From assembly GCA_017461505.1 (NCBI GenBank), contig JAFTXV010000007.1, positions 62,001 to 126,000 of the forward strand: a DNA stretch of 64,000 bases. The letters are read 5' to 3'. The notes below the pieces were generated by a model. That model was not told the origin of the DNA, did no database searches, and worked only from the letters and a program-made list of their open reading frames with translations. Shown piece after piece: positions 1 to 64,000 of this stretch. The stretch comes from Paludibacteraceae bacterium (GTDB lineage Bacteria; Bacteroidota; Bacteroidia; Bacteroidales; Paludibacteraceae). Each line of letters opens with the position of its first letter. Positions within the stretch are counted from its first letter, which is position 1. A program made the translations under genes and the position numbers.

Positions 1-35
1 AAAGAGTGTAAAATGCAGAGAAAAATATTCGGGTT

Positions 36-58
36 TAGGTCATTGGGTTGACCTATGC
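36..58 (+). promoter_or_regulatory. small leader hairpin upstream of giant secreted protein
   Basis: The leader holds an inverted repeat, AGGTCA followed by a short loop and TGACCT, about 45 nt before the first gene. The bases after it are A-rich (AATAAAAACAAT just before the ATG), as is common for Bacteroidota initiation regions. No clear TAnnTTTG box is present in the first 99 bases, so the promoter may lie left of the window. Confidence 0.3.
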
Positions 59-99
59 TCACAAAACGAAATAAAAACGAATAAAACAATAAAAACAAT

Positions 100-3000
100 A
101 TGAAAACATTTACAAATTACGCCGAGAAGAAGGCGAAACAATTTCTTAACCTATTACAAGGATATACCAAAGGTATACGAATAACTGCCATCCTCATTCT
201 CCTATTAATGGGAGTTAGTAATGCATCCGCAGTAGATCTATATTTGCGTGGAATTCGAGTTTGGGATGCTAAAGACCAAACGAAAATGTCACAAAATGGA
301 TCTACTTATAGTGTCATTACCTATCTTAGTACCGTGGAGTATAAATTTAAAATTGCAGATTCAGGTTGGAATTATGATAATAACTACGAAGCCAACAATA
401 CTAGCGCCACAGTCTCACTAAACACTGCATATACAACATGGCATAATAACGGAAAAGGGGATATGAGTTTTACTCCTTCAACTGCTGGATTTTACAAATT
501 TTCTTTGACTAATGGTGAACTAACTATTACCAAATATGACCCTTCTCCAAATGAAGCTCCAAGCGATGTTGTTAATGGAACAAATGTAATGTTTTACATA
601 CAAGGATATTCAGATAATGGTTACAATGTATTAAAAGCTAACAACACAAACAATATTAGTTCTAACAGTCATGGTCTATCAAAAATAGACTATAGTATAT
701 CATATGTAAACACACAGAAAACTAATTTATCAACAAATTATTACATCTCCAATAATCCTAGCCAGTGGAATGGAAAATCTTACACTGATATAAAAAATGC
801 CCAAGGAGGTGAATTATTTGAAGCACAAGATAATACTAACAAAATCGCCGCAAAGACTGCAACAACCACAACGTCTGTTTCCAACAGCACCTTAAATATT
901 TCTACAACAACTAATTCTAAAACTGGAGTTTGTAATGGAACATTATACATCCAATATTACATTGACAATACTTTTGTTGGAGTAAAATATGATTCATCTA
1001 CAGCCAGTTATGCTTCGATCCCTGCGGGCGGCAATACAGCGTGTGAATCAACATTTAATGTTTCTGAACTGACTAGTGGTCAACACACACTAAAAACCGT
1101 TTTAACAGATGGTATAATCTATTATGTTGCAGATACAGATGACTTTGAAATAACTAATACCCGCACGATTACCTTTGGTGTGCAAGATGGAGGAGGTAAA
1201 GTGATAGCGACAGTCGATGAAGTGGAAACTACGGCTTCTCCAATATCCGTAGAAGATGGTACACAGATTAAATTCCTTGCAACCGCAGATGCAAATAATG
1301 TATTCTCGAAATGGGTGAATGGAAGTGGTACACAGATCTCCACTCAAAACCCTTATACACACACTGTTAGCAGTGATGCAACGATTAAAGCAGTCTTCCT
1401 CAAGCCGACTACCATCTATCTTAAGCCAAGTGCTAACTGGAAGCAAGCAAATGCGCGATTTGCCATCTATGCTTTTGGAGGTGGTTCAGGAGATAAATGG
1501 GTGGATATGACTCCAGTCGGTTGTAACGATGAGTATTATATGGTAGATGTTCCTGCAGGATATACAGCATTTAATTTTGTCCGCATGAATCCTGCAACGA
1601 CAGAAAATAACTGGAATAATGACTGGAATCAAACTGGAAATCTTAGCATACCTGATGATGGTAAGAATCTGTATGATATGACAAAAATCTATCTGGAACC
1701 TAATGCCAACTGGAAAACTGATGCTGCTCGCTTTGCTGCATACTTCTTCAATAACGATAATAATTACTGGATGAGTATGTCTTCCTCTGATGGGATATAT
1801 AGTTGTGCTTTCCCTCCAACGGATATTGTGTATGATAAGGTATCTTTCGTTAGAATGAAAGGTGATGATGGAGATAACAATTGGGGCAATCGTTTGAACC
1901 AATCGAAAGACATCGATCTGATGTCTGGATATAATCAATTTACACTTGAAGAAGGTAAATGGGGGAAAAACGACAAGGGTGAAAACGATGACAATATGAA
2001 TGTAGTTTATTTATGCAAATGGACTACATTAGACTTGCCAAAAATCACCATTACAAATAGCAATCCAACATATGGCGACATAACCGTGACAACTGTAGGT
2101 GGAACAACAATCACCAATGGAACGGAAGTAGATTGGGATACACAAGTGATAGTAAGTGTTCAACCCAAAGCGGGTTATGCGGTAGAATCATCATCCATTA
2201 ACATTGGTGGAAACGCAGTAACTATTCAATCAGGAAAAACTTATACCATCTGTAACAATACAACCATATCGGTTAGTTTTGAGGAAAAAGGCGAGTGGTA
2301 TATTGCGGGAATAGATGGCAACTGGGAGGTAAGAGAAGAATATAAATTTATTGATGACAGAATACTTATTGAATTAGATGGTAAAGAAACAAAAGAATTT
2401 AAGGTCGTAAAAAAGACAGGTGATGATACTGAATGGTACGGAAATTATACTTTCAAAGGGCTTTATCCTAGTGGCGTTTTGAATACAAATTCAGGCGATA
2501 ATTCAAATTGTAAAGTTGAGACTGTTCATGATGGTGACTATTTATTTATTTGGAATGCAGACGATAAAGAATTAACGATTGAGTACCCAGATGTAATATT
2601 CTTGCATGGTAGCTTTAATGGTTGGAAAGATAAAGCATCACATGCGCTGCACAATCAAGATGCAAAAGTATACTTAACGAGCAACACTACATACGAATTT
2701 AAAGTAGCAGAAAAAGGTGTATATTGGACAAGTAACGCATACGAAACTCTCATCACAAATAGCGGAACGAAAAACATAGATGACAATACTGCATATGATA
2801 CTGATCCTCGTCATAATTGTCAGATTAAAGCAACTATCACAGGATTATACACATTCCATTTTGATAAAGAGACACGTGTTTTGACGGTAACTTATCCTGA
2901 AGACAATAGTTTGAAAGCGGGTGATTATCGTCTGTATTATACAGAAACAGACAAGAATCATGCATCAGATTACGTAAAAAAACGTGCTACAGATGGGCGA

Positions 3001-5271
3001 GATACCGTAAGTTTGTTTATCAATAAAGACGGTAGCTCTCCAAAAGTCACGTTGCAAAAATATAATGGTTCAAGTTGGGTCGACGTAAATGCCGAAGAAG
3101 TGTACAATGTGAGTGATATTAATGCTATTGCCAACGACGAACATATGTACCAAGGAAATGGCGTTTGGAATTTCATTATCACCCAAGTCGGCGGGTTTGC
3201 TAAAGTAGCAATCAACGAAACACATCGCTATACAGGTAATTATTATATTCGTACTGAAGTAGCAGATGGAGGATGGTATGAATATAAGATTCCAGAGAAT
3301 CAAATGTTTTTCAGTTCGTATGCACGCGATCATGAGAATTTTGACCATTATTTCTGTAAATATATAGACATTGATAAAAGTAGTAGGGACGTACGTTTTA
3401 ACGTTGCAAATGATTATTGTAGTCAGTTATGCCCAAATAATTTCAATAATGATGATCTTGTAAATGGGGATATGCCTGCTAGTGGTAATGTACGATTTAT
3501 GTACTTTAGCAAAACAAACACACTTGGTCGCGCATATTTGGATGGATCATCTACAGATAACTTCCTTAGAATAACTGATGCTACTGACTTATACGATGCA
3601 GACGGTAAGAACAGTATAACCACAGCTAAGTTCACAGACTTACAAAACTGGATATATCAGGTAGATGTGCAGGCAACAACGAGTACAAAAATAAAATTAA
3701 GAGCCATATACTATGGTAATGAACAATATTTCAAAGGAAGTGCAACGGAGAAATATTCTCTACTAAATAGTACAAATGATGATAAGCATAAAATTCGACT
3801 TATCTATAACTTCAAAACCAATCACCTCGTTTGTGCATGGTTAGCTGCGGGAGAGACAATAGATGGAAACAACCAAACCTTAGGAGCTGATATGATGTTG
3901 ATTCGTGAGAATCAAGACCCTGCTGATCAACTGTATTTCAATCCTAACAACAATACATTATCGGAGGTTAAGAATGCCTATGCAGTTATGACCTTTACAG
4001 AAGACTTTATCAAAGACGAGGAGAAAACAATATATGAGCGTGCACTATATTGGGTATCATTCCCATATAATGTGCTAATTAGCCAAGTTTTTGGATTCGG
4101 AGAATATGGAGAGCACTGGATTATGCAATACTACGATGGCGCGGCACGTGCAAAAAAGGGACTGTTCTCAGATTCAGGTACGTATTGGAAATATATCACA
4201 AACACCAACACGATATTGGAGAAAGGTAAGGGATATGTTCTGACACTTGATTTGGATAAAGTGAAAACATCTTTTATTCATGGTATTGAGAGTGTGAGTC
4301 TATACTTCCCTTCAGATGGAGAATTAGGTATAATTCAAGGCGATGACCCTACTGCGGTAGATGTGCCAGAGCATAAATGTGAAATTAATTTCTCTAACGA
4401 TCCTAATGGCACAAATGAAGATAAGCGCGATAGACGTATATACGACTCACACTGGAACATGATTGGTGTGCCACGATTTGCGGATATTTCGGATTTTGAC
4501 ACGGATAATGATTTGGCTCCAGTTACATATTCTGCTGATTCGCTCAGTTTCTATTATGAGTATCTTCCAAAGACAGATAAGTATCAAACAAGAATTGTAA
4601 CTGCAGATTTTCAAGCTATGTACGGCTATATGGTGCAGTTTGCAGGAACAATAAACTGGACGGAGAAAACCGCTAGTAAACCTGCCCCACTTGCAGCCCG
4701 CCGCAATGCTGACAATACCGAACCAGAGAAGATAAGTTTCCGTTTGGAGATTGCACAAGATGAGATGATGGCAGACCAAACATTCGTACAGTTGCAACAA
4801 GAAGGTGCAACTGCTGAGTTTGATATGAATCTCGACCTCACGAAGATTATCAATAGTGGTGCGAACATCTATACCCTCACCAACGATCGTATCCAAGCAG
4901 CAGGTAACGCACTGCCTATGGAAGAGAGCGTTGTGCCAGTGGGTGTACAGATTGCAGCCGAAGGAGAATATACCTTCAGCATGCCTGACGGCACAGAGGG
5001 TATGGTGGTAGAACTCATTGACTATGAGACTAATACTCGCACCAACCTCCTGCTCAGCGATTATATTGTTACCCTGTCAAAGGGCACATCCGAAAATCGC
5101 TTTGCGCTCCATATCCAACCACAAAAGGATGTAGTGACATCACTCGAGAATATAGGTGAAAACGGAAAGGTGAAAACTGAAAACGGAAAACCAAACAAGT
5201 ACCTCATTGATGGCAAGCTCATCATCCGCACTGCGGAAGGCGTCTTCGATGCGCAGGGAAAGAGGATGTAA
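100..5271 (+). CDS. giant secreted multi-domain protein with sorting-like C-terminus
   Basis: 1723-residue exported protein of unknown role. A basic N-terminal stretch of about 25 residues precedes a hydrophobic segment (ITAILILLLMGVSNASA), giving an unusually long signal region. Around residues 350-435 lies a divergent InlB/B-repeat-like module (GGGKVIATVD... ATIKAVFLKPT). Two copies of a module beginning TIYLKPSANWK / KIYLEPNANWK follow (about 440-630). Starch-binding/CBM-like segments with SFNGWK and YIAGIDGNWE occur near 740-860. The last 25 residues (YLIDGKLIIRTAEG... FDAQGKRM) resemble the start of a Bacteroidota type A secretion-sorting domain but stop early. A surface or secreted glycan-binding role is inference. 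The linker before the tail is encoded by a repeat (GAAAAC/GGAAAGGTG) that recurs elsewhere in the window. It stands alone and is followed by hairpin repeats and a terminator. Confidence 0.75.
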   Translation: MKTFTNYAEKKAKQFLNLLQGYTKGIRITAILILLLMGVSNASAVDLYLRGIRVWDAKDQTKMSQNGSTYSVITYLSTVEYKFKIADSGWNYDNNYEANNTSATVSLNTAYTTWHNNGKGDMSFTPSTAGFYKFSLTNGELTITKYDPSPNEAPSDVVNGTNVMFYIQGYSDNGYNVLKANNTNNISSNSHGLSKIDYSISYVNTQKTNLSTNYYISNNPSQWNGKSYTDIKNAQGGELFEAQDNTNKIAAKTATTTTSVSNSTLNISTTTNSKTGVCNGTLYIQYYIDNTFVGVKYDSSTASYASIPAGGNTACESTFNVSELTSGQHTLKTVLTDGIIYYVADTDDFEITNTRTITFGVQDGGGKVIATVDEVETTASPISVEDGTQIKFLATADANNVFSKWVNGSGTQISTQNPYTHTVSSDATIKAVFLKPTTIYLKPSANWKQANARFAIYAFGGGSGDKWVDMTPVGCNDEYYMVDVPAGYTAFNFVRMNPATTENNWNNDWNQTGNLSIPDDGKNLYDMTKIYLEPNANWKTDAARFAAYFFNNDNNYWMSMSSSDGIYSCAFPPTDIVYDKVSFVRMKGDDGDNNWGNRLNQSKDIDLMSGYNQFTLEEGKWGKNDKGENDDNMNVVYLCKWTTLDLPKITITNSNPTYGDITVTTVGGTTITNGTEVDWDTQVIVSVQPKAGYAVESSSINIGGNAVTIQSGKTYTICNNTTISVSFEEKGEWYIAGIDGNWEVREEYKFIDDRILIELDGKETKEFKVVKKTGDDTEWYGNYTFKGLYPSGVLNTNSGDNSNCKVETVHDGDYLFIWNADDKELTIEYPDVIFLHGSFNGWKDKASHALHNQDAKVYLTSNTTYEFKVAEKGVYWTSNAYETLITNSGTKNIDDNTAYDTDPRHNCQIKATITGLYTFHFDKETRVLTVTYPEDNSLKAGDYRLYYTETDKNHASDYVKKRATDGRDTVSLFINKDGSSPKVTLQKYNGSSWVDVNAEEVYNVSDINAIANDEHMYQGNGVWNFIITQVGGFAKVAINETHRYTGNYYIRTEVADGGWYEYKIPENQMFFSSYARDHENFDHYFCKYIDIDKSSRDVRFNVANDYCSQLCPNNFNNDDLVNGDMPASGNVRFMYFSKTNTLGRAYLDGSSTDNFLRITDATDLYDADGKNSITTAKFTDLQNWIYQVDVQATTSTKIKLRAIYYGNEQYFKGSATEKYSLLNSTNDDKHKIRLIYNFKTNHLVCAWLAAGETIDGNNQTLGADMMLIRENQDPADQLYFNPNNNTLSEVKNAYAVMTFTEDFIKDEEKTIYERALYWVSFPYNVLISQVFGFGEYGEHWIMQYYDGAARAKKGLFSDSGTYWKYITNTNTILEKGKGYVLTLDLDKVKTSFIHGIESVSLYFPSDGELGIIQGDDPTAVDVPEHKCEINFSNDPNGTNEDKRDRRIYDSHWNMIGVPRFADISDFDTDNDLAPVTYSADSLSFYYEYLPKTDKYQTRIVTADFQAMYGYMVQFAGTINWTEKTASKPAPLAARRNADNTEPEKISFRLEIAQDEMMADQTFVQLQQEGATAEFDMNLDLTKIINSGANIYTLTNDRIQAAGNALPMEESVVPVGVQIAAEGEYTFSMPDGTEGMVVELIDYETNTRTNLLLSDYIVTLSKGTSENRFALHIQPQKDVVTSLENIGENGKVKTENGKPNKYLIDGKLIIRTAEGVFDAQGKRM

Positions 5272-5282
5272 GAGCGCTGCGC

Positions 5283-5341
5283 TGTAGATCGGGCTAAAGC
5301 CCTGTAGATGGTAGATCGCCACAATGTGGCTGTAGATAAAC
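5283..5341. repeat. modular mini-hairpin repeat, GTAGAT-spaced
   Basis: Short palindromes (GGGCTAAAGCCC and GCCACAATGTGGC) are separated by GTAGAT(C). The first about 39 nt recur with one change at 7343-7381, where the second hairpin differs in sequence but keeps its pairing. The element lies directly downstream of the giant protein gene, between its stop codon and the terminator. Confidence 0.7.
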
Positions 5342-5349
5342 AATAACAC

Positions 5350-5380
5350 GAGCCGAGAAGTTCTCGGCTCTGTTGTTTTT
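5350..5380 (+). terminator. rho-independent terminator of giant protein gene
   Basis: A perfect 10-bp stem, GAGCCGAGAA / TTCTCGGCTC, has a one-base centre in the palindrome and is followed by TGTTGTTTTT. It is placed 80 nt after the stop codon, with the mini-hairpin repeat in between. Confidence 0.8.
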
Positions 5381-5382
5381 AA

Positions 5383-5466
5383 AGGCGAGAGGTTAGAGGT
5401 TAGAGGTGAGAGGTTAGAGGTGAGAGGCGAGAGGTTAGAGGTGAGAGGTTAGAGGTGAGAGGTGAG
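5383..5466. repeat. 7-bp purine-rich tandem repeats (GAGGTTA/GAGGTGA)
   Basis: About twelve imperfect heptads of the form GAGGTTA, GAGGTGA and GAGGCGA lie between two terminators, in a segment with no gene. The same heptads occur at 8515-8650, 17028-17063 and 26965-26998, and inside several genes. Confidence 0.85.
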
Positions 5467-5500
5467 AAAAAATAGCCGAGGGGGACCTCGGCTATTTTAT
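5467..5500 (-). terminator. rho-independent terminator of rplS
   Basis: On the minus strand the hairpin is AATAGCCGAGG / CCTCGGCTATT with a TCCCC loop region, ending in six T residues. It lies 33 nt after the rplS stop codon and the A/T flanks could also stop transcription from the other side. Confidence 0.8.
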
Positions 5501-5532
5501 TCGCTGAATCGCGATTGCGTTCTAATAGAAGA

Positions 5533-5886
5533 TTACTTTACGCGGCGCTCTGGAATACGAGCTTTCTTACCAGTAAGAGCACGCAAGTAGTACAATTTAG
5601 AGCGACGAACTTTACCGTACTTGTTAACAGTAATTTTCTCGATGAATGGGCTATCCATAGGGAAGATACGCTCAACACCTACGTTGCCAGACATCTTGCG
5701 AACAGTAAAGCGCTTCTTGTCACCGCTACCGTGGATGCAAATAACATCACCGCGGAACTCTTGGATACGCTCCTTGTTACCCTCTTTAATACGATAAGCT
5801 ACAGTCACTTGATCACCTGCAGCGAATGCTGGAAACTCTTTCTTCTCGCCAGCGAATGCCTCTTCGGCAATTTTCATTAAATCCAT
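5533..5886 (-). CDS. rplS: 50S ribosomal protein L19
   Basis: 117 residues, full length for bL19, a large-subunit protein at the interface with the 30S subunit. Family hallmarks are visible: [44 protein letters not shown] and the C-terminal [18 protein letters not shown]. It is a single-gene unit with its own promoter at 5995-6026, a leader of about 100 nt and a strong terminator at 5467-5500. In many bacteria L19 sits in rpsP-rimM-trmD-rplS; in Bacteroidota it is commonly solitary, as here. Confidence 0.97.
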
Positions 5887-6026
5887 TTTCTTTTGTTTTT
5901 TAATGGGTTAAGTAACTATAGTATACGCTACTGTTCAAGCCGCAAAAAAGCGTGCTCTATGCTGATCGCCAGAGACTATAGTCGAAAATCGGTGCAAAAT
6001 TACTGTTTTTTTTGCAATCACGCAAA
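5887..6026 (-). promoter_or_regulatory. rplS promoter and possible structured leader
   Basis: Read on the minus strand, TTTG (6023-6026) is followed after 20 nt by TAATTTTG (5995-6002), an exact Bacteroidota promoter. This predicts a start near 5988 and a leader of about 100 nt. The leader contains ACTATAGT twice; the octamer is self-complementary, so the copies could form a long-range helix enclosing the region. Long leaders of ribosomal protein genes are often autoregulatory; that is inference here. Confidence 0.65.
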
Positions 6027-6052
6027 TATTTTGACGAAAAAAGTGAAATTTA

Positions 6053-6084
6053 TTTGCATATGTAATAAAAAAGCAGTAATTTTG
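6053..6084 (+). promoter_or_regulatory. promoter of tRNA-Gln and ddl
   Basis: TTTG (6053-6056), 20-nt spacer, TAATTTTG (6077-6084). The predicted start near 6091 is 38 nt upstream of the tRNA. No terminator or second promoter is visible before ddl, so the tRNA and ddl should share a transcript. The promoter lies back to back with the rplS promoter. Confidence 0.75.
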
Positions 6085-6128
6085 TGCCCGATTTGGAAAA
6101 GACATGCGTCTTGCATAGACACTATAAC

Positions 6129-6199
6129 TGCCAAATGGTGTAATGGTAGCACTACAGATTCTGGTTCTGTCTGTCTGGGTTCGAGTCCTAGTTTGGCAA
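6129..6199 (+). tRNA. tRNA-Gln (anticodon CTG)
   Basis: The seven-base acceptor stem TGCCAAA (6129-6135) pairs with TTTGGCA (6192-6198), with A at the discriminator position. The anticodon stem ACAGA/TCTGT encloses the loop TTCTGGT, with anticodon CTG at 6161-6163. The T-arm carries GGTTCGAGTCC. The 3' CCA is not encoded. The tRNA ends only 17 nt before the ddl start codon. Confidence 0.95.
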
Positions 6200-6216
6200 C
6201 AAAATTCTTATTTCTT

Positions 6217-7302
6217 ATGCGTCGAAAAATAGCTATCATAGCCGGTGGAGACAGTTCGGAATACGAAGTGTCGCTCCGTAGCGCCGCAGGAATTTACTCA
6301 TTTTTATCGGGAATCGCGAGTCAGGAGTCAAGGCATGACTATGATTTGACCATTGTTTGCTTGCGGGGGAAAGAGTGGCGTGCGTTGGCAGAGACTGACA
6401 GCGAGTTGCAAAAGAACAACGGCGCAGTGCCTATGGACTCCGACAAATGGATGGCGATCGATAAAAATGATTTCTCGTTCACCTATCAGGGTGAAAAAAT
6501 GCCATTCGATTTTGCATACATCACCATCCATGGTACACCCGGCGAGAACGGTGTGCTACAGGGATACTTGGACATGCTAGGCGTGCCCTACTCATGTTGC
6601 GGCGTGCTGGCTGCAGCCATGACGTTCAACAAATACACCTGCAACCAATACCTGAAGGGCTTTGGTGTGAACGTGGCGGAGAGTGTGTTGCTAAGAAAGG
6701 CGAAAGGCGAAAGGTTAGAGGTTAAAGGCGAAGATATTATTGAGCAAGTGGGATTGCCATGTTTTATTAAGACGAATGTGGGTGGGTCGTCGTTTGGCGT
6801 GACCAAAGTGAAAACTCTGGAAGATGTGGTACCCGCGATAGAGAAAGCATTCGGCGAAGGCGACGAGGTGATTTGCGAGGCAGAGATGAAGGGCATAGAG
6901 ATCACCTGCGGTGTGTACAAGACCAAGAACAAGGCCGTGGCATTCCCTATTACCGAGGTGGTGACGAGCAATGAGTTTTTTGACTACGATGCGAAATACA
7001 ACGGACAAGTGGATGAGATTACCCCCGCCCGTATCCCCGACGAGGTGCGCGACAAGGTGCAAGCACTGACACTGAAGATATACGACATCTTGGGTTGCAA
7101 GGGAATTATTCGAGTGGATTATATTTTGACAGGCGATGAGGCGATGAGGCTATTAGGCGAAGAGGGAGGATGGAAAATTAATCTGCTGGAGGTGAATACA
7201 ACGCCGGGCATGACTGCAACATCGTTCATTCCGCAGCAGATACGCGCAGCAGGATTGGAGATTGGGGATGTGCTGGGTGAAATTATAGAGGATAGTTTTT
7301 AG
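6217..7302 (+). CDS. ddl: D-alanine--D-alanine ligase
   Basis: 361 residues; joins two D-alanines using ATP to make the dipeptide terminus of the peptidoglycan stem. ATP-grasp fold: N-terminal IAIIAGGDSSEYEVSLRSA, the central GVPYSCCGVLAAAMTFNK, FIKTNVGGSSFGVTKV, and the metal-binding LLEVNTTPGMTATS. The ATG at 6217 is chosen because earlier in-frame codons run through the tRNA gene. Two segments look like repeat insertions in surface turns: 6695-6733 (RKAKGERLEVKGED) and 7129-7167 (TGDEAMRLLGEEGG). Both are built from the purine repeats that also fill gene junctions in this window. The catalytic motifs are intact, so the enzyme should be active. Confidence 0.95.
   Translation: MRRKIAIIAGGDSSEYEVSLRSAAGIYSFLSGIASQESRHDYDLTIVCLRGKEWRALAETDSELQKNNGAVPMDSDKWMAIDKNDFSFTYQGEKMPFDFAYITIHGTPGENGVLQGYLDMLGVPYSCCGVLAAAMTFNKYTCNQYLKGFGVNVAESVLLRKAKGERLEVKGEDIIEQVGLPCFIKTNVGGSSFGVTKVKTLEDVVPAIEKAFGEGDEVICEAEMKGIEITCGVYKTKNKAVAFPITEVVTSNEFFDYDAKYNGQVDEITPARIPDEVRDKVQALTLKIYDILGCKGIIRVDYILTGDEAMRLLGEEGGWKINLLEVNTTPGMTATSFIPQQIRAAGLEIGDVLGEIIEDSF
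6695..6733 (+). repeat. in-frame purine repeat inside ddl (first)
   Basis: GAAAGGC occurs twice, followed by GAAAGGTTAGAGGTTAAAGG; identical in style to the intergenic heptads. It is translated without breaking the frame, between the central domain and the GLPCFIKTN strand. Confidence 0.75.
7129..7167 (+). repeat. in-frame purine repeat inside ddl (second)
   Basis: GGCGATGAGGCGATGAGGC followed by TATTAGGCGAAGAGG. The pattern matches the repeats at 8200 and 16089. It falls in the hairpin before the conserved metal-binding strand LLEVNTTPGM. Confidence 0.7.
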
Positions 7303-7500
7303 GAACGCCCCGCTGGGGCTGCAGTTGGGAGTTCGCCACTGCGTGGCTGTAGATCGGGCAAAAGCCCTGTAGATGGTAGATCGGCGCAGAGCGCCTGTAG
7401 AACCATAGAATATAAACTACAGCGAGTAGAACGAGCGATCTATAGTGAGCAGCGCGAACGATTTACAACGAAGTGATCTACAGCAAAGCGATCTATAAAC
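7303..7500. repeat. array of modular mini-hairpins with GTAGATC spacers
   Basis: The 204-bp gap between ddl and the prenyl synthase is filled by short palindromes: CCCCGCTGGGG, GCCACTGCGTGGC, GGGCAAAAGCCC and GGCGCAGAGCGCC. GTAGATC or GTAGAT lies between them, and degenerate AGCGATCTATAG units follow. Nothing coding is seen. The 7343-7381 part duplicates 5283-5321. Confidence 0.7.
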
Positions 7501-7506
7501 AACGAC

Positions 7507-8514
7507 ATGGATGTAAATAAAGAGATATTGAAGTTGGATTGGGAGCGTGAGCCAAAAGGCTTGTATGCCCCTATTGCCTATACATTGGCTGCTGGTGGCA
7601 AACGTGTGCGCCCACAATTGGCTATGATCGGTAGCCAACTATTTGGCGGCAAGGATGAAGAAGTGCTGCCTGCCGCATTGGCATTGGAAGTATTTCACAA
7701 CTTCACTCTACTCCATGACGACGTGATGGACAAAGCAGAAGTGCGTCGCGGACGTCCTACTGTGCACATCCAATGGAATGAGAACACCGCCATCCTGTCA
7801 GGCGACCAGATGATGATAGAGGCATACACCTTATTATCACAGGTGCCCGAGCGCGCGCTCGCGCGCGTGTTGCAACTATTCAACAAGATGGCTACCGAGA
7901 TATGCGAGGGGCAGCAATATGACGTGGACTTTGAGCAGAAGAGCGATGTGACCATCGAGGAATACCTGATGATGATTCGCCTGAAGACATCGGTACTACT
8001 TGCCAACGCATTGCAGATAGGCGCATACATAGCCGGAGCGAGCGAAGAAGAGCAACAGGCTGTATATCAGTTCGGTATCAACATCGGATTGGCCTTCCAA
8101 ATACAAGACGATATTCTGGACGTATGGGGCGACCCCAAGACCTTTGGCAAAGCCGTGGGCGGAGATATCGCGTGCAACAAGAAGACATTTGTGTATTTGG
8201 AGGCGATGAGGCGATCAGGCGAAAGAGCACCCCAAAACGCAAGCGTTTTCGGGGACCCCGCTGAGGAGAAAGGCGAGAGGTTAGAGGCGAGAGAAGAGTT
8301 GGAAGACTGGTATAACCAGGTGCTGGATGACAACAAGGAGAAGATTGCACGCGTGAAAGAGATATTCGAACAGTTGGGTGTGCGAGAGGCGTGTGAGCAA
8401 GTGGTGAGAGATTACACCCAGAGAGCATTGGATATACTGGAGACACTGCCACAAAATGAAGCGAGCGAAGAGTTGCGGAAGTTGGCAGAGAAGTTGCTTG
8501 TGAGGAGGGTTTAG
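7507..8514 (+). CDS. short-chain trans-isoprenyl diphosphate synthase (FPP/GGPP type)
   Basis: 335 residues; condenses isopentenyl diphosphate with allylic diphosphates. It shows GKRVRPQL (31-38), the first aspartate-rich motif DDVMD (71-75) with RRGRPT after it, and the second, QDDILD (200-205). A roughly 32-residue stretch encoded by 8200-8297 (about residues 232-264) separates the YLEAMR helix from ELEDWYN. It is purine repeat plus a GC hairpin, not family sequence. The gene is downstream of ddl in the same direction, separated by the hairpin array. It is one of two polyprenyl synthases here; the other (11426) has the long-chain pattern. The exact product length cannot be fixed from sequence. 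Confidence 0.88.
   Translation: MDVNKEILKLDWEREPKGLYAPIAYTLAAGGKRVRPQLAMIGSQLFGGKDEEVLPAALALEVFHNFTLLHDDVMDKAEVRRGRPTVHIQWNENTAILSGDQMMIEAYTLLSQVPERALARVLQLFNKMATEICEGQQYDVDFEQKSDVTIEEYLMMIRLKTSVLLANALQIGAYIAGASEEEQQAVYQFGINIGLAFQIQDDILDVWGDPKTFGKAVGGDIACNKKTFVYLEAMRRSGERAPQNASVFGDPAEEKGERLEAREELEDWYNQVLDDNKEKIARVKEIFEQLGVREACEQVVRDYTQRALDILETLPQNEASEELRKLAEKLLVRRV
8200..8297 (+). repeat. composite repeat insertion inside prenyl synthase gene
   Basis: GAGGCGATGAGGCGATCAGG is followed by a hairpin (CCCCAAAACG-CAAG-CGTTTTCGGGG), CCCCGCTGAGG, then GAGAGGTTAGAGGCGAGAG. Purine heptads and a mini-hairpin module are combined in one insertion whose length preserves the frame. Confidence 0.75.
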
Positions 8515-8650
8515 AGAGTAGAGGTGAAAACTGAAAGGTGAAAACTGAAAGGTGAAAACTGAAAACTGAAAGGTTAGAGGTTAGAGATTAGAGGTTAGAG
8601 GTTAGAGATTAGAGGTTAGAGGTTAGAGATTAGAGTTTAGAGACTAGAGA
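8515..8650. repeat. tandem repeats GTGAAAACTGAAAG then GAGGTTA heptads
   Basis: Three copies of a GTGAAAACTGAAAG-like unit are followed by about twelve heptads (GAGGTTA, GAGATTA) up to 4 nt before the next start codon. The final units (GAGACTAGAGA) occupy the ribosome-binding position of the following gene. Confidence 0.85.
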
Positions 8651-8653
8651 TAT

Positions 8654-9409
8654 ATGCCTTATCGTCGATTACCAAAAACAGATCAAGCACGTTTGCGTGC
8701 TTTACAAAGAGCCATTCAGCAAGCAGGGAATGCTGCGTATAATGACCAAGCAGTAAGTTACAAAACGCTTACTGAAGCTCAGCGTTTCTTGATGCAATAT
8801 GAAAATCAAGTGGCACAATATCATGCCAACTTCGACAGCAAAGTGACAGCTAACAAGCAATATCGTCACCGTGTTCGTAATGCCCGCATGTATATCTCAC
8901 ACTTTATTCAAGTGTTGAACTTGGCCGTGATACGCGGAGAGATTAAACGCAGTCAAAAAGAGTTGTATAGTCTGGATCCAAAAAGCAATACCCTACCCGA
9001 TTTGACCACAGAAGAAGGATTGATGGAATGGGGACAGAAAATTATTGATGGGGAAATGAAACGTACATCTGCAGGCGGCTTCGCCATCTACAATCCATCC
9101 ATCAATAAGGTGAAAGTGCACTATGAAATGTTCAAGGAAGACTATACCAGCCACATTCTGCACAAGAAAAAACATAGCCGCGTATTCGAGGATACCGAGA
9201 CATTGCGCAAACAAGCAGATGCCATCATACTAGACATTTGGGATCAAGTAGAAGCCTTCTACAAAGATGAGTTACCCTATGCCAAATTGCAGAAATGCGA
9301 AGCATACGGAATGATATACTACTATCGCACAGGGGAAGCCAAACTCACCCCACAAACCGATCAAAACATCATCAAGCAACGTGCTCAGCAGACTACGCTG
9401 GAGCTATGA
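8654..9409 (+). CDS. conserved Bacteroidales protein of unknown function
   Basis: 251 residues, no signal peptide or membrane segment. Charged, mostly helical protein: N-terminus PYRRLPKTDQARLRALQRAI, a middle part rich in Lys/Arg (HRVRNARMYISHFIQVLNLAVIRGEIKRSQ), then SAGGFAIYNPSINKVKVHYE. The look is that of a cytoplasmic protein that may bind DNA or another macromolecule, but I recognise no domain and assign no function. The start at 8654 follows a heptad-repeat block. Its last 17 bp overlap the end of the convergent fthC gene. Confidence 0.75.
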   Translation: MPYRRLPKTDQARLRALQRAIQQAGNAAYNDQAVSYKTLTEAQRFLMQYENQVAQYHANFDSKVTANKQYRHRVRNARMYISHFIQVLNLAVIRGEIKRSQKELYSLDPKSNTLPDLTTEEGLMEWGQKIIDGEMKRTSAGGFAIYNPSINKVKVHYEMFKEDYTSHILHKKKHSRVFEDTETLRKQADAIILDIWDQVEAFYKDELPYAKLQKCEAYGMIYYYRTGEAKLTPQTDQNIIKQRAQQTTLEL

Positions 9410-9983
9410 CGTGGTGCATCTTTTGATCGCGACGATTAGCAGGAACCTTATCCACCAATTGAAAGTCATACGCCACACCTACCAGTGTGGTTTTGCGAGG
9501 TTGCGACTTGATAAATCGATCGTAATACCCTCCACCACGACCTAAGCGATTGCCTTGCTTATCGAAAGCTACGCCAGGCACGAGAATAAGATCGATCTGT
9601 CCCGTATAGGGATCAGTTGTGGGTTCGGGAATATTGTATTTACCACGATGCATCTTAGCATTGCCTTCATAAGGGCAAGCCGTCATCCATTTGCGATGCA
9701 CTACAGGGAAGAGGAATGTCTTCTCTTTTTTATACTTCCTGATTAGCGGCAAGAGATCCACCTCATTGTGCATAGGATAGTAGAGCAATACGGTCTTTGC
9801 CGATTGGAAGCAAGGCAGTTGCTCCAATTGTGAGATGATTAATGCTGACTGTTCAAAGATTTGCTCCTTGGTTAATAGTCTGCGCTTTTGCGCGAGCAAC
9901 TCGCGCATCTGATTCTTTTCACGAAGCAACTTTTGGCTAGGGAAAAGTTTTCTAATGTCTAAAAGTACTGATTCGAAAAGCAT
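9393..9983 (-). CDS. 5-formyltetrahydrofolate cyclo-ligase
   Basis: 196 residues; ATP-dependent conversion of 5-formyl-THF to 5,10-methenyl-THF, returning folate to one-carbon metabolism. Hallmarks are YYPMHNEVDLLPLI, the central PVVHRKWMTACPY, LILVPGVAFDKQGNRLGRGGGYYDRF (nucleotide-binding GRGGGYYD) and the closing VGVAYDFQLVDKVP. I start at 9983 because the minus-strand promoter at 10003-10034 predicts transcription from about 9996, which would leave no leader for the upstream ATG at 10001. It converges with the preceding gene (17-bp overlap). Confidence 0.9.
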   Translation of the reverse strand: MLFESVLLDIRKLFPSQKLLREKNQMRELLAQKRRLLTKEQIFEQSALIISQLEQLPCFQSAKTVLLYYPMHNEVDLLPLIRKYKKEKTFLFPVVHRKWMTACPYEGNAKMHRGKYNIPEPTTDPYTGQIDLILVPGVAFDKQGNRLGRGGGYYDRFIKSQPRKTTLVGVAYDFQLVDKVPANRRDQKMHHVIAPA

Positions 9984-10002
9984 ATTCCTATAAAAAAACA
10001 TA

Positions 10003-10050
10003 CAAAAGTACTACTTTTTTTGCACGTATGCAAAAAAAGTAGTATCTTTG
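10003..10050. promoter_or_regulatory. overlapping divergent promoters of 5-FTHF cyclo-ligase and DUF6242 genes
   Basis: Plus strand: TTTG (10019-10022), 20 nt, TATCTTTG (10043-10050). Minus strand: TTTG (10031-10034), 20 nt, TACTTTTG (10003-10010). Each -33 box lies within the spacer of the opposite promoter, so two RNA polymerases could not bind at once. This suggests mutually exclusive transcription of the two genes. Confidence 0.75.
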
Positions 10051-10061
10051 TGCGAAATTTT

Positions 10062-11426
10062 ATGATTATGCGATATTTTGTCCACATATTACTGCTATTT
10101 ATTGGCATCATTTGGGTCGGTTGTACACCAAGAGAGACTGAGCAAACATCTTCTTCTGAAGCCAGAGTAAAAAGTTTCACCTTTTACAAGGATACTGCCA
10201 ACCCCGGTTTAACAACTGCTACCTACAAAGTAGAACATCGCACCGACACAGGATTGATCTACAGTATTGACTCGCTACAATTCGGTACGCGATTAGACAG
10301 CGTGGTACCCTACATCACCTATATGTCCACTCCTGGTTATGCCACATTTATACTGCCCGACACCATAGTTGAGAGTACAGGTGCAGATACGTTGGACTTT
10401 ACCCAACAGCCGATATACCTACGCGTGACAGCTTCGGATTTGGTGAATGTAAAATGGTATCGCTTTAATATCTTTGCGCATCAGGTAGATCCCGATTTGT
10501 TTGTATGGGAAGAGTTGACGAGCCAGATTTTCGAACCACAGGTATGCGATACCAAAGCTTTTTTCCATCAAGGCAAACTACTGCTGATGGTGAACAATGG
10601 TTTGAGCACCCAAGCCTATCAATCAGCAGATGGTAGTTCGTGGACAAGGTTGAGCGACAATATCGCCACCTTGCCGACCCCATGCTATGTGCGTGATATC
10701 CTGCAACACAACGACACCTTATATTATATCGCTGACAATACACTTTACACCTCTACTGACGGTTTGGTGTGGGAGAAAAGTGCAAATACAGCCAGCGAAT
10801 ATACGCTAGTGAATATGGTGGTAAGTTACGACGGCAAAGCGTGGTGCTTGGTGGAAAACACGAGCAATGCGCTACAATTGGCAATCATAGCGGCGAACGG
10901 CATAGAGGTAATGACCGATATTGCAGGTTTGGAAGATGGTGTATTGCCAGCAAACTTCCCTATTAGCGACTTTGCGGCGCTGTCGTTTGGCAGCAGCAGC
11001 GAGCGTCCACGTGCCATGATTGTAGGCGGACGCAATATGGCAGGTGAGGTCGTAAATACTAGATGGAATCTAGAATATGCAACTGCTGATGGCTATCGAT
11101 TGAAAGACTTCTCTATTGCGCAACCTAGTTTCAAGTCATTGACTGGCGTTTCGATTGTTCAATATGGTAATCACTTGATGATGTTCGGTGGTACGGATAA
11201 CGATCTGAAATGGCGTAGCGATATGCTCTACTCAGATGATGAGGGCATGAACTGGTATGTGCCTGACACTGTACACAATAAATTGCCTAACAACTATACG
11301 TCCCGCCAAAATCAAAGTGTGGTATTGGACAACAGCCAAAACCTCTATATCATTGGTGGTCAATCACAAACGGAATCTCTCAGTGATGTATATCGCGGGT
11401 ATCTTAATTCGGCAAAGTGGGAGTAA
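10062..11426 (+). CDS. DUF6242-type lipoprotein (beta-propeller-like)
   Basis: 454 residues. Lipoprotein signal peptide MRYFVHILLLFIGIIWVGC with the lipobox GC near residue 22. The domain after it (VKSFTFYKDTANPGLTTATY... DSVVPYITYMSTPGY) matches the DUF6242 N-terminus as I know it. The C-terminal part repeats Kelch/sialidase-like strands (GKLLLMVNNGLSTQAYQSADG, GNHLMMFGG, QNLYIIGGQ). Function unknown, presumably an outer-membrane-anchored propeller. The ATG at 10068 would give an equally good signal peptide. Its stop codon overlaps the next ATG (TAATG), so ispB is probably translationally coupled. Confidence 0.8.
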   Translation: MIMRYFVHILLLFIGIIWVGCTPRETEQTSSSEARVKSFTFYKDTANPGLTTATYKVEHRTDTGLIYSIDSLQFGTRLDSVVPYITYMSTPGYATFILPDTIVESTGADTLDFTQQPIYLRVTASDLVNVKWYRFNIFAHQVDPDLFVWEELTSQIFEPQVCDTKAFFHQGKLLLMVNNGLSTQAYQSADGSSWTRLSDNIATLPTPCYVRDILQHNDTLYYIADNTLYTSTDGLVWEKSANTASEYTLVNMVVSYDGKAWCLVENTSNALQLAIIAANGIEVMTDIAGLEDGVLPANFPISDFAALSFGSSSERPRAMIVGGRNMAGEVVNTRWNLEYATADGYRLKDFSIAQPSFKSLTGVSIVQYGNHLMMFGGTDNDLKWRSDMLYSDDEGMNWYVPDTVHNKLPNNYTSRQNQSVVLDNSQNLYIIGGQSQTESLSDVYRGYLNSAKWE

Positions 11427-12409
11427 TGGACAAGTTTCGTAGCGTCATACAAACCGAGTTTCGACAGTTTGAAGAAGTCTTTGCTGGGATACTACAGTCG
11501 GATAATCCGTTGCTGAATGAGGTATTGGATTATGTCTATGCCAAGCGCGGCAAGCAATTGCGCCCCATCTTGGTGCTCTTATCAGCAGGTCTAAGCCGCG
11601 GTATTACCAGTAAAACGATACAAACAGCTGCAAGTTTGGAACTGATGCATACGGCTTCGCTGATGCACGACGATGTGGTGGATGATACGCCCATGCGACG
11701 TGGTGCGAAGGCCACTCACGAGGTTTGGAGCAACAAGATAGCTATCTTGGTAGGTGACTTTATGCTCTCCAAAGCTATAGAATTATTATCCGCTGTACGC
11801 AATACGAGTATTCTGAGTATCATTTCGGAGATGTGCGCATCGCTGACCTCGGGCGAATTGCTGCAATTACACTCGGGCGAATCCATGTGGATTAGCGAGG
11901 AGCAATATCTACAAGTGATCAAACATAAGACAGCACATCTCTTCTCGGCATGCAGCGAAGCGGGAGCCGTGAGTGCAGGTGCAACCAATCGTCAGCAAAC
12001 AGCGATGCGTCAGTTTGGCATGTGCCTAGGATTATGTTTCCAACTGAAAGACGACGTCTTTGATTACTCTGACATAGAGGACTTAGGCAAGCCCACCATG
12101 AATGATCTGCGCGATGGGAAAGCAACCGTACCTATCATCAAATCGCTTCAACGTGCGCCCAAAGAAGAAGCAGAACATATCAAGGAGATAGCAGAAGCAC
12201 TTGCTAACAAATCACCCCATATTGACAACTTTGAGGCAGAGCAAGAGATTCGCTCGTTTGTATTGCGCTATGATGGTATTCGCTACGCATACCAACTAAT
12301 GGACAAATACCGCAAGAAAGCAGTAGATGCCCTTAGCATCTTCCCTGATAATAAATACAAAGATAGTTTGATCTCGCTGCTGGACTACGCTATTCAGCGT
12401 ATGTACTAA
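11426..12409 (+). CDS. ispB: long-chain polyprenyl diphosphate synthase (octaprenyl/solanesyl type)
   Basis: 327 residues; makes the all-trans polyprenyl side chain of menaquinone. GKQLRPILVLLSA (42-54), first aspartate motif DDVVD (82-86) with MRRG, GDFMLSKA, KTAHLFSA and second motif LKDDVFDY near 210. The residues before DDVVD are small (HTASLMH), as in long-chain enzymes. The ATG overlaps the DUF6242 stop codon; an earlier GTG at 11417 is less likely. It ends 8 bp before the convergent sufD. Confidence 0.9.
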   Translation: MDKFRSVIQTEFRQFEEVFAGILQSDNPLLNEVLDYVYAKRGKQLRPILVLLSAGLSRGITSKTIQTAASLELMHTASLMHDDVVDDTPMRRGAKATHEVWSNKIAILVGDFMLSKAIELLSAVRNTSILSIISEMCASLTSGELLQLHSGESMWISEEQYLQVIKHKTAHLFSACSEAGAVSAGATNRQQTAMRQFGMCLGLCFQLKDDVFDYSDIEDLGKPTMNDLRDGKATVPIIKSLQRAPKEEAEHIKEIAEALANKSPHIDNFEAEQEIRSFVLRYDGIRYAYQLMDKYRKKAVDALSIFPDNKYKDSLISLLDYAIQRMY

Positions 12410-12417
12410 GTCAATAA

Positions 12418-13083
12418 TCAGCCGATATATTCATTGATTTTATCCAATAGATTTTCTTGCATCTGCTCATCGGGCAGGGTGCGCATCACATCGTCAAAGA
12501 AGGCGCAAAGCAGGAGTTTGCGTGCAGATTCTCGACCAATGCAGCGTTGCTGCATGTAAAAGAGTGCAGATTCGTCGAGCTGACCTGTGGTAGCACCATG
12601 GCTAGCCTTGACATCGTCGGCGTAGATTTCGAGTTGAGGCTCTGTCACCATATCTGCTTGACGTGATAGGAGGATATTGCGATTGGTTTGGTATGCCTCT
12701 ACATGTTGTGCATCGGGCAGAATCTTGAGTTCACCTTTGAATGAAGCCTTGGATGCATCGTCCAAGACGAATTTGATGAGTTGAGAAGAATACCCCTCGC
12801 CTACATTGTGCAGTACGCTCGTGGTGAGATGATGTTGCTGGTTGCCATGCAAGAGAGCAAGCCCATAGATCTCGGTTCGGCAATTAGCGGCATTGTGCTC
12901 GACCGTAATGGTGGTATGCTGCGCATAATCCTGTTCTTTAGGATTAGGCAATGCGATCACATGGACGAGCAAAGAAGAGCCCTCTTCTTGAACAATGTGG
13001 TAGTTGATGCTGGGTTCGTTGATTAGGAGCAGTTCGCGCTTCTCACCTGCAGGGATGGTATATTGTATAGAATTGTTTAGCAT
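12418..13083 (-). CDS. sufD: short SufD-like Fe-S cluster assembly scaffold protein
   Basis: 221 residues, about half of a usual SufD. It keeps the C-terminal beta-helix part with DAKHVEAYQTNRNILLS-type sequence (seen as DAQHVEAYQTNRNILLS), ADDVKASHGATTGQLDESALFYMQQRCI and the C-terminal helices. The N-terminal helical domain is absent, and the gene starts only 21 nt after sufC, so this is not a frameshift. SufD partners with SufB and SufC in the SufBC2D complex that builds Fe-S clusters. No sufB lies nearby. Whether the half-length protein still works as a scaffold partner is inference. Confidence 0.85.
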   Translation of the reverse strand: MLNNSIQYTIPAGEKRELLLINEPSINYHIVQEEGSSLLVHVIALPNPKEQDYAQHTTITVEHNAANCRTEIYGLALLHGNQQHHLTTSVLHNVGEGYSSQLIKFVLDDASKASFKGELKILPDAQHVEAYQTNRNILLSRQADMVTEPQLEIYADDVKASHGATTGQLDESALFYMQQRCIGRESARKLLLCAFFDDVMRTLPDEQMQENLLDKINEYIG

Positions 13084-13104
13084 TGTATGGAGTGGTGTAG
13101 CAGG

Positions 13105-13845
13105 TTATTCGTTGAGGAAGGCATAGCCTTTTTCTTCGAGTTCGAGTGCTAGTTCCTTGCCTCCTGTACGCACAATCTTTCCATCTGCCAAGACGTGTAC
13201 GAAGTCAGGTACGATATAGTCGAGGAGGCGTTGGTAGTGGGTAATGACGATAGATGCTGTATGAGGTGTCTTGAGCGCATTGACTCCCTCAGCCACAATA
13301 CGCAGTGCATCAATATCCAAGCCAGAGTCTGTCTCATCGAGGATAGACAGGCATGGCTCGAGCATTGCCATTTGGAAGATTTCGTTACGTTTTTTCTCTC
13401 CACCCGAGAAGCCTTCGTTGACAGAACGTTTGGTGAGTTTATTGTCCATGCCTACGAGAGATTTTTTCTCACGCATCAGTTTGAGAAACTCGGTAGCAGA
13501 GAGCGCTGGTTTGCCCTCATGCTGGCGTTTCTCATTGACTGCAGTACGCATGAAGTTGACCATAGAGACGCCTGGTATCTCGACAGGATATTGGAAGGAA
13601 AGGAACACACCCTCACGTGCGCGCTCTTCGGGTGACATCTCGAGAAGATTCTTGCCGCGGAAAATGACTTCACCTGCGGTGACGGTATATGCAGGATGAC
13701 CAGTAAGGACATTTGATAGGGTTGACTTACCAGCACCATTAGGGCCCATGATAGCATGTACCTCACCCTCATTTATAGTAAGGTTGAGTCCCTTGAGAAT
13801 CTCTTTGCCAGCAATTGTGGCGTGTAGGTTTTTTATTTCGAGCAT
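13105..13845 (-). CDS. sufC: Fe-S cluster assembly ATPase SufC
   Basis: 246 residues; cytoplasmic ABC ATPase that drives SufB/SufD conformational change during Fe-S assembly. Walker [10 protein letters not shown] (35-43), signature [13 protein letters not shown], Walker [13 protein letters not shown], and the SufC-typical insertion [15 protein letters not shown]. It overlaps the upstream M28 gene by 13 bp and is followed by sufD after 21 bp, forming prs-M28-sufC-sufD on the minus strand. Confidence 0.96.
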
Positions 13846-14837
13846 ATTGTTGTAAGTATCGTTTCACCCACTGCTTGGAGGGTTTGATGGTTGATATTTT
13901 GCATATTGTCTCGTTGCGTGTGCCACCAATCAGCGAATCCCGTTTCGGTATTGGGTTTGTAATCAATGACATCTACGCAAGATATGCCTGCAATTGTGTT
14001 GATATAATAATGGTCGTCTGTAATAGGATACGCCGACTGCTGTACGAAATATCTGCTATATCCCAATCGAGAGGCGGTGCGCCAAATCTGCTCAAGATAG
14101 CTAGCCGCATAGGTTGCAGAGATGTACTCACGCGGGAAAGTGGCAGAAGGGTCTCCCACCATATCAAGCAGAATGCCGTATTGTATAATGGGTTGTATAG
14201 GATTGTTTGGCGATTGCGTAGCAATCGTTTTGGCATATTCTTTGGCCCAATATTGACTACCTAAGCACCATGTATCTTCGCGCTCTTTGCCTGTATAATG
14301 GCGAGGTGAACCCATATCTTCGCAGTCGAAAAAGACTATTTGGACCGATGGTATAGATGCTCCTTGCGCTTTGAGTAGGGATAGTTGGCGCACTATCTCG
14401 AGTATCACTCCCACGCCGCTTGCTCCATCATTGGCTCCTGGCACTGGTGCGAAGCGATTATCGTAATCCTCTTCCTCGTCGCTCCATGGGCGCGTATCCC
14501 AGTGTGCACATAACAGGATAGCCTTGGTGGTATTACCCTCGAGGTAAGCAACAATATTGCGCAATGGTTGCGAGTTGCCCGCATAATTGGGCATGGTGCC
14601 ATATTGGTTGTGAACTTGCGCACCATACTGTGCTAGTTGATTAGCCAGCCAATCACCACATAGTTCGTGCTCGACAGTACCTGGCACACGTGCTCCAAAC
14701 GCCATTTGCTGGGTGATATACGTATATGCAGAGTCCGCTGAAAATGCACAGCGGACTTCTGTTGTCGTTTTAGGTTTTGCTTGACAAGATAGCAAAACTA
14801 CGGATAGGACAATATAAAATAGCGACCTATACTTCAA
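13833..14837 (-). CDS. M28-family lipoprotein, glutaminyl-peptide cyclotransferase-like
   Basis: 334 residues. Lipoprotein signal [18 protein letters not shown] with Cys near 18. M28 zinc-site motifs: [11 protein letters not shown] (His, Asp), PGANDGASG (bridging Asp) and FFDCEDMG (Glu/Asp), then DDHYYIN with the last His. [12 protein letters not shown] after the metal site resembles the glutaminyl cyclases of Porphyromonas and relatives, which cyclise N-terminal Gln of exported proteins after signal cleavage. A plain aminopeptidase cannot be excluded. The start is TTG, one base after the prs stop, the only start that leaves a complete signal peptide. Likely co-transcribed with prs and sufCD. 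Confidence 0.85.
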
Positions 14838-14838
14838 A

Positions 14839-15801
14839 TTAATGGATATTCAATTCACTTACTGAACGGTGGTGTTGGATAGCCAAGATTGTCTCTGCAA
14901 TAGGCTTTGCCATAGATACCACATGCACTTTAGAACAACGCTCTTTATTGAATGGAATTGAATCGGTGAACACCAATTCCTCTAAAGCGGAAGTCGCCAC
15001 ACGTTCGCACGCAGGACCTGACATAAGTCCATGGCTTACCAAGGCACGCACCGATTTAGCTCCCGCAGCCTTCATTACCTCTGCAGCCTTGCAAAGCGTA
15101 CCAGCCGTGTCCGCAATATCGTCAATAATAACTACATTCTTATCCTTCACATCACCTAGCACACGCATCTCACCAATTTGGTTGGCATTAGGGCGATGCT
15201 TATAGCAGATAACCATAGGTACATCTTGCTTGGTGAGTGCAGTAAGTTTCTTAGCGAATACAGAAGCACGCTTAGTTCCGCCCACATCAGGAGAAGCCAC
15301 GATGAGGTTGTCAAGATTGAGGCTTTGTACATAGTCTGCCAACACGTTTGCTCCATAGAGGTGATCCACTGGAATATCAAAGAAACCTTGAATTTGGTCC
15401 GCATGCAAATCCACTGTAATAATACGATCAGCACCTACCCCCTGCAAGAGATTGGCACACACCTTTGCTCCGATAGATACACGTGGTTTGTCCTTGCGAT
15501 CTTGACGTGCCCAGCCGAAATAAGGGATAACGGCAATAACCTTGTATGCGCTAGCGCGCTTGGCAGCATCAATAGCGAGGAGTAGCTCCATGATATTGTC
15601 ACTGCTAGGGCAAGTAGATTGCACGATATACACAGACTGGCCACGAACCGACTCTTCGAAACTCACGGCAAACTCACCGTCAGAGAAACGAGCAACCTGG
15701 ATATTACCTAGCGTGCATCCTAAATACTCACACATACGCTCAGCGAGCTCACCGCCTTGAGAAAGAGCAAAAACCTTGTAGGGACTAGCTTCTACAATCA
15801 T
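14839..15801 (-). CDS. prs: ribose-phosphate pyrophosphokinase
   Basis: 320 residues; makes PRPP from ribose 5-phosphate and ATP for purine, pyrimidine, His and Trp synthesis. Motifs: FSDGEFAVSFEESVRG, ATP-binding PYFGWARQDRKDKPRVSI, VDLHADQIQGFFDIPVDHLY, and the PRPP loop VVIIDDIADTAGTL. Full length for class I enzymes. First gene of the minus-strand unit; TACTTTTG at 15843-15850 fits its -7 box, giving a leader of about 35 nt. Confidence 0.97.
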   Translation of the reverse strand: MIVEASPYKVFALSQGGELAERMCEYLGCTLGNIQVARFSDGEFAVSFEESVRGQSVYIVQSTCPSSDNIMELLLAIDAAKRASAYKVIAVIPYFGWARQDRKDKPRVSIGAKVCANLLQGVGADRIITVDLHADQIQGFFDIPVDHLYGANVLADYVQSLNLDNLIVASPDVGGTKRASVFAKKLTALTKQDVPMVICYKHRPNANQIGEMRVLGDVKDKNVVIIDDIADTAGTLCKAAEVMKAAGAKSVRALVSHGLMSGPACERVATSALEELVFTDSIPFNKERCSKVHVVSMAKPIAETILAIQHHRSVSELNIH

Positions 15802-15879
15802 AACAAACAGAATTTTATTTGGGTTAGTTTTGAAATAAAGTGCAAAAGTACTGCTTTTTTTTTAATTTTGCAAGTCTTA

Positions 15880-15911
15880 TTTGCATATTTCAACAAAAAA
15901 ACGTAACTTTG
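15880..15911 (+). promoter_or_regulatory. promoter of FemAB-like/glycosyltransferase unit
   Basis: TTTG (15880-15883), 20 nt, TAACTTTG (15904-15911); predicted start near 15918, 42 nt before the ATG at 15960. Divergent to the prs promoter. Confidence 0.7.
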
Positions 15912-15959
15912 CACGGAATTTGTACAGTAGATAGTAGATTACCAAAGAATTATACCATA

Positions 15960-17027
15960 ATGACGAATAAAGAATTATACCGCGAATTTTGCAAAAAGAA
16001 CCGTCAGTTGCCTATTTTCATGCAAGACTGGTGGCTGGATGCTGTATGTGCAGGAAAAGAGTGGGATGTTATGCTCTGTGTTAAGAGAGGTGATGAGGAG
16101 ATGAGGTTATTAGGTGATGAGGAGATGAGGTTATTAGGTGATGAGGAGATGAGGTTATTAGGTGATGAGGAGATGAGGTTATTAGGTGATGAGGAGATTG
16201 TGGCAGCAATGCCATACCTATTGCGTAAGCGCGCCTGGATGCAATATATACTGATGCCTCAACAAACACAGATAGGAGGAATCTGGATGAGTGAGGACAT
16301 CACTGAGGACGCAGAAAAAGTTACTGCCGTATGTCAACAATTTGCACGTAAGTTAGGAGAGATGGGGCTGAGCTATTATTACCAGCACTATCCTATTGGT
16401 AGCCCTGCCCCACTGGCGATGGAGACACTAGGTTTCAAGGCAAAGGAACGTGTGACGTATCGTATAGAAGATTTGAGTGATTTGGACAAAGTGATTGGTA
16501 GATTCTCGAAGAACAAGAAACGTCAGTTACAGAAGGCATTATCGTTGCATGCAGAGTTAGGAATGAATGTAGAGGACTTTTATCGTTTTCATAAGCGCTG
16601 TTTGCAGGACCAGGGTAAGGAGATTAGTTACACGCGTGAGTTTTTATTAGTATTAGAGCGGAAGGCTCGCCGTTTAGAGCAATGCCAAATATTATCTATC
16701 TGCAATGCGGACAATGAGGTATTAGCGGCAGCGTTTTTAGTATGGGATAAGCAGACTATGTATTATCTGATTCCTTGTTATGATGTTCGCTACAAGGATT
16801 CTGGCGCGAGCGCGCTGCTAGTATTAGAAGCGATAAAGTTGGCACGTCAGAAGGGTGTGGTATTTGATTTTGAGGGCAGTATGATTCGTGGCGTAGCGAA
16901 TCACTACAAACAATTTGGTAGCACGCGCACCGTGTATTACAGCGTAGAGAAATATTACAAATGGTATTTTTGGTTTGCCAACGCGTATAATTGGTTACGG
17001 GAAAGGAAGTTTCGGGATAAGAGATAA
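15960..17027 (+). CDS. FemAB/GNAT-like acyltransferase with internal 24-bp repeats
   Basis: 355 residues. The fold pattern is a double-GNAT (FemAB/BioF2-like) enzyme: N-terminal PIFMQDWWLDAVC, middle FSKNKKRQLQKAL, and C-terminal AAAFLVWDKQTMYYLIPCYD, ASALLVLEAIKLARQKGVVFDFEGSM. Such enzymes transfer aminoacyl or acyl groups to envelope components; the substrate is unknown. Residues 44-79 consist of four perfect copies of GDEEMRLL plus a partial fifth, inserted before the first beta-strand AAMPYLLRK. An upstream in-frame start at 15840 is rejected because it precedes the promoter. Glycosyltransferases follow on the same strand. Confidence 0.8.
   Translation: MTNKELYREFCKKNRQLPIFMQDWWLDAVCAGKEWDVMLCVKRGDEEMRLLGDEEMRLLGDEEMRLLGDEEMRLLGDEEIVAAMPYLLRKRAWMQYILMPQQTQIGGIWMSEDITEDAEKVTAVCQQFARKLGEMGLSYYYQHYPIGSPAPLAMETLGFKAKERVTYRIEDLSDLDKVIGRFSKNKKRQLQKALSLHAELGMNVEDFYRFHKRCLQDQGKEISYTREFLLVLERKARRLEQCQILSICNADNEVLAAAFLVWDKQTMYYLIPCYDVRYKDSGASALLVLEAIKLARQKGVVFDFEGSMIRGVANHYKQFGSTRTVYYSVEKYYKWYFWFANAYNWLRERKFRDKR
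16089..16196 (+). repeat. perfect 24-bp tandem repeat, 4.5 copies, in-frame
   Basis: The unit GGTGATGAGGAG-ATGAGGTTATTA is repeated four times without change (16089-16184) with a 12-nt partial copy after it. The unit is a multiple of three and encodes GDEEMRLL. The absence of point differences implies recent or ongoing expansion. Confidence 0.95.
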
Positions 17028-17063
17028 GATAAGAGATGAGAGATAAGAGAGAAGAGATAAGAG
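17028..17063. repeat. 7-bp repeats (AGATAAG) between acyltransferase and glycosyltransferase
   Basis: The 36-nt junction consists of AGATAAG, AGATGAG and AGAGAAG heptads. The repeat supplies the purine-rich sequence directly before the TTG start of the next gene. Confidence 0.85.
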
Positions 17064-18068
17064 TTGATAGGTAAACGTATTATATTTCTGCAAGCAGCCC
17101 ATACAGCTGTGGATGAGCGTGTACGCTATCATCAAGCACGCACATTAGAAGAATCTGGCCATACTGTGGAAGTTTATGGTCTAGATTCATTTTCAAGTTT
17201 TGCGTTGAAGCAAGCAGACATCTATATCGTTGACACCCCCAAGGCGCTATGGAAAGTGCGGCGCAATTCCGCACAGATTGTGTACGACATCACCGAATGG
17301 TATCCCTCGAAGAAGAATCTGCGCAATATCCGCTTTGGCAAGTGTATCAAGGCGTTTATATTATTGTTAGCAAATATTTGGGCAGGATGTAGAGCCAATG
17401 CATTTATCTTCGGCGAAGTGGATAAGGCGCGCCCATTTCGATTGTTATTCCCTAGAAAAAAGCACATATTTCTACCTTATTATCCCGACTTGCAATACAT
17501 CTCAGCCCGTACTCCAAGAATCATGGCGAAGGAATGCAGATTGCTATACGCAGGTCCACTCACCGCAGAGAAGGGCTGGTATCGTGTGTTGCAAACTGTA
17601 AAGGAGGTGGCATTACTAAGAACCGATTTACAGATTACATTAGACGTGATTACCCGAGATAGCATATCGTCCGATACGATGCCTGAGAATGTACATATTC
17701 ACTCCTACCCTTACATGCCTTTTGAGGAGTTTTGCCAGCAGATTACTAATTACGATATCTTCCTTGATTTGCGGGACAATGATTATGAGAACACTCGTTG
17801 TATGCCTATCAAGATATTCTATTATGCTGCATGCGGTAGACCCTCTATATACACTCGCTTGAGAGCGATCTCCAAGGGATTTCCAGAAGTGGAGCAATGT
17901 GCTACTCTTGTAGAAGATTCTACCGCAGCCGTGCACGCTATTCTGGAGTATATAGAAAATGCAGAACACTATGCTAAGCATTGCCAGAATGCACAACAAT
18001 TAGCACGCCATACGTATAATTGGGACAACATCAAAGACTCATTTCTCCAACTTATCGATGAACTTTAA
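17064..18068 (+). CDS. glycosyltransferase (GT-B, family 4-like)
   Basis: 334 residues; predicted cytoplasmic sugar transferase acting in surface-glycan assembly. The C-terminal half shows the GT-B donor domain: LLYAGPLTAEKGWYRVLQTVKEV, then PYMPFEEFCQQITNYDIFLDLRDND, and a CMPIKIFYYAACGRPSIYT segment with E near EVEQCATLV (the usual E-x7-E area is degenerate). The TTG start at 17064 is chosen because GKRIIFLQAAHTAVDERVRYH forms the first beta-strand and the upstream codons are repeat. It overlaps the next gene by 11 bp. Confidence 0.8.
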   Translation: MIGKRIIFLQAAHTAVDERVRYHQARTLEESGHTVEVYGLDSFSSFALKQADIYIVDTPKALWKVRRNSAQIVYDITEWYPSKKNLRNIRFGKCIKAFILLLANIWAGCRANAFIFGEVDKARPFRLLFPRKKHIFLPYYPDLQYISARTPRIMAKECRLLYAGPLTAEKGWYRVLQTVKEVALLRTDLQITLDVITRDSISSDTMPENVHIHSYPYMPFEEFCQQITNYDIFLDLRDNDYENTRCMPIKIFYYAACGRPSIYTRLRAISKGFPEVEQCATLVEDSTAAVHAILEYIENAEHYAKHCQNAQQLARHTYNWDNIKDSFLQLIDEL

Positions 18069-18867
18069 TCACATTATACTTACTCGATTCAACCTGCAAT
18101 ATGAATTAGGAAATAGCATACATCTTGAGCCTTCATGGCTTGAGGAACGATTTAGGCTATTTGAAGAATACTGTTTGCCTTCTATCATGGGGCAAAGTGA
18201 TATGCACTTTACGTGGATTATTCTAGCAAGCGATCAAACTGCCTCTGCATATAAGACTCGTTTGTCTAAGTATTCACAAACTTACTCTAATATCGTCATC
18301 GAATATTGCCCTTATACAGAGGATATCGTAGGGTTGTACAAACGTATTGGCGAGATGTACGTGAGGGATTGCGATTATCTATTGTCCACCCGAATTGATA
18401 GCGACGATATGTTGGCTCCACATTTCGTTCAAAGGTTGCAATCCTACATCCGTTCGCATCTTTCAGCAGAAGCTATTATCACCTTTTCGCACGGGATACA
18501 ATGGTTTGAGAAAGAAGCTATTGCCTATGCTATTTCGTATCCCCAGAACCACTTTTTGAGTTTTTTAGAAACGAGGGATAATATTCGTACCTGCTTAGGG
18601 ATTGACCACACAAAGGTGGAAAAGAAAGATATGATTCAATTAGAGGACAAATCGATGTGGTGTGAGATTGTGCATGGAACGAATATCTGTAATGGCTATT
18701 TCCCAAATTATCACTATTACATGGATATTAGCACCTGCCACTTCCCTATCCACACAAGCAGCAAACTAGTAAAGAGGGTGGTCTTTTTATGGCACAAATG
18801 CATTAATTTTCGTTGTCGTCAGCTCTGCCGTCATTTAACACGCTTATTTGCGCATCGTAGCGTTTAA
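18058..18867 (+). CDS. putative rhamnosyltransferase-family glycosyltransferase
   Basis: 269 residues. It opens with HIILTRFNLQYE and has WLEERFRLFEEYCLPSIMGQS and FTWIILASDQT, then LLSTRIDSDDML with the DSDD metal/donor motif, matching the 'putative rhamnosyl transferase' family as I know it. Sugar specificity is not proven. It overlaps the preceding glycosyltransferase by 11 bp (coupled) and the convergent flippase gene by 65 bp. Together these genes look like a small capsule or LPS decoration cluster. Confidence 0.78.
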   Translation: MNFNHIILTRFNLQYELGNSIHLEPSWLEERFRLFEEYCLPSIMGQSDMHFTWIILASDQTASAYKTRLSKYSQTYSNIVIEYCPYTEDIVGLYKRIGEMYVRDCDYLLSTRIDSDDMLAPHFVQRLQSYIRSHLSAEAIITFSHGIQWFEKEAIAYAISYPQNHFLSFLETRDNIRTCLGIDHTKVEKKDMIQLEDKSMWCEIVHGTNICNGYFPNYHYYMDISTCHFPIHTSSKLVKRVVFLWHKCINFRCRQLCRHLTRLFAHRSV

Positions 18868-20110
18868 CCAGACCTATTAGCCATATATATTGTGCGGTAA
18901 CAGCTACCGCTGTTCCTACGGAATAGCATAAAATCGCTACCGAAAAATCTGCTAGCACAATTCCAAGCACTACCCCCACTACGCGCAAGAATGCAGTAAA
19001 GAGTTCAAACCAGAACCCAACCTTCTGTTTCATAAAGATATCTGCTAAGAATCCAGTGCTTGCTGTTAAAATGCTACTCAATAGCCATGGTAACATCCAA
19101 CGTAAATAGGTGCTCGTCATATCCCATCCGTCGCCGAGGAAGAGTGTGGTTAACCAAGGCATAATGCAAAACAATGCCGCAAACACAGGCACTCCTACGA
19201 GTAATACACCCCATGTAAATCGTCGGAAGTAAGGGCCAATCGCGAGTTGTTTGTTCACTCGCTCGGTTGTATATTGATACAACACCTGATAAATAGAGCG
19301 CGACACCATATTTACAGGTATAAAACCAAGCAGCAACGCCATACTCCACCAGCCCACATACTGCGAGCCAAAATATGGCGTTAGGAGCAATACGGGTAAT
19401 TGCCCTGCTAACATATTAACAAAACTCCTAGGCAAGGAATATAATGGAAAATTCTTATAACGCTTCGCTACCCCAAGAATATCTTGAAAACAAAAAGTAT
19501 TACGTACTCCAGCCATTTTAATCTTACCGAATAAAGAAGTGCATAACGCCACTATTGGTGCTAAGACCACAGAGTAGATCATTCCACCAGTAAGTACACC
19601 TGCATAGCCAAATCCAATCTTTCCGCCCGATGACAAGATGCTTTGAGACAATTGATATGCACTGATCTTATCATAACGTCCACAGCGAATATACCAATAA
19701 TTCACGATATTCCACCCTCCCGATGCAAGAACCAAAATCGGCATCAACCAATAATATTTTGCTAGATCAGGTGTATTAAAAAGGCTCGCTATATCATTAG
19801 AGAATAGGACGCTTACTCCTGTAATCACAACTAGTAATAGCATCAAGCAAAGACATAATTGGATTATTTTTCGAGCGTCATTGTCTTCTTTTGGCAAAAC
19901 AATAGCATTATAATACTCGGCAGTAGAAAGAATGACCAACACACCGCTGATACTAAGGAACAGATTGAGCAAACCGAAATCTTCGGGCGCGTAGATGCGC
20001 GTTAAGATAGGGTATACCACTAACCCGATGACTTGCGCCACGACATTGGCAGAAAGCAATTTAGCGAAATTGCGCACTCCCGATGATTTTATCAAAGCCA
20101 GTATATCCAT
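18803..20110 (-). CDS. Wzx-type polysaccharide flippase
   Basis: 435 residues, inner-membrane MOP-superfamily flippase that moves lipid-linked sugars across the membrane. About 12 hydrophobic segments; N-terminal helix-plus-loop SSGVRNFAKLLSANVVAQVIGLVVYPILTRIYAPEDFG is typical for Wzx. The start at 20110 is chosen because upstream codons overlap the duplicated promoter boxes. Its 3' end overlaps the convergent glycosyltransferase by 65 bp, a long antisense overlap. Probable partner of the two adjacent glycosyltransferases although transcribed in the opposite direction. Confidence 0.88.
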   Translation of the reverse strand: MDILALIKSSGVRNFAKLLSANVVAQVIGLVVYPILTRIYAPEDFGLLNLFLSISGVLVILSTAEYYNAIVLPKEDNDARKIIQLCLCLMLLLVVITGVSVLFSNDIASLFNTPDLAKYYWLMPILVLASGGWNIVNYWYIRCGRYDKISAYQLSQSILSSGGKIGFGYAGVLTGGMIYSVVLAPIVALCTSLFGKIKMAGVRNTFCFQDILGVAKRYKNFPLYSLPRSFVNMLAGQLPVLLLTPYFGSQYVGWWSMALLLGFIPVNMVSRSIYQVLYQYTTERVNKQLAIGPYFRRFTWGVLLVGVPVFAALFCIMPWLTTLFLGDGWDMTSTYLRWMLPWLLSSILTASTGFLADIFMKQKVGFWFELFTAFLRVVGVVLGIVLADFSVAILCYSVGTAVAVTAQYIWLIGLVKRYDAQISVLNDGRADDNEN

Positions 20111-20118
20111 TTCGGCTG

Positions 20119-20146
20119 CAAAAGTACAACTTTTATCGCAAAAGTA
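20119..20146 (-). promoter_or_regulatory. duplicated -7 boxes upstream of wzx
   Basis: GCAAAAGTACAACTTTT occurs twice with a 20-bp period. On the minus strand this gives two TACTTTTG boxes (20119-20126 and 20139-20146). Neither has a clean TTTG at 20-nt spacing. The inner box predicts a start almost at the ATG; the outer one gives a short leader. Confidence 0.55.
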
Positions 20147-20186
20147 CAACTTTTTCATTAAAAAAATAATAATTTTAGCATGGATA

Positions 20187-20218
20187 TTTGGTCAATTAAA
20201 AAAAAAGCAGTAAATTTG
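20187..20218 (+). promoter_or_regulatory. tonB promoter
   Basis: TTTG (20187-20190), 20 nt, TAAATTTG (20211-20218). Predicted start near 20225; the leader of about 50 nt contains the hairpin GGAT-GTGTAT-ATCC. Confidence 0.7.
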
Positions 20219-20276
20219 CACGCTGAAAGGATGTGTATATCCTGCTACAGACGACTGAATTTTAAATTTAATCTAT

Positions 20277-20957
20277 ATGCAACTGAAAAAATCACCTAAC
20301 GCGAGCTTAGAGGACAAGAAATTGACCTATGTGCTCATTGGTCTTGTGCTTGTATTGAGCATCTGCTATGTCGCTTTTGAGTGGACAGAAAAAGAAGTGA
20401 CCAAGTATGAAGTAACCGACACCGACTTCTTCTTTGAAGAGGAAATTGACATTCAACAAACCACCCAAGAGACTCCTCCTCCACCTCCACCACCAGCCGT
20501 TCAAGAAGTAGAGGTACTGAACGTAGTGGAAGATGACGTAGAGACTGAGACTATTGAGATCAACACTGAGGATGATAAAGACGTGGAAGTGGTGATTGCT
20601 CCTCCAGTAGAGGCTCCAGTAGAGGAAGAAGAGGAAGAGGTCGTCTTTATGGTTGTAGAGACAATGCCAGAATTCCCAGGCGGTCAGCAAGCATTGTTCA
20701 AGTATTTGGGTGAGAATGTAAAGTACCCTGTGATTGCTCAAGAGAATGGTATTCAAGGTCGCGTAATTTGCCAATTTGTGGTAAACAAAGATGGTAGTAT
20801 CGTGGACGTAGTAGTGGTACGTTCTTCAGGTGAGCCATCTTTGGATAAAGAGGCACTTCGCGTGATTAACTCAATGCCAAAATGGAAACCAGGTAAGCAA
20901 CGTGGTAAACCAGTACGCGTGAAATACACCGTGCCTGTAAACTTCCGTTTGCAATAA
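20277..20957 (+). CDS. tonB: energy transducer TonB
   Basis: 226 residues. One membrane anchor (YVLIGLVLVLSICYVAF, 19-35), a periplasmic stretch of acidic and proline-rich sequence (PPPPPPP near 65, then EEEEEE), and a C-terminal TonB domain (PEFPGGQQALFKYLGENVKYP... SLDKEALRVINSMPKWKPGKQ... YTVPVNFRLQ). It couples the proton motive force to outer-membrane receptors; a TonB-dependent receptor gene lies 2 kb away. The FPGG and MPKWKPGK motifs are typical of Bacteroidota TonB. No exbB/exbD is nearby. recG follows after 18 bp. Confidence 0.93.
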   Translation: MQLKKSPNASLEDKKLTYVLIGLVLVLSICYVAFEWTEKEVTKYEVTDTDFFFEEEIDIQQTTQETPPPPPPPAVQEVEVLNVVEDDVETETIEINTEDDKDVEVVIAPPVEAPVEEEEEEVVFMVVETMPEFPGGQQALFKYLGENVKYPVIAQENGIQGRVICQFVVNKDGSIVDVVVVRSSGEPSLDKEALRVINSMPKWKPGKQRGKPVRVKYTVPVNFRLQ

Positions 20958-20975
20958 TAATCGCTTTTTCTTGAG

Positions 20976-23063
20976 ATGGATTTATCCATCCAAAATATAG
21001 AATTCTGTAAGGGTGTCGGCGCTAAGCGTGCCGACATTCTTCGTAAAGAGCTCGGTGTGAAATCTGCGCTCGATATGTTGTATCAATTTCCGTATAAGTA
21101 TATCGACCGTAGTCGGTTTTATTTCATCCACGAGATTGATGACGAAGATACGTATGTGCAGATTATCGGTCATATCACAGAATGGCATACGGTAGGTATA
21201 GGTGCCGCCGCACGTCTATCAGCCACCTTTACGGATGGTCGACATACGATAGAATTGGTATGGTTTAAGGGGATCAAATACTTAAAATTAGAGCGCGGTG
21301 TGCAGTATTTGCTTTTTGGCAAGCCTTCTCGCTTTAATCACCAGTATAACTTTGTCCATCCAGAGTTGACACCAATGGCAAAAGTCAAGCCCGAGATGAC
21401 GCAAGGCCTAGAGCCCTACTACAACACTACAGAAGGGATGAAGCGGGCTGGGCTCAACTCGAAAGCAATACGTAACATCACGGCAGAGTTGGTGCCACAG
21501 TTGCGACACTACGGTGTGCGTGAGACATTGGGGATTGATTTGATAGAGCAGCAACATCTTATGTCACTGAGCGAAGCATTGGCAAACATACATTTTCCGA
21601 AAGATTATGTAGCCATGCAGAAAGCCCGCGAGCGGTTGAAATTTGAAGAGTTGTTTTACATTCAATTGCAAATTCTCCGTCAGATGAAACGCCGCGAGCA
21701 GAATGATGGTTTTCGCATGCCTATTGTGGGAAAAGCGTTTCATGCTCAATACAATACCCTACCCTATGATCTGACTAATGCTCAAAAGCGTGTTCTTCGA
21801 GAGATACAAACCGACTTGAAGTCTGGGCGACAGATGAATCGTCTGCTGCAAGGTGATGTAGGCAGCGGAAAGACAATTGTGGCATTGCTGACTGCGTTGC
21901 TTGCTGTGGATAATGGTTATCAGGCTTGTATCATGGCACCAACCGAGATACTAGCTAATCAACATTATGAGACCATTCGCGGTTTGCTAGGCGATTTGGA
22001 TGTTAATTGCCAGTTATTGACAGGAAGTACCACCGCTAAACAGCGTCAGCCATTGCACGAACAACTGCGTAATGGAGAAATCAATATCTTAGTTGGCACA
22101 CATGCACTGATAGAGAAAGAGGTGCAGTTTGCAAATCTCGGATTGTGTATCATTGATGAGCAACACCGCTTTGGTGTAGCACAGCGTGCTAAACTATGGG
22201 AGAAGAATGTACGTCCTCCCCACGTATTAGTGATGACAGCTACTCCTATCCCACGCACCTTGGCCATGACTGTATATGGAGACTTGCATGTGAGTATCAT
22301 TGATGAGTTGCCTCCAGGCAGAAAGCCTGTACATACACTGCATTATAATATTGAGCGGCGAGCGACAATCCATCAGTTTATCACTCAGCAGATTGACGCT
22401 GGTAGGCAAGTGTATGTAGTATATCCTCTGATTCAAGAGAACGAGAATTTGGATCTGCAAGACTTACAGAATGGTTATAATCGTCTGTGCGAGACATTCC
22501 CCAACTACCGTATTTCGATGGTACATGGACAGATGCGTGCGAAAGATAAGGATGAACAGATGCAACGCTTTGCACGAGGTGAAACACAAATTCTTGTGGC
22601 GACGACGGTAATAGAAGTGGGGGTAAACGTGCCCAATGCTAGTGTGATGATCATTGAGAATGCCGAGCGTTTTGGATTGAGCCAGTTGCATCAATTGCGT
22701 GGACGTGTAGGTCGTGGTGCAGAGCAAAGTTATTGTCTGCTACTGACTAAGTTGGAGATTAGCAAAGACACACGCAAGCGTATGGATATCATGGTGGCTA
22801 CGAATGATGGTTTTCGCATTGCGGAAGCTGATTTGCAATTGCGTGGTCCAGGCGATTTGGAAGGCACTCAGCAATCAGGATTGCCATTTGACTTGCGTAT
22901 TGCGAGCCTTACGCATGATGGTCAGATATTGGATTTAGCTCGCCAAGCAGCCATGAGCATCTTGGATGCCGATCCTCTATTAGAGGAGATGCATAACCGC
23001 ATATACAAACAACGGCTCGACACGTTGCGTCAAACCGTTGTTAATTGGGGGGAGATATCTTAG
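20976..23063 (+). CDS. recG: ATP-dependent DNA helicase RecG
   Basis: 695 residues; branch-migrates Holliday junctions and stalled forks. Wedge/OB domain in the first 200 residues (KGVGAKRADILRKELGV, FGKPSRFNHQYNFVHPE), then Walker A QGDVGSGKT near 290, DEEx-type box IIDEQHRFG, MTATPIPRTLAMT, and the RecG-specific C-terminal LQLRGPGDLEGTQQSG. Complete. Transcribed with tonB; converges on the TonB-dependent receptor 34 bp downstream. Confidence 0.97.
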   Translation: MDLSIQNIEFCKGVGAKRADILRKELGVKSALDMLYQFPYKYIDRSRFYFIHEIDDEDTYVQIIGHITEWHTVGIGAAARLSATFTDGRHTIELVWFKGIKYLKLERGVQYLLFGKPSRFNHQYNFVHPELTPMAKVKPEMTQGLEPYYNTTEGMKRAGLNSKAIRNITAELVPQLRHYGVRETLGIDLIEQQHLMSLSEALANIHFPKDYVAMQKARERLKFEELFYIQLQILRQMKRREQNDGFRMPIVGKAFHAQYNTLPYDLTNAQKRVLREIQTDLKSGRQMNRLLQGDVGSGKTIVALLTALLAVDNGYQACIMAPTEILANQHYETIRGLLGDLDVNCQLLTGSTTAKQRQPLHEQLRNGEINILVGTHALIEKEVQFANLGLCIIDEQHRFGVAQRAKLWEKNVRPPHVLVMTATPIPRTLAMTVYGDLHVSIIDELPPGRKPVHTLHYNIERRATIHQFITQQIDAGRQVYVVYPLIQENENLDLQDLQNGYNRLCETFPNYRISMVHGQMRAKDKDEQMQRFARGETQILVATTVIEVGVNVPNASVMIIENAERFGLSQLHQLRGRVGRGAEQSYCLLLTKLEISKDTRKRMDIMVATNDGFRIAEADLQLRGPGDLEGTQQSGLPFDLRIASLTHDGQILDLARQAAMSILDADPLLEEMHNRIYKQRLDTLRQTVVNWGEIS

Positions 23064-23097
23064 TCCTTGAATCGGGAGTCGGGAGTCACGACGCCGA

Positions 23098-26001
23098 TCA
23101 TCTCGGTGGACCCATTGGTGGACGACCACCTGACTCATACATCTGCTGTTGCCATGCGGCAGCACCAGTGGCCTTCAAACTACCCATACGATTGAGTTTG
23201 TAGGTGTAGGTGAGCATAAAATAAGTAGGCAGGGTATTGAATTTCTGATAACTCACACTAGTTTCATTGACGGTTTGCACGATATTCTTCTTGTCGTTGA
23301 GCAAATCATAGACTTTGAGAGTAAGAGTAGAATTCGCCCATGTCTTGTCAATAGAGAAATTCCAAATCAATTCATTCACATCGGTCAATCCCTCGTAGCC
23401 ATGGCGTGAGGTATATGCGATGTCAGTAGCTATATTCCAAGACTTTGGCAAGTGGAAAGTAACGTCACCCGAGATAATCCAATCACCTATATGACTGACA
23501 TTCTTTTTATTCAGCGAGTTATGGGTTAAGGAATAGACATTGGTATTCTTGATGCCTATATCCACAATCTCGTGCGTAAAGCGCAAAGTCAAATCACTAG
23601 TCATACGGAAATTGCCTGTTTTAGAAGGATCACCCAAAGGCAATTGATCCGCAGCAATCAATTGTGCAATTGCATCTGCATCCTGTTCGCGCAGTACATA
23701 TGCTACGCGTTGATTATAACTCACGGCTGTACGTGAATGAAATTGGAACATCTTTTTGCAGAATGGGGTATTCGACATAAAATGTGCTCCCACATTCCAT
23801 GGCACCATATCTGCATTCACAGTTTGGAGATATCGTTTGCCTGTTTGATCATAGATGGTATTATTGGTCAGTGCATCTTGTGTGAGGTTGGCATTCATAC
23901 CCACCATCATGCTGGAGAACTTCTCCTGATTGAACTTCGAATACATCGCAAAGATATTGTGGCTGAAAGCTGGGTTCAGTCCCAAGTTACCCACTGTTTC
24001 GTTCATTGCATCGGAGTTGTTACGCACGGGCTCCATCTGCTGGATAGTAGGTTGGTTGACACGGCCACGGTAGACTATACGGGCGAACTCCTTTTGTCCG
24101 AACTTATAGCGAAAGCGCACATTTGGCGACCAATTCCATCTATTATATAAGGTATCGCGCGCGAGTACTCCTCCATAGTAGGTTTGTGAATAAGTTTGTG
24201 TTGCTAACACACGTGCACCCGCAGTAAGGTCAATCTTCTCGCTTACCCAGCGGTAGTTGAGTTCGAGTTGCTCGGTGTACATATTGTTGTTGAGTTGATT
24301 GGAATAGGTATTATCATATTGATAATCACCCGTGATAGAGTCCATGGAGTATTGGTCTTTCACCGAATTGCGATTATTGCCCGAGAGTGAAAGTACGGTT
24401 TCAAGGAAATGGTTCTTGCCATAGATAGGTTCCACATACGAAGTTCTGAGCGAGTAACTCATCGTATTATTACCTGAGAGGGTGTATTGATCCACCAATG
24501 CGCTATTAGTTATTCTATCCCAGGCGTAGGTATCGGTTTCACCTTTTGTATTCTTAAAGCTAACATCTGCACGCATGGTAAGTGCACGTCCAGGTTTTAG
24601 GAACTTACGATTATAAATCGCACGAATAGAAGCACTTATCTCCTCTTGTAGGCTAGTCTGATTTTGGTAACCATCATTGATTCGTACAGAATCTCGATCA
24701 TAGGTATAATCGTTGGTTTGTGTGGAGTTAGAATTGTTATAACTAATCTGTGGACGAAGAATAATTTTGTTCATCGAGTCAATTTGATACTCCATTTCTA
24801 AACGCATTTGTGCATCCCACGAGCGGGTAAGTTTATTTGTTGAGTCGCGGTCAATATAGGTAGCCTCTTCGCTATAACTATCTCGCTGTGAGATGGTTCT
24901 AGTATCATTGGTAGAATGATTAAGTGTAGCATCACCACCTAAAAGGAGTGATGTTTTATCGTCTTTCTTATCCAATTTGCTTGTAAGGTCGATATTAGTG
25001 TTTACGCCTAAGTTTTCGGAAGCTGTAACGCCAGCATTCTGCCCTCCAAACCAACCGCGTCCGCGACGAGAGCGAATCTCGTTGGTATTGTTGGCGCCAC
25101 CCACAATCGTTGTTTGGCTTTCGCCTAAAAGTAAGTTCGTGAAGATGTTGGCATTATAGCGGAAGTCATTTTCAAAGAAATGCTTCGTTTGTGCAGAAGG
25201 TGTTGCACCATATGCAGGATTGGCATAATCAAACCAACCTCCGTTATCCGTTACCATATCCGCACCCAGAGCACCAGAGTAATTACCAAAGATACCTTTC
25301 TTGCGATTTTTCTTGAGACTGAGATTGATGATTCGTTCTCCTTCGTCGTCCTCAAAACCAGTGAGTTTCGCCATATCACTCTTCTCGTCAATCACTTGGA
25401 TCTTCTCTATCATATCCGCAGGAATGTTCTTTGTGGCAGTTTGTACGTCATCACCAAAGAACTTCTTGCCATCAATACGCACGGCTTTTATCTCCTCACC
25501 ATTGATGGTAACATTACCTTCTTTATCCACCTCCACGCCGTTCATTTTTTTGAGAAGTTCCTCTACCGTAGCCGTTTCAGAGACTTGGTATGCAGCAGTA
25601 TTGTACTCGATAGTGTCTCCTTTGACGGTCATTTCGGCAGCCTTACCTTGCACACTGACTTCTGCCAACTCTTGCACCTGTTCGACAAGACGAATAGCAG
25701 GTATATCAATGTCGGAATTTTTCATTTCGATCCATTGAGAATGTTCATTATATCCTATGGATGAAACGATTAGACGATATTTTCCTTCACGAATATTGCT
25801 AAGAATAAAGAGTCCATCGTAGTAGGTTTGTGCGCCTTGTACAAGTGTAGAATCAGTACCATTATAAGTAAATAGGCGGACAGTAGCCATCTCAATGGGC
25901 TGTCCATCTGTTTTTGAGAGGATGGTACCCGACACTGTTTTTTGCGCCATCATAGCTACAGCAAAGCTCAATAACAGCACTATTATTCCTAACTTTTTCA
26001 T
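23098..26001 (-). CDS. TonB-dependent receptor, OMP beta-barrel family
   Basis: 967 residues. Signal peptide KKLGIIVLLLSFAVAMMA; a carboxypeptidase-regulatory-like domain (KTVSGTILSKTDGQPIEMATVRLF... GKYRLIVSSIGY, about 22-110); a plug domain (TVEELLKKMNGVEVDKEGNVTINGEEIKAVRIDGKKFFGDD, about 145-190); then a long barrel ending near residue 945. The C-terminal PPMGPPR tail is Gly/Pro-rich, as in the outer-membrane beta-barrel family with peptide- or siderophore-type cargo. No SusD partner is present, so cargo is unknown. Its leader carries the 11-bp repeat array. Confidence 0.9.
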   Translation of the reverse strand: MKKLGIIVLLLSFAVAMMAQKTVSGTILSKTDGQPIEMATVRLFTYNGTDSTLVQGAQTYYDGLFILSNIREGKYRLIVSSIGYNEHSQWIEMKNSDIDIPAIRLVEQVQELAEVSVQGKAAEMTVKGDTIEYNTAAYQVSETATVEELLKKMNGVEVDKEGNVTINGEEIKAVRIDGKKFFGDDVQTATKNIPADMIEKIQVIDEKSDMAKLTGFEDDEGERIINLSLKKNRKKGIFGNYSGALGADMVTDNGGWFDYANPAYGATPSAQTKHFFENDFRYNANIFTNLLLGESQTTIVGGANNTNEIRSRRGRGWFGGQNAGVTASENLGVNTNIDLTSKLDKKDDKTSLLLGGDATLNHSTNDTRTISQRDSYSEEATYIDRDSTNKLTRSWDAQMRLEMEYQIDSMNKIILRPQISYNNSNSTQTNDYTYDRDSVRINDGYQNQTSLQEEISASIRAIYNRKFLKPGRALTMRADVSFKNTKGETDTYAWDRITNSALVDQYTLSGNNTMSYSLRTSYVEPIYGKNHFLETVLSLSGNNRNSVKDQYSMDSITGDYQYDNTYSNQLNNNMYTEQLELNYRWVSEKIDLTAGARVLATQTYSQTYYGGVLARDTLYNRWNWSPNVRFRYKFGQKEFARIVYRGRVNQPTIQQMEPVRNNSDAMNETVGNLGLNPAFSHNIFAMYSKFNQEKFSSMMVGMNANLTQDALTNNTIYDQTGKRYLQTVNADMVPWNVGAHFMSNTPFCKKMFQFHSRTAVSYNQRVAYVLREQDADAIAQLIAADQLPLGDPSKTGNFRMTSDLTLRFTHEIVDIGIKNTNVYSLTHNSLNKKNVSHIGDWIISGDVTFHLPKSWNIATDIAYTSRHGYEGLTDVNELIWNFSIDKTWANSTLTLKVYDLLNDKKNIVQTVNETSVSYQKFNTLPTYFMLTYTYKLNRMGSLKATGAAAWQQQMYESGGRPPMGPPR

Positions 26002-26086
26002 TTTTTTCTAATTTTTGCTATTCTATAGCACCCCAAAAAGTATGCCACAAGAGTTATAAGCTCTTAAAGTTATAGTCATGGTTGCA

Positions 26087-26259
26087 CAAAAGTAGTTTAA
26101 TTACATACCAATCACTAACTAATAACTAACTAATCACTAACTAATCACTAACTAATCACTAAGTATTGGTAAGTAATCAGTATGATAAACAAAGGTAGTA
26201 CGGTAAGTGATAGGCACAAATTAGGTGCAAAAGTAATATATTTTGAATACATATACAAG
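26087..26259 (-). promoter_or_regulatory. two candidate promoters of the TonB-dependent receptor flanking a repeat array
   Basis: Distal: TACTTTTG at 26228-26235 with CTTG (26256-26259) 20 nt upstream on the minus strand. Proximal: TACTTTTG at 26087-26094 without a clear -33 box. The 11-bp array (26110-26164) lies between them, inside the leader of the distal transcript. The 393-bp gap between this gene and the hpt promoter holds no coding sequence that I can see. Confidence 0.5.
26110..26164. repeat. 11-bp tandem repeat AATCACTAACT, five units
   Basis: Units AATCACTAACT, AATAACTAACT, AATCACTAACT, AATCACTAACT and AATCACTAAGT run without gaps. The same 11-mer family appears at 44685-44761 and 55795-55827, always upstream of a minus-strand gene. 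Confidence 0.95.
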
Positions 26260-26347
26260 TTTTTCGTCGAAAATCCCAACTATTTGGGATAATAATTAAG
26301 AAATGTAGGAGATAGTCTTTAGAATTGAATATATTTTTTGTTTGTAT

Positions 26348-26379
26348 TTTGCATATATCAAAAAAAAGTTGTAATTTTG
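26348..26379 (+). promoter_or_regulatory. hpt promoter
   Basis: TTTG (26348-26351), 20 nt, TAATTTTG (26372-26379); start near 26386, leader about 50 nt. Confidence 0.75.
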
Positions 26380-26434
26380 TAGCGAATTTGGGAAATTGTG
26401 TACAATATTCATTTTTCTACATTTATTTGTCGTT

Positions 26435-26965
26435 ATGTTGGAGTACGAAGGTTTGTTTTTTAAGGAGAGTATTTCTGCAGAAGAGATACAAAAGGAAGTA
26501 GCTCGCGTAGCTCAAGAAATCAACGCGGACTATGTAGGCAAAGAGCCACTATTTGTGTGCGTATTGAATGGTGCATTCATGTATGCCGCTGATTTACTGA
26601 AACATATTACATTGCCTTGCGAAATCACGTTCGTTCGTATGAAGTCGTATGAAGGCACAGAGACAACAGGTAAAGTGAACATGCTGATTCCGTTGCAAGT
26701 GGATGTAAAAGGACGTGATGTGATCGTGATAGAAGATATTATAGACACAGGTATCACCATGCATGCCTTCAAGAAGATTTTACAAGATAGTGGCGCAAAG
26801 TCGGTAGAATTAACCTCGTTCTTCTATAAACCCAATTCGTTACGCTACGAAGATGTGACACCCAAATACTATGGTAAGGCCATTCCACCCGCATTCATCA
26901 TCGGTTATGGATTAGATATCAATGAGAAAGCGAGAAATTTAGGTTCGATTTATACTAAAGTTTAG
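26435..26965 (+). CDS. hpt: hypoxanthine phosphoribosyltransferase
   Basis: 176 residues; salvages hypoxanthine/guanine to IMP/GMP with PRPP. FVCVLNGAFMYAADLLKHI (base loop), MKSYEGTETTGKV, the PRPP motif VIVIEDIIDTGITM, and C-terminal PPAFIIGYGLDINEKARNL. The ATG at 26435 is chosen since LEYEGLFFKESISAEEI is the usual N-terminus. Heads a unit with DUF1599, a BT_3928-like protein, tpiA and a gamma-carbonic anhydrase. In many Bacteroidota this position is shared with adk. Confidence 0.95.
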   Translation: MLEYEGLFFKESISAEEIQKEVARVAQEINADYVGKEPLFVCVLNGAFMYAADLLKHITLPCEITFVRMKSYEGTETTGKVNMLIPLQVDVKGRDVIVIEDIIDTGITMHAFKKILQDSGAKSVELTSFFYKPNSLRYEDVTPKYYGKAIPPAFIIGYGLDINEKARNLGSIYTKV

Positions 26966-26998
26966 AGTTTAGAGATTAGAGATTAGAGATTAGAGGAT
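26966..26998. repeat. 7-bp repeats (GAGATTA) filling the hpt-DUF1599 junction
   Basis: The 33-nt junction is GAGTTTA followed by GAGATTA repeats and ends GAGGAT immediately before ATG. The last unit supplies the only Shine-Dalgarno-like sequence (GAGG) of the next gene. Confidence 0.85.
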
Positions 26999-27544
26999 AT
27001 GAAAACATCGGAACAATTTGATGTTGTGGCAGGTAGGTGCCGCAGGATTTATGAGTTAAAGATGAAAGACTACGGTCCAAGCTGGCGTATTATGCGTCCA
27101 CAAACCGTGAACGATCAACTGTTTATTAAGGCCAAGCGCGTGCGCGAGATTGAGCAAACAGGCGTGAATATGGTAGGCGAAAGTATTGAGGGCGAGATGA
27201 TGGCCATTGTGAACTATAGTATTATAGGTTTGATTCAGTTGCACGAGGGCTTTGCCGACTCAGTGGATATGACAGCAGAACGTGCAATTGAGTTATACGC
27301 CTATTATATAGCAGAAGCGAAAGCACTGATGCTCAAGAAGAACCATGATTATGGAGAGGCATGGAGAGATATGTTTGCGAGCAGTTTGACAGATATTATC
27401 TTGACAAAAATTAATCGCAACAAGTCGATAGCCGCTAATGATAATCAGACATTGATTTCAGAGGGTGCAGACGGCAATTATTTCGATATGCTGAATTATG
27501 CAATTTTTTACCTTATTAAATTGATGGAGAATGAAGCAAATTAA
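26999..27544 (+). CDS. DUF1599 protein
   Basis: 181 residues, cytoplasmic. Two related halves, each with a KKDYG/HDYG signature (LKMKDYGPSWRIMRP near 20-35 and KKNHDYGEAWRDM near 117-129), followed by helical segments with EGEMMAIVNYSIIG and YFDMLNYAIFYLIKL. This matches DUF1599, a conserved Bacteroidota family often placed next to the DoxX-like gene and tpiA; its biochemical role is not known to me. The duplicated pattern suggests an internal repeat in the fold. Overlaps the next gene by 14 bp. Confidence 0.88.
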   Translation: MKTSEQFDVVAGRCRRIYELKMKDYGPSWRIMRPQTVNDQLFIKAKRVREIEQTGVNMVGESIEGEMMAIVNYSIIGLIQLHEGFADSVDMTAERAIELYAYYIAEAKALMLKKNHDYGEAWRDMFASSLTDIILTKINRNKSIAANDNQTLISEGADGNYFDMLNYAIFYLIKLMENEAN

Positions 27545-28625
27545 AACAATTATAGCCGCGATCTGCCGCACGTTGCTAGGTGTGGTATTTATATTCTCTG
27601 GTGTAGTCAAGGCTATTGACCCCTTGGGTACGGTATATAAAATTGAAGACTATTTGAAAGCTTTTGGCGGTTTCTTTAGCGACCTATTGCCATTGGCAGA
27701 AGTAGCAGCTTGGGCATTGATTATCACGGAGTTGCTATTGGGTGTGTGCATGGTGATGAATGTACGTACTAAATGGACATCGTGGATCGCGTTAGCATTC
27801 TACTGTGTGATGACCCCACTGACATTGTATATCGCGCTGACCAATCCAGTGAGCGATTGTGGGTGTTTTGGCGATGCAGTGGTACTCACTAACTGGCAAA
27901 CATTCTGGAAGAATGCAGTATTGATTGTGTTGGCAATAGCACTCGTAGCCTTACGCAAACATGTACGTCAGTTGTGGAGCGGATGGATGGAACTAGTGAT
28001 AGTGGCCACCTCATTAGCCGCTGTTTTATCGTTTATGGCATGGACCATACAACACTTGCCCGTGATAGATTTCCGTCCTTATAAGATTGGCAATCACCTG
28101 CCTACGCTGATGGAATATCCTGAGGACGCAGAAGCTGATGTATATGAATTCTCGTTTGTGTATGAGAAAGACGGCGTGGAAGAGAGATTCACCTTGGAGA
28201 ATTATCCAAAGGGCGATAGTACCTGGACATTTGTACGTCAAGAATCAAAACTCATCCAAAAAGGTTATGAGCCACCTATCCACGATTTTGAGGTATTGAA
28301 TGCTGATTATGAAGACCTTACGTGGGATATCTTAGAGAGTGAAGAGCCTGTAACATTGGTGGTGATATATGATCTAGAAAAAGCCGACAAAAAGCAAATG
28401 GCAAAGGTAGAAGCTTTGTTGGGCGATGGGGATAAGGGATATATCCTCACGGGATCGGGCACAGATGAGATTATTAGTTTTAGTCTTGAGTATCCCACTT
28501 TGAGCGACTGCATTTGCACTTGCGACCCAGTGACATTGAAGACGATTGTACGCGCTAATCCGGGTGTGATTGTGGTGCAAAACGGAGTAGTGATTGATAA
28601 ATATAATATTCGCAATCGCGAATAA
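27531..28625 (+). CDS. BT_3928-like DoxX/MauE membrane protein
   Basis: 364 residues. Four membrane helices in the first 150 residues (GVVFIFSGVVKAIDPLGT is the DoxX/MauE start; SDCGCFGDAVVLTNWQTFWKN holds a CGC pair typical of thiol-redox partners). A fifth helix near 150-170 leads into a periplasmic thioredoxin-like domain (EEPVTLVVIYDLEKADKKQM... ) with CICTC near 320. Probably acts in membrane redox or methylamine-utilisation-like chemistry; function is inferred only from these cysteines. Overlaps DUF1599 by 14 bp, tpiA follows after 53 bp. Confidence 0.82.
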   Translation: MKQIKTIIAAICRTLLGVVFIFSGVVKAIDPLGTVYKIEDYLKAFGGFFSDLLPLAEVAAWALIITELLLGVCMVMNVRTKWTSWIALAFYCVMTPLTLYIALTNPVSDCGCFGDAVVLTNWQTFWKNAVLIVLAIALVALRKHVRQLWSGWMELVIVATSLAAVLSFMAWTIQHLPVIDFRPYKIGNHLPTLMEYPEDAEADVYEFSFVYEKDGVEERFTLENYPKGDSTWTFVRQESKLIQKGYEPPIHDFEVLNADYEDLTWDILESEEPVTLVVIYDLEKADKKQMAKVEALLGDGDKGYILTGSGTDEIISFSLEYPTLSDCICTCDPVTLKTIVRANPGVIVVQNGVVIDKYNIRNRE

Positions 28626-28678
28626 ATCTAAGAGATATTAATTATTAACTATTAAATATTAAATATTATTTCAAGACA

Positions 28679-29428
28679 ATGAGAACAAAAATGGTTGCAG
28701 GCAACTGGAAAATGAACATGACCCTGCAAGAAGGTGTAGCGTTGGCTACCGAGTTGAAGAATCAAGTAGTTAACCCAGCGTGCGCCGTAGTTATCGGTAC
28801 CCCATTCATCCATTTGGCTACCGTAGCAGAGCTTTTGAAGGATAGCCCTATCGCTGTAGCAGCTGAGAACTGCGCTGACAAGGAGAAAGGTGCATACACT
28901 GGCGAGGTAAGTGCTGCTATGGTGGCTTCTACAGGTGCAGAGTACTGCATTCTCGGTCACTCTGAGCGTCGTGCATATTACGGCGAGACCTATGAGATTT
29001 TGAAAGATAAAGTAGAGTTGGCGCTCGCTAACAACCTCAAGCCAATCTTCTGCATCGGCGAGGTAAAAGAGGAGCGTGAAGCAGGTCAACAAAATGAGGT
29101 AGTAAAAGCTCAACTCGAAGGTTCTGTATTCCACCTCAGTGCTGAGGACTTCGGCAAGATCGTGTTAGCATACGAGCCAGTATGGGCTATCGGTACAGGT
29201 TTGACTGCTACTCCAGAGCAAGCACAAGAGATTCACGCTTATATCCGCAGCCTCGTGGCTGAGAAATATGGCGAGCAAGTAGCTGACGACTGCACTATCC
29301 TTTATGGTGGTAGCTGCAACGCTAAGAACGCTGCTGAACTCTTCGCTAACCCAGATGTTGATGGCGGTTTGATTGGCGGCGCAAGCTTGAAGGCTGCTGA
29401 TTTCTGCGCTATCATTGCTGCACGATAA
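28679..29428 (+). CDS. tpiA: triosephosphate isomerase
   Basis: 249 residues; interconverts dihydroxyacetone phosphate and glyceraldehyde 3-phosphate. GNWKMN (8-13), ILGHSERR with catalytic His, [11 protein letters not shown] with catalytic Glu, phosphate-binding YGGSC and GLIGGASL. Codon usage here is more strongly biased than in neighbours (many CTC, GCT, ATC), as expected of a highly expressed enzyme. In related genomes a SPOR-domain gene and folE often follow; here the gamma-carbonic anhydrase follows after 2 bp. Confidence 0.98.
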
Positions 29429-29430
29429 TC

Positions 29431-29961
29431 ATGGCTCTTATCGTTCCTGTACGAGGCTTTACGCCTCAAATAGGCAAAGACTGCTTTTTGGCAGAGAATG
29501 CGACTATCGTCGGTGACACAGTCATCGGCGATGGTTGCTCCATTTGGTTCAACGCTGTCTTGCGCGGTGATGTCAATTGGATAAAGATTGGCAATCACGT
29601 GAACATCCAAGACGGTTCGGTCTTGCATACGCTCTATGAGAAGAGTACCATTACGATTGGCGACTATGTGTCAGTGGGTCACAATGTGACTATCCATGGC
29701 GCAGATGTGCATGACTATGCGTTAATCGGCATGGGATCTACCCTACTCGACGGAGTGGTGGTTGGCGAAGGTGCTATTGTAGCAGCTGGTTCATTGGTAC
29801 TCAAGAACACACAGATTGGCCCATATGAAGTATGGGGAGGTGTGCCCGCTAAGTTTATCAAGAAAGCCGCCCCCGAGCAAACCAACGAGATCAACCGCAA
29901 GATTGCACACAACTACGCGATGTACGCGAGTTGGTACATGCAAGACGAAGAGAATAAATAA
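29431..29961 (+). CDS. gamma-carbonic-anhydrase-family protein
   Basis: 176 residues, left-handed beta-helix with hexapeptide repeats (IVGDTVIGDGCSIWFNAVLRGD, ITIGDYVSVGHNVTIHGA). Three His positions consistent with the metal site are visible: NHVNIQDGSVLH, VGHNVTIHGA. C-terminal helix SWYMQDEE. Homologues are annotated as gamma-carbonic anhydrase or transferase-like; catalytic activity cannot be decided. Ends the tpiA unit. Confidence 0.9.
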   Translation: MALIVPVRGFTPQIGKDCFLAENATIVGDTVIGDGCSIWFNAVLRGDVNWIKIGNHVNIQDGSVLHTLYEKSTITIGDYVSVGHNVTIHGADVHDYALIGMGSTLLDGVVVGEGAIVAAGSLVLKNTQIGPYEVWGGVPAKFIKKAAPEQTNEINRKIAHNYAMYASWYMQDEENK

Positions 29962-30015
29962 ACTCATGCCAAGCTAGCGAGGGGGAAGAGCTTACCCATT
30001 TGCCAAGCTTTAAAA

Positions 30016-30043
30016 AGCAGTCTATAAAAAGTATAGCAGACTT
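30016..30043. other. inverted repeat after the gamma-carbonic anhydrase gene
   Basis: AGTCTATA and TATAG-C-AGACT pair around an AAAAAG centre. No T-tract follows, so this is not a standard terminator. Role unknown. Confidence 0.35.
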
Positions 30044-30057
30044 GTAGCAAACGAGGT

Positions 30058-30282
30058 TTCTCAGGTCATTCCCACTGGAATCGCCTCATCAGGGCGATTT
30101 CTTTTATGTTCCATCGTGCGGTTCTTCCACAATGTCCATCTCGTAGCAATTGACGCAACAGCTTCTCTACGCGCTTCCGATAACGAGTAGTATAAAGAGG
30201 GAATGCCTCTATAGGCAAGTGCAACTCGTTGACCAACACATATCCGAAAGTCTGCCATATAGTTCATTGTCAATGCAAAACC
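30058..30282 (-). pseudogene. C-terminal remnant resembling a nucleotidyltransferase-family protein
   Basis: One minus-strand frame without start codon reads TIWQTFGYVLVNELHLPIEAFP, then YRKRVEKLLRQLLRDGH and ends RRFQWE before a stop. The pattern (GYVLVNELHLP, then a basic helix and LLRDG) resembles the end of the large uncharacterised nucleotidyltransferase family found beside HPr-kinase-like genes in Bacteroidota. No N-terminal part exists upstream in any frame. This is a judgement from memory of the family; the remnant could be another protein. Confidence 0.4.
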
Positions 30283-30686
30283 TAACATCCTGACAATCAG
30301 TAGTGATATACAGGACACCATTCGTAAAATCCTTGCTACACTCCATCTCGCAGCAGATCGGTGCATTCGCCACCATTGCCACACGAAACATCCACCCCCT
30401 CGCCTTTTGCCTTTCCCCTTTCACTTCATTGCCTTATCGCCTACTCGCCTGATAAACTTCGCTCCTAGGCATATCCTCCGCATTATCCGTCAAGACATGA
30501 GTCCACTCCTCACCTTTCAGTTTTACGATTTTCTATGCGGAGCATAAAGATCGCCTCACTTTTCAGTTTTCCGTTTTCAACCCTAAACGGCTCATAATTC
30601 GTCATGCATTGCAACAGCGCACTGTTGCCGCATTCCACAGTAAACAGATGTTCCGCTACGCGGTAGTATGTACGAGTGAGTGTCAT
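30270..30686 (-). pseudogene. frame-broken N-terminal remnant resembling an HprK-like serine kinase
   Basis: From an ATG at 30686 the frame gives TRTYYRVAEHLFTVECGN, then LLQCMTNYEPFRVEN and stops at a repeat. A second frame continues GEEWTHVLTDNAEDMPRSEVYQ and stops. A third gives GWMFRVAMVANAPICCEMEC, SKDFTNGVLYI and FCIDNEL. Read together they resemble the N-terminal half of the Bacteroidota HprK-like proteins (TNYAPF..., NNALM...). Each break coincides with an inserted purine repeat (ACTGAAAGGTGAG, GGCGATAAGGCAATGAAG, GGCAAAAGGCGAGGG). The kinase domain is absent. Together with the fragment at 30058 this suggests a decayed two-gene locus joined by deletion. Confidence 0.45.
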
Positions 30687-30833
30687 TGAATAGTTTAATT
30701 CTGCTGCTAAGGTACAACAAAAAATGCACATACGCAAGCAAAGCGAGCAACATGTGTAAAAAAAATACTGATTGTATCTTCAGAATAACTACAATATAAA
30801 ACGATGAAGAAAAAAGCAAAAAACAACCACAAA

Positions 30834-30865
30834 TTTGCATATATCATAAAATTGTTGTATCTTTG
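30834..30865 (+). promoter_or_regulatory. pyrH promoter
   Basis: TTTG (30834-30837), 20 nt, TATCTTTG (30858-30865); start near 30872, leader about 57 nt. The region 30690-30830 holds no other feature that I can support. Confidence 0.75.
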
Positions 30866-30928
30866 CAGCGGTAATAGTACACTACGTATACCATACCAAG
30901 ATATTAAAATCATAAAACAACTAGATAT

Positions 30929-31633
30929 ATGTACAAACGAATACTCCTTAAGTTATCTGGCGAGAGCCTTATGGGCGCCCAGCAATATGGCATTGACCCA
31001 CAACGCCTGGCAGATTATGCTAACCAAATTCGTAGCATTGCTACCACTGGTGTGCAAGTGGCCATCGTGATTGGTGGAGGTAACATTTTCCGCGGATTGA
31101 GTGGTGCACAAAAAGGTTTCGATCGCGTGAAAGGAGACCAAATGGGTATGCTTGCCACCGTGATCAATTCACTCGCACTTTGTTCTGCTTTCGAAGCGAT
31201 CGGACAGAAAGCACGCGTACTCACTAGTGTGCGTATGGAACCAGTGGGTGACCTCTACAGCACAGACAAGGCATTGCGTTTGCTCAACCAAGGCAATATC
31301 GTAATCATTGCAGGTGGCACAGGTAACCCTTACTTCACTACTGACACAGCTTCGGTACTCCGCGCTATTGAGCTCAAAGCAGACGTAATGATGAAAGGTA
31401 CACGCGTGGATGGCATCTATACCGCCGACCCAGAGAAAGACCCAACGGCTACCAAATATACTCAAATCACTTACGATGAAATCCTTGAGATGAAGCTCAA
31501 AGTGATGGATCTCACAGCCATCACCATGTGCCGCGAGAACAACATGCCAATCTATGTCTTTGATATGGACACGATTGGTAACCTTGAGAAAGTAATGAAT
31601 GGACAACAAATAGGAACACTTGTAATACCTTAG
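30929..31633 (+). CDS. pyrH: UMP kinase
   Basis: 234 residues; phosphorylates UMP to UDP, amino-acid-kinase fold, hexameric in bacteria. KLSGESLMG (8-16) binds phosphates; [40 protein letters not shown] and [13 protein letters not shown] are family motifs. Full length. Followed after 5 bp by frr, the classical pyrH-frr pair. Confidence 0.98.
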
Positions 31634-31638
31634 ATAAT

Positions 31639-32199
31639 ATGATTGAACCAAAACAAATTCTAAACGAGGCAGAGGAATTGATGGAATCTGCTGTAATGTA
31701 TCTTGACGACGCTTTGGCACACATCCGCGCTGGCAAAGCTAGTGGACGAATCCTTGATCCAGTACGCGTAGAGTACTATGGTCAAATGTCACCAATCGCC
31801 AATGTGGCAACCATCACTACCCCTGATGCACGCACTATCCAAATCCAACCTTGGGAGAAGAAGATGTTGCCCGAAATCGAACGAGCACTCATCAACTCCA
31901 ATATCGGTTTGGCACCTAACAACAACGGCGAGTGCATCCGACTAATCATCCCACCACTGACCGAGGAGCGCCGTAAAGAGCTCGCTAAGCAATGTAAGGG
32001 CGAAGCAGAAAATGCTAAAGTAAGTGTGCGCAATGCACGTCGCGATGCTATTGATACCCTCAAAAAACAAGTGAAAGAGGGCTTGCCAGAGGATGTAGAG
32101 AAAGATGCAGAAGCTGATGCTCAAAAACTGCACGACAAGTTCGTGAAGAAGATCGACGAGATCTACGCAGCGAAAGAGAAAGAGATTATGACCGTGTAA
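31639..32199 (+). CDS. frr: ribosome recycling factor
   Basis: 186 residues; splits post-termination ribosomes with EF-G. Two-domain pattern: [54 protein letters not shown] and [38 protein letters not shown], then a lysine-rich C-terminal helix. Co-transcribed with pyrH. Confidence 0.98.
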
Positions 32200-32256
32200 G
32201 TTTAGGGGCTCTAAACTATCGTAAAGCGATCACTCATACTGATAATAGCATGGGCA

Positions 32257-33390
32257 TTGGTTATCCCGATGTCTCATGCTATTTCGCTTGATAGCCTGCT
32301 AAACCTGCCCGCGATGGGTATTCCTGTGGTGAATTATTCACCCGAATCCACCTGGGAATTTGGTGCCGCTGCACAAGGATATTTTCGACTGCCTAACCAA
32401 GAACGCACTTCCATTGTGCAACTTGATGGCACCTATTCACTGAATAAGCAGTGGTATATCAATGCGCAGGGGACATTGTATTTTAAGGCTAAAGGCAATG
32501 AGGCGAGAGAAAAAAGGCAAAAGGCAAGGGAATGGCAACTGCAATTTCGTGCAGGATATAGCGACCGCCCTGCCACTTACTATGGCGTGTATGACGACCC
32601 TCATTTTGCCAACGAAGGCAACCTAGGGATTGGCATGCTTCGCCAAGGCACACCCTATCAAATGCAACGCGGCTACCTCCATGTACAAGCGCCGATCAGT
32701 GTAGGTAAAGATTGGGCAGTGGGACCTATGGCGGACTTACTAATAGCACAATACGAGATCGCACGCAAATACAAGACTTCCGACCCATTAGTGCAAGCAG
32801 CTTTGGGTGCTGTAGCCCTCTATGACTCGCGCGACAATGTATTCTACCCCACTCGAGGCATATTCTTCAAACTGTCTGCTGCCGCAGCATGGACAAGCAG
32901 AGTAAATATCCCAGAGGGACAACAAGCTACCATCAATGGTCTACTAGCCGCGGATTTAAGGCAATTCATATCACTGCCATGCGACCTAGTATTTGCATGG
33001 CAATTCAAAGCTCAATTGATGCTATCAGAGTACGCCATTTCGCACCTAACCCTATACCCTATGCTTCCGCGCCTGGGTGGACAAGATGGTTTGCGCGGTG
33101 TGAATAGCGATATGTTCCGCGATGACATCATGATGGCATTGCAAGCCGAACTGCGCATACCAATTTGGAGCATCTTCCGTGGTGCTGTATTCGCAGGGAT
33201 AGGGGATGTGTATGACTACCACAATTGGCACTGGGCTATACCCAAAGTAGGATATGGAGTTGGACTCCGCGCCACTATCAACAAGGCAAAAGTAAACATC
33301 CGATTCGATATTGCTCGCAGCAATGTCGATCCACGATGGAACAACATAAATGCATATAGTTTCTATCTAACAGCTACAGAAGCGTTTTAA
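32257..33390 (+). CDS. BamA/TamA-like outer-membrane beta-barrel protein
   Basis: At least 377 residues. Barrel of the surface-antigen (D15) family: GYLHVQAPISVGKDWAVGP, VALYDSRDNVFYPTRGIFFKLSA, PMLPRLGGQDGLRGVNSDMFRDD (the G-x-RG loop motif) and a C-terminal strand ending in AF. POTRA domains are absent, so this is a lone barrel. The TTG at 32257 is the first conventional start, but it falls in the middle of a signal peptide: in-frame codons from 32221 read VKRSLILIIAWALVIPMSHA, preceded by a stop at 32212. The true start may be a rare codon (CTG 32239, ATC 32218) or the gene may have lost its ATG. Residues around 78-90 (KAKGNEAREKRQKA) are a purine-repeat insertion. Confidence 0.78.
   Translation: MVIPMSHAISLDSLLNLPAMGIPVVNYSPESTWEFGAAAQGYFRLPNQERTSIVQLDGTYSLNKQWYINAQGTLYFKAKGNEAREKRQKAREWQLQFRAGYSDRPATYYGVYDDPHFANEGNLGIGMLRQGTPYQMQRGYLHVQAPISVGKDWAVGPMADLLIAQYEIARKYKTSDPLVQAALGAVALYDSRDNVFYPTRGIFFKLSAAAAWTSRVNIPEGQQATINGLLAADLRQFISLPCDLVFAWQFKAQLMLSEYAISHLTLYPMLPRLGGQDGLRGVNSDMFRDDIMMALQAELRIPIWSIFRGAVFAGIGDVYDYHNWHWAIPKVGYGVGLRATINKAKVNIRFDIARSNVDPRWNNINAYSFYLTATEAF
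32484..32531 (+). repeat. in-frame purine repeat inside BamA-like gene
   Basis: AAGGCTAAAGGCAATGAGGC, then GAGAGAAAAAAGGCAAAAGGC. The same GGCAAAAGGC motif is found in the decayed locus at about 30400. It lies in a predicted strand-connecting loop. Confidence 0.7.
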
Positions 33391-33393
33391 CGA

Positions 33394-34350
33394 ATGAAAG
33401 GACTAGTCATAAAATCTACCGGTACCAGTTACGGCGTACACTTTGAGGACGGAACAACCGCTGAATGCCATGTAAAAGGCAATTTCCGTATTCGCGGGAT
33501 TCGATCTACCAACCCAATAGCAATTGGTGATCATGTGGAAGTAACGCAACTAGAAGACGGCACCAACTGGATTACCGAACTATACGACCGTAAGAACTAC
33601 ATCATCCGTCGTAGTACCAATCTCAGCTATGCTTCACACATCATAGCGGCCAATGTGGATATGGCGGCACTGATAGTCACACTCCGTCACCCAGAGACAT
33701 CAACGACCTTCATTGACCGCTTCCTAGCGACCTGCGAAGCCTATCGCGTGCCCGCGTGTATACTATTTAACAAAGTGGATCTACTCACCGAAGAGGAATT
33801 GCTAGAACTGTCCTCTCTCCGACAACTATATGAATCGTTGGGTTATTCCACATACGCAATTTCAGCCCTACAACTAAAGAATGATGAGGTAAAAAGCATC
33901 TTCCAAAACCGTATCACATTGCTTTCGGGTAACTCAGGTGTAGGCAAGTCCACTCTGCTCAATGCCATCCTAGGCAAAGATATCGCTCGCACCGGTGCCA
34001 TCTCCTCTGCTCATCACAAGGGTATGCACACCACTACTTTTAGCGAAATGTATCCGCTAAACAACTCTACACTATATACCTCCTTAGACAACCCTACTCC
34101 ATCCTCTTGGATCATTGACACTCCAGGCATTAAGGGATTTGGATTATTGGATATTGAAAAAGAAGAAGTAGGACACTATTTCCGAGAGATTTTTGAAATA
34201 GCGCGCGAGTGTCGCTACTCCAATTGCCTGCACACGGGCGAACCAGGATGTGCTGTATATCAAGCAGTAGCAGATGGAAAGATTGCCCTCTCGCGATATG
34301 AGAGTTACCTCAGTATTCTTGACGATACGAACGAAGGGAAATATCGTTGA
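33394..34350 (+). CDS. rsgA: ribosome small-subunit-dependent GTPase A
   Basis: 318 residues; circularly permuted GTPase for late 30S maturation. OB domain at the N-terminus; G4 FNKVDLL, G1 GNSGVGKSTLLNAILG, G3 DTPGIKGFG in permuted order; C-terminal zinc site ECRYSNCLHTGEPGC. Lies 3 bp after the barrel gene. The usual pyrH-frr-rsgA neighbourhood is interrupted here by the barrel gene. Confidence 0.97.
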   Translation: MKGLVIKSTGTSYGVHFEDGTTAECHVKGNFRIRGIRSTNPIAIGDHVEVTQLEDGTNWITELYDRKNYIIRRSTNLSYASHIIAANVDMAALIVTLRHPETSTTFIDRFLATCEAYRVPACILFNKVDLLTEEELLELSSLRQLYESLGYSTYAISALQLKNDEVKSIFQNRITLLSGNSGVGKSTLLNAILGKDIARTGAISSAHHKGMHTTTFSEMYPLNNSTLYTSLDNPTPSSWIIDTPGIKGFGLLDIEKEEVGHYFREIFEIARECRYSNCLHTGEPGCAVYQAVADGKIALSRYESYLSILDDTNEGKYR

Positions 34351-34362
34351 TCTAGTTTAGAG

Positions 34363-34432
34363 GACGCTTCGCTATAGGACGGCGCACAGCGCCTATACAA
34401 CACTACACAACACTACACAATATTACACAACA
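34363..34432. repeat. mini-hairpin modules followed by 10-bp ACAACACTAC repeats
   Basis: GACGCTTCGC and GGCGCACAGCGCC are spaced by TATAGGAC. Then ACAACACTAC occurs twice, ACAATATTAC once and ACAACA directly before the ATG at 34433. The whole rsgA-nitroreductase junction is repeat. Confidence 0.8.
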
Positions 34433-35050
34433 ATGAAACAATTACTTTTCCTATTGCCATTTTTGGCATTTGCAATGCTGTCATGTACAGCTCCTAAAAC
34501 GCACGAACCTATGCAAAACGAAGTAATCAACGCCATTATGGCACGCCGAAGCATTCGTCAGTACCATGCTACACCTGTAGCGCGTGACACGATGATGCAA
34601 ATCATGACCTGCGGAATTAATGCTGCTAATGGTCAGAACAAACAATCGTGGGAAGTACGAATCATTGACAATCCCGCCAAGATGCAACAGATTCAAGATC
34701 TGATGGTAGCAGGCAATCCTGCTCTCCAACCTGATATGCTACGCGGTTGCATGCGTGGTGCACCAGTAATGACCTTTATCGCTCGAGACCTTGGTTATGA
34801 TTTCTCAGCCTACGACTGCGGGCTACTCGCCGGCAACATGATGCTAGCAGCCCAATCACTGGGCGTAGGTAGTATCTGCCTCGGCAGTCCTGTTCGTTTT
34901 ATCAACGACGCAGCAAATAGCGCAGAGATACTTTCACTACTAGGCTTTAGCGAGAACTACGAACTCTGCCTCTGCGTAGGATTTGGCTACGCCAATGAAT
35001 CACCCGAAGCCAAACCACGCGATATCAACAAAGTACAATTTGTGGACTAA
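34433..35050 (+). CDS. nitroreductase-family lipoprotein
   Basis: 205 residues. Lipoprotein-type signal KQLLFLLPFLAFAMLSC with Cys near 18, unusual for an FMN enzyme. Then the nitroreductase pattern: VINAIMARRSIRQYHATPV (Arg residues for FMN phosphate), GINAANGQNKQSWEVRII, DCGLLAGNMMLAAQSLGVGSICLGSPV, and the C-terminal CVGFGYANESPEAKPRD. Membrane-anchored nitroreductases of this kind occur in Bacteroidota; substrate unknown. Terminator follows at 35076. Confidence 0.88.
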   Translation: MKQLLFLLPFLAFAMLSCTAPKTHEPMQNEVINAIMARRSIRQYHATPVARDTMMQIMTCGINAANGQNKQSWEVRIIDNPAKMQQIQDLMVAGNPALQPDMLRGCMRGAPVMTFIARDLGYDFSAYDCGLLAGNMMLAAQSLGVGSICLGSPVRFINDAANSAEILSLLGFSENYELCLCVGFGYANESPEAKPRDINKVQFVD

Positions 35051-35075
35051 ATCCCCACCTATCTCGTGATACTGA

Positions 35076-35109
35076 CCCTCACATCATCCGTGTGAGGGCT
35101 TTTTTTTAT
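35076..35109 (+). terminator. rho-independent terminator
   Basis: CCCTCACA / TGTGAGGG stem with loop TCATCCG, then CTTTTTTTT. Ends the pyrH-nitroreductase unit. Confidence 0.9.
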
Positions 35110-35148
35110 TTCTCCTTGCCTTTCACCTATAACCTTTAGCCTTTAATC

Positions 35149-35193
35149 TAAGAGAAAATGCATTTTTCTGCAAAAAAAATGCATTTTTTCTTA
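35149..35193. promoter_or_regulatory. 19-nt inverted repeat containing ATGCAT upstream of micro-ORF
   Basis: TAAGAGAAAATGCATTTTT and its reverse complement (one mismatch) flank CTGCAAA. Each arm also carries the palindrome AAATGCATTT, so this could be a hairpin or a pair of operator sites. It is 32 bp upstream of the -7 box at 35225. Confidence 0.6.
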
Positions 35194-35224
35194 GATACTG
35201 ACAAGTTTTAGCAGTCTGCTATAC

Positions 35225-35232
35225 TACCTTTG
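35225..35232 (+). promoter_or_regulatory. -7 box of the micro-ORF transcript
   Basis: TACCTTTG, without a TTTG at the -33 position; instead the palindrome AGCAGTCTGCT (35210-35220) lies in the spacer. This could mean activator or repressor dependence. Confidence 0.55.
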
Positions 35233-35281
35233 CAGCCGATTTCGGAAAACCAATTGTTTAACTGCTAAAAAACAAATCAGT

Positions 35282-35380
35282 ATGAACGTATTTTTAACCC
35301 TCCTCATCAGCCTTATTTCGGCAACAGTGATCACCTATTGTATTGACATTACCACCCATTTATGGCATAGCGAGCAATAA
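35282..35380 (+). CDS. 32-residue membrane micro-protein upstream of recA
   Basis: The ORF encodes one hydrophobic helix: NVFLTLLISLISATVITYCI (residues 2-21), then a hydrophilic tail with two His and an acidic end. It has a well-placed -7 box 50 nt upstream and is separate from the recA promoter. No homologue is recognised. It may be a stress-related membrane peptide or a leader peptide; translation is unproven. Confidence 0.5.
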   Translation: MNVFLTLLISLISATVITYCIDITTHLWHSEQ

Positions 35381-35403
35381 AGATAAAGAAAAAAATCTAA
35401 CTA

Positions 35404-35435
35404 TTTGCATAAATGCAAAAAAAACACTACCTTTG
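35404..35435 (+). promoter_or_regulatory. recA promoter with TTTGCATAAATGCAAA palindrome
   Basis: TTTG (35404-35407), 20 nt, TACCTTTG (35428-35435). The -33 box is the left half of a perfect palindrome TTTGCAT-AA-ATGCAAA (35404-35419), which could be a regulator site overlapping the promoter. Confidence 0.7.
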
Positions 35436-35460
35436 CAGTCGCATTCTACAAGGTAATCTT

Positions 35461-35510
35461 AAAACTTTTAGAACCCTTAGAACTTTTAGAACTATTTTAA
35501 CCCTTTAAAC
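35461..35510. repeat. 9-bp repeats (TTTTAGAAC) in the recA leader
   Basis: CTTTTAGAAC, CCTTAGAAC, TTTTAGAAC, TATTTTAAC and CCTTTAAAC follow one another. A related series precedes the tryptophanase gene at 63217-63250. Confidence 0.75.
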
Positions 35511-35521
35511 ATTATACAACT

Positions 35522-36529
35522 ATGGCTGAAGAAAAGAAAAATCCTTCCGTAGAGAAACTCAAGGCATTGCAACTCGCAATGGAAAAAATTGATAAGCAAT
35601 TTGGTAAAGGCGCCATCATGAAATTGGGTGATGACAAGGTAGAAGATGTACCTGTAATCCCTTCTGGTTCAGTAGGCCTGAATATTGCACTTGGTGTAGG
35701 CGGTTATCCTCGCGGGCGTATCGTAGAGATTTATGGTCCAGAGTCTTCTGGTAAAACAACTCTCGCTATCCATGCTATGGCAGAAGTACAAAAGCAAGGT
35801 GGTATAGCCGCTATCATTGATGCCGAGCACGCATTCGACCGTTTTTATGCTGAGAAGTTAGGTGTCAACACCAATGACTTGCTTATCGCGCAACCAGACT
35901 GCGGCGAACAAGCACTCGATATCGCAGACGAGCTCATCCGTAGTGCAGCAGTAGATTTGGTAGTCATCGACTCTGTGGCTGCCCTCACCCCAAAAGCCGA
36001 AATTGAAGGCGATATGGGCGACAATAAAGTGGGTTTGCATGCTCGACTCATGTCGCAAGCGCTCCGCAAACTCACTGCTACCATCAACAAGACCAACACC
36101 ACCTGTATCTTCATCAACCAATTACGTGAGAAGATTGGCGTCATGTTCGGTAACCCCGAGACCACAACTGGTGGTAACGCGCTGAAGTTCTATGCTTCGG
36201 TTCGCCTCGACATTCGCAAGGCAAGCGCTATCAAGGATGGTGACGAGATTCTTGGTAATCAGGTTCGCGTAAAAGTTATCAAGAATAAAGTAGCACCTCC
36301 ATTCAAGAAAGCAGAGTTCGACCTCATGTTCAACGAAGGTATCTCTCGCGTAGGCGAAATCGTGGATATGGGTGTAGAGAAAGGTATCTTGACTAAGTCT
36401 GGTTCATGGTATAGCTACGAGGGCAACAAACTCGCTCAAGGTCGCGATGCCGCTAAAAATGTCCTCCGCGACAATCCAGACCTTGCCGAAGAGATCGAAA
36501 ATAAGATCATGGAAGCGCTCAAGAAATAA
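35522..36529 (+). CDS. recA: recombinase RecA
   Basis: 335 residues; ATP-dependent strand exchange. Walker A GPESSGKT (72-79), [16 protein letters not shown], Walker [13 protein letters not shown], loop L2 area [28 protein letters not shown] and the compact C-terminus. DAEHAFD replaces the usual DAEHALD, a common variant. First gene of recA-FAD protein-yeiH-tcdA. Confidence 0.99.
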
Positions 36530-36531
36530 TC

Positions 36532-38010
36532 TTGAATCAAACGACGCTCATATTATCCCCTGAGAAAGCTCACGACATGGAACAACAGTTTCGTGTCGTG
36601 AAGCGTTCTGTTGATGCCCGCCAAAAGCAACTCAAGGTCCACCTTACCGTACTCACTGATGAACATGGCGCACCGCTTCCCAAGGACGCCCCCATCCCGC
36701 TCTACGAGCCACCACAATTCCAAGATGTGCATAATACCGAGCATAGTGTGGCTATCATCGGCGCAGGCCCTGCGGGCTTATTCGCCGCACTCACACTGCT
36801 GGAGCACGGTATAAAACCAATTATCTTCGAACGTGGTAAAGAGGTCGCCGAGCGCAAGAAGGACATCGCAACACTCAACCGCAATCAGGGACTGAATGCC
36901 GAGTCCAACTACTGCTTTGGCGAAGGTGGTGCAGGTACTTTCTCTGATGGCAAACTCTTCTCACGCAGCAAAAAGCGCGGCAATATGCAACGCGTCATGG
37001 AACTCTTTCACCATTTCGGTGGAGACGACCGCTTACTCTACGAAGCCCATGCCCATATCGGGAGCGATAAACTGCCTACCATTATCCGCCGCATGCGCGA
37101 GTGCATCCTCGAACACGGTGGCGAGATTCATTTTTCTACTTGTGTCACTAGCCTCTCGTCTTTCGCCTTATCGCCTAATAGCCCAGTTATTCTAGCGATT
37201 GGGCATTCGGCGCACGACACATACCACATGCTACATGCCAATGGTGTTGCCTTAGCTACGAAAGGTTTCGCTATGGGCGTGCGTGCGGAGCACCCACAAG
37301 CATTGATTAACAAGCTTATGTACCACGATCCATCACCCGAACTCATTCGTTTAGTAGGTAATGCTTCGTATTCGTTGGTCACTCAGGTGCAAGGTCGTGG
37401 TGTTTATTCCTTCTGTATGTGCCCAGGCGGACATATCGTCCCAGCAGGCAGTGCGCTGAATAGTTGTGTTGTTAATGGTATGTCTGCCAGCCACCGCAAC
37501 TCTCCATACGCCAATTCGGGTATGGTCGTAGAAATTCGTCCCGAGGATTTGATAGATCAAGACCCACTTGCTGGACTACGTTTCCAGCAACAGTTAGAAT
37601 ATTTATCCTATCAGCATGGTGGGGAACCTTCCATCGCTCCGGCCCAACGCTTACGCGACTTCGTGGAAGGGCGCAAGAGCAGCACCCTGCCTGCATGTAG
37701 CTACTTGCCTGGCGTACGTTCCAGCAGCATGCACGAGTGGTTGCCCGAACATATCGGCAAACGCTTACAACAAGGCTTCCGCGATTTCGATCGCAAGTAC
37801 CACGGCTTCTTAACTAACGAGGCTGTTATTCTCGGCGTAGAGAGCCGCAGCAGTAGTGCTATACGTCTGCCTCGTGACCCAGAGACACTGCAGTCCATCT
37901 CTACTCCTCACCTCTACCCTTGTGGCGAAGGTGCAGGCTACGCAGGCGGCATCACCTCCTCCGCATTGGACGGCATCAATGCCGCCCTCAAGATCGCCGA
38001 ACAACTTTGA
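36532..38010 (+). CDS. FAD-dependent oxidoreductase of the uncharacterised YdiU-independent 'FAD-dependent protein' family
   Basis: 492 residues. N-terminal domain with RVVKRSVDARQKQLKVHLTV, the fingerprint of this family, then the FAD-binding Rossmann motif SVAIIGAGPAGLFAALTLLEHGI (about 74-96), GEGGAGTFSDGKLFSRSK, FCMCPGGHIVPA and the C-terminal PCGEGAGYAGGITSSALDGINAA. The reaction is unknown. The TTG at 36532 (2 bp after recA) is chosen because the next ATG (36577) would cut into the conserved N-terminal domain. Residues encoded by 37151-37185 (SLSSFALSPNSP) come from a pyrimidine-strand copy of the purine repeats. Confidence 0.88.
   Translation: MNQTTLILSPEKAHDMEQQFRVVKRSVDARQKQLKVHLTVLTDEHGAPLPKDAPIPLYEPPQFQDVHNTEHSVAIIGAGPAGLFAALTLLEHGIKPIIFERGKEVAERKKDIATLNRNQGLNAESNYCFGEGGAGTFSDGKLFSRSKKRGNMQRVMELFHHFGGDDRLLYEAHAHIGSDKLPTIIRRMRECILEHGGEIHFSTCVTSLSSFALSPNSPVILAIGHSAHDTYHMLHANGVALATKGFAMGVRAEHPQALINKLMYHDPSPELIRLVGNASYSLVTQVQGRGVYSFCMCPGGHIVPAGSALNSCVVNGMSASHRNSPYANSGMVVEIRPEDLIDQDPLAGLRFQQQLEYLSYQHGGEPSIAPAQRLRDFVEGRKSSTLPACSYLPGVRSSSMHEWLPEHIGKRLQQGFRDFDRKYHGFLTNEAVILGVESRSSSAIRLPRDPETLQSISTPHLYPCGEGAGYAGGITSSALDGINAALKIAEQL
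37151..37185 (-). repeat. in-frame purine repeat (antisense) inside FAD protein gene
   Basis: On the minus strand TGGGCTATTAGGCGATAAGG, then CGAAAGACGAGAGG. This is the same family as ddl 7129 and ispG 57597 but inserted in the other orientation, so it is read as SSFALSPNSP. Confidence 0.65.
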
Positions 38011-38035
38011 ACCATTTTAAACCACATTGATCCAT
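38006..38035. repeat. 10-bp repeats spanning stop and start codons (FAD protein to yeiH)
   Basis: TTTGAACCAT, TTTAAACCAC and ATTGATCCAT(G). The TGA stop of the upstream gene lies in the first unit and the ATG of the next begins in the third. It is related to the junction at 62633-62672. Confidence 0.75.
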
Positions 38036-39014
38036 GCTCACATTCCTCCGCACCTACAAAAAAAACATCTACATTGCCCTACTATCGATACTCACTCTCT
38101 GCCTTTTGTGCGATTATATCCCTGCATTGGCAGTATTGTCTTCATGGGTCACTCCACCTGTGGCATTGTTTCTCGGTCTTGTTTTCGCACTTACTTGCGG
38201 ACAGGCCTATCCTACATTCAACAAGAAGATGTCTAAGAAACTGCTTCAATACTCCGTGGTCGGTTTGGGTTTCGGCATGAATCTGCACGCCTCGTTGGCA
38301 TCAGGCAAAGAGGGTATGTTGTTTACTATCGTTTCGGTCTTCGGCACACTCCTAATAGGTATGTTTATCGGCAGTAAACTTCTGAAGATCAACCGCAACA
38401 CTGCTTATCTCATCAGTTCGGGTACGGCTATCTGTGGAGGCAGTGCTATCGCAGCAGTAGGGCCTATCATCAAAGCAAAAGACAGCGATATGTCTGTGGC
38501 ACTTGCTACTATCTTCATCCTTAATGCCATTGCGCTATTCCTTTTCCCTGCATTGGGTCATTGCTTGGGCATGACGCAACAGGAGTTCGGCACATGGGCT
38601 GCTATCGCTATCCATGATACTAGTTCTGTGGTAGGCGCAGGCGCAGCGTATGGCGAAGAGGCGCTGCAAGTGGCTACAACTATCAAGCTCACCCGTGCTT
38701 TGTGGATTATCCCTTTGGCACTGCTGACAACGGTCATCTTCCGCAGCGAGGGCAAGAAGATTAGCATCCCATGGTTTATCTTGTTTTTTATTGTTGCTAT
38801 GCTGCTGAATACCTATGTGCTTACTGATATTCCACAAGTAGGACAATTCATCTATGGTATTGCGCGTAAGGGACTTGTGATTACTATGTTTTTTATTGGC
38901 GCATCGCTTTCTATTGATACGATAAAGTCTGTCGGCATCCGTCCTCTGCTGCAAGGCATTCTCCTCTGGTTGGTCATCAGTGCCGGGTCTTTGGCATATA
39001 TTTTATTGAAATGA
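38034..39014 (+). CDS. YeiH-family membrane protein (putative sulfate exporter)
   Basis: 326 residues with about 10 membrane helices. Family features: FNKKMSKKLLQYSVVGLGFGMNL, LISSGTAICGGSAIAAVGPIIKA (the SGTAICGGSAI signature), AIHDTSSVVGAG and the final KPLLQG-like RPLLQGILLWL. UPF0324/YeiH proteins are often called sulfate exporters, with little direct proof. The start overlaps tcdA downstream by ATGA and sits in a 10-bp repeat. Confidence 0.9.
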   Translation: MLTFLRTYKKNIYIALLSILTLCLLCDYIPALAVLSSWVTPPVALFLGLVFALTCGQAYPTFNKKMSKKLLQYSVVGLGFGMNLHASLASGKEGMLFTIVSVFGTLLIGMFIGSKLLKINRNTAYLISSGTAICGGSAIAAVGPIIKAKDSDMSVALATIFILNAIALFLFPALGHCLGMTQQEFGTWAAIAIHDTSSVVGAGAAYGEEALQVATTIKLTRALWIIPLALLTTVIFRSEGKKISIPWFILFFIVAMLLNTYVLTDIPQVGQFIYGIARKGLVITMFFIGASLSIDTIKSVGIRPLLQGILLWLVISAGSLAYILLK

Positions 39015-39688
39015 AACCTATGTTTACACGAACGATACAATTACTTGGCGAAGAAGGATTTGCAGCATTGCAGCATGCACGGGTCATTCTCTTTGGTGTA
39101 GGAGGCGTGGGCGGATGGTGCGCAGAAGCACTACTCCGTACTGGCATCGGACACCTGACCCTTGTGGATTTCGACAAGGTGGATACCACCAATCTCAATC
39201 GTCAGGTGGTGGCTACCCACGAGAATATCGGACAAAACAAAGTACTAGAGATGCAAAAGCGACTGCTGAATATCGCCCCCGAAGCAGATGTTCAGGCAAT
39301 TGACCGCCAGTATAATGCAGAAACAATAGACACTTTCGACCTCGCGCAATACGACATCGTGATTGATGCCATCGACATGGTGGAGTGCAAAGCACTACTG
39401 CTTTACAATGCTACCGTAGCGGGTTGCAAAGTGTATTCCAGTATGGGAGCAGGCCGCAAAATCGACCCGCAGAAAATTCGCACCGCGGAGTTCTGGAAGG
39501 TACAAGGTTGCCCTCTCGCGCGTGCACTACGCACAAAAATGAAAAAGGCAGGACTAATGCCTGCCTCTAAGATTCAATGTGTCTATTCCGAAGAAATTGC
39601 AGGAGCACAAGGCACCCTCGCTCCCGTTGTGGGAGTCTTTGGCATGACCCTCGCTAGCATGATTATCAATGATCTTGTGCGTGCTTAA
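39011..39688 (+). CDS. tcdA: tRNA threonylcarbamoyladenosine dehydratase (TcdA/CsdL)
   Basis: 225 residues; E1-like enzyme that cyclises t6A to ct6A at tRNA position 37 with ATP. Nucleotide motif GVGGVGGWCAEALLRTGIG (30-48), LVDFDKVDTTNLNRQ, DIVIDAIDMVECKALL, CVYSEE and the C-terminal GTLAPVVGVFGMTLAS. tsaD, needed for t6A itself, is in the same window (61560). The ATGA overlap with yeiH suggests coupling. A 28-bp stretch (39542-39569) encoding KKAGLMPAS nearly duplicates the topB terminator. Confidence 0.93.
   Translation: MKPMFTRTIQLLGEEGFAALQHARVILFGVGGVGGWCAEALLRTGIGHLTLVDFDKVDTTNLNRQVVATHENIGQNKVLEMQKRLLNIAPEADVQAIDRQYNAETIDTFDLAQYDIVIDAIDMVECKALLLYNATVAGCKVYSSMGAGRKIDPQKIRTAEFWKVQGCPLARALRTKMKKAGLMPASKIQCVYSEEIAGAQGTLAPVVGVFGMTLASMIINDLVRA
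39542..39569. repeat. 28-bp terminator-like repeat inside tcdA (copy A)
   Basis: AAAAAGGCAGGACTAATGCC, then TGCCTCTA; 26 of 28 bases match 40162-40189. It forms a hairpin GGCAGG/CCTGCC. Confidence 0.8.
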
Positions 39689-40100
39689 CCAATCGTTTGC
39701 GCCAAAGAGCGTAAGTCCATCTTGCCCCAAGCAACAGCATCACTAACCACAGCAACACCTCTTCTCCATCCATTGGCATTTGACAATGGTGCGGTCTGCC
39801 CGTGTAGTCATAGGCATTACCGTTGCCACCATGTCTAACCAATTCAGTATGGTCATGCGGATCCAATGACGCACCACAATAGGGACAATGATCCACAGCT
39901 CCACCACCAATGGTGCGTTGATCAAGACTTATTGGCAAATTGAAAAACTCCGCTCTATAGCCAAAGTTCTCCTCGAAGGTCCTGTCGGAAGGCAGTGTAT
40001 TATCTACACCCGCGAAGGGCTCATACACAACAGCTTCCGCCGCTAAACATAGGCCTAAACCAATGTTTAGCATCATCATTTTCTTACAATTCATTTTCAT
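39666..40100 (-). CDS. small exported/membrane protein, unknown function
   Basis: 144 residues. N-terminal hydrophobic signal (MMMLNIGLGLCLAAEAVV), an extracytoplasmic part with CPYCGASLDPHDH (rubredoxin-like CxxC) and a second HHCQMPM, and a C-terminal membrane helix (VLLWLVMLLLGARWTYAL) followed by basic residues. The Cys/His content suggests metal binding. No family recognised. It converges with tcdA, overlapping by 23 bp. The start could also be at an inner ATG. Confidence 0.6.
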   Translation of the reverse strand: MKMNCKKMMMLNIGLGLCLAAEAVVYEPFAGVDNTLPSDRTFEENFGYRAEFFNLPISLDQRTIGGGAVDHCPYCGASLDPHDHTELVRHGGNGNAYDYTGRPHHCQMPMDGEEVLLWLVMLLLGARWTYALWRKRLVKHAQDH

Positions 40101-40161
40101 ACGTTTTTAGGTTCGTGGATGACCTTCTGACAAAAACCGTGCAAAACAATTCTGACAAATA

Positions 40162-40189
40162 AAAAAGGCAGGACTAATTCCTACCTCTA
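40162..40189 (-). terminator. topB terminator (28-bp repeat copy B)
   Basis: On the minus strand GGTAGGA / TCCTGCC pairs with one G-U, loop ATTAG, then six T residues. It lies 28 nt after topB and shares 26 of 28 bases with a site inside tcdA. Confidence 0.8.
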
Positions 40190-40217
40190 TAAATTTAACT
40201 GATCTATTCTGTATAGA

Positions 40218-42143
40218 TTAGAACTGCTCGGCATAGGTGCATCCTTCACGCCAACGAGAACAGCCATAGCGCGTACGACCACGAATAATAGTACCACGTC
40301 CACAGACAGGGCAACGCATGCCCGATTTATCAGCTTTCACCTCACGAACCACTTCCGTAGTCATTTGCTTGAGTTCGTCTAAAAATTGTTGCGCTGTAAA
40401 CGCGCCGCGTTCTATTTCACGCAGTTTCTTTTCCCAAAGTCCAGTCAATTCTGCAGACTTAAGCAGAGGGGAAATGATTGTTTGTATTAGATTTATTCCC
40501 AACTCTGTAGCATGGATGTTCTTCTTTTCACGAACAATATATTTGCGTTGGAAGAGTTTCTCAATAATAGCTGCACGTGTACTTGGGCGACCAATACCAT
40601 TCTCCTTCATGGCATCACGCAGCTCCTCATTGTCCACAGTCTTACCAGCCGTTTCCATGGCACGCAATAATGTTGCCTCAGTATAATACTTAGGAGGCGT
40701 AGTCGTTTTCTCCTGCAATTGTGGTTCGTGAGGACCAGATTCGCCTTTTACAAATGCAGGCAAACTCTTTTGTTCTTCTTGCGGCTCATCATCCTGCTTT
40801 TCTTTGGCAAAGACCTCCCGCCAACCCATCTTGAGAATTTGGCGCCCAGTTACCTTAAAATCAATCTTGCCCGCCTTGGCTAGAACGGTAGTGTTTGATA
40901 CCTCGCAGTCAGGATAGAAGGCTGCAATAAAACGTAATGCTACCAGATTATACACCTTGCGCTCCAAATCAGTAAGATTATCTGGACGTTGCCCTGTAGG
41001 TATGATCGCATGGTGGTCGGTAACCTTCTTATTATCGAACACCTTCTTCGATTTAGGCAGACTATCTGCACCTTTCTTACCATCCGCCTTCAATGGCAAC
41101 AATGGAGCTACTTGTGGAAAATATTCCTTAATTCCCTGCAATGTAGCAGGTACTTTGGGATAGATATCATCGCTCAAATAGGTCGTATCCACACGAGGAT
41201 AGGTGGTCACATGCTTCTCATAAAGACTTTGAATAATCTTCAGCGTATCATCAGCAGATAGACTAAATTTCTTATTACACTCCACCTGCAAAGAGGTCAG
41301 ATCAAAGAGTCGAGGTGAGAATTCAGTGCCTTTCTTCTTCTCCACAGAAGTAATTTCTAGAGGCATATCCTTGATCGAATCCAACAAATTCTGCCCTTGC
41401 TCAAGCGATGTGATTGCATAGTCATCTTCTTCTACTGGCAATTGTGCAGAAAAAGTAGTATCGCGGTAAAGAGTTTTGAGTTCCCAGTAAGTACGAGGCA
41501 CAAAGTTCTCTATCTCGTGTTGTCGCTTAACAATCAGAGCCAATGTAGGTGTTTGTACCCGACCGATGCTCAACACTTGACGATCTTTCCCTACTCCTTT
41601 CGCGAAACGTAGGGTATATGCTCTAGTAGCATTCATACCCAGTAGCCAATCGCCTATGGCACGCATCATTCCAGCTTCATAGAGACGTTGGTATTCGCTT
41701 TGGTCTTTAAGTTTCTGAAATCCTTCACGAATGGCATCTTCGGTCAGCGAGGATATCCACAATCGCTTCACAGGAACTTTGCAACCTGCTTTCTGATACA
41801 CCCAGCGCTGGATAAGTTCTCCCTCTTGCCCTGCATCACCACAGTTGATAACTTCATTCGCCTTGGCTATGAGGGTTTTGATGGTATTGAATTGTTTTTG
41901 TACACCTTTATCATCGGTCACCTTGATTCCAAAACGCGTAGGTACCATCGGCAATGAAGATAAGTTCCACCCCCTCCATTGGTCACTATATTCGTGCGGG
42001 TCAAGCAACGCACAGAGATGACCAAAGGTCCATGTCACGCAGTAACCATTGCCCTCCATAAAACCGTCGTGCTGGGTATTAGCTCCCAGCACGCGTGCTA
42101 TATCTCGCCCTACGGACGGTTTCTCTGCTACACAAAGAATCAT
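40218..42143 (-). CDS. topB: DNA topoisomerase III
   Basis: 641 residues, type IA topoisomerase. TOPRIM ILCVAEKPSVGRDIARVLG (1-20), GDAGQEGELIQRWV, active-site region LSIGRVQTPTLALIV and TYPRVDTTYLSDD (catalytic Tyr region), GIGRPSTRAAIIEKL, and a C-terminal zinc-ribbon-like tail GMRCPVCGRGTIIRGR... GCSRWREGCTY. A chromosomal topB-like enzyme, transcribed 10 bp behind the wzc-like gene. Confidence 0.95.
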   Translation of the reverse strand: MILCVAEKPSVGRDIARVLGANTQHDGFMEGNGYCVTWTFGHLCALLDPHEYSDQWRGWNLSSLPMVPTRFGIKVTDDKGVQKQFNTIKTLIAKANEVINCGDAGQEGELIQRWVYQKAGCKVPVKRLWISSLTEDAIREGFQKLKDQSEYQRLYEAGMMRAIGDWLLGMNATRAYTLRFAKGVGKDRQVLSIGRVQTPTLALIVKRQHEIENFVPRTYWELKTLYRDTTFSAQLPVEEDDYAITSLEQGQNLLDSIKDMPLEITSVEKKKGTEFSPRLFDLTSLQVECNKKFSLSADDTLKIIQSLYEKHVTTYPRVDTTYLSDDIYPKVPATLQGIKEYFPQVAPLLPLKADGKKGADSLPKSKKVFDNKKVTDHHAIIPTGQRPDNLTDLERKVYNLVALRFIAAFYPDCEVSNTTVLAKAGKIDFKVTGRQILKMGWREVFAKEKQDDEPQEEQKSLPAFVKGESGPHEPQLQEKTTTPPKYYTEATLLRAMETAGKTVDNEELRDAMKENGIGRPSTRAAIIEKLFQRKYIVREKKNIHATELGINLIQTIISPLLKSAELTGLWEKKLREIERGAFTAQQFLDELKQMTTEVVREVKADKSGMRCPVCGRGTIIRGRTRYGCSRWREGCTYAEQF

Positions 42144-42153
42144 TTCAGTCTAA

Positions 42154-44451
42154 TTAATAACCGTAGCTCACTTCCTTCGCATCCACCCCATTCAGCACTG
42201 CCACCATCTTTGGTAAACGCTCTTGTTCATGAATCTTGTTGAGGAATTCAATCATATCAAAAGTAGTATGATTGGCACGAACTACACACACAGTCATGTC
42301 AGCTATACCACTCAACAAGAATGTATCGCTCACCAATGCCACTGGAGCCGAATCAACCACCACATAATCATAGCGTTCACGCAACTCAGCAAACAATACC
42401 GCTAACCTATCACTCTGCAACAATTCGCTAGGATTAGGTGGCACTATTCCCGCAGGTAAGACATCCAAGTTCTTCACAGAAGAAGCCACTACCACATCCT
42501 CCAATGTATATGCCTTATCCGACAAATAGTTGGTCATCGTGCCTTGAGAAGGCAAATTCAAATATTTTGCTAATGTTGGTTTACGTAGATCCAATCCCAC
42601 CAATGCAACCTTCTTACCCAGCAATGCCATCGACACAGCCAAATTAGTTGCCACATACGATTTACCCTCACCATTCATACTAGATGTCACCAATACTACA
42701 GGGCATTTCACATCCTTAGGTTGCATAAAACGAATATTTGTTCGTAAAGTACGGAACAATTCCGCAGCTACAGAATTATTGCCATCACGCACAACCACTT
42801 CCTCTCCCTTAGATTTTGCCAACACACCTGCAAGCGATATCTTCAAACGCTTCTCCAAATCTTTAGGATTACCAGACACGCGAGTGTTCACAATGTCATA
42901 TACTATCATCACTCCCAATGGGAACACCAATCCTACTACCAACAACAATAATATGGACATATATCTCGGACTCACTGGAATCGGATTCGTCTGGGCCTGA
43001 CTAATTATTTTGATTGGCATTATAGTAGAACTCAATAACATTGCATTCTCCTCGCGTTGCTCGCAAACCAGCAAATATAATTTCTCTTTTAACCTTTTTT
43101 CACGAATCATTTTCTCGTATTTCTTCACATGCTCTGGCATATCACTTCGCTGTTGGTTGGCAGACACAAAATGATCATCCAAATCTTGTTTTGCAATCTG
43201 CAAGGTATTGAGCATATTCTTCACGGTAGTCACTATATTGGCGCGTAATACCGCCAACTCTGCTTCCAACTGAGCATCCACACCACCACGCATCTTCATT
43301 CTTATCAATGAATTATAATCATCTACTGCAGTTATCAGTGACATATTCGAAACACCCACTCGCGACGTTTCACCTGACTCTTTTGATTGTGACTGATAGG
43401 TGGGCACCACAAACATGGCTGGCAGCAATTCATTCGCATTGGCTTGATTCTCCATAAAATCGCACAAATACTGCATCATATTTATTTGCGTCTCCACATC
43501 TGCTAACTGCTTGCGATATTCCACATCTTCATTCAAAAACAATTCTTCCTCAATCCACGGATTCACCAAATCATATTCCTCCAAATAACGCACTGTTGCT
43601 TCCTCCGCTTGCACTAATTCATCTTCAAGTACACGAATACGCTCCTCTATAAACATCGCAGTATTTTGAGCAACCATATTTTTGTCTGACATCGCATCCA
43701 AATTGTAGAAATCTATCATTTTCTTGATAAATTCCTTATCTCGGCGAGGAGTATCGGTAGTCGAAGCCAACACAATAACTTTCGAATCCTTTTTGGCTGT
43801 ATTGACGCTAATCTTACTTTTATAGATACTTACAGCTACTGGCAATGGATAGACCTTCAAGTTATATTGAGCACCGCATTCCACTTTTTCCGAATTTAAT
43901 ACCTCAAAGCACAATACACCTGCACAAGTCTCAAATGGCTTTGTTAAATCCGCTACGATATGTTTGCTTTTAGTGAACATTCCATATTCTACACGCACAA
44001 CATAATCATTTTCTCGTACTTTAATATCAATCTTAGCAGTACGTTGGATTGTATCCAAATACATCGGAGATGACACCAACATAATATCATTACTCGGATA
44101 TTTTCCTACCCAACGCAGTCCCTGTTTCTTGCGATACTCTACTTGTAAACCCAAGTCAGTTATCACTCTTGATATAATATCACGAGAGGTCAGTGCAGCT
44201 ATCTCATCATCCACTAATTTCTCACCTTTCATGCCCAACACATCCACCATTGCAGATGGGAGGAAAGAACTTCCGTTATCTACCTCTCGAAGCATAATCT
44301 CAGATTTCACCTCAAACTTATACGTGGTAGAGAAATAATAATAAGTCCCTAATATGCCGAATACCATCGCACTCAGCAAAAACCAATACCAATTCTTCAG
44401 GATGCGCACCAACCACGCACGAATATCAATTTCAATTGTTTCTTGTGCCAT
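42154..44451 (-). CDS. polysaccharide co-polymerase/tyrosine autokinase (Wzc type)
   Basis: 765 residues, inner membrane. N-terminal Wzz domain with first helix WYWFLLSAMVFGILGTYYYF and second helix near 505-530 (PRYMSILLLLVVGLVFPLGVMI); long periplasmic coiled coil between them; cytoplasmic kinase domain with Walker A SSMNGEGKS, Walker A' VGLDLRKP (a Gly-Leu replaces the usual Asp-Ala), and Walker B YVVVDSAPVALVSD. The C-terminus ends VDAKEVSYGY with only two tyrosines, far fewer than the usual YGYGYG cluster. It controls capsule or exopolysaccharide chain length. No wzy or polymerase genes adjoin; topB follows after 10 bp. Confidence 0.9.
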   Translation of the reverse strand: MAQETIEIDIRAWLVRILKNWYWFLLSAMVFGILGTYYYFSTTYKFEVKSEIMLREVDNGSSFLPSAMVDVLGMKGEKLVDDEIAALTSRDIISRVITDLGLQVEYRKKQGLRWVGKYPSNDIMLVSSPMYLDTIQRTAKIDIKVRENDYVVRVEYGMFTKSKHIVADLTKPFETCAGVLCFEVLNSEKVECGAQYNLKVYPLPVAVSIYKSKISVNTAKKDSKVIVLASTTDTPRRDKEFIKKMIDFYNLDAMSDKNMVAQNTAMFIEERIRVLEDELVQAEEATVRYLEEYDLVNPWIEEELFLNEDVEYRKQLADVETQINMMQYLCDFMENQANANELLPAMFVVPTYQSQSKESGETSRVGVSNMSLITAVDDYNSLIRMKMRGGVDAQLEAELAVLRANIVTTVKNMLNTLQIAKQDLDDHFVSANQQRSDMPEHVKKYEKMIREKRLKEKLYLLVCEQREENAMLLSSTIMPIKIISQAQTNPIPVSPRYMSILLLLVVGLVFPLGVMIVYDIVNTRVSGNPKDLEKRLKISLAGVLAKSKGEEVVVRDGNNSVAAELFRTLRTNIRFMQPKDVKCPVVLVTSSMNGEGKSYVATNLAVSMALLGKKVALVGLDLRKPTLAKYLNLPSQGTMTNYLSDKAYTLEDVVVASSVKNLDVLPAGIVPPNPSELLQSDRLAVLFAELRERYDYVVVDSAPVALVSDTFLLSGIADMTVCVVRANHTTFDMIEFLNKIHEQERLPKMVAVLNGVDAKEVSYGY

Positions 44452-44553
44452 AACACATCATTTTTAGTAATTATTTTTTCGGCTCACAAAACACTTGTCT
44501 TGCTTCACAACACAAAACGCCCACACTTTATCCGCATGAACATTTCGAGCCCG

Positions 44554-44585
44554 CAAAGATACTGCTTTTTTTCGAAACCACCAAA
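44554..44585 (-). promoter_or_regulatory. wzc-like gene promoter
   Basis: Minus strand TTTG (44582-44585), 20 nt, TATCTTTG (44554-44561). Start near 44547 and leader of about 95 nt. The 11-bp array (44685-44761) lies 100-180 bp further upstream. Confidence 0.7.
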
Positions 44586-44684
44586 TATTTTCCTTTTTTC
44601 CAACGTTTCTTACAATATTTTCACCGAATTCTATAAAACACTCTCTATATTCACCTTTCATTTTCCTTCCTCTTTCTTATCTTT

Positions 44685-44761
44685 ACTTAGTTATTAGTTA
44701 GTGATTACTTAGTGATTAGTTAGTTATTAGTTAGTGATTAGTTAGTTATTAGTTAGTGATT
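44685..44761. repeat. 11-bp tandem repeat AGTTAGTGATT, seven units
   Basis: ACTTAGTTATT, AGTTAGTGATT, ACTTAGTGATT, AGTTAGTTATT, AGTTAGTGATT, AGTTAGTTATT and AGTTAGTGATT; reverse complement of the family at 26110. It sits between the divergent wzc and rplU promoters. No gene in 44452-45090. Confidence 0.95.
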
Positions 44762-44926
44762 CATAAGTTATTATAATGTAATTGGTAGGTCATTTATAGG
44801 TGATTCAGCAATCTTCACCGCACCTCACAGTGAGACCACAACATAACTCCATCTTCATTTTCTTAATAATACAAAATTTTCCCAATAATGCAAAACCTAT
44901 CTTTTTCGCAAAAAAAACACAATTTA

Positions 44927-45090
44927 TTTGGTCAGTTCAAAAAAAAGTTGTACCTTTGCACGCTTTTTCGGCTTTTAGGCTCCCAAGTAGCGCTGCTGAG
45001 GGGACGGATGATACCCGTTTTCGGTATGCCAACGTCGACGACTCTGCATCTCGCCTGACCGATGTAACTCATTAAAAAACATTTAAGTAA
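44927..45090 (+). promoter_or_regulatory. rplU promoter and leader
   Basis: TTTG (44927-44930), 20 nt, TACCTTTG (44951-44958). Start near 44965 and a leader of about 125 nt, GC-richer than its surroundings and with several complementary blocks (for example CGTCGACG, self-complementary, near 45040). A ribosomal-protein autoregulatory leader is possible but not established. Confidence 0.65.
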
Positions 45091-45408
45091 ATGTACGCAA
45101 TTGTAGAAATGCAAGGCCTCCAATACCGTGTTGAGGCTGGCAAAAAACTCTTTGTTAACCGCATGGCAGCTGAAAAGGGTGCTGAGGTAACATTCGAGAA
45201 AGTACTTCTCGTTGACAACAACGGTGAGGTAAAAGTAGGTACCCCAGTTGTAGAGGGTGCAAAAGTGGTTTGCGAAGTACTCGACAACGAGTGCCGCGGC
45301 GAGAAAGTTCTCGTGTTCCACAAAAAACGCCGTAAAGGCTATCGTAAATTAAACGGCCATCGTCAAGATTTGACCAATCTCGTTGTTAAAGAGATCGTTT
45401 TGGCTTAA
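45091..45408 (+). CDS. rplU: 50S ribosomal protein L21
   Basis: 105 residues. [51 protein letters not shown] and the C-terminal [21 protein letters not shown] are bL21 features. Start of the rplU-rpmA pair, the conserved order in nearly all bacteria. Confidence 0.98.
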
Positions 45409-45443
45409 TTGTTTAACCTTTTTAAAAGCAAAGTTGAAGAGAT

Positions 45444-45707
45444 ATGGCACATAAGAAAGGTGTCGGTAGTTCCAAGAACGGCCGTGAATCAGAAAGCAAA
45501 CGACTTGGTGTAAAGATCTTTGGTGGTCAATTCGCTAAAGCTGGTAACATCATTGTACGTCAACGTGGTACTGTACACAACCCTGGCGAGAATATCGGTA
45601 TGGGTTCTGACCACACTCTTTTCGCTCTTACAGATGGTATCGTATGCTTCCAAAAGAAGCGTAACAACAAATCATACGTTTCCATCCAACCGATTGCAGA
45701 GGCGTAA
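45444..45707 (+). CDS. rpmA: 50S ribosomal protein L27
   Basis: 87 residues. [23 protein letters not shown] at the N-terminus reaches the peptidyl-transferase centre; [36 protein letters not shown] is typical. Starts directly MAHKKG, without the cleaved extension seen in Firmicutes. 35 bp after rplU; terminator follows. Confidence 0.98.
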
Positions 45708-45730
45708 TCGGCAAGAGAAAACTATCCCTA

Positions 45731-45778
45731 ATTTCTCCTACCGATTGCTTCGGCAGTTGGCGGGAGAAATTTGTTTTT
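45731..45778 (+). terminator. terminator after rpmA
   Basis: Outer stem ATTTCTCC / GGAGAAAT and inner stem CCGATTGC / GCAGTTGG (with G-U pairs) closed by a TTCG tetraloop, then TTGTTTTT. Strong terminator before serS. Confidence 0.85.
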
Positions 45779-45816
45779 ATGAATTCAAAATTCATAATTC
45801 ATAATTCTAAATTAGC

Positions 45817-47169
45817 ATGCTGACTTTAAAACAAATTTACGACAATAAGGCTGCCATCATCGCTGGCCTAGAAAAGAAGCGTTTTGCAAATGCTGCTGAG
45901 ACTATTGAGCAAGTTATCGCTCTAGACACCGAGCGCAAAGCTGCACAACAAAAGAAGGATGCTGCTTCTGCAGAGATGAACAAAATCTCTAAATCAATCG
46001 GCGCACTCATGGCGCAAGGCAAACGCGAAGAGGCAGAAGCAGCCAAAGCACAAACGGGTGCACTCAAACAAGCCATCCCTGGCTTCGAACAAGAGATGGC
46101 AAAGGCAGAAGAAGCCCTTACCTCTCTCCTGCTCACTATTCCTAACGTGCCATACGACCTCGTACCAGAGGGCGGTAGCGCAGAGGATAACCTCGTCGTG
46201 AAAATCGGCAATTGGGCTAACCAACCAATGATGGACGCCCTCGCTCAAAACGGCACTATCGCTATCCGAGATTGGGATACTGCTACCGACGAACAACTTG
46301 CAAACAACGACAAACTCCCACATTGGGAATTGGCGAAAAAATACAACCTCATAGACTTTGACCTTGGCGTTAAAATCTCAGGTGCAGGTTTCCCTGTATA
46401 TATAGGTTTAGGCGCACGCCTGCAACGCGCGTTAATCAACTTCTTCTTAGCAGAGGCAAACAAGGCAGGATATACCGAGATCATGCCTCCTACAGTGGTC
46501 AACCAAGCCAGCGGATATGGTACAGGACAACTCCCTGATAAAGAGGGACAAATGTACCATTGCCAATTAGACGATCTTTATCTCATTCCTACAGCTGAGG
46601 TTCCTGTTACCAATATCTACCGCGACGTCATCCTCGAAGAGGCACAACTCCCAATCAAGAACTGCGCTTATACCCAATGCTTCCGCCGCGAGGCAGGTTC
46701 CTATGGCAAAGATGTGCGCGGTCTAAATCGCTTGCACGAGTTCAGCAAAGTGGAAATTGTTCGTATCGATACCCCAGAGCATTCAGATGCTAGCCACAAA
46801 GAAATGCTCGAGCACGTAGAAGGTCTTCTGCAAAAACTCGAACTCCCATACCGCATCCTTCGCTTGAGTGGTGGCGACATGTCCTTCACTGCAGCACTCT
46901 GTTACGACTTTGAGGTATATTCTGAGGCGCAACATCGTTGGTTGGAAGTATCTTCCACTTCGAATTTCGACACTTATCAAGCCAACCGTTTGCACTGCCG
47001 TTATCGTCGCGCAGATGACAAGAAAGTCACTCTTGCTCATACACTTAACGGGTCTGCACTTGCTCTCCCTCGTATCGTGGCTGCCCTCCTCGAGAACAAC
47101 CAAACACCTGAAGGCATCCGCATCCCAGCCGCACTCCAACCATACATGGGCTGCGACATCATTAAGTAA
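45817..47169 (+). CDS. serS: seryl-tRNA synthetase
   Basis: 450 residues; class II synthetase. N-terminal coiled-coil arm (about 30-110, KAAQQKKDAASAEMNKISKSIGALMAQGKREEAEAAK), then motif 2 with FRREAGSYGKDVRGLNRLHEFSKVE, and motif 3 near LNGSALALPRIVAALLENNQT. Third member of the rplU-rpmA-serS neighbourhood, with a separate transcript because of the terminator before it. Confidence 0.97.
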   Translation: MLTLKQIYDNKAAIIAGLEKKRFANAAETIEQVIALDTERKAAQQKKDAASAEMNKISKSIGALMAQGKREEAEAAKAQTGALKQAIPGFEQEMAKAEEALTSLLLTIPNVPYDLVPEGGSAEDNLVVKIGNWANQPMMDALAQNGTIAIRDWDTATDEQLANNDKLPHWELAKKYNLIDFDLGVKISGAGFPVYIGLGARLQRALINFFLAEANKAGYTEIMPPTVVNQASGYGTGQLPDKEGQMYHCQLDDLYLIPTAEVPVTNIYRDVILEEAQLPIKNCAYTQCFRREAGSYGKDVRGLNRLHEFSKVEIVRIDTPEHSDASHKEMLEHVEGLLQKLELPYRILRLSGGDMSFTAALCYDFEVYSEAQHRWLEVSSTSNFDTYQANRLHCRYRRADDKKVTLAHTLNGSALALPRIVAALLENNQTPEGIRIPAALQPYMGCDIIK

Positions 47170-47240
47170 GAAAAATACTACAATAAAATCAAATCGCACA
47201 TTTTGTAAGGCAAACCCTTGCATATGTGCGATTTTTTTTG

Positions 47241-47271
47241 TAACTTTGCACCCAAATTTATTTGGGTGATT
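47241..47271 (+). promoter_or_regulatory. promoter and start-site hairpin of DUF7935-like gene
   Basis: TAACTTTG (47241-47248) with CTTG at the -33 position. The start near 47255 falls within the perfect palindrome CCCAAATTTATTTGGG (47251-47266), six nucleotides before the ATG at 47272. A hairpin here would occlude initiation. Confidence 0.6.
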
Positions 47272-47784
47272 ATGATAGAGATTTTAAAATACTGCATTCC
47301 TGCTCTTTGTGTCCTTTTGGCGACATGGCTCGTAATGCATAAGTTCTACAAAAGTGAGACTGAAAAACGTCTTTGGGAACTCAAACGACTTTCACAAAAA
47401 GAGATTTCTCCCCTTCGTATGCGCGCTTATGAGCGTTTAGCGTTACTGTTGGAGCGTACTACGCCAGAGCATATGCTCATTGATCTCAATTTGGCGGAAA
47501 TGACACCCCCGCAAGTGCAAGCACATCTCATGCAGACCATCCGCCAAGAGTATGACCATAACCTCAGCCAACAGATTTATGTTAGTGATGAGGTGTGGGG
47601 TTTGATTGACAATGCCAAGCAACAGATAGTAGCTTTTGTGAATAGTATCGCACAACAGATGCCAGTTGGAAGTAGTGCGTTGGACTACGCGAAAACGCTC
47701 ATAACAGCCTATCACAACAATGGTGATACGCCAAACGAAATTGCATTACAAGCTCTTAAAGACGAAGCGAAGACATTATTGTGA
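47272..47784 (+). CDS. DUF7935-like membrane-anchored protein
   Basis: 170 residues. One N-terminal membrane helix (ILKYCIPALCVLLATWLVMHKFY), then a helical cytoplasmic part: EISPLRMRAYERLALLLERTTPEHMLIDLNL, IRQEYDHNLSQQIYVSDEVW and a hydrophilic C-terminus. This pattern matches a conserved Bacteroidota family (DUF7935 as I recall), function unknown. ATG at 47272 rather than the upstream start, which precedes the promoter. A DUF6452 gene follows after 3 bp. Confidence 0.78.
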   Translation: MIEILKYCIPALCVLLATWLVMHKFYKSETEKRLWELKRLSQKEISPLRMRAYERLALLLERTTPEHMLIDLNLAEMTPPQVQAHLMQTIRQEYDHNLSQQIYVSDEVWGLIDNAKQQIVAFVNSIAQQMPVGSSALDYAKTLITAYHNNGDTPNEIALQALKDEAKTLL

Positions 47785-47787
47785 GTC

Positions 47788-48312
47788 ATGAACCAAGAGC
47801 AAAGAATCAAGACATATCAGTTCCTATTACGACAGACGAAGCATATTCGTCTTTGCTCCTTATTCCTTATTCTTTGTTCCCTATTAACTGCTTGTGAGCC
47901 TGACACCGCATGCCACCAAGAGTTAGGTACTGCGGTACAAATCACCCTATCGGCTGACTCTATCACTTCGGCAGGTGACACAGCATACTATGCCCAATGG
48001 GATAGCATCACCGTTGTAGGCATCGGTAGCGACATAGGCATGCAAGACAAAGGTATCAAAGTCATGGGACTAGAACTGCGACCTGACACCAATCTGACAG
48101 CCTACCTGATGCTCTATCATAATCAAATAGATACACTCTATATTCAGCACACCCCTCGTCAGCAGTTTATCAGCATGGCTTGCGGTTGTGCGGTATATCA
48201 CACCATTACCGCAGCATGGTCAAGTGATCCGCGCGTAGATAGCGTAAGCATTGTTAACGCGAGTGTAGAATCCGTGGCTCAAGACAATCTGTGTATTTAC
48301 CTGCATGAATAG
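47788..48312 (+). CDS. DUF6452-type lipoprotein
   Basis: 174 residues. Signal region with a long n-part and hydrophobic core LCSLFLILCSLLTAC (Cys near 37), lipid anchor likely. The mature part (ACHQELGTAVQITLSADSI, DKGIKVMGLELRPDTNLTAYLMLYHNQIDTLYIQHTP, ISMACGCAVYHTI) matches DUF6452 as I know it, a Bacteroidota periplasmic family of unknown role, paired with DUF6048 here and elsewhere. The signal-peptide DNA is itself a repeat (CTTATTCCTTATTCTTTG), similar in style to junction repeats. Overlaps the next gene by 8 bp. Confidence 0.78.
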   Translation: MNQEQRIKTYQFLLRQTKHIRLCSLFLILCSLLTACEPDTACHQELGTAVQITLSADSITSAGDTAYYAQWDSITVVGIGSDIGMQDKGIKVMGLELRPDTNLTAYLMLYHNQIDTLYIQHTPRQQFISMACGCAVYHTITAAWSSDPRVDSVSIVNASVESVAQDNLCIYLHE

Positions 48313-48949
48313 ACTATTGCTCATAGTATCCCTCTGCTGCTTCGCATTATGCGCGAGCGCACGCGAGTATGCAGACACCGCTGTGTATCAGGGTATGAGC
48401 GTGAAATTGGATATTGGAAACTCCGTTCTCGAGTTGGCACGTTCGGCAGGAAAGATACAAAGCTATGAAGCAGCCATCAATGTGCGCCTTGCTAAACGCT
48501 TCTACCCTACCCTTGAAGCAGGATATGCCATAGCGGAGCGTGGTGCAGATGGTGGAATGCACAAAGGACAAGGTGGTTTTGGTCGTTTGGGTATGGATTT
48601 GGCGGTGGTAAAGAAAGGTGCGTCAGAGAATAACATGTTGGTAGGTTTGCGCTTTGGTGGTGCATACCAAAACTACGACCTTACGAATGTCAAACTGCAT
48701 AGTGATTATTGGGGAGAGCAACGACTGAACTTCTACGACCAGCAACGTTTTGACTGTTGGGGCGAGATTGTGGCGGGTTGCCAAGTGCAAGTCTATAAAG
48801 GTTTTCAGATGGGATGGTATATTCGTATGAAACTCCTATTCACCCGCAATGCCAAAGAGGGAGAAGTGGTGCCATATTATATTCCTGGTTTAGGTTTCCG
48901 CAAGGATTTCAATTGGGGATTTAACTACTACCTCGCATACAAATTTTAA
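48305..48949 (+). CDS. DUF6048-type outer-membrane beta-barrel protein
   Basis: 214 residues. Signal peptide MNRLLLIVSLCCFALCASA, then alternating strands (MSVKLDIGNSVLEL, INVRLAKRFYPTLEAGYAIAE, MLVGLRFGGAYQNYDL, YIPGLGFRKDFNWGFNYYLAYKF) ending in Phe, typical of an eight-strand barrel. Partner of the DUF6452 lipoprotein. Function unknown. Confidence 0.8.
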   Translation: MNRLLLIVSLCCFALCASAREYADTAVYQGMSVKLDIGNSVLELARSAGKIQSYEAAINVRLAKRFYPTLEAGYAIAERGADGGMHKGQGGFGRLGMDLAVVKKGASENNMLVGLRFGGAYQNYDLTNVKLHSDYWGEQRLNFYDQQRFDCWGEIVAGCQVQVYKGFQMGWYIRMKLLFTRNAKEGEVVPYYIPGLGFRKDFNWGFNYYLAYKF

Positions 48950-48975
48950 CCACACCAAACAATACTACACAGCCC

Positions 48976-48989
48976 GCTTGCGGGCACCA
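48976..48989. repeat. mini-hairpin GCCCGCTTGCGGGC upstream of tkt
   Basis: A GC-rich perfect 5-bp-stem hairpin lies within an AC-rich junction (ACAATACTACACA, ACCACACAACGC). The composition matches the junction before the nitroreductase gene. No promoter box is clear for tkt. Confidence 0.55.
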
Positions 48990-49021
48990 CACAACGCTAA
49001 ACAATATAACACGATACAATC

Positions 49022-51031
49022 ATGAATTCAAAACAACTAATGACAAAAGCGGCAGATAACATCCGTATCCTCGCCGCAGCAATGGTCGAGAAGGCCAAGA
49101 GTGGTCACCCAGGTGGCTCAATGAGTGGAGCAGACTTTGTACAAGTGCTTTACTCTGAGTTCCTTATCCACGATCCAGAGAACCCATGTTGGGAGGCGCG
49201 CGACCGCTTCTTCCTTGATCCTGGTCACATGTCACCTATGCTCTATGCACAACTCTGCATGACAGGTCACTTCACCATGGACGAACTCAAGCAACTCCGT
49301 CAATGGGGCAGTGTCACTCCTGGTCACCCAGAGCGCAATGTAGAGCGCGGTATTGAGAATACCTCTGGTCCTCTTGGTCAAGGTCACACCTTTGCTGTTG
49401 GTGCAGCTATCGCAGCAAAATGGTTCAACGCTCGTTACGGCGAGATCCACAACCCAACAATATATGCATTCATCTCTGATGGTGGTATCCAAGAGGAAAT
49501 CAGCCAAGGCGCAGGTCGTATGGCAGGCCACCTCAAGCTCGATAACCTCATCATGTACTACGACTCCAACGAGATTCAGCTCTCTACCTCTTGCAATGAG
49601 GTAAGTTCCGAGAACGTTGCCATGAAGTACGAGGCATGGGGCTGGTATGTACAAGATATCGACGGTCACGACCCTGATGCTATTCGACAAGCTATCATCA
49701 ATGCACAAAACGAGACTTCTCGTCCCTCACTCATCATTGGTCACACCTCTATGGGTAAAGGTTGTGTGAATGCCGAAGGCGAGAGTTGGGAGGGCAAGAC
49801 CTCTACCCACGGTCAACCACTCAGCAAGTCTGGCGCAAGCTTCGAGGCTACTGTCAAGAACCTCGGTGGCGATCCAGAGAATCCATTCCAGATCTTCCCA
49901 GACGTGCAGGCTCTCTATGACCAACGTGCTGAAGAACTTCGCGAAATAACCAACCAACGCTATGCTGCTTACCACGAGTGGGCAACAGCTAACCCATTGG
50001 CTGCTAACGAGTATGAGACCTTTATGCGTGGCGAAGCGCCTTGCGTGGACTGGAGCGAAATCATGCAAAAGCAAAACGTGGCGACCCGTGCTGCGTCTGC
50101 TAATGTATTGGCTTACCTATCAGAGAATGTCGGCAACATGATTGTATCCTCCGCCGACCTCTGCAACTCCGACAAGACAGACGGTTTCCTCAAACATACC
50201 CACGTCATCACCCCTAACGATTTCACAGGTCGTTTCCTCCAAGCAGGTGTCAGCGAGCTCACCATGGCATGCGTTTGCATCGGTATGGCACTCCACGGCG
50301 GTATCATTCCTGCCTGCGGTACGTTCTTCGTGTTCTCTGACTATATGAAACCTGCTATCCGTATGGCAGCGTTGATGGAGATTCAAATGATGTTCGTATG
50401 GAGCCACGATGCTTTCCGCGTGGGTGAAGATGGTCCTACCCACGAGCCAGTAGAGCAAGAGGCACAAATCCGCCTCATGGAGAAACTCCACAACCACTCT
50501 GGTCGCCCCAGCGTGATGGTACTCCGTCCTGCTGATGCTGAGGAGACTACCGCAGCATGGAAAATGGCAATGGAGAATATCTATACCCCAACCGCCCTTA
50601 TCCTCTCTCGCCAAGATGTTACCTCTGTGCCTAACACTTCAGAGGCAGGCGTGAAGAAAGGTGCGTATATTGTAAGCAAAGACGAGAACCCACAAGTGGT
50701 GATGCTTGCTTCTGGTAGCGAAGTTTCTACCCTCATGGCAGGTGCCGAACTCCTCCGTGCTGAGGGTATCCGCCTCCAAATCGTGAGTGTTCCTTCAGAA
50801 GCAATCTTCCGTCAACAAAGCAAGGAGTACCAAGCAGAGGTGTTGCCACAAGGTGTAACTCGCTTTGGTTTGACCGCAGGTCTGCCTTGCAACCTCGAAG
50901 GTCTTGTAGGCGAGCACGGCACCGTTTGGGGACTCAACTCCTTCGGTTTCTCTGCACCATACAAAGTGCTCGACGAGAAACTCGGCTTCACCGCACAAAA
51001 CGTGTACGACCAAGTAAAGAAACTTTTGTAA
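49022..51031 (+). CDS. tkt: transketolase
   Basis: 669 residues; thiamine-diphosphate enzyme of the pentose phosphate pathway. KAKSGHPGGSMSGADF, FLDPGHMSPMLYA, GPLGQGHTFAVGAA, the TPP motif FISDGGIQEEISQGAGRMA ... N, and in the second half SHDAFRVGEDGPTHEPVEQEAQIR with the GEDGPTHQP-type motif. Full length. Strongly biased codon use, as in tpiA. Confidence 0.97.
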   Translation: MNSKQLMTKAADNIRILAAAMVEKAKSGHPGGSMSGADFVQVLYSEFLIHDPENPCWEARDRFFLDPGHMSPMLYAQLCMTGHFTMDELKQLRQWGSVTPGHPERNVERGIENTSGPLGQGHTFAVGAAIAAKWFNARYGEIHNPTIYAFISDGGIQEEISQGAGRMAGHLKLDNLIMYYDSNEIQLSTSCNEVSSENVAMKYEAWGWYVQDIDGHDPDAIRQAIINAQNETSRPSLIIGHTSMGKGCVNAEGESWEGKTSTHGQPLSKSGASFEATVKNLGGDPENPFQIFPDVQALYDQRAEELREITNQRYAAYHEWATANPLAANEYETFMRGEAPCVDWSEIMQKQNVATRAASANVLAYLSENVGNMIVSSADLCNSDKTDGFLKHTHVITPNDFTGRFLQAGVSELTMACVCIGMALHGGIIPACGTFFVFSDYMKPAIRMAALMEIQMMFVWSHDAFRVGEDGPTHEPVEQEAQIRLMEKLHNHSGRPSVMVLRPADAEETTAAWKMAMENIYTPTALILSRQDVTSVPNTSEAGVKKGAYIVSKDENPQVVMLASGSEVSTLMAGAELLRAEGIRLQIVSVPSEAIFRQQSKEYQAEVLPQGVTRFGLTAGLPCNLEGLVGEHGTVWGLNSFGFSAPYKVLDEKLGFTAQNVYDQVKKLL

Positions 51032-51036
51032 TATTC

Positions 51037-51080
51037 AGACACGTCTGACCCGTCCGACAAGTCTGACAAGTCCGACAAAA
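51037..51080. repeat. GTCTGACAAGTCCGACAA repeats upstream of leuS
   Basis: Six units of the form GTCTGAC(AA) / GTCCGAC(AA) fill the tkt-leuS junction. No promoter box is seen, so leuS may be read from tkt. Confidence 0.75.
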
Positions 51081-51090
51081 ACATACTACT

Positions 51091-53901
51091 ATGGATTATA
51101 ATTTCAGTGAAATAGAAAAGAAATGGCAAGCCGAATGGGATAAGGCGGGTACTTACAAGGTAAGCAACCAAAGCGATAAAAAACCATTCTATGTGCTCGA
51201 TATGTTCCCTTATCCATCGGGCGCAGGTTTGCACGTAGGTCACCCTCTCGGCTATATCGCCAGCGATATTTATAGCCGTTACAAACGCCTACAGGGCTTC
51301 AATGTCCTTCACCCAATGGGCTTTGACTCCTACGGTCTGCCTGCGGAGCAATATGCTATCCAAACAGGTCAACACCCAGAGAAGACAACCATGGAGAATA
51401 TCGCTCACTATATCGAGCAACTCCAAAAGATTGGTTTCAACTACGATTGGGATCGCGAGGTAAAAACTTGCAACCCCGACTTCTACAAGTGGACACAATG
51501 GGCATTCATCCAAATGTTCAACTCCTACTTCGACACCTCTTTGCAGAAGGCTCAACCTATCAGCAAGCTCATCGAGAAGTTCGAGGCTACCGACCCTACT
51601 TGGGCTACTCTCTCCGAGAAAGAGCAACAAGAGCGCCTCATGAACTACCGTATCGCCTACCTCGCTGATACCAAAGTGAACTGGTGCCCACAACTCGGTT
51701 GTGTGCTCGCCAACGACGAGGTGAGCGAAGGTCTTTCTGTTCGTGGTGGCTACCCTGTAGAGCAACGCGTCATGCGCCAATGGAATCTCCGCGTGAGTGC
51801 CTATGCGCCACGTCTACTCCAAGGTCTTGATACCGTGGATTGGACCGACTCCCTCAAAGAGACCCAACGCAACTGGATTGGTCGCAGCGAAGGTGCAGAG
51901 ATGCGATTTGCCATCAAAGGTCAAGACGAACCATTCACTATCTTCACCACTCGTGCGGATACTGTATATGGCGTGACCTTCATGGTATTGGCTCCAGAGA
52001 GCGAGTATGTGGCTCGTGTAACTACCGAGGAGCAAAAAGCAGAGGTAGAGGCATACCTGCAAATGGTGAAGAACCGTACCGAGCGTGAGCGTATTGCTGA
52101 TCGCCGTGTGACAGGTGTGTTTACAGGTTCGTATGCTATCGACCCTCTCACCAAAGCCGAGATACCTATCTATATAAGTGATTATGTACTTAGCGGTTAT
52201 GGTACGGGCGCCATCATGGCGGTACCTGCACACGATAGTCGTGACTATGCGTTCGCTAAGCACTTCAATCTGCCTATCATTCCACTCATTGAGGGTGCAG
52301 ATGTGAGCGAGCAGAGCTTCGATGCCAAAGAGGGCGTGATGATCAATTCGGGTTTCCTCAATGGCATGCAAGTGAAAGATGCTATCCAAGCGATGAAAGA
52401 GCATATCACCAACACAGGTCTTGGTCGTGTGAAAGTGAACTACCGCCTCCGCGATGCGGTCTTCAGCCGCCAACGCTATTGGGGTGAACCATTCCCTGTA
52501 TATTACAAGGACGGCATGCCATACATGCTCCCAGAAGAGTGCTTGCCACTCCTCTTGCCTGAGGTGTCTGACTTCAAACCTACCACCACAGGCGAGCCAC
52601 CTCTCGGCAATGCCGACCTCTGGGCGTGGGACGAGAAGAACAACCAAGTCGTTAGCAAGTCGTTGATTGATAATGTCAATATCTTCCCACTCGAACTTTG
52701 CACTATGCCTGGTTTCGCAGGTTCATCGGCTTACTACCTCCGCTATATGGACAATCACAACGATGCTGCGCTCGTAGGCAAAGAGGCCAATGAATATTGG
52801 CGTCAAGTCAACCTCTATATCGGCGGTACTGAGCATGCTACGGGTCACTTGATTTATAGCCGTTTCTGGAATAAGTTCCTCTTTGACCTCGGCTATATCT
52901 GCGAGGACGAACCATTTAAGAAACTTATCAACCAAGGTATGATTCAAGGTCGCTCCAACTTCGTGTATCGTTATATTGGCGAAGGCGCAACGGGCAACCT
53001 CTTCATCAGCTACAACCTCATCGACAACCCAGAGTACAAAGATAAAGTTCAACCTATCCACGTAAACGTGAATATCGTTAAGAACGATGTCCTTGACATA
53101 GATGCCTTCCGCAACTGGATGCCAGAGTTCAAGAACGCTGAGTTTGTCTTTGCAGACGGCACTTCCGTAGAGGATAATCCATATATTGGCACGCCAATGG
53201 CTCCAAAGCTATATATCTGCGGTTGGGCTGTGGAAAAGATGTCCAAGTCTATGTTCAATGTGGTGAACCCAGACGACGTAGTGGCTAAGTATGGCGCAGA
53301 TACATTGCGTTTGTATGAGATGTTCCTCGGTCCTTTGGAGATGTCCAAACCTTGGGACACCAACGGTATTGATGGCGTACACCGCTTCTTGCGCAAGTGG
53401 TGGAACATGTTCGAGACCCTCTCTAACGACGAGCCAACAACAGAGGAGTTGCGCAGCTTGCATAAGCTCATCAAGAAGATCACTTGGGATATTGAGAACT
53501 TCTCATTCAACACTTCTATCCCTGCCTTCATGATTGCGCAAAACGAGCTCCAAGCCCTTAAGTGCAACAAGGTCGCTATCCTCAAGACCTTCGCTATCTT
53601 GCTCGCTCCATACGCTCCTCACATTGCAGAAGAAGCATGGCATCTTTGTGGCGAAACAGGTTCTGTTTGCCATGCCGAATGGCCAGAGTGCAACGAAGCA
53701 TACTTAGTAGAGGCAACGCAAAAGTACCCTGTTCAATTCAATGGTAAGGTGCGCTTCACGATTGAGGTAGCCAAGGACACTCCACGCGAGGAGGTTGAGA
53801 AGATTGTCATGGCTCACGAACTGACCGCCAAACAATTGAACGGTGCCGCTCCAAAGAAAGTCATCGTTGTCCCAGGCAAGATTGTCAATATCGTGATGTA
53901 A
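51091..53901 (+). CDS. leuS: leucyl-tRNA synthetase
   Basis: 936 residues. HIGH-region [16 protein letters not shown] (43-58), editing domain near 230-430 with the threonine-rich [15 protein letters not shown] and [16 protein letters not shown], and the KMSKS loop [12 protein letters not shown] (about 713). C-terminal anticodon and LeuS-specific domains are complete. Class I synthetase with post-transfer editing. Terminator at 53926. Confidence 0.98.
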
Positions 53902-53925
53902 GGTGACACCTTATATATAATATAG

Positions 53926-53958
53926 AAAATGCACTCCCGAAAGAGAGTGCATTTTTTA
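53926..53958. terminator. bidirectional terminator between leuS and DUF6567 gene
   Basis: AAAATGCACTC / GAGTGCATTTTTT around CCGAAAGA; T-runs occur on both strands. Serves the two convergent genes. Confidence 0.88.
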
Positions 53959-53977
53959 TTTCCAACAACAGCATCGA

Positions 53978-54343
53978 TTATTCCTCAAACTCAATCACAT
54001 AGCCGTGAGCAATGGCGCGTACTTTCGAGTAAACCAGTGCCCAAGTCTCCACAGACTGTGTAGTGGTGATATTAATAATCTGTTGATTACCAGTCAGTCC
54101 TGCATTCTTGTACATCTCGCTTACCGCATTGTTTTCCAGTGCCTTTTTGGAAAGACCACCAATGCCAAATACATAAGTTGCACTCCATTCACCGCTAACT
54201 TCCTTCACAATGTGGTAGTTAGACTCTGACAAAACAACCTTGGTTTCAACAGGGTCATTGGCATAAGGTGTCATGTTAAGACCAGCGCAGCTTGCAAACA
54301 ATACAGCCAACAAACTGACAAATAAAAATTTAATTGCTTTCAT
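53978..54343 (-). CDS. DUF6567-type small lipoprotein
   Basis: 121 residues. Lipobox FASC at 17-20 after KAIKFLFVSLLAVLFASC. Then VETKVVLSESNYHIVKEVSGEWSATYVFGIGGLSKKALENNAVSEMYKNAGLTGNQQIINIT and a C-terminal strand RAIAHGYVIEFEE. The GIGGLSKKAL stretch and length match a common Bacteroidota family (DUF6567/TRL-like) of unknown role, often stress-linked. Its leader is exceptionally long and structured (54362-54684) and carries the 33-nt motif shared with the gene at 56448. Confidence 0.75.
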   Translation of the reverse strand: MKAIKFLFVSLLAVLFASCAGLNMTPYANDPVETKVVLSESNYHIVKEVSGEWSATYVFGIGGLSKKALENNAVSEMYKNAGLTGNQQIINITTTQSVETWALVYSKVRAIAHGYVIEFEE

Positions 54344-54708
54344 TATTTTTGTTATGTTTCTGCCTACTCTTCTTCGGATTTTCGGCTTTCTCCGTTTGTT
54401 TAATTTATTGTTAGATAACTATTTACATACAAAAAGCGTGAACTTTCGTTCGCTTCATTTGATTACTTGAGGTCTTCGACTACCTTATTTACTCAAATTT
54501 ACGCACAGAAAACTCACGCGATTACGTGAACGTGCATAAACCGTGACTTGAGTAAATAAATTACATTGAAGTTGTCGAAGTTTCAAGTAATCAAGTTTGG
54601 CTTATAACGCTATATTTATATGTCTTTGCACCGACGCTTCGGTGCGGATGGTTGGCGGTTTTATCCTTTCCGCCTGCAAAGTTAGCATATTTTTCTTACA
54701 TGTGCAAG
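54344..54708 (-). promoter_or_regulatory. ~325-nt highly structured leader with pseudoknot motif
   Basis: Minus strand: TAACTTTG (54677-54684; -33 CTTG at 54705-54708) predicts a start near 54670. The transcript then contains, in order: hairpin GCACCGA-CGCT-TCGGTGC (54628-54645); a long imperfect hairpin whose arms are 54532-54594 and 54458-54506 (paired blocks TTGAGTAAATAA, GTCGAAG and CAAGTAATCAA) with a tip stem TCACG/CGTGA (54514-54529); a hairpin GCGTGAAC/GTTCGC (54436-54453); and the 33-nt motif (54362-54394), 18 nt before the ATG. It could be a regulatory leader or a separate small RNA. Confidence 0.6.
54362..54394 (-). promoter_or_regulatory. 33-nt H-type pseudoknot motif, copy 1
   Basis: On the transcript strand CGGA pairs with TCCG (loop GAAAGCCGAAAA) and the loop GCC pairs with GGC after an A-rich linker (AAGAAGAGTA), which is H-type pseudoknot topology. 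29 of 33 bases equal those at 56914-56946; all putative pairs are kept. Confidence 0.6.
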
Positions 54709-54731
54709 AAAAAAGTTAGTTTATTTCCCTT

Positions 54732-55286
54732 TTAGAGCAGAGCATCACGGAGTTTGTGTTTGATATAGTGCTCGTCGGTAAAGTGTGAACGGAGGTGGGG
54801 AGTCATCTCTGCATGAGCGAAGAACTTTTGATATTCGCGTTTAATATCCTCACCTAGATTAGGATCGTGAGGAGTATAATGGCAAATTGTTTCAGGCGTA
54901 TCCTTTGGTTTAAACGCCTTGAAGCGAAAAAGGTCTTGCATCGTGAGTTTGAACTCCGTTTCGCCATTCTCGCGACGACCGCGGTACTTATTGAGACCTA
55001 CCACCTTCTTCAACGAGGACATTGGATTAAGCACAGGATTGATAACAACCTTCCTACCCGCAAAGTTTGCGCAGAGGACATAAAAACCACCTAATGAGCT
55101 ACCTATCAGGTATTTGACATCTGGGTTGGCGGCAAGAAAGTCGTTAATCTTATTAACAGACTCGTCCACAAGGTGATTGACCTCTAGTGGGCACCACTCG
55201 AGGTCAGGATAATATTTGCGGAAATTGGTGATTGTATCCGAATGGATAGATCCCGCAAAACCGTGTATGTACACCGCTTTTGCCAT
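54732..55286 (-). CDS. YqiA-family alpha/beta hydrolase
   Basis: 184 residues, cytoplasmic esterase-like. Oxyanion start VYIHGFAGSIHSDT, nucleophile elbow LIGSSLGGFYVLC (GSSLGG, Ser near 65), a central CHYTPHDPNLG and the late His in SHFTDEHYIKH. YqiA/YcfP-like proteins are small esterases of unclear substrate. Its start overlaps the stop of the upstream gene at 55286 (TAATG), so the two are coupled. Confidence 0.85.
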   Translation of the reverse strand: MAKAVYIHGFAGSIHSDTITNFRKYYPDLEWCPLEVNHLVDESVNKINDFLAANPDVKYLIGSSLGGFYVLCANFAGRKVVINPVLNPMSSLKKVVGLNKYRGRRENGETEFKLTMQDLFRFKAFKPKDTPETICHYTPHDPNLGEDIKREYQKFFAHAEMTPHLRSHFTDEHYIKHKLRDALL

Positions 55287-55690
55287 TATCTGCTCAGTGA
55301 GCGGAAAATTGCAGCTCGAACAAAACAGTCAAGGCGGGTGTAAATCTTTGGTTTATGGGTACGAGGATCAATAGGTGCATCGTCCTCGCCGTTCTTCAAT
55401 TGTGCTACAAAACGTTGACGCCATTGTGGAGCAAGCAGTTCATCACGAAGCTCTGCTTTGGCACGTTGGCAAGCAGCAGTCCAGTTGTCAAGTCGTTGTT
55501 TCTCAGCACCCCTAGGTGGATTCTTCTTCCAGTCACGTGGATTTTCTACTACGTAAGACTCTTGCGCAAATTGTGCGATAACGTTGCCATTCTCATCATA
55601 AACAGACTTACGACGGAAAACCGTTTTGCTCTTCTTGGAGATTTTACCATGCAAGCTCTCCAAAGGATAAATGAGGTTGGATTGTGCCAT
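55286..55690 (-). CDS. small conserved basic protein, unknown function
   Basis: 134 residues, no signal or membrane segment. It starts AQSNLIYPLESLHGKISKKSKTVFRRK and continues NGNVIAQFAQESYVVENPRDWKKNPPRGAEKQRLDNW, RAKAELRDELLAPQWRQRFVAQLKNG, PKIYTRLDCFVRAAIF. The pattern looks like a conserved Bacteroidales protein. Lys/Arg-rich, possibly nucleic-acid binding (inference). Upstream promoter at 55843-55874. Confidence 0.7.
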   Translation of the reverse strand: MAQSNLIYPLESLHGKISKKSKTVFRRKSVYDENGNVIAQFAQESYVVENPRDWKKNPPRGAEKQRLDNWTAACQRAKAELRDELLAPQWRQRFVAQLKNGEDDAPIDPRTHKPKIYTRLDCFVRAAIFRSLSR

Positions 55691-55757
55691 ACTAATTTTG
55701 AATTGTAAATTATAAATTATGAATTTTGAATTACTCTTTTATCGTTATGGATTCCTT

Positions 55758-55827
55758 CGGCATTGGTTCGGTATTGATTCGGTATTGATTCGGGAATCAC
55801 TAACTAATCACTAACTAATCACTGACT
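55758..55827. repeat. two adjoining 11-bp tandem repeats (CGGTATTGATT x3, AATCACTAACT x3)
   Basis: CGGCATTGGTT, CGGTATTGATT and CGGTATTGATT (55758-55790), then after GGG A, AATCACTAACT, AATCACTAACT and AATCACTGACT (55795-55827). Two unrelated 11-mers with the same period lie side by side in the leader of the 55286-55690 gene. Confidence 0.9.
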
Positions 55828-55842
55828 AAAGGTAAGTGATTG

Positions 55843-55874
55843 CAAAGGTACAACAAAGTTGTGAGATATGCAAA
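55843..55874 (-). promoter_or_regulatory. promoter of the 134-aa protein/YqiA pair
   Basis: Minus strand TTTG (55871-55874), 20 nt, TACCTTTG (55843-55850). Start near 55836; the 146-nt leader begins in the 11-bp arrays. Confidence 0.75.
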
Positions 55875-55980
55875 TTTTAGCAACGAAAAAACAAAAAAAG
55901 TAGCTAAACAGCAACAAAATAACGACTAATAAGTAAAAAAAAGGTAGTTCAAAGGAGGAAAGGAGGTAAAAAAAGAGGCT

Positions 55981-56451
55981 TCATGCCTCTTGTTTGGTAT
56001 CTTGTTTGGTATCCTGTTTGTTGAAGTCAGGATTTCTATAGACAACCGTTTTCTTAGGTTTACATTCGTTCTTTAGATGTTTCCAATAGGGTATGTGGTA
56101 TAAATTCCACAAAGTTTTGTATTGATCGGATAGCCCTAAGTCTTTTAGGACAATTCTAGTGAGTAGCCTACCACAAGGTGCCTCCATAAATTCTTTGAAG
56201 GTATCAGGACGAAAATTATCTTTATTACGGGTGATCAGCACTTCGTACTTGCGCTTTTTATCGTTCCATCCCGATAGTATACTAACAGCTCCTTTCAGGC
56301 AAATGGCACAGACTACCACTTTGATAATGATAACCCATACCGCGTTATGAAAAAAGGGTATAATAGCAAAGCCCGCTCCCCCGATAAGGAGGAGCAGGGC
56401 ATATGCATTAAGATAAATAAATCTTGAGAATGTTGCTATTGGGCTTCTCAT
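55981..56451 (-). CDS. membrane protein, unknown function
   Basis: 156 residues. Two hydrophobic helices (FIYLNAYALLLLIGGAGFAIIPFF and AVWVIIIKVVVCAICLKGAVSIL) in the first 65 residues, then a hydrophilic domain with NKDNFRPDTFKEFMEAPCGRLLTRIVLKDLG and PYWKHLKNECKPKK. The tail repeats KQDTKQDTKQ, encoded by a perfect 12-bp repeat. The APCGRLL stretch is reminiscent of small Bacteroidota membrane proteins; no function known. Overlaps the preceding gene by 4 bp (ATGA). Confidence 0.65.
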   Translation of the reverse strand: MRSPIATFSRFIYLNAYALLLLIGGAGFAIIPFFHNAVWVIIIKVVVCAICLKGAVSILSGWNDKKRKYEVLITRNKDNFRPDTFKEFMEAPCGRLLTRIVLKDLGLSDQYKTLWNLYHIPYWKHLKNECKPKKTVVYRNPDFNKQDTKQDTKQEA

Positions 56452-56888
56452 TCTTTACCAGCAGCCATCAATGCTTTGTAGAAAGAATCAACAACGCCTT
56501 GAGCCTCTTTCTCGTCAGCATCCTTCAACATAATAGCGGTACGTTGTGTCCAACCCTCATAGTAGAATGTGTAAGCCTGGCAGAAGCAACCGCAGATGGT
56601 ACCCTCTTTGGTGTAACCACACTCTTTGATGCTAGATGGCATCAAATATGTAACCACTTTACCTGTGTTCAATACCCAGCAAGCCTTGGTTTGGATAACC
56701 TCAACAACACGTTTGTCGGTGATAACAACAAAGCCCTCACGTTTAATACCAAAGAACAAACCAATCAATTTCTTAATTTGACCCCAAATTTGAGCGATTG
56801 GGTTTTGACTGGTAGCCCACAATTCAGCTTCAAGCTCCATTACGAGGTTCTCATTTTCAGCAAGAACAATACCTGATTTCAATTTCAT
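56448..56888 (-). CDS. small conserved protein, unknown function
   Basis: 146 residues. MKLKSGIVLAENENLVMELEAELWATSQNPI, IKKLIGLFFGIKREGFVVITDKRVVEV, ACWVLNTGKVVTYLMPSSIKECGY, ICGCFCQAYTFYYEG. The KREGFVVITDKRVV stretch recalls PH-like/bPH domains that begin 'ITDKRV', so a membrane-associated PH-like fold is plausible (inference). Translationally coupled to the membrane protein downstream (ATGA overlap). Its leader holds the second copy of the pseudoknot motif. Confidence 0.68.
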   Translation of the reverse strand: MKLKSGIVLAENENLVMELEAELWATSQNPIAQIWGQIKKLIGLFFGIKREGFVVITDKRVVEVIQTKACWVLNTGKVVTYLMPSSIKECGYTKEGTICGCFCQAYTFYYEGWTQRTAIMLKDADEKEAQGVVDSFYKALMAAGKE

Positions 56889-56993
56889 AATAGTAGAATT
56901 TAATAGTGTTTTAGCCTACTCTTTATCGGATTTTCGGCTGCTTCCGTAGTTTTTCTGAGCGCAAAGGTATACATATTTTTTGAATAATACAAA
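56889..56993 (-). promoter_or_regulatory. promoter and leader with pseudoknot motif, copy 2
   Basis: Minus strand TTTG (56990-56993), 20 nt, TACCTTTG (56962-56969); start near 56955. The 33-nt motif at 56914-56946 starts within about 10 nt of the transcript start and ends 25 nt before the ATG. The CGGA/TCCG stem and loop GCC to GGC pairing are retained, linker ATAAAGAGTA. Confidence 0.65.
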
Positions 56994-57086
56994 TTTTCAC
57001 ATATTTTTTTCACAAAAATTGCATTATTCTGTATGTTTTGTTGATAAAAACAAAAAAAGAGAGCAGAAAAACTATCTACTCTCTTG

Positions 57087-57159
57087 TGATTCAGCTGGGG
57101 CTCGAACCCAGGACCCCATCCTTAAAAGGGATGTGCTCTACCTGCTGAGCTACTGAATC
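57087..57159 (-). tRNA. tRNA-Lys (anticodon TTT)
   Basis: Acceptor GATTCAG (5', 57159-57153) pairs with CTGAATC (57094-57088), discriminator A. Anticodon loop CTTTTAA with anticodon TTT at 57124-57126. T-arm GGGTTCGAGCCCC and D-arm AGCTCAGCAGGTAGAGC. CCA not encoded. Confidence 0.97.
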
Positions 57160-57247
57160 TCGTCGGAATTTGCTTGTCGCAATAAATTCGCTTTGCGAAT
57201 GTTTATTAAAAGATCACTTGACGCACACTTCCATTCGAAAGCGGCTG

Positions 57248-57279
57248 CAAAGGTACTGCTTTTTTTTGACATGACCAAA
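57248..57279 (-). promoter_or_regulatory. tRNA-Lys promoter
   Basis: Minus strand TTTG (57276-57279), 20 nt, TACCTTTG (57248-57255); predicted start near 57241, about 80 nt before the mature 5' end. Confidence 0.75.
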
Positions 57280-57339
57280 TATTTTGCAAAAAAAGTGTGA
57301 AAATATGCCATTTTTATTGCTTAATCCAAAATATTTGCG

Positions 57340-57347
57340 TAACTTTG
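57340..57347 (+). promoter_or_regulatory. ispG -7 box
   Basis: TAACTTTG, with ATTG at 57316-57319 as a weak -33 box. The start near 57354 gives a leader of about 12 nt. Confidence 0.6.
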
Positions 57348-57365
57348 CACCAAATTCGGGCTTTT

Positions 57366-58769
57366 ATGAATATACAATTAACATACGACAGAAGAACGAC
57401 GTCAACCACCCTTGTAGGCGGTTTGGAGATTGGTAGCGAACACCCAGTGCGCATTCAAACCATGGCTAACACCTCAACCAATGACATTGAAGGTAGTGTT
57501 GCGCAAGCTAAACGCTGTATGGATGCGGGGGCAGAGTTAGTACGATTCACTACTCAAGGTTTGCGCGAAGTGGAGTCGCTGGGGCAGATACACCAGCGCC
57601 TTATCGCCTTATCGCCTCATTGCCCTAACACCCCATTGGTAGCAGATGTACATTTTCAGTCCGATGTGGCAGATGCCGCAGCGAAGGTAGTAGAGAAGGT
57701 CAGGATTAACCCCGGAAACTACATAGACCCTGCTCGTAAGTTTAAGCAAATTGACTACACCGACGAGGAGTATCAAGCAGAACTCGAGCGTCTGCGTAAT
57801 CGCTTCATTCAATTACTCAATATCTGCAAAAAGCACAAAACTGCAATCCGTTTGGGTGTGAATCATGGTAGTTTGAGCGACCGTATCATGTCGCGCTACG
57901 GAGATACACCCGAGGGAATGGTGGAGAGTTGTATGGAGTTTTTGCGCGTGGCCGTAGCGGAGGACTTTAAGGATATTGTATTGTCTATCAAGGCAAGCAA
58001 CACCCGAGTGATGGTAACGACTGTTCGCTTGTTGGTATGGCAAATGCAAGAAGAAGGTATGGCCTTTCCTCTGCATTTGGGTGTCACAGAAGCAGGCGAA
58101 GGCGAAGATGGTCGTGTGAAGTCGGCAGTAGGAATAGGTGCGCTATTGGCAGATGGCATAGGCGACACTATTCGCGTGAGTTTGAGTGAAGCACCCGAAA
58201 AGGAGTTGCCTGTAGCGCGTGCCCTAGTGGACTATTTCGCTGATAAGCAAAGCATTCGCTATACGAAAGACACTTTAGTTCGTGTTGAAGAAAAGACCGT
58301 ATATTATTCCAATGCAGACACAGACTGGGCAATGTATCAGTTGCATGCGGCAGCAGAGTGCGGTAGGTTGTTATGGGATTATCATTGCGATGAGTTGGTG
58401 CTCAGGAACGACAACTTTGCTTCCGACGACTTGGAGCGATTGAGCAAAGATATTCTACAAGCCGCGCGCGTGCGTATGTATAAAACGGAGTATATCTCTT
58501 GCCCCGGTTGCGGTCGCACCCTGTTTGATTTGGAGCAGACTATTGCTCAAGTAAAAGCAGCGACTTCGCATTTGCAAGGCCTGAAGATTGGTATTATGGG
58601 TTGTATCGTGAATGGGCCTGGCGAGATGGCAGATGCCGATTATGGGTATGTGGGCGCTGGTCGAGGAAAAGTGAGTCTCTACAAGGGCAAGGAGTGTGTG
58701 CTAAAGAATATCCCTCAAGAAGAAGCGGTGGAGCAGTTGTTATCCTTGATTGAGTGTGACAAACAATAA
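57366..58769 (+). CDS. ispG: (E)-4-hydroxy-3-methylbut-2-enyl-diphosphate synthase
   Basis: 467 residues; [4Fe-4S] enzyme that reduces MEcPP to HMBPP in the MEP isoprenoid pathway. TIM barrel with PVRIQTMANTSTNDIEGSVAQAKR and LVADVHFQSDVA, cluster ligands in ISCPGCGRTLFDL (two Cys) and GIMGCIVNGPGEMADADYGYVG (third). Bacteroidota IspG usually has an extra domain giving about 600 residues; only about 100 residues (LVDYFADKQSIRY... VLRNDNFASDDLE) separate barrel and cluster domain here, so the insert is reduced. Residues from 57597-57627 (RLIALSPHCPN) are a purine-repeat insertion. ATG at 57366 follows the promoter. Confidence 0.95.
   Translation: MNIQLTYDRRTTSTTLVGGLEIGSEHPVRIQTMANTSTNDIEGSVAQAKRCMDAGAELVRFTTQGLREVESLGQIHQRLIALSPHCPNTPLVADVHFQSDVADAAAKVVEKVRINPGNYIDPARKFKQIDYTDEEYQAELERLRNRFIQLLNICKKHKTAIRLGVNHGSLSDRIMSRYGDTPEGMVESCMEFLRVAVAEDFKDIVLSIKASNTRVMVTTVRLLVWQMQEEGMAFPLHLGVTEAGEGEDGRVKSAVGIGALLADGIGDTIRVSLSEAPEKELPVARALVDYFADKQSIRYTKDTLVRVEEKTVYYSNADTDWAMYQLHAAAECGRLLWDYHCDELVLRNDNFASDDLERLSKDILQAARVRMYKTEYISCPGCGRTLFDLEQTIAQVKAATSHLQGLKIGIMGCIVNGPGEMADADYGYVGAGRGKVSLYKGKECVLKNIPQEEAVEQLLSLIECDKQ
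57597..57627 (-). repeat. in-frame repeat (antisense) inside ispG
   Basis: On the minus strand TAGGGCAATGAGGCGATAAGG, then GATAAGG; same family as ddl 7129 and the FAD gene at 37151. It is translated as LIALSPHCP immediately before the conserved TPLVADVHF strand. Confidence 0.7.
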
Positions 58770-58775
58770 AAAAGA

Positions 58776-58810
58776 TGAGCCCTGTGAATGATCACAAGGC
58801 TCATTTTTTC
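58776..58810. terminator. bidirectional terminator between ispG and hisS
   Basis: ATGAGCC / GGCTCAT outer stem with inner TGTGA / TCACA stem, then TTTTTTC; A-run on the other side serves hisS. Confidence 0.85.
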
Positions 58811-58826
58811 ATATAGTAAGATAGGA

Positions 58827-60218
58827 TTATGCGAATAGCTTGAGGCACTCCTCTAGTGAAACGAGTTGCTGTTCTCCAGAAAGCATATTCTTTAGCATTA
58901 CCTTGTTAGCCGCCATTTCATCTCCACCCACAATAGCCACCAACGGTATCTTCTTAGCATCGGCATAACTCATCTGTTTCTTCATTTTCGTGGGTTCTGG
59001 ATATACCTCCACACTCACACCTTTTTCGCGAAGTTCCTTTGCCCAACGGAGAGCATAAAGCAGTTCTTGCTCACCGAAAGTGGCAAAAAGCAGTTGGGTA
59101 GTGGATTGCAAATTCTCAGGATAGAGTTTGAGTTCGGAGAGTACATCGTAGATACGATCTGCGCCAAATGATATACCCACACCCGATACCCCTGGCATAC
59201 CAAAGATACCAGTGAGGTTGTCGTAGCGGCCACCACCTGTGATGCTACCCATCTGTACATCAAGGGCTTTCACCTCAAAGATGGCACCTGTATAATAGTT
59301 CAAGCCACGAGCAAGACATAGATCCAACTCTAATTGCAATCCTGTTGGTTCAAATGTTGACAAATCACCATCTTGTGTGCTTTGAGCGTAGAGCGCAAAA
59401 ATAGTTCGGAGTTCCTCAATACCTTTAAGACCTGTTTCTGAAGAAGCGAGCACCTGCTCGAGCTGGTCTAGTTTCTCAGTGTTGGTGCCACTGAGATTAA
59501 GAATAGGTTGCAATGCATCCACAGCCTCTTGTGGAAGCCCTTTGTCAAGCAACTCTTTGTTTACGTTTTCAACACCAATCTTATCCAGTTTGTCGATTGC
59601 TACAGTGATATCAATCATACGCTCTGGTTGACCGATTACCTCAGCAATACCAGCGAGGATCTTGCGATTGTTGATATGCAGCGACACACGAATACCGAGA
59701 CGACGATATACCTCCTCTACGATTTGGATCAGTTCCACTTCGCTGAGCAGGGAGTTGGTGCCTACCACGTCCACATCACATTGGTAGAACTCACGGTAAC
59801 GACCTTTTTGAGGACGGTCTGCACGCCAAACGGGTTGAATTTGGTATCGCTTGAATGGGAATTGAATGGTATCGCGATGTTGTACCACAAAACGCGCAAA
59901 AGGCACAGTAAGGTCATAACGAAGACCCTTCTCGCTCACCTTGCTAGTGAGGGCGCCAATAGTGGAATTAGCGAGTGAGTCGGTATCCAATGCGCTTCTC
60001 CAATCACCCGAATTTAGGATTTTAAAAAGCAGTTTGTCGCCCTCCTCACCATACTTACCCATCAGTGTGGATAGGTTTTCCATAGCGGGAGTTTCTATCT
60101 GTTGAAAGCCATAGAGCGAGAAGACAGACTTGATGGTGTCAAAAATATAATTACGGCGTGCCATCTCTAATGGAGAGAAGTCGCGTGTACCTTTTGGAAT
60201 ACTTGGTTTTTGTGCCAT
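58827..60218 (-). CDS. hisS: histidyl-tRNA synthetase
   Basis: 463 residues. KGTRDFSP start, motif 2 with [14 protein letters not shown] and [25 protein letters not shown], His-specific [18 protein letters not shown] and [13 protein letters not shown]-terminal anticodon domain with [23 protein letters not shown]. Class II enzyme, full length. 36 bp downstream of waaA on the same strand. Confidence 0.97.
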
Positions 60219-60254
60219 ATTTATTATAAAGTTGAAAGGTTTTTACAAGTTTTT

Positions 60255-61466
60255 TTAAGAGCGATGGAAAAGCGCGTTGTATATTTGTTCAGTTGCTCCA
60301 CATTCGCTTTGCACATAGTCGTTTGCTCGCTGTCCCATTAGGGTTTGTTGTTCGAAAGCAGTATTAAGAGCGTTAGCAAACTCGCTGTAGTTCTTTACGC
60401 TAATGGCGGCGCCGGCTTCTATTAGTCCGTGCGCCTCACGGAACTTCTGCCAATTAGGCCCAAACACAACGGGCATACCATAGACCGCTGCCTCAAGGGT
60501 ATTGTGAATACCCACTCCAAAACCACCTCCTATATATGCTACATGTCCATATCGGTAGATAGATGAGAGCAGTCCGATGGTGTCCACCACCAAGACGCGA
60601 CATTTATCCAAACTCATCGGGGTTGCTTCAGTATAGCGAACATATCGTCCCTCGAAATATTGAAAGAGTTGATGCAAATGCGCAGCGTGTATCTCGTGTG
60701 GCACCAAGACTAGACGCACATCCTCATGTTCCGCCATATAATGGGCGAACATCTGTTCCTCATGTGGCCATGTGCTACCAGCAATAATAACACGATTAGC
60801 CCCCCGCACAAACCCCTCAATAATGGGCAAGTCCTTCGCTAATTTTCTCACTTCAGTCACGCGATCAAAACGTGTATCTCCCGCTACCGTTACGCAGTTT
60901 ATGCCATGTTTCTGCAGCAATTGCGAAGAGGCTTGGTCTTGCACATAGATATGCTGGAAAGCATGCAACAATCTCAAATAGGCTTTTCCCCAAGGTCGGA
61001 AGAAAAGCTGGTTTGGACGAAAGATGGCTGAGATAAGGTAGGTGGGCACTTGCTTAGAACGGAGTGCGTTGAGATAAGCAGGCCAAAACTCATACTTAAC
61101 GAATACCGCCATTTCGGGTGATAGTATCTCAAGCCATTTTTTCGCGTTGCGACGGGTAGCAAAGGGCAAGTATAACACTTTATCTACTTTGTTATAGTCT
61201 TTACGCAACTCATATCCAGAGGGGGAGAAGAATGTCAGTAGGATCTTACGAAAAGGCAGTTCACGGCTCAATCGTTCGATGATAGGTCTTGCTTGCTCAA
61301 ACTCACCAACGGACGCCACATGAATCCACGCCACAGGTGTGTCACCCACAGAAGTGCGCCACTCTTGCAATGCAGCCATGGCAGCAGCTTGTCCCGAAAC
61401 AAGTAATTTTGCTTTTCTGTGCCCAAACAATGCAGCCAAACGTACTATCCAAAAATACAAATTCAT
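60255..61466 (-). CDS. waaA: 3-deoxy-D-manno-octulosonic acid transferase
   Basis: 403 residues; adds KDO to lipid A precursor at the inner membrane (GT30). An N-terminal anchor helix (NLYFWIVRLAALFG), WIHVASVGEFEQARPIIERL, FFSPSGYELR, MAVFVKYEFWPAYL, VAGDTRFDRV, IIAGSTWPHEE, and AYIGGGFGVGIHNTLEAAVYGMPVVFGP, which is diagnostic. The ATG at 61466 is chosen because the next in-frame upstream codon lies inside the -7 box; transcription begins about 3 nt before this ATG. Confidence 0.95.
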   Translation of the reverse strand: MNLYFWIVRLAALFGHRKAKLLVSGQAAAMAALQEWRTSVGDTPVAWIHVASVGEFEQARPIIERLSRELPFRKILLTFFSPSGYELRKDYNKVDKVLYLPFATRRNAKKWLEILSPEMAVFVKYEFWPAYLNALRSKQVPTYLISAIFRPNQLFFRPWGKAYLRLLHAFQHIYVQDQASSQLLQKHGINCVTVAGDTRFDRVTEVRKLAKDLPIIEGFVRGANRVIIAGSTWPHEEQMFAHYMAEHEDVRLVLVPHEIHAAHLHQLFQYFEGRYVRYTEATPMSLDKCRVLVVDTIGLLSSIYRYGHVAYIGGGFGVGIHNTLEAAVYGMPVVFGPNWQKFREAHGLIEAGAAISVKNYSEFANALNTAFEQQTLMGQRANDYVQSECGATEQIYNALFHRS

Positions 61467-61475
61467 TTCAATTTG

Positions 61476-61551
61476 CAAAGGTACTGCTTTTTTCTCACAT
61501 ACGCAAATTTATCCTACGATTTGCATAATTAAAAATTATTTTGTACCTTTG
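61476..61551. promoter_or_regulatory. divergent near-leaderless promoters of waaA and tsaD
   Basis: Minus: TTTG (61504-61507), 20 nt, TACCTTTG (61476-61483), ATG 61466. Plus: TTTG (61520-61523), 20 nt, TACCTTTG (61544-61551), ATG 61560. With starts about 7 nt after the box, both mRNAs carry at most 2-4 nt of leader. Confidence 0.78.
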
Positions 61552-61559
61552 CAGTCGGA

Positions 61560-62630
61560 ATGAAAAATGTGGTAATTTTAGCAATCGAATCGAGTTGTGA
61601 TGACACTTCCGCAGCTGTCATCCGTGATGGTGTGTTATTGAGCAATGTGACCGCCTCTCAGCGTGTCCATGAGGAGTTTGGCGGTGTGGTGCCTGAACTG
61701 GCGAGTCGTGCGCATCAGTTGAACATCGTTCCAGTTGTGGACGCTGCGCTGAAGCGTGCAGGTGTGGATAGTAAGGATCTGAGCGCCATAGCCTTTACTC
61801 GTGGTCCTGGTTTGCTAGGAAGCCTATTGGTAGGTGTAAGTTTTGCCAAGGGTATGGCTCTTGCTCATAATATTCCATTGGTAGAGGTGAATCACCTTCA
61901 GGCGCATATTTTGGCACATTTCATCAAGACCAATAGCGAAGCGTCCAATAGCCCTTCAGGGCGCCCAATAGGCGGTACGCCGTCCAATAGCGAAGCGTCC
62001 CCTTCCTTCCCCTTCCTTTGCCTACTAGTCAGTGGCGGAAATAGTCAGATTGTATTGGTCAAATCTCACCGCGAGATGGAGATAGTGGGTCAGACAATAG
62101 ATGATGCAGCAGGGGAAGCGTTTGACAAGTGTGCGAAGATTATGGGACTTCCCTACCCTGGTGGTCCATGGATTGACCGATTAGCTAAAGAAGGAAATGC
62201 CGAAGCGTTCCAATTTGCTAAACCCAATATTCCGGGCTATAACTACTCCTTCTCGGGTCTCAAAACGTCCTTCCTATATTTTCTCCGCGACAACCTCAAA
62301 GAGAACGAGAACTTCATCGAGGAGAACAAAGCCGACCTTTGTGCATCCTTGCAAAAAACGGTCATCGACATCCTCATCAACAAACTCAAACGCGCTGCCA
62401 AGGATCTCAAAATCAATGAGATTGCCGTAGCAGGTGGTGTAAGTGCAAACAGTGGTTTGCGTGATGCATTGATTGATTTGGGTCGTCGTCATCGTTGGAA
62501 GGTGCATATTCCTCCTTTTGCTTATACCACCGACAACGCGGCGATGGTATGCCAAGCGGGCTACTTCAAATTCCTTGATGGCGAGTTCTGTCCAATGGAT
62601 GCAGCCCCTTACGCCAAGACCAAGATTTAG
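61560..62630 (+). CDS. tsaD: tRNA N6-adenosine threonylcarbamoyltransferase
   Basis: 356 residues; forms t6A37 on ANN-decoding tRNAs with TsaB/TsaE. ASKHA fold: LAIESSCDDTSAAVI, ASRAHQLNIVPVV, TRGPGLLGSLLVG, metal-binding VNHLQAHILAHF (two His), LLVSGGNSQIVLV and GGVSANSGLRDAL. Between AHF and PFLCLLVSG lies an insertion of about 25 residues (SEASNSPSGRPIGGTPSNSEAS) encoded by hairpin modules at 61931-62000. Family lengths near 335 make this the only extra sequence. Downstream is an exosortase. Confidence 0.95.
   Translation: MKNVVILAIESSCDDTSAAVIRDGVLLSNVTASQRVHEEFGGVVPELASRAHQLNIVPVVDAALKRAGVDSKDLSAIAFTRGPGLLGSLLVGVSFAKGMALAHNIPLVEVNHLQAHILAHFIKTNSEASNSPSGRPIGGTPSNSEASPSFPFLCLLVSGGNSQIVLVKSHREMEIVGQTIDDAAGEAFDKCAKIMGLPYPGGPWIDRLAKEGNAEAFQFAKPNIPGYNYSFSGLKTSFLYFLRDNLKENENFIEENKADLCASLQKTVIDILINKLKRAAKDLKINEIAVAGGVSANSGLRDALIDLGRRHRWKVHIPPFAYTTDNAAMVCQAGYFKFLDGEFCPMDAAPYAKTKI
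61931..62000 (+). repeat. in-frame mini-hairpin modules inside tsaD, TCCAATA spacers
   Basis: GCGAAGCG, GCCCTTCAGGGC, GGCGGTACGCCG and GCGAAGCG are separated by TCCAATA or CCAATA. The hairpin-spacer architecture equals that of the 7303-7500 array, with a different spacer. The start and end modules are identical. Confidence 0.85.
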
Positions 62631-62632
62631 GT

Positions 62633-62672
62633 AATGAACCACGTTGAACCATGTTGAACAATCTTGAACATA
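62633..62672. repeat. 10-bp repeats spanning the exosortase start codon
   Basis: AATGAACCAC, GTTGAACCAT, GTTGAACAAT and CTTGAACATA. The ATG (62651) bridges units two and three, so the first residues MLNNLEHI are repeat-encoded. Confidence 0.8.
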
Positions 62673-63217
62673 TCAAAGAAACTCTCCGTCCTTACATCGA
62701 CATTATTTTATTCGTCGTGGCATTGCTCGCTGCCAATTATTTCTGGAAGTTCACCGTATTGGGAGATGAAGATGGTATACAAGTAACATGGTTTGGAATG
62801 GATATCACTCGACCATTTGATGCGATGTCAGAGCATATCAGCAGCGTGGTATATTGGTTGCTTTCATTGACCAATGACCATGTCTATTTCTTCGAACCCA
62901 ATCTCATACATTTCGAGACAGGCACAGGCACGCGCATCGTGTGGGGATGTACAGGATTGAAGCAATCATTTATCTGGATTATCATCATGTTAGTCGCACG
63001 TGGTAGTTGGAAGCACAAGTTGTGGTTCATCCCCCTTGGCCTTGTGTGCGCTTACCTATTCAATATACTGCGTATCACCCTTATTGCTATGGCCATTGAG
63101 CATCACCCCGGGTGGTTTGAGTTCTTGCATGAGTATCTCTTCAAGTACCTCTTCTATGGCATGCTCTTTTGCCTCTGGCTCTGGTGGACACACCGCATAG
63201 CAAAAACAACCCCTTAA
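62651..63217 (+). CDS. exosortase/archaeosortase-family membrane protein
   Basis: 188 residues, short form. About five membrane helices (DIILFVVALLAANYFWKF; SSVVYWLLSLTN; FIWIIIMLVARG; LWFIPLGLVCAYLFNILRITLIAMAI; LFYGMLFCLWLWWTH). The catalytic pattern is complete: Cys in IVWGCTGLKQS, Arg in FNILRITLI and His in EFLHEYLFKYLFYG. Exosortases are transpeptidase-like enzymes that cut C-terminal sorting signals of envelope proteins. No PEP-CTERM-like substrate or gliding/exopolysaccharide gene adjoins, so its target is unknown. Follows tsaD after 20 bp. Confidence 0.85.
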   Translation: MLNNLEHIKETLRPYIDIILFVVALLAANYFWKFTVLGDEDGIQVTWFGMDITRPFDAMSEHISSVVYWLLSLTNDHVYFFEPNLIHFETGTGTRIVWGCTGLKQSFIWIIIMLVARGSWKHKLWFIPLGLVCAYLFNILRITLIAMAIEHHPGWFEFLHEYLFKYLFYGMLFCLWLWWTHRIAKTTP

Positions 63218-63265
63218 AACTTTTAGAACTCTTAAAACATTTTTAACCTTATAAACAACAAAACC
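63217..63265. repeat. 9-bp TTTTAGAAC-type repeats before the tryptophanase gene
   Basis: CTTTTAGAAC, TCTTAAAAC, ATTTTTAAC and CTTATAAAC lie in tandem, related to the recA leader at 35461. No promoter box is visible between exosortase and tryptophanase. Confidence 0.65.
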
Positions 63266-64000
63266 ATGGAATTACCTTTTGCTGAATCGTGGAAAATCAA
63301 GATGGTAGAGCCCATCCGCAAATCCACACGCGCAGAGCGCGAACAATGGCTCAAAGAAGCTAAAAACAACATCTTTATGCTCCGCAGCGAGCAAGTTTAC
63401 ATCGACCTTCTCACCGACTCTGGTACAGGCGCTATGTCTGACCGCCAATGGGCTGCCCTCATGCTCGGCGACGAGAGTTATTCGGGTAGCAAGTCTTTCT
63501 TCGAGCTCAAAGACACCATCACCCGCATCACAGGTTTTAACTATGTTATCCCTACCCACCAAGGTCGTGCAGCAGAGAACGTACTCTTCTCTCACCTCGT
63601 AAAAGAAGGTCAAATCATCCCTGGCAATGCCCACTTCGACACCACCAAAGGTCATATTGAGGCACGCCGTGCACACGCTATTGACGTGACCATCAAAGAG
63701 GCGAAGGACACCCAACTCGAAATCCCATTCAAGGGTAACGTGGACCTCGTTTACCTCGAGCAACTCCTCAAGGACAACCCAGGCAATATCCCATTCATGG
63801 TACTCACCGTCACCAACAACACCGTTGGTGGACAACCTGTTTCCATGAAGAATATCCGCGAAACATGCGAACTCTGCCATCGTTATGGCGTACCTGTAAA
63901 CATGGACTCTGCTCGCTTCGCCGAGAATGCCTACTTCATCAAGACCCGCGAGGAGGGCTATGCCGACAAGACCATCCAGGAGATCGCCCGCGAGATGTTC
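63266..64000 (+). CDS. tnaA: tryptophanase/tyrosine phenol-lyase (partial, cut by window end)
   Basis: First 245 residues of a PLP-dependent beta-eliminating lyase. MELPFAESWKIKMVEPIRKSTR is the standard N-terminus; TDSGTGAMSDRQWAALMLGDESYSGS, PTHQGRAAENVLFSHLV, HFDTTKGHIEARRA and TVTNNTVGGQPVSM follow. The reading frame is open to the last base. Tryptophanase (indole, pyruvate, ammonia) and tyrosine phenol-lyase are closely similar; the C-terminal residues that separate them are outside the window. Tryptophanase is preferred because it is common in gut Bacteroidales. Confidence 0.88.
   Translation, partial: MELPFAESWKIKMVEPIRKSTRAEREQWLKEAKNNIFMLRSEQVYIDLLTDSGTGAMSDRQWAALMLGDESYSGSKSFFELKDTITRITGFNYVIPTHQGRAAENVLFSHLVKEGQIIPGNAHFDTTKGHIEARRAHAIDVTIKEAKDTQLEIPFKGNVDLVYLEQLLKDNPGNIPFMVLTVTNNTVGGQPVSMKNIRETCELCHRYGVPVNMDSARFAENAYFIKTREEGYADKTIQEIAREMF

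Follow-up and report, generated by a model that had tools for sequence, protein, structure and literature searches.

How does a repeat of seven letters, with neither fixed ends nor an evident enzyme, reach hundreds of places in a genome? The question is raised by a window of 64,000 nucleotides (the whole stretch of DNA analyzed here) from an uncultured Paludibacteraceae genome, and by its relatives: 7- and 8-bp units misfit the reading frame, yet they occupy many housekeeping enzymes of one genus. A second class of repeats adds the question of how the stems of hairpin copies can alter in sequence and yet remain self-complementary. We found that species of this genus of uncultured gut bacteria have their own 7- and 8-bp repeats and small hairpins dispersed genome-wide, in frame within housekeeping genes included. 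The reading we favor is of dispersed, probably neutral repeats that are altered by slippage and retained within a gene only if its frame and its protein product can bear them. All sources for the genus were metagenome assemblies, with one genome per species. The repeat sites of the window, in genes and in junctions, are as follows.

5157-5191, plus strand: 7-bp array (TGAAAAC) near the C-terminus of a 1723-aa protein (TRF)
5281-5336, plus strand: hairpin-type repeats with TGTAGATC linker, intergenic (linker scan)
5383-5467, plus strand: 7-bp array, intergenic (TRF)
6217-7302, plus strand: ddl, host of two repeat-encoded slots (NCBIfam D-alanine--D-alanine ligase, above cut-off)
6695-6732, plus strand: 7-bp array, ddl slot 1, residues 160-172, RKAKGERLEVKGE (TRF; alignment)
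7131-7165, plus strand: 8-bp array, ddl slot 2, residues 305-317, TGDEAMRLLGEEG (TRF; alignment)
7346-7401, plus strand: hairpin-type repeats with TGTAGATC linker, intergenic (linker scan)
8200-8222, plus strand: 8-bp array in the polyprenyl synthase gene, 7507-8514 (TRF)
8230-8254, plus strand: hairpin with perfect arms, within the polyprenyl synthase insert (located by sequence)
8263-8293, plus strand: 7-bp array, also within the polyprenyl synthase insert (TRF)
8522-8651, plus strand: 7-bp arrays, GGTGAAAACTGAAA then GAGGTTA types, intergenic (TRF)
16087-16198, plus strand: 8-bp array with a 24-bp higher-order unit, GDEEMRLL x 4.6, in the FemAB-like gene, 15960-17027 (TRF)
17016-17063, plus strand: 7-bp array, 3' end of the FemAB-like gene and junction (TRF)
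26962-26995, plus strand: 7-bp array, junction (TRF)
30428-30450, minus strand: 8-bp repeat outside called genes (octamer search)
32484-32527, plus strand: mixed 7/8-bp repeat in the Omp85-like gene, 32314-33390 (listed by TRF as 7-bp, 32485-32527)
37151-37187, minus strand: 8-bp repeat, antisense in the FAD-binding protein gene, 36577-38010 (minus-strand octamer matches 37162-37184)
57595-57625, minus strand: 8-bp repeat, antisense in ispG, 57366-58769 (TRF array 57597-57617)
61931-61998, plus strand: hairpin-type repeats, linkers TCCAATAG/CCCAATAG, in tsaD, 61560-62630

These repeats are real. All sites named in the first-pass annotation exist, those with 7- and 8-bp units being found again by TRF or a strand-aware octamer search, and the in-gene copies, which occurred in both orientations, come from the repeat families that also occupy the junctions, lie between conserved blocks and leave the reading frame intact, as it had stated. 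The octamer dimer had 34 matches in the window against a shuffled mean of 4.4 and a shuffled maximum of 10, and the heptamer had 25 against 0.01 by chance. The genome-wide count that had been called for gave 65 + 74 = 139 octamer-dimer matches at up to 3 mismatches (overlapping matches, not separate arrays) and 0 + 0 in the reversed control. Base composition as the source of the repeat similarity was excluded by the shuffled and reversed controls.

The second class consists of hairpins in which the linker is constant and the stems vary between copies, self-complementarity being kept. A first scan, which asked for stems of at least 5 after the linker, caught few (2/29, 6/69, 1/21 and 6/109 in genome G000; 5/49, 7/131 and 2/26 in G014; 1/2 in G035; control about 0.03) and was replaced by bounded-spacer scans, in which 24 of 26 stems were self-complementary, compared with 4.2 when the arms were dealt anew. 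The tsaD insert had been listed together with the purine repeats, as of hairpin type; it belongs to this separate class, although with one linker (CCCAATAG) it falls outside the strict bounded-spacer pattern, whose 30 copies do not include it.

The repeat-encoded residues had been proposed to be insertions relative to homologues, and at many sites they are extra. We compared the slot length of each window protein with distinct other proteins; orthologues of IspG, the FemAB-like protein, the FAD protein and TsaD came from the genus, and the Ddl set added Bacteroides and others. The proposal holds for polyprenyl synthase (longer than 64/64 others), the FemAB-like protein and TsaD (29/29 each), and for most Ddl homologues (slot 1 longer than 82, and slot 2 longer than 81, of 96 distinct sequences); PDB entry 3i12 is without 11 residues of Ddl slot 2. 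It does not hold as plain addition at every site, since several are slots re-used by unlike repeats. The IspG slot was longer than 23/29 (4 relatives had longer ones), the FAD protein slot was longer than only 5/29 (23 relatives had longer ones, several with other repeats), and the Omp85-like slot could be compared with one homologue from another genome, G014, where a dissimilar repeat-like stretch fills it; in all three, other repeat-like stretches occupy the slot in some relatives. As to whether unrelated genera carry the same residues, none outside Paludibacteraceae did so among the Ddl matches listed (up to L118), and the other genes speak for the genus only. Judged from sequence, the inserts would lie in loops of the folded proteins. 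Homologues that span the site were available for 50 coding arrays; 17 of these arrays were absent from one homologue or more, versus 4.6% of 887 control segments, and 13 from most homologues, versus 0.8% of control segments. The remaining 33 had no clear gap in any homologue, which counts against the explanation favored below; these arrays are old, or they stand in for variable sequence of about the same length.

The phenomenon is also wider than first noted. The repeats had been taken as one family of one genome, a view that we abandon because the families vary from one species of the genus to the next, and other species have different ones within their genes. Of the 307 genes called in G035, 46 had a 7/8-bp array, LepA, SufB, MurI and RimO among them. 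Period-7 arrays numbered 115 in this genome (59 coding, 38 noncoding, 18 straddling), 14 coding, 33 noncoding and 7 straddling in G000, and 10 coding and 12 noncoding in G014; there were none of either kind in G028, and 12 Bacteroides/Phocaeicola loci had 5 noncoding and no coding arrays. Dispersed loci share units: identical unit pairs among arrays were observed 209 times in G035 (4.9 expected), 32 times in G000 (1.2) and 5 times in G014 (0.29). Sharing between coding arrays and noncoding arrays of the same genome was specific in G035 (52/62, versus 23 and 19 with those of other genomes) and weak in the sister species G000 (14/27, versus 11 and 11) and G014 (8/15, versus 9 and 6). All 102 coding arrays are free of in-frame stops, which is true by construction; 39 of them would hold a stop if every unit were consensus. 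A peak at 30-33 bp among G035 coding arrays (30/52, score-based detection) was rejected as a characteristic array length, as exact runs fall from 16 bp with no peak.

Slots are re-used. A 7/8-bp repeat occurred in 23 of 339 homologue slots versus 4 of 1471 control segments, and one slot may hold unlike families and hairpins in sister species and nothing of the kind in others. The repeats are a natural map of protein insertion tolerance, with different sequences at some slots in sister species. Between close relatives, G069 and G070 differ by 45 bp of AATGGAA in ddl and by heptamer inserts of 27 and 18 bp in two other open frames, with family sizes of 46 and 7, respectively, and G067 and G068 differ by single 7-bp length steps; no alignments were obtained for G069_C5 versus G070_C6 or for G071 versus G072. 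Some inserts are common to separate assemblies of different species (L037/L041, which share the ddl AATGGAC insert, and L063/L066). In an underpowered comparison of k-mers of ddl inserts with their own flanks, only 4 of 32 had at least 10 matches.

We consider it likely that genome-specific 7-/8-bp tandem families and hairpins were seeded at many unrelated places, that gene copies survive where tolerated, and that slots are re-used across species. Arrays and hairpins would be seeded in trans at unrelated sites, most plausibly when replication or repair switches templates from one array to another, and slippage would then change them. For a copy to survive in a gene, its length would have to preserve the frame, its unit variants would have to be free of stop codons, and its site would have to be a tolerant stretch between conserved blocks; such slots are filled by one family in one species and by another in the next, and the in-gene repeats would be neutral. 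A bolder version, possible but on the whole doubtful, has tolerant slots rewritten, without a transposon, in the current repeat vocabulary of the species, and dispersed microsatellites therefore evolving in concert within a genome; hairpins would arise by fold-back synthesis, each round of copying producing a fresh self-complementary stem and leaving the linker as it was. Alternatively, the arrays might not have dispersed at all: each could have expanded where it stands, out of host-gene sequence, since mismatch repair misses loops of 7-8 bp and variable loops tolerate the growth. Among long simple repeats, those with a 7-bp unit are the most frequent in many bacteria (PMC4679880 and PMC4692102, in the parts available), the steps between G067 and G068 are single units, and exact runs fall smoothly with length as gradual growth predicts; however, one and the same unit turns up at unrelated loci much more often than chance would give, families are species-specific, and no AATGGAA seed was seen by eye at the empty ddl site of G070, and we regard growth in place as unlikely.

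Selection of the in-gene repeats as linkers, interaction sites or mRNA hairpins tuning expression or folding is a decidedly weak contender: stems stay self-complementary despite sequence change and some inserts are kept across species (ddl AATGGAC), but both orientations occur, and the same slot has unlike families or hairpins in sister species and none in some. It seems very improbable that these are classical small mobile elements, MITE-like or reverse-transcribed. Copies are dispersed in genes and junctions, as are the Rickettsia elements, yet the purine arrays have neither fixed nor inverted ends, and reverse transcriptase was rejected as the writer because RVT_1, present in 10 of 41 genus genomes, is absent from the repeat-rich G000, G014, G035, G006 and G003. 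Target duplications were not established, the close genome pairs being too diverged for short ones to be read. Although every genus source is a metagenome assembly, the chance of an assembly artefact or of a base-composition effect is close to nil, given the reversed and shuffled controls and the same inserts in separate assemblies.

The repeats work like Rickettsia palindromic elements, yet they are not members. The accessible parts of PMC3767692 and PMC2229807 describe single palindromic elements of 100-150 bp that occupy junctions and conserved protein genes with the frame intact, at sites that may be hotspots for different families. The parallel drawn in the first-pass annotation is a fair one in function: the repeats here also sit in conserved protein genes and leave them in frame. 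They differ in being tandem 7/8-bp units of variable number (arrays of about 20-130 bp) or short linker-hairpin units, in lacking a long stem-loop with inverted ends (the purine arrays are direct repeats, and the hairpins have short stems between linkers), and in forming many families per genus that differ between sister species. No description of a simple-repeat version of such elements in Bacteroidales was found in the literature searched, which covered few subscription papers, in agreement with the earlier impression. Intergenic heptamers in tandem have been described before, some Bacteroidetes included: the parts of PMC4679880 and PMC4692102 available report TAACTGA in Beggiatoaceae, Cyanobacteria and five Bacteroidetes, GGGAATC in Xanthomonas and GGGGA(C/T)T in Nostoc, with 89-93% of heptamers intergenic in two Xanthomonas. 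Such repeats (LSSR/STRR) share with ours the tandem direct 7-bp units, genome-wide families and patchy distribution; unlike these mainly intergenic heptamers, just over half of the period-7 arrays in G035 are coding, which is not so in G000.

In the Nostoc trnL intron, too, a conserved gene reportedly has a loop that tolerates repeats of more than one class. The likeness lies in short repeats of alternative classes at a tolerant spot, but that case, as far as the available text goes, is one RNA intron (heptanucleotide repeats in the P6b stem-loop; PMC4476775) and ours involves many proteins. Inverted repeats within protein genes are also known from Nematomorpha mitochondria, whose protein-coding palindromes are, in the portion of PMC6649704 available, long and perfect, unlike the short stems between fixed linkers in these bacteria. 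As regards phages, the octamer dimer had no exact match in viral contigs, and a gapped hairpin pattern found there in 65 stretches is unrelated, with three nested pairs in 0 of 108 spacers. In the same contigs, GAGGTTA x 3 occurred in 18 stretches, 3 of them within open frames of at least 150 aa, and AATGGAC in 4, one of them within such a frame.

The repeat phenomenon is real and wider than the first-pass annotation saw. The source genome (1.74 Mb, 22 contigs, 81.85% complete; analyzed stretch C4:62001-126000) has its best Ddl matches, among the best 80 loci, in metagenome assemblies of Paludibacteraceae from the guts of ruminants and other animals. The arrays were detected by TRF, and the copies inside genes, claimed earlier to leave the frame unbroken, indeed lie in frame. 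Base composition did not account for the similarity of the repeats: in the window, the octamer dimer had 34 matches vs a shuffled mean of 4.4, and the heptamer 25 vs 0.01. Genome-wide, the octamer dimer (≤3 mismatches) gave 65+74 overlapping hits vs 0 for the reversed pattern. Repeats of 9 bp (TTAGAACTT type) were also observed at 35449-35519 and 63204-63256.

We then compared the lengths of the repeat-bearing slots between conserved blocks with those of distinct other proteins, taken from genus searches (41 genomes each, best ≤30 loci per search) and, for Ddl and prenyl synthase, additionally from the named loci of the Ddl search.

Slot lengths of window proteins compared with other proteins
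Prenyl synthase: 36 residues; 64/64 others shorter
FemAB-like: 43 residues; 29/29 shorter
TsaD: 31 residues; 29/29 shorter
Ddl slot 1: 19 residues; 82/96 shorter
Ddl slot 2: 22 residues; 81/96 shorter
IspG: 15 residues; 23/29 shorter, 2 equal, 4 longer
FAD protein: 20 residues; 5/29 shorter, 1 equal, 23 longer

The suggestion that the repeats encode extra residues held for prenyl synthase, FemAB-like protein and TsaD and, relative to most homologues, for Ddl; in IspG and the FAD protein, the slot of some relatives contains a different repeat-like stretch. The Ddl of PDB 3i12 has 11 residues fewer at slot 2. In one genome (G022; locus L146, C77:1334-2713), IspG lies inside a 1006-aa open frame, possibly a fusion or long extension.

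A broader insertion test covered the 50 of 105 coding arrays with a spanning homologue in the comparison set. For 17 of the 50 arrays, at least 50% of the array residues were missing from one or more homologues, compared with 4.6% of 887 control segments, and for 13 arrays they were missing from most homologues vs 0.8% of controls; LepA, a RluD-like protein and IleS were clear cases. No such gap was found in the homologues for the other 33 arrays, many of which lay in variable stretches of similar length.

Coding and noncoding arrays were counted, with genes from a custom gene caller, in partial genome samples (G000, 464 kb; G014, 400 kb; G035, 400 kb; G028, 199 kb).

Arrays by repeat period (coding/noncoding/straddling)
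G000: period 7, 14/33/7; period 8, 13/4/0; period 11, 0/29/0
G014: period 7, 10/12/3; period 8, 6/8/0; period 11, 0/28/1
G035: period 7, 59/38/18; period 8, 3/6/8; period 11, 5/12/1
G028: period 7, 0/0/0
12 Bacteroides and Phocaeicola loci (153 kb): period 7, 0/5/2

In the count of coding against noncoding copies, proposed in the first-pass annotation, period-7 arrays were more often coding than noncoding in G035 (59/38) but not in G000 (14/33) or G014 (10/12). The 11-bp family (AATCACTAACT type; window 26110-26162, 44683-44773 and 55795-55829) had no coding copy in the samples of G000 and G014. Arrays of 7/8 bp occurred in 46/307, 25/380 and 14/302 called genes of the G035, G000 and G014 samples, respectively. 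Among the best 80 loci, ordered by Ddl similarity, L061-L096 (36 loci, 408 kb) contained 38 coding arrays, compared with 2 for L097-L140 (44 loci, 514 kb, some from more distant Paludibacteraceae). Twenty proteins bearing arrays were scanned against NCBIfam, and 19 gave a match with an E value of at most 1e-20. GldB, RsmA, PorX, an RluA family member, MurI, SufB, LepA, BirA, MATE, RimO, FolC, YgiQ, IleS, RibBA and RibD exceeded the curated cut-off, and PdxB, ApbC, an RlmI-like protein and KdtA fell under it. Of the window proteins, Ddl, IspG and TsaD were over a cut-off; prenyl synthase, FemAB-like and Omp85-like proteins are named at family level, and the FAD protein had weak partial matches only.

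Repeat families were specific to genomes, as judged from forward and reverse hits combined in 41 genomes of the genus. The pattern GAGGTTA x 2.6 was found in G000 (102), G006 (29), G025 (22) and G014 (15), with ≤7 in others; its reversed control was not empty (G027 16, G030 11, G035 10), probably reflecting another heptamer family. ACAATGG x 2.6 occurred in G035 (54), G004 (36), G032 (31), G002 (29) and G026 (17), with ≤5 in others and a single reversed hit over all 41 genomes. GGGTTAC x 3 occurred in G035 (72), G006 (52), G003 (44), G018 (40), G022 (31), G026 (27), G032 (23) and G061 (17), with ≤8 in others and one reversed hit overall. AATGGAC inserts in the ddl or FAD slot were seen in G002, G004 and G035, all among the four genomes richest in the unit. 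The octamer (≤2 mismatches) was present in 5/61 genomes, own genome counted: G000 (67), G014 (35), G025 (28), G011 (15, variant unit) and G009 (1). G011, a different species of the genus, has a long array of the variant octamer GAGGAGAT at C2:790-888.

Identical units also recurred within genomes. Period-7 arrays formed 209 pairs of identical unit class in G035 vs 4.9 expected (maximum 11 over 100 draws), 32 vs 1.2 (maximum 5) in G000 and 5 vs 0.29 (maximum 2) in G014. Within one mismatch, 52/62 coding arrays of G035 matched its own noncoding units, compared with 23 for G000 units and 19 for G014 units. The contrast was weak in G000 (14/27 own, 11 and 11 elsewhere), and none was seen in G014 (8/15 own vs 9 for G000 and 6 for G035); these two are near relatives.

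The same slots have been used by different repeats. In the FAD protein, downstream of a common anchor (ETCVTSLK or similar), different species carry heptamers of the GGGTTAC, GAGGTTA, AATGGAA, AATGGAC, GTTGAAA or CTACACC type or hairpin types, and some have no clear repeat. In relatives, Ddl slot 2 holds AATGGAC, AATGGAA, GGGTTAC, ACAATGT, octamer-heptamer or non-repeat inserts, and the window sequence at the Omp85-like slot is unlike the repeat-like stretch of G014. Overall, of the 50 array slots spanned by a homologue, 10 had a homologue with a 7/8-bp repeat of its own (23/339 pairs vs 4/1471 control segments). Since these ten include two pairs that are one slot viewed from both species and one array common to both, about seven separate sites with unlike units remain.

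Repeat content also differed between close relatives. Between G069 and G070 (34.9 kb, 86.8% identity), ddl had +45 bp of AATGGAA in only one member, another open frame +27 bp of CCAATGT/CCAATAT and a third +18 bp of TGAAAGG; AATGGAM hits numbered 46 vs 7. The differences between G067 and G068 were single 7-bp units, located where no clear gene lies. A heptamer-flanked, MITE-like element of ~85 bp with partly inverted ends was seen in one of two close relatives:
L331 about 5400 and L332 about 3475 (G069 C5:5399, 23475)
L081 about 3467

The best supported explanation is that repeats specific to each genome would be seeded in trans, that slippage would then alter the arrays, and that a filter would act on copies in genes. 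Were all units consensus, a stop codon would arise in 39/102 coding arrays. Template switching may be the route of spread. RVT_1 was not found in G000, G014, G035, G006 or G003 and was present in 10/41 genus genomes. The proposed parallel with Rickettsia palindromic elements, described as 100-150 bp long and able to sit in ORFs with the frame intact (PMC3767692; PMC2229807), fits the way of working but not the construction. Heptamer repeats are already known, chiefly intergenic (PMC4679880; PMC4692102), and some archaea have an excess of 6-11 bp repeats between genes (PMC4060949). According to a survey, repeats of 6-9 bp are enriched in certain prokaryotic phyla, Bacteroidota have a high density of repeats in coding sequence, and trinucleotides are the repeats most often found within genes (PMC12699852). 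The literature searched contained no description of an in-gene simple-repeat system in Bacteroidales, in agreement with the earlier claim of novelty.

Finally, fixed-linker repeats with copy-specific self-complementary stems were observed at these places:
window 5281-5336
window 7346-7401
window 61931-61998
G014 samples, L281-L300

In the G000 and G014 samples, the family GTCCNATA(G...C)GTCC had 30 copies (27 in G014; 24 within called genes) with 26 distinct spacers, in 24 of which the first four pairs were all Watson-Crick, vs a mean of 4.15 (maximum 9) when arms were dealt anew 500 times. The family TGTAGATC(G...C)TGTAG had 25 copies (22 distinct, 9 in genes), self-complementary in 12/22 vs a mean of 2.85 (maximum 8) for redealt arms. 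Because linkers are fixed while stems covary, the sequences would mean either hairpin selection or fold-back synthesis. A de novo linker scan gave its strongest signal in G014 and G000. The TsaD insert, with the same linker type and two self-complementary spacers, lies outside the strict pattern, and a peptide resembling it occurs in other open frames of G014.
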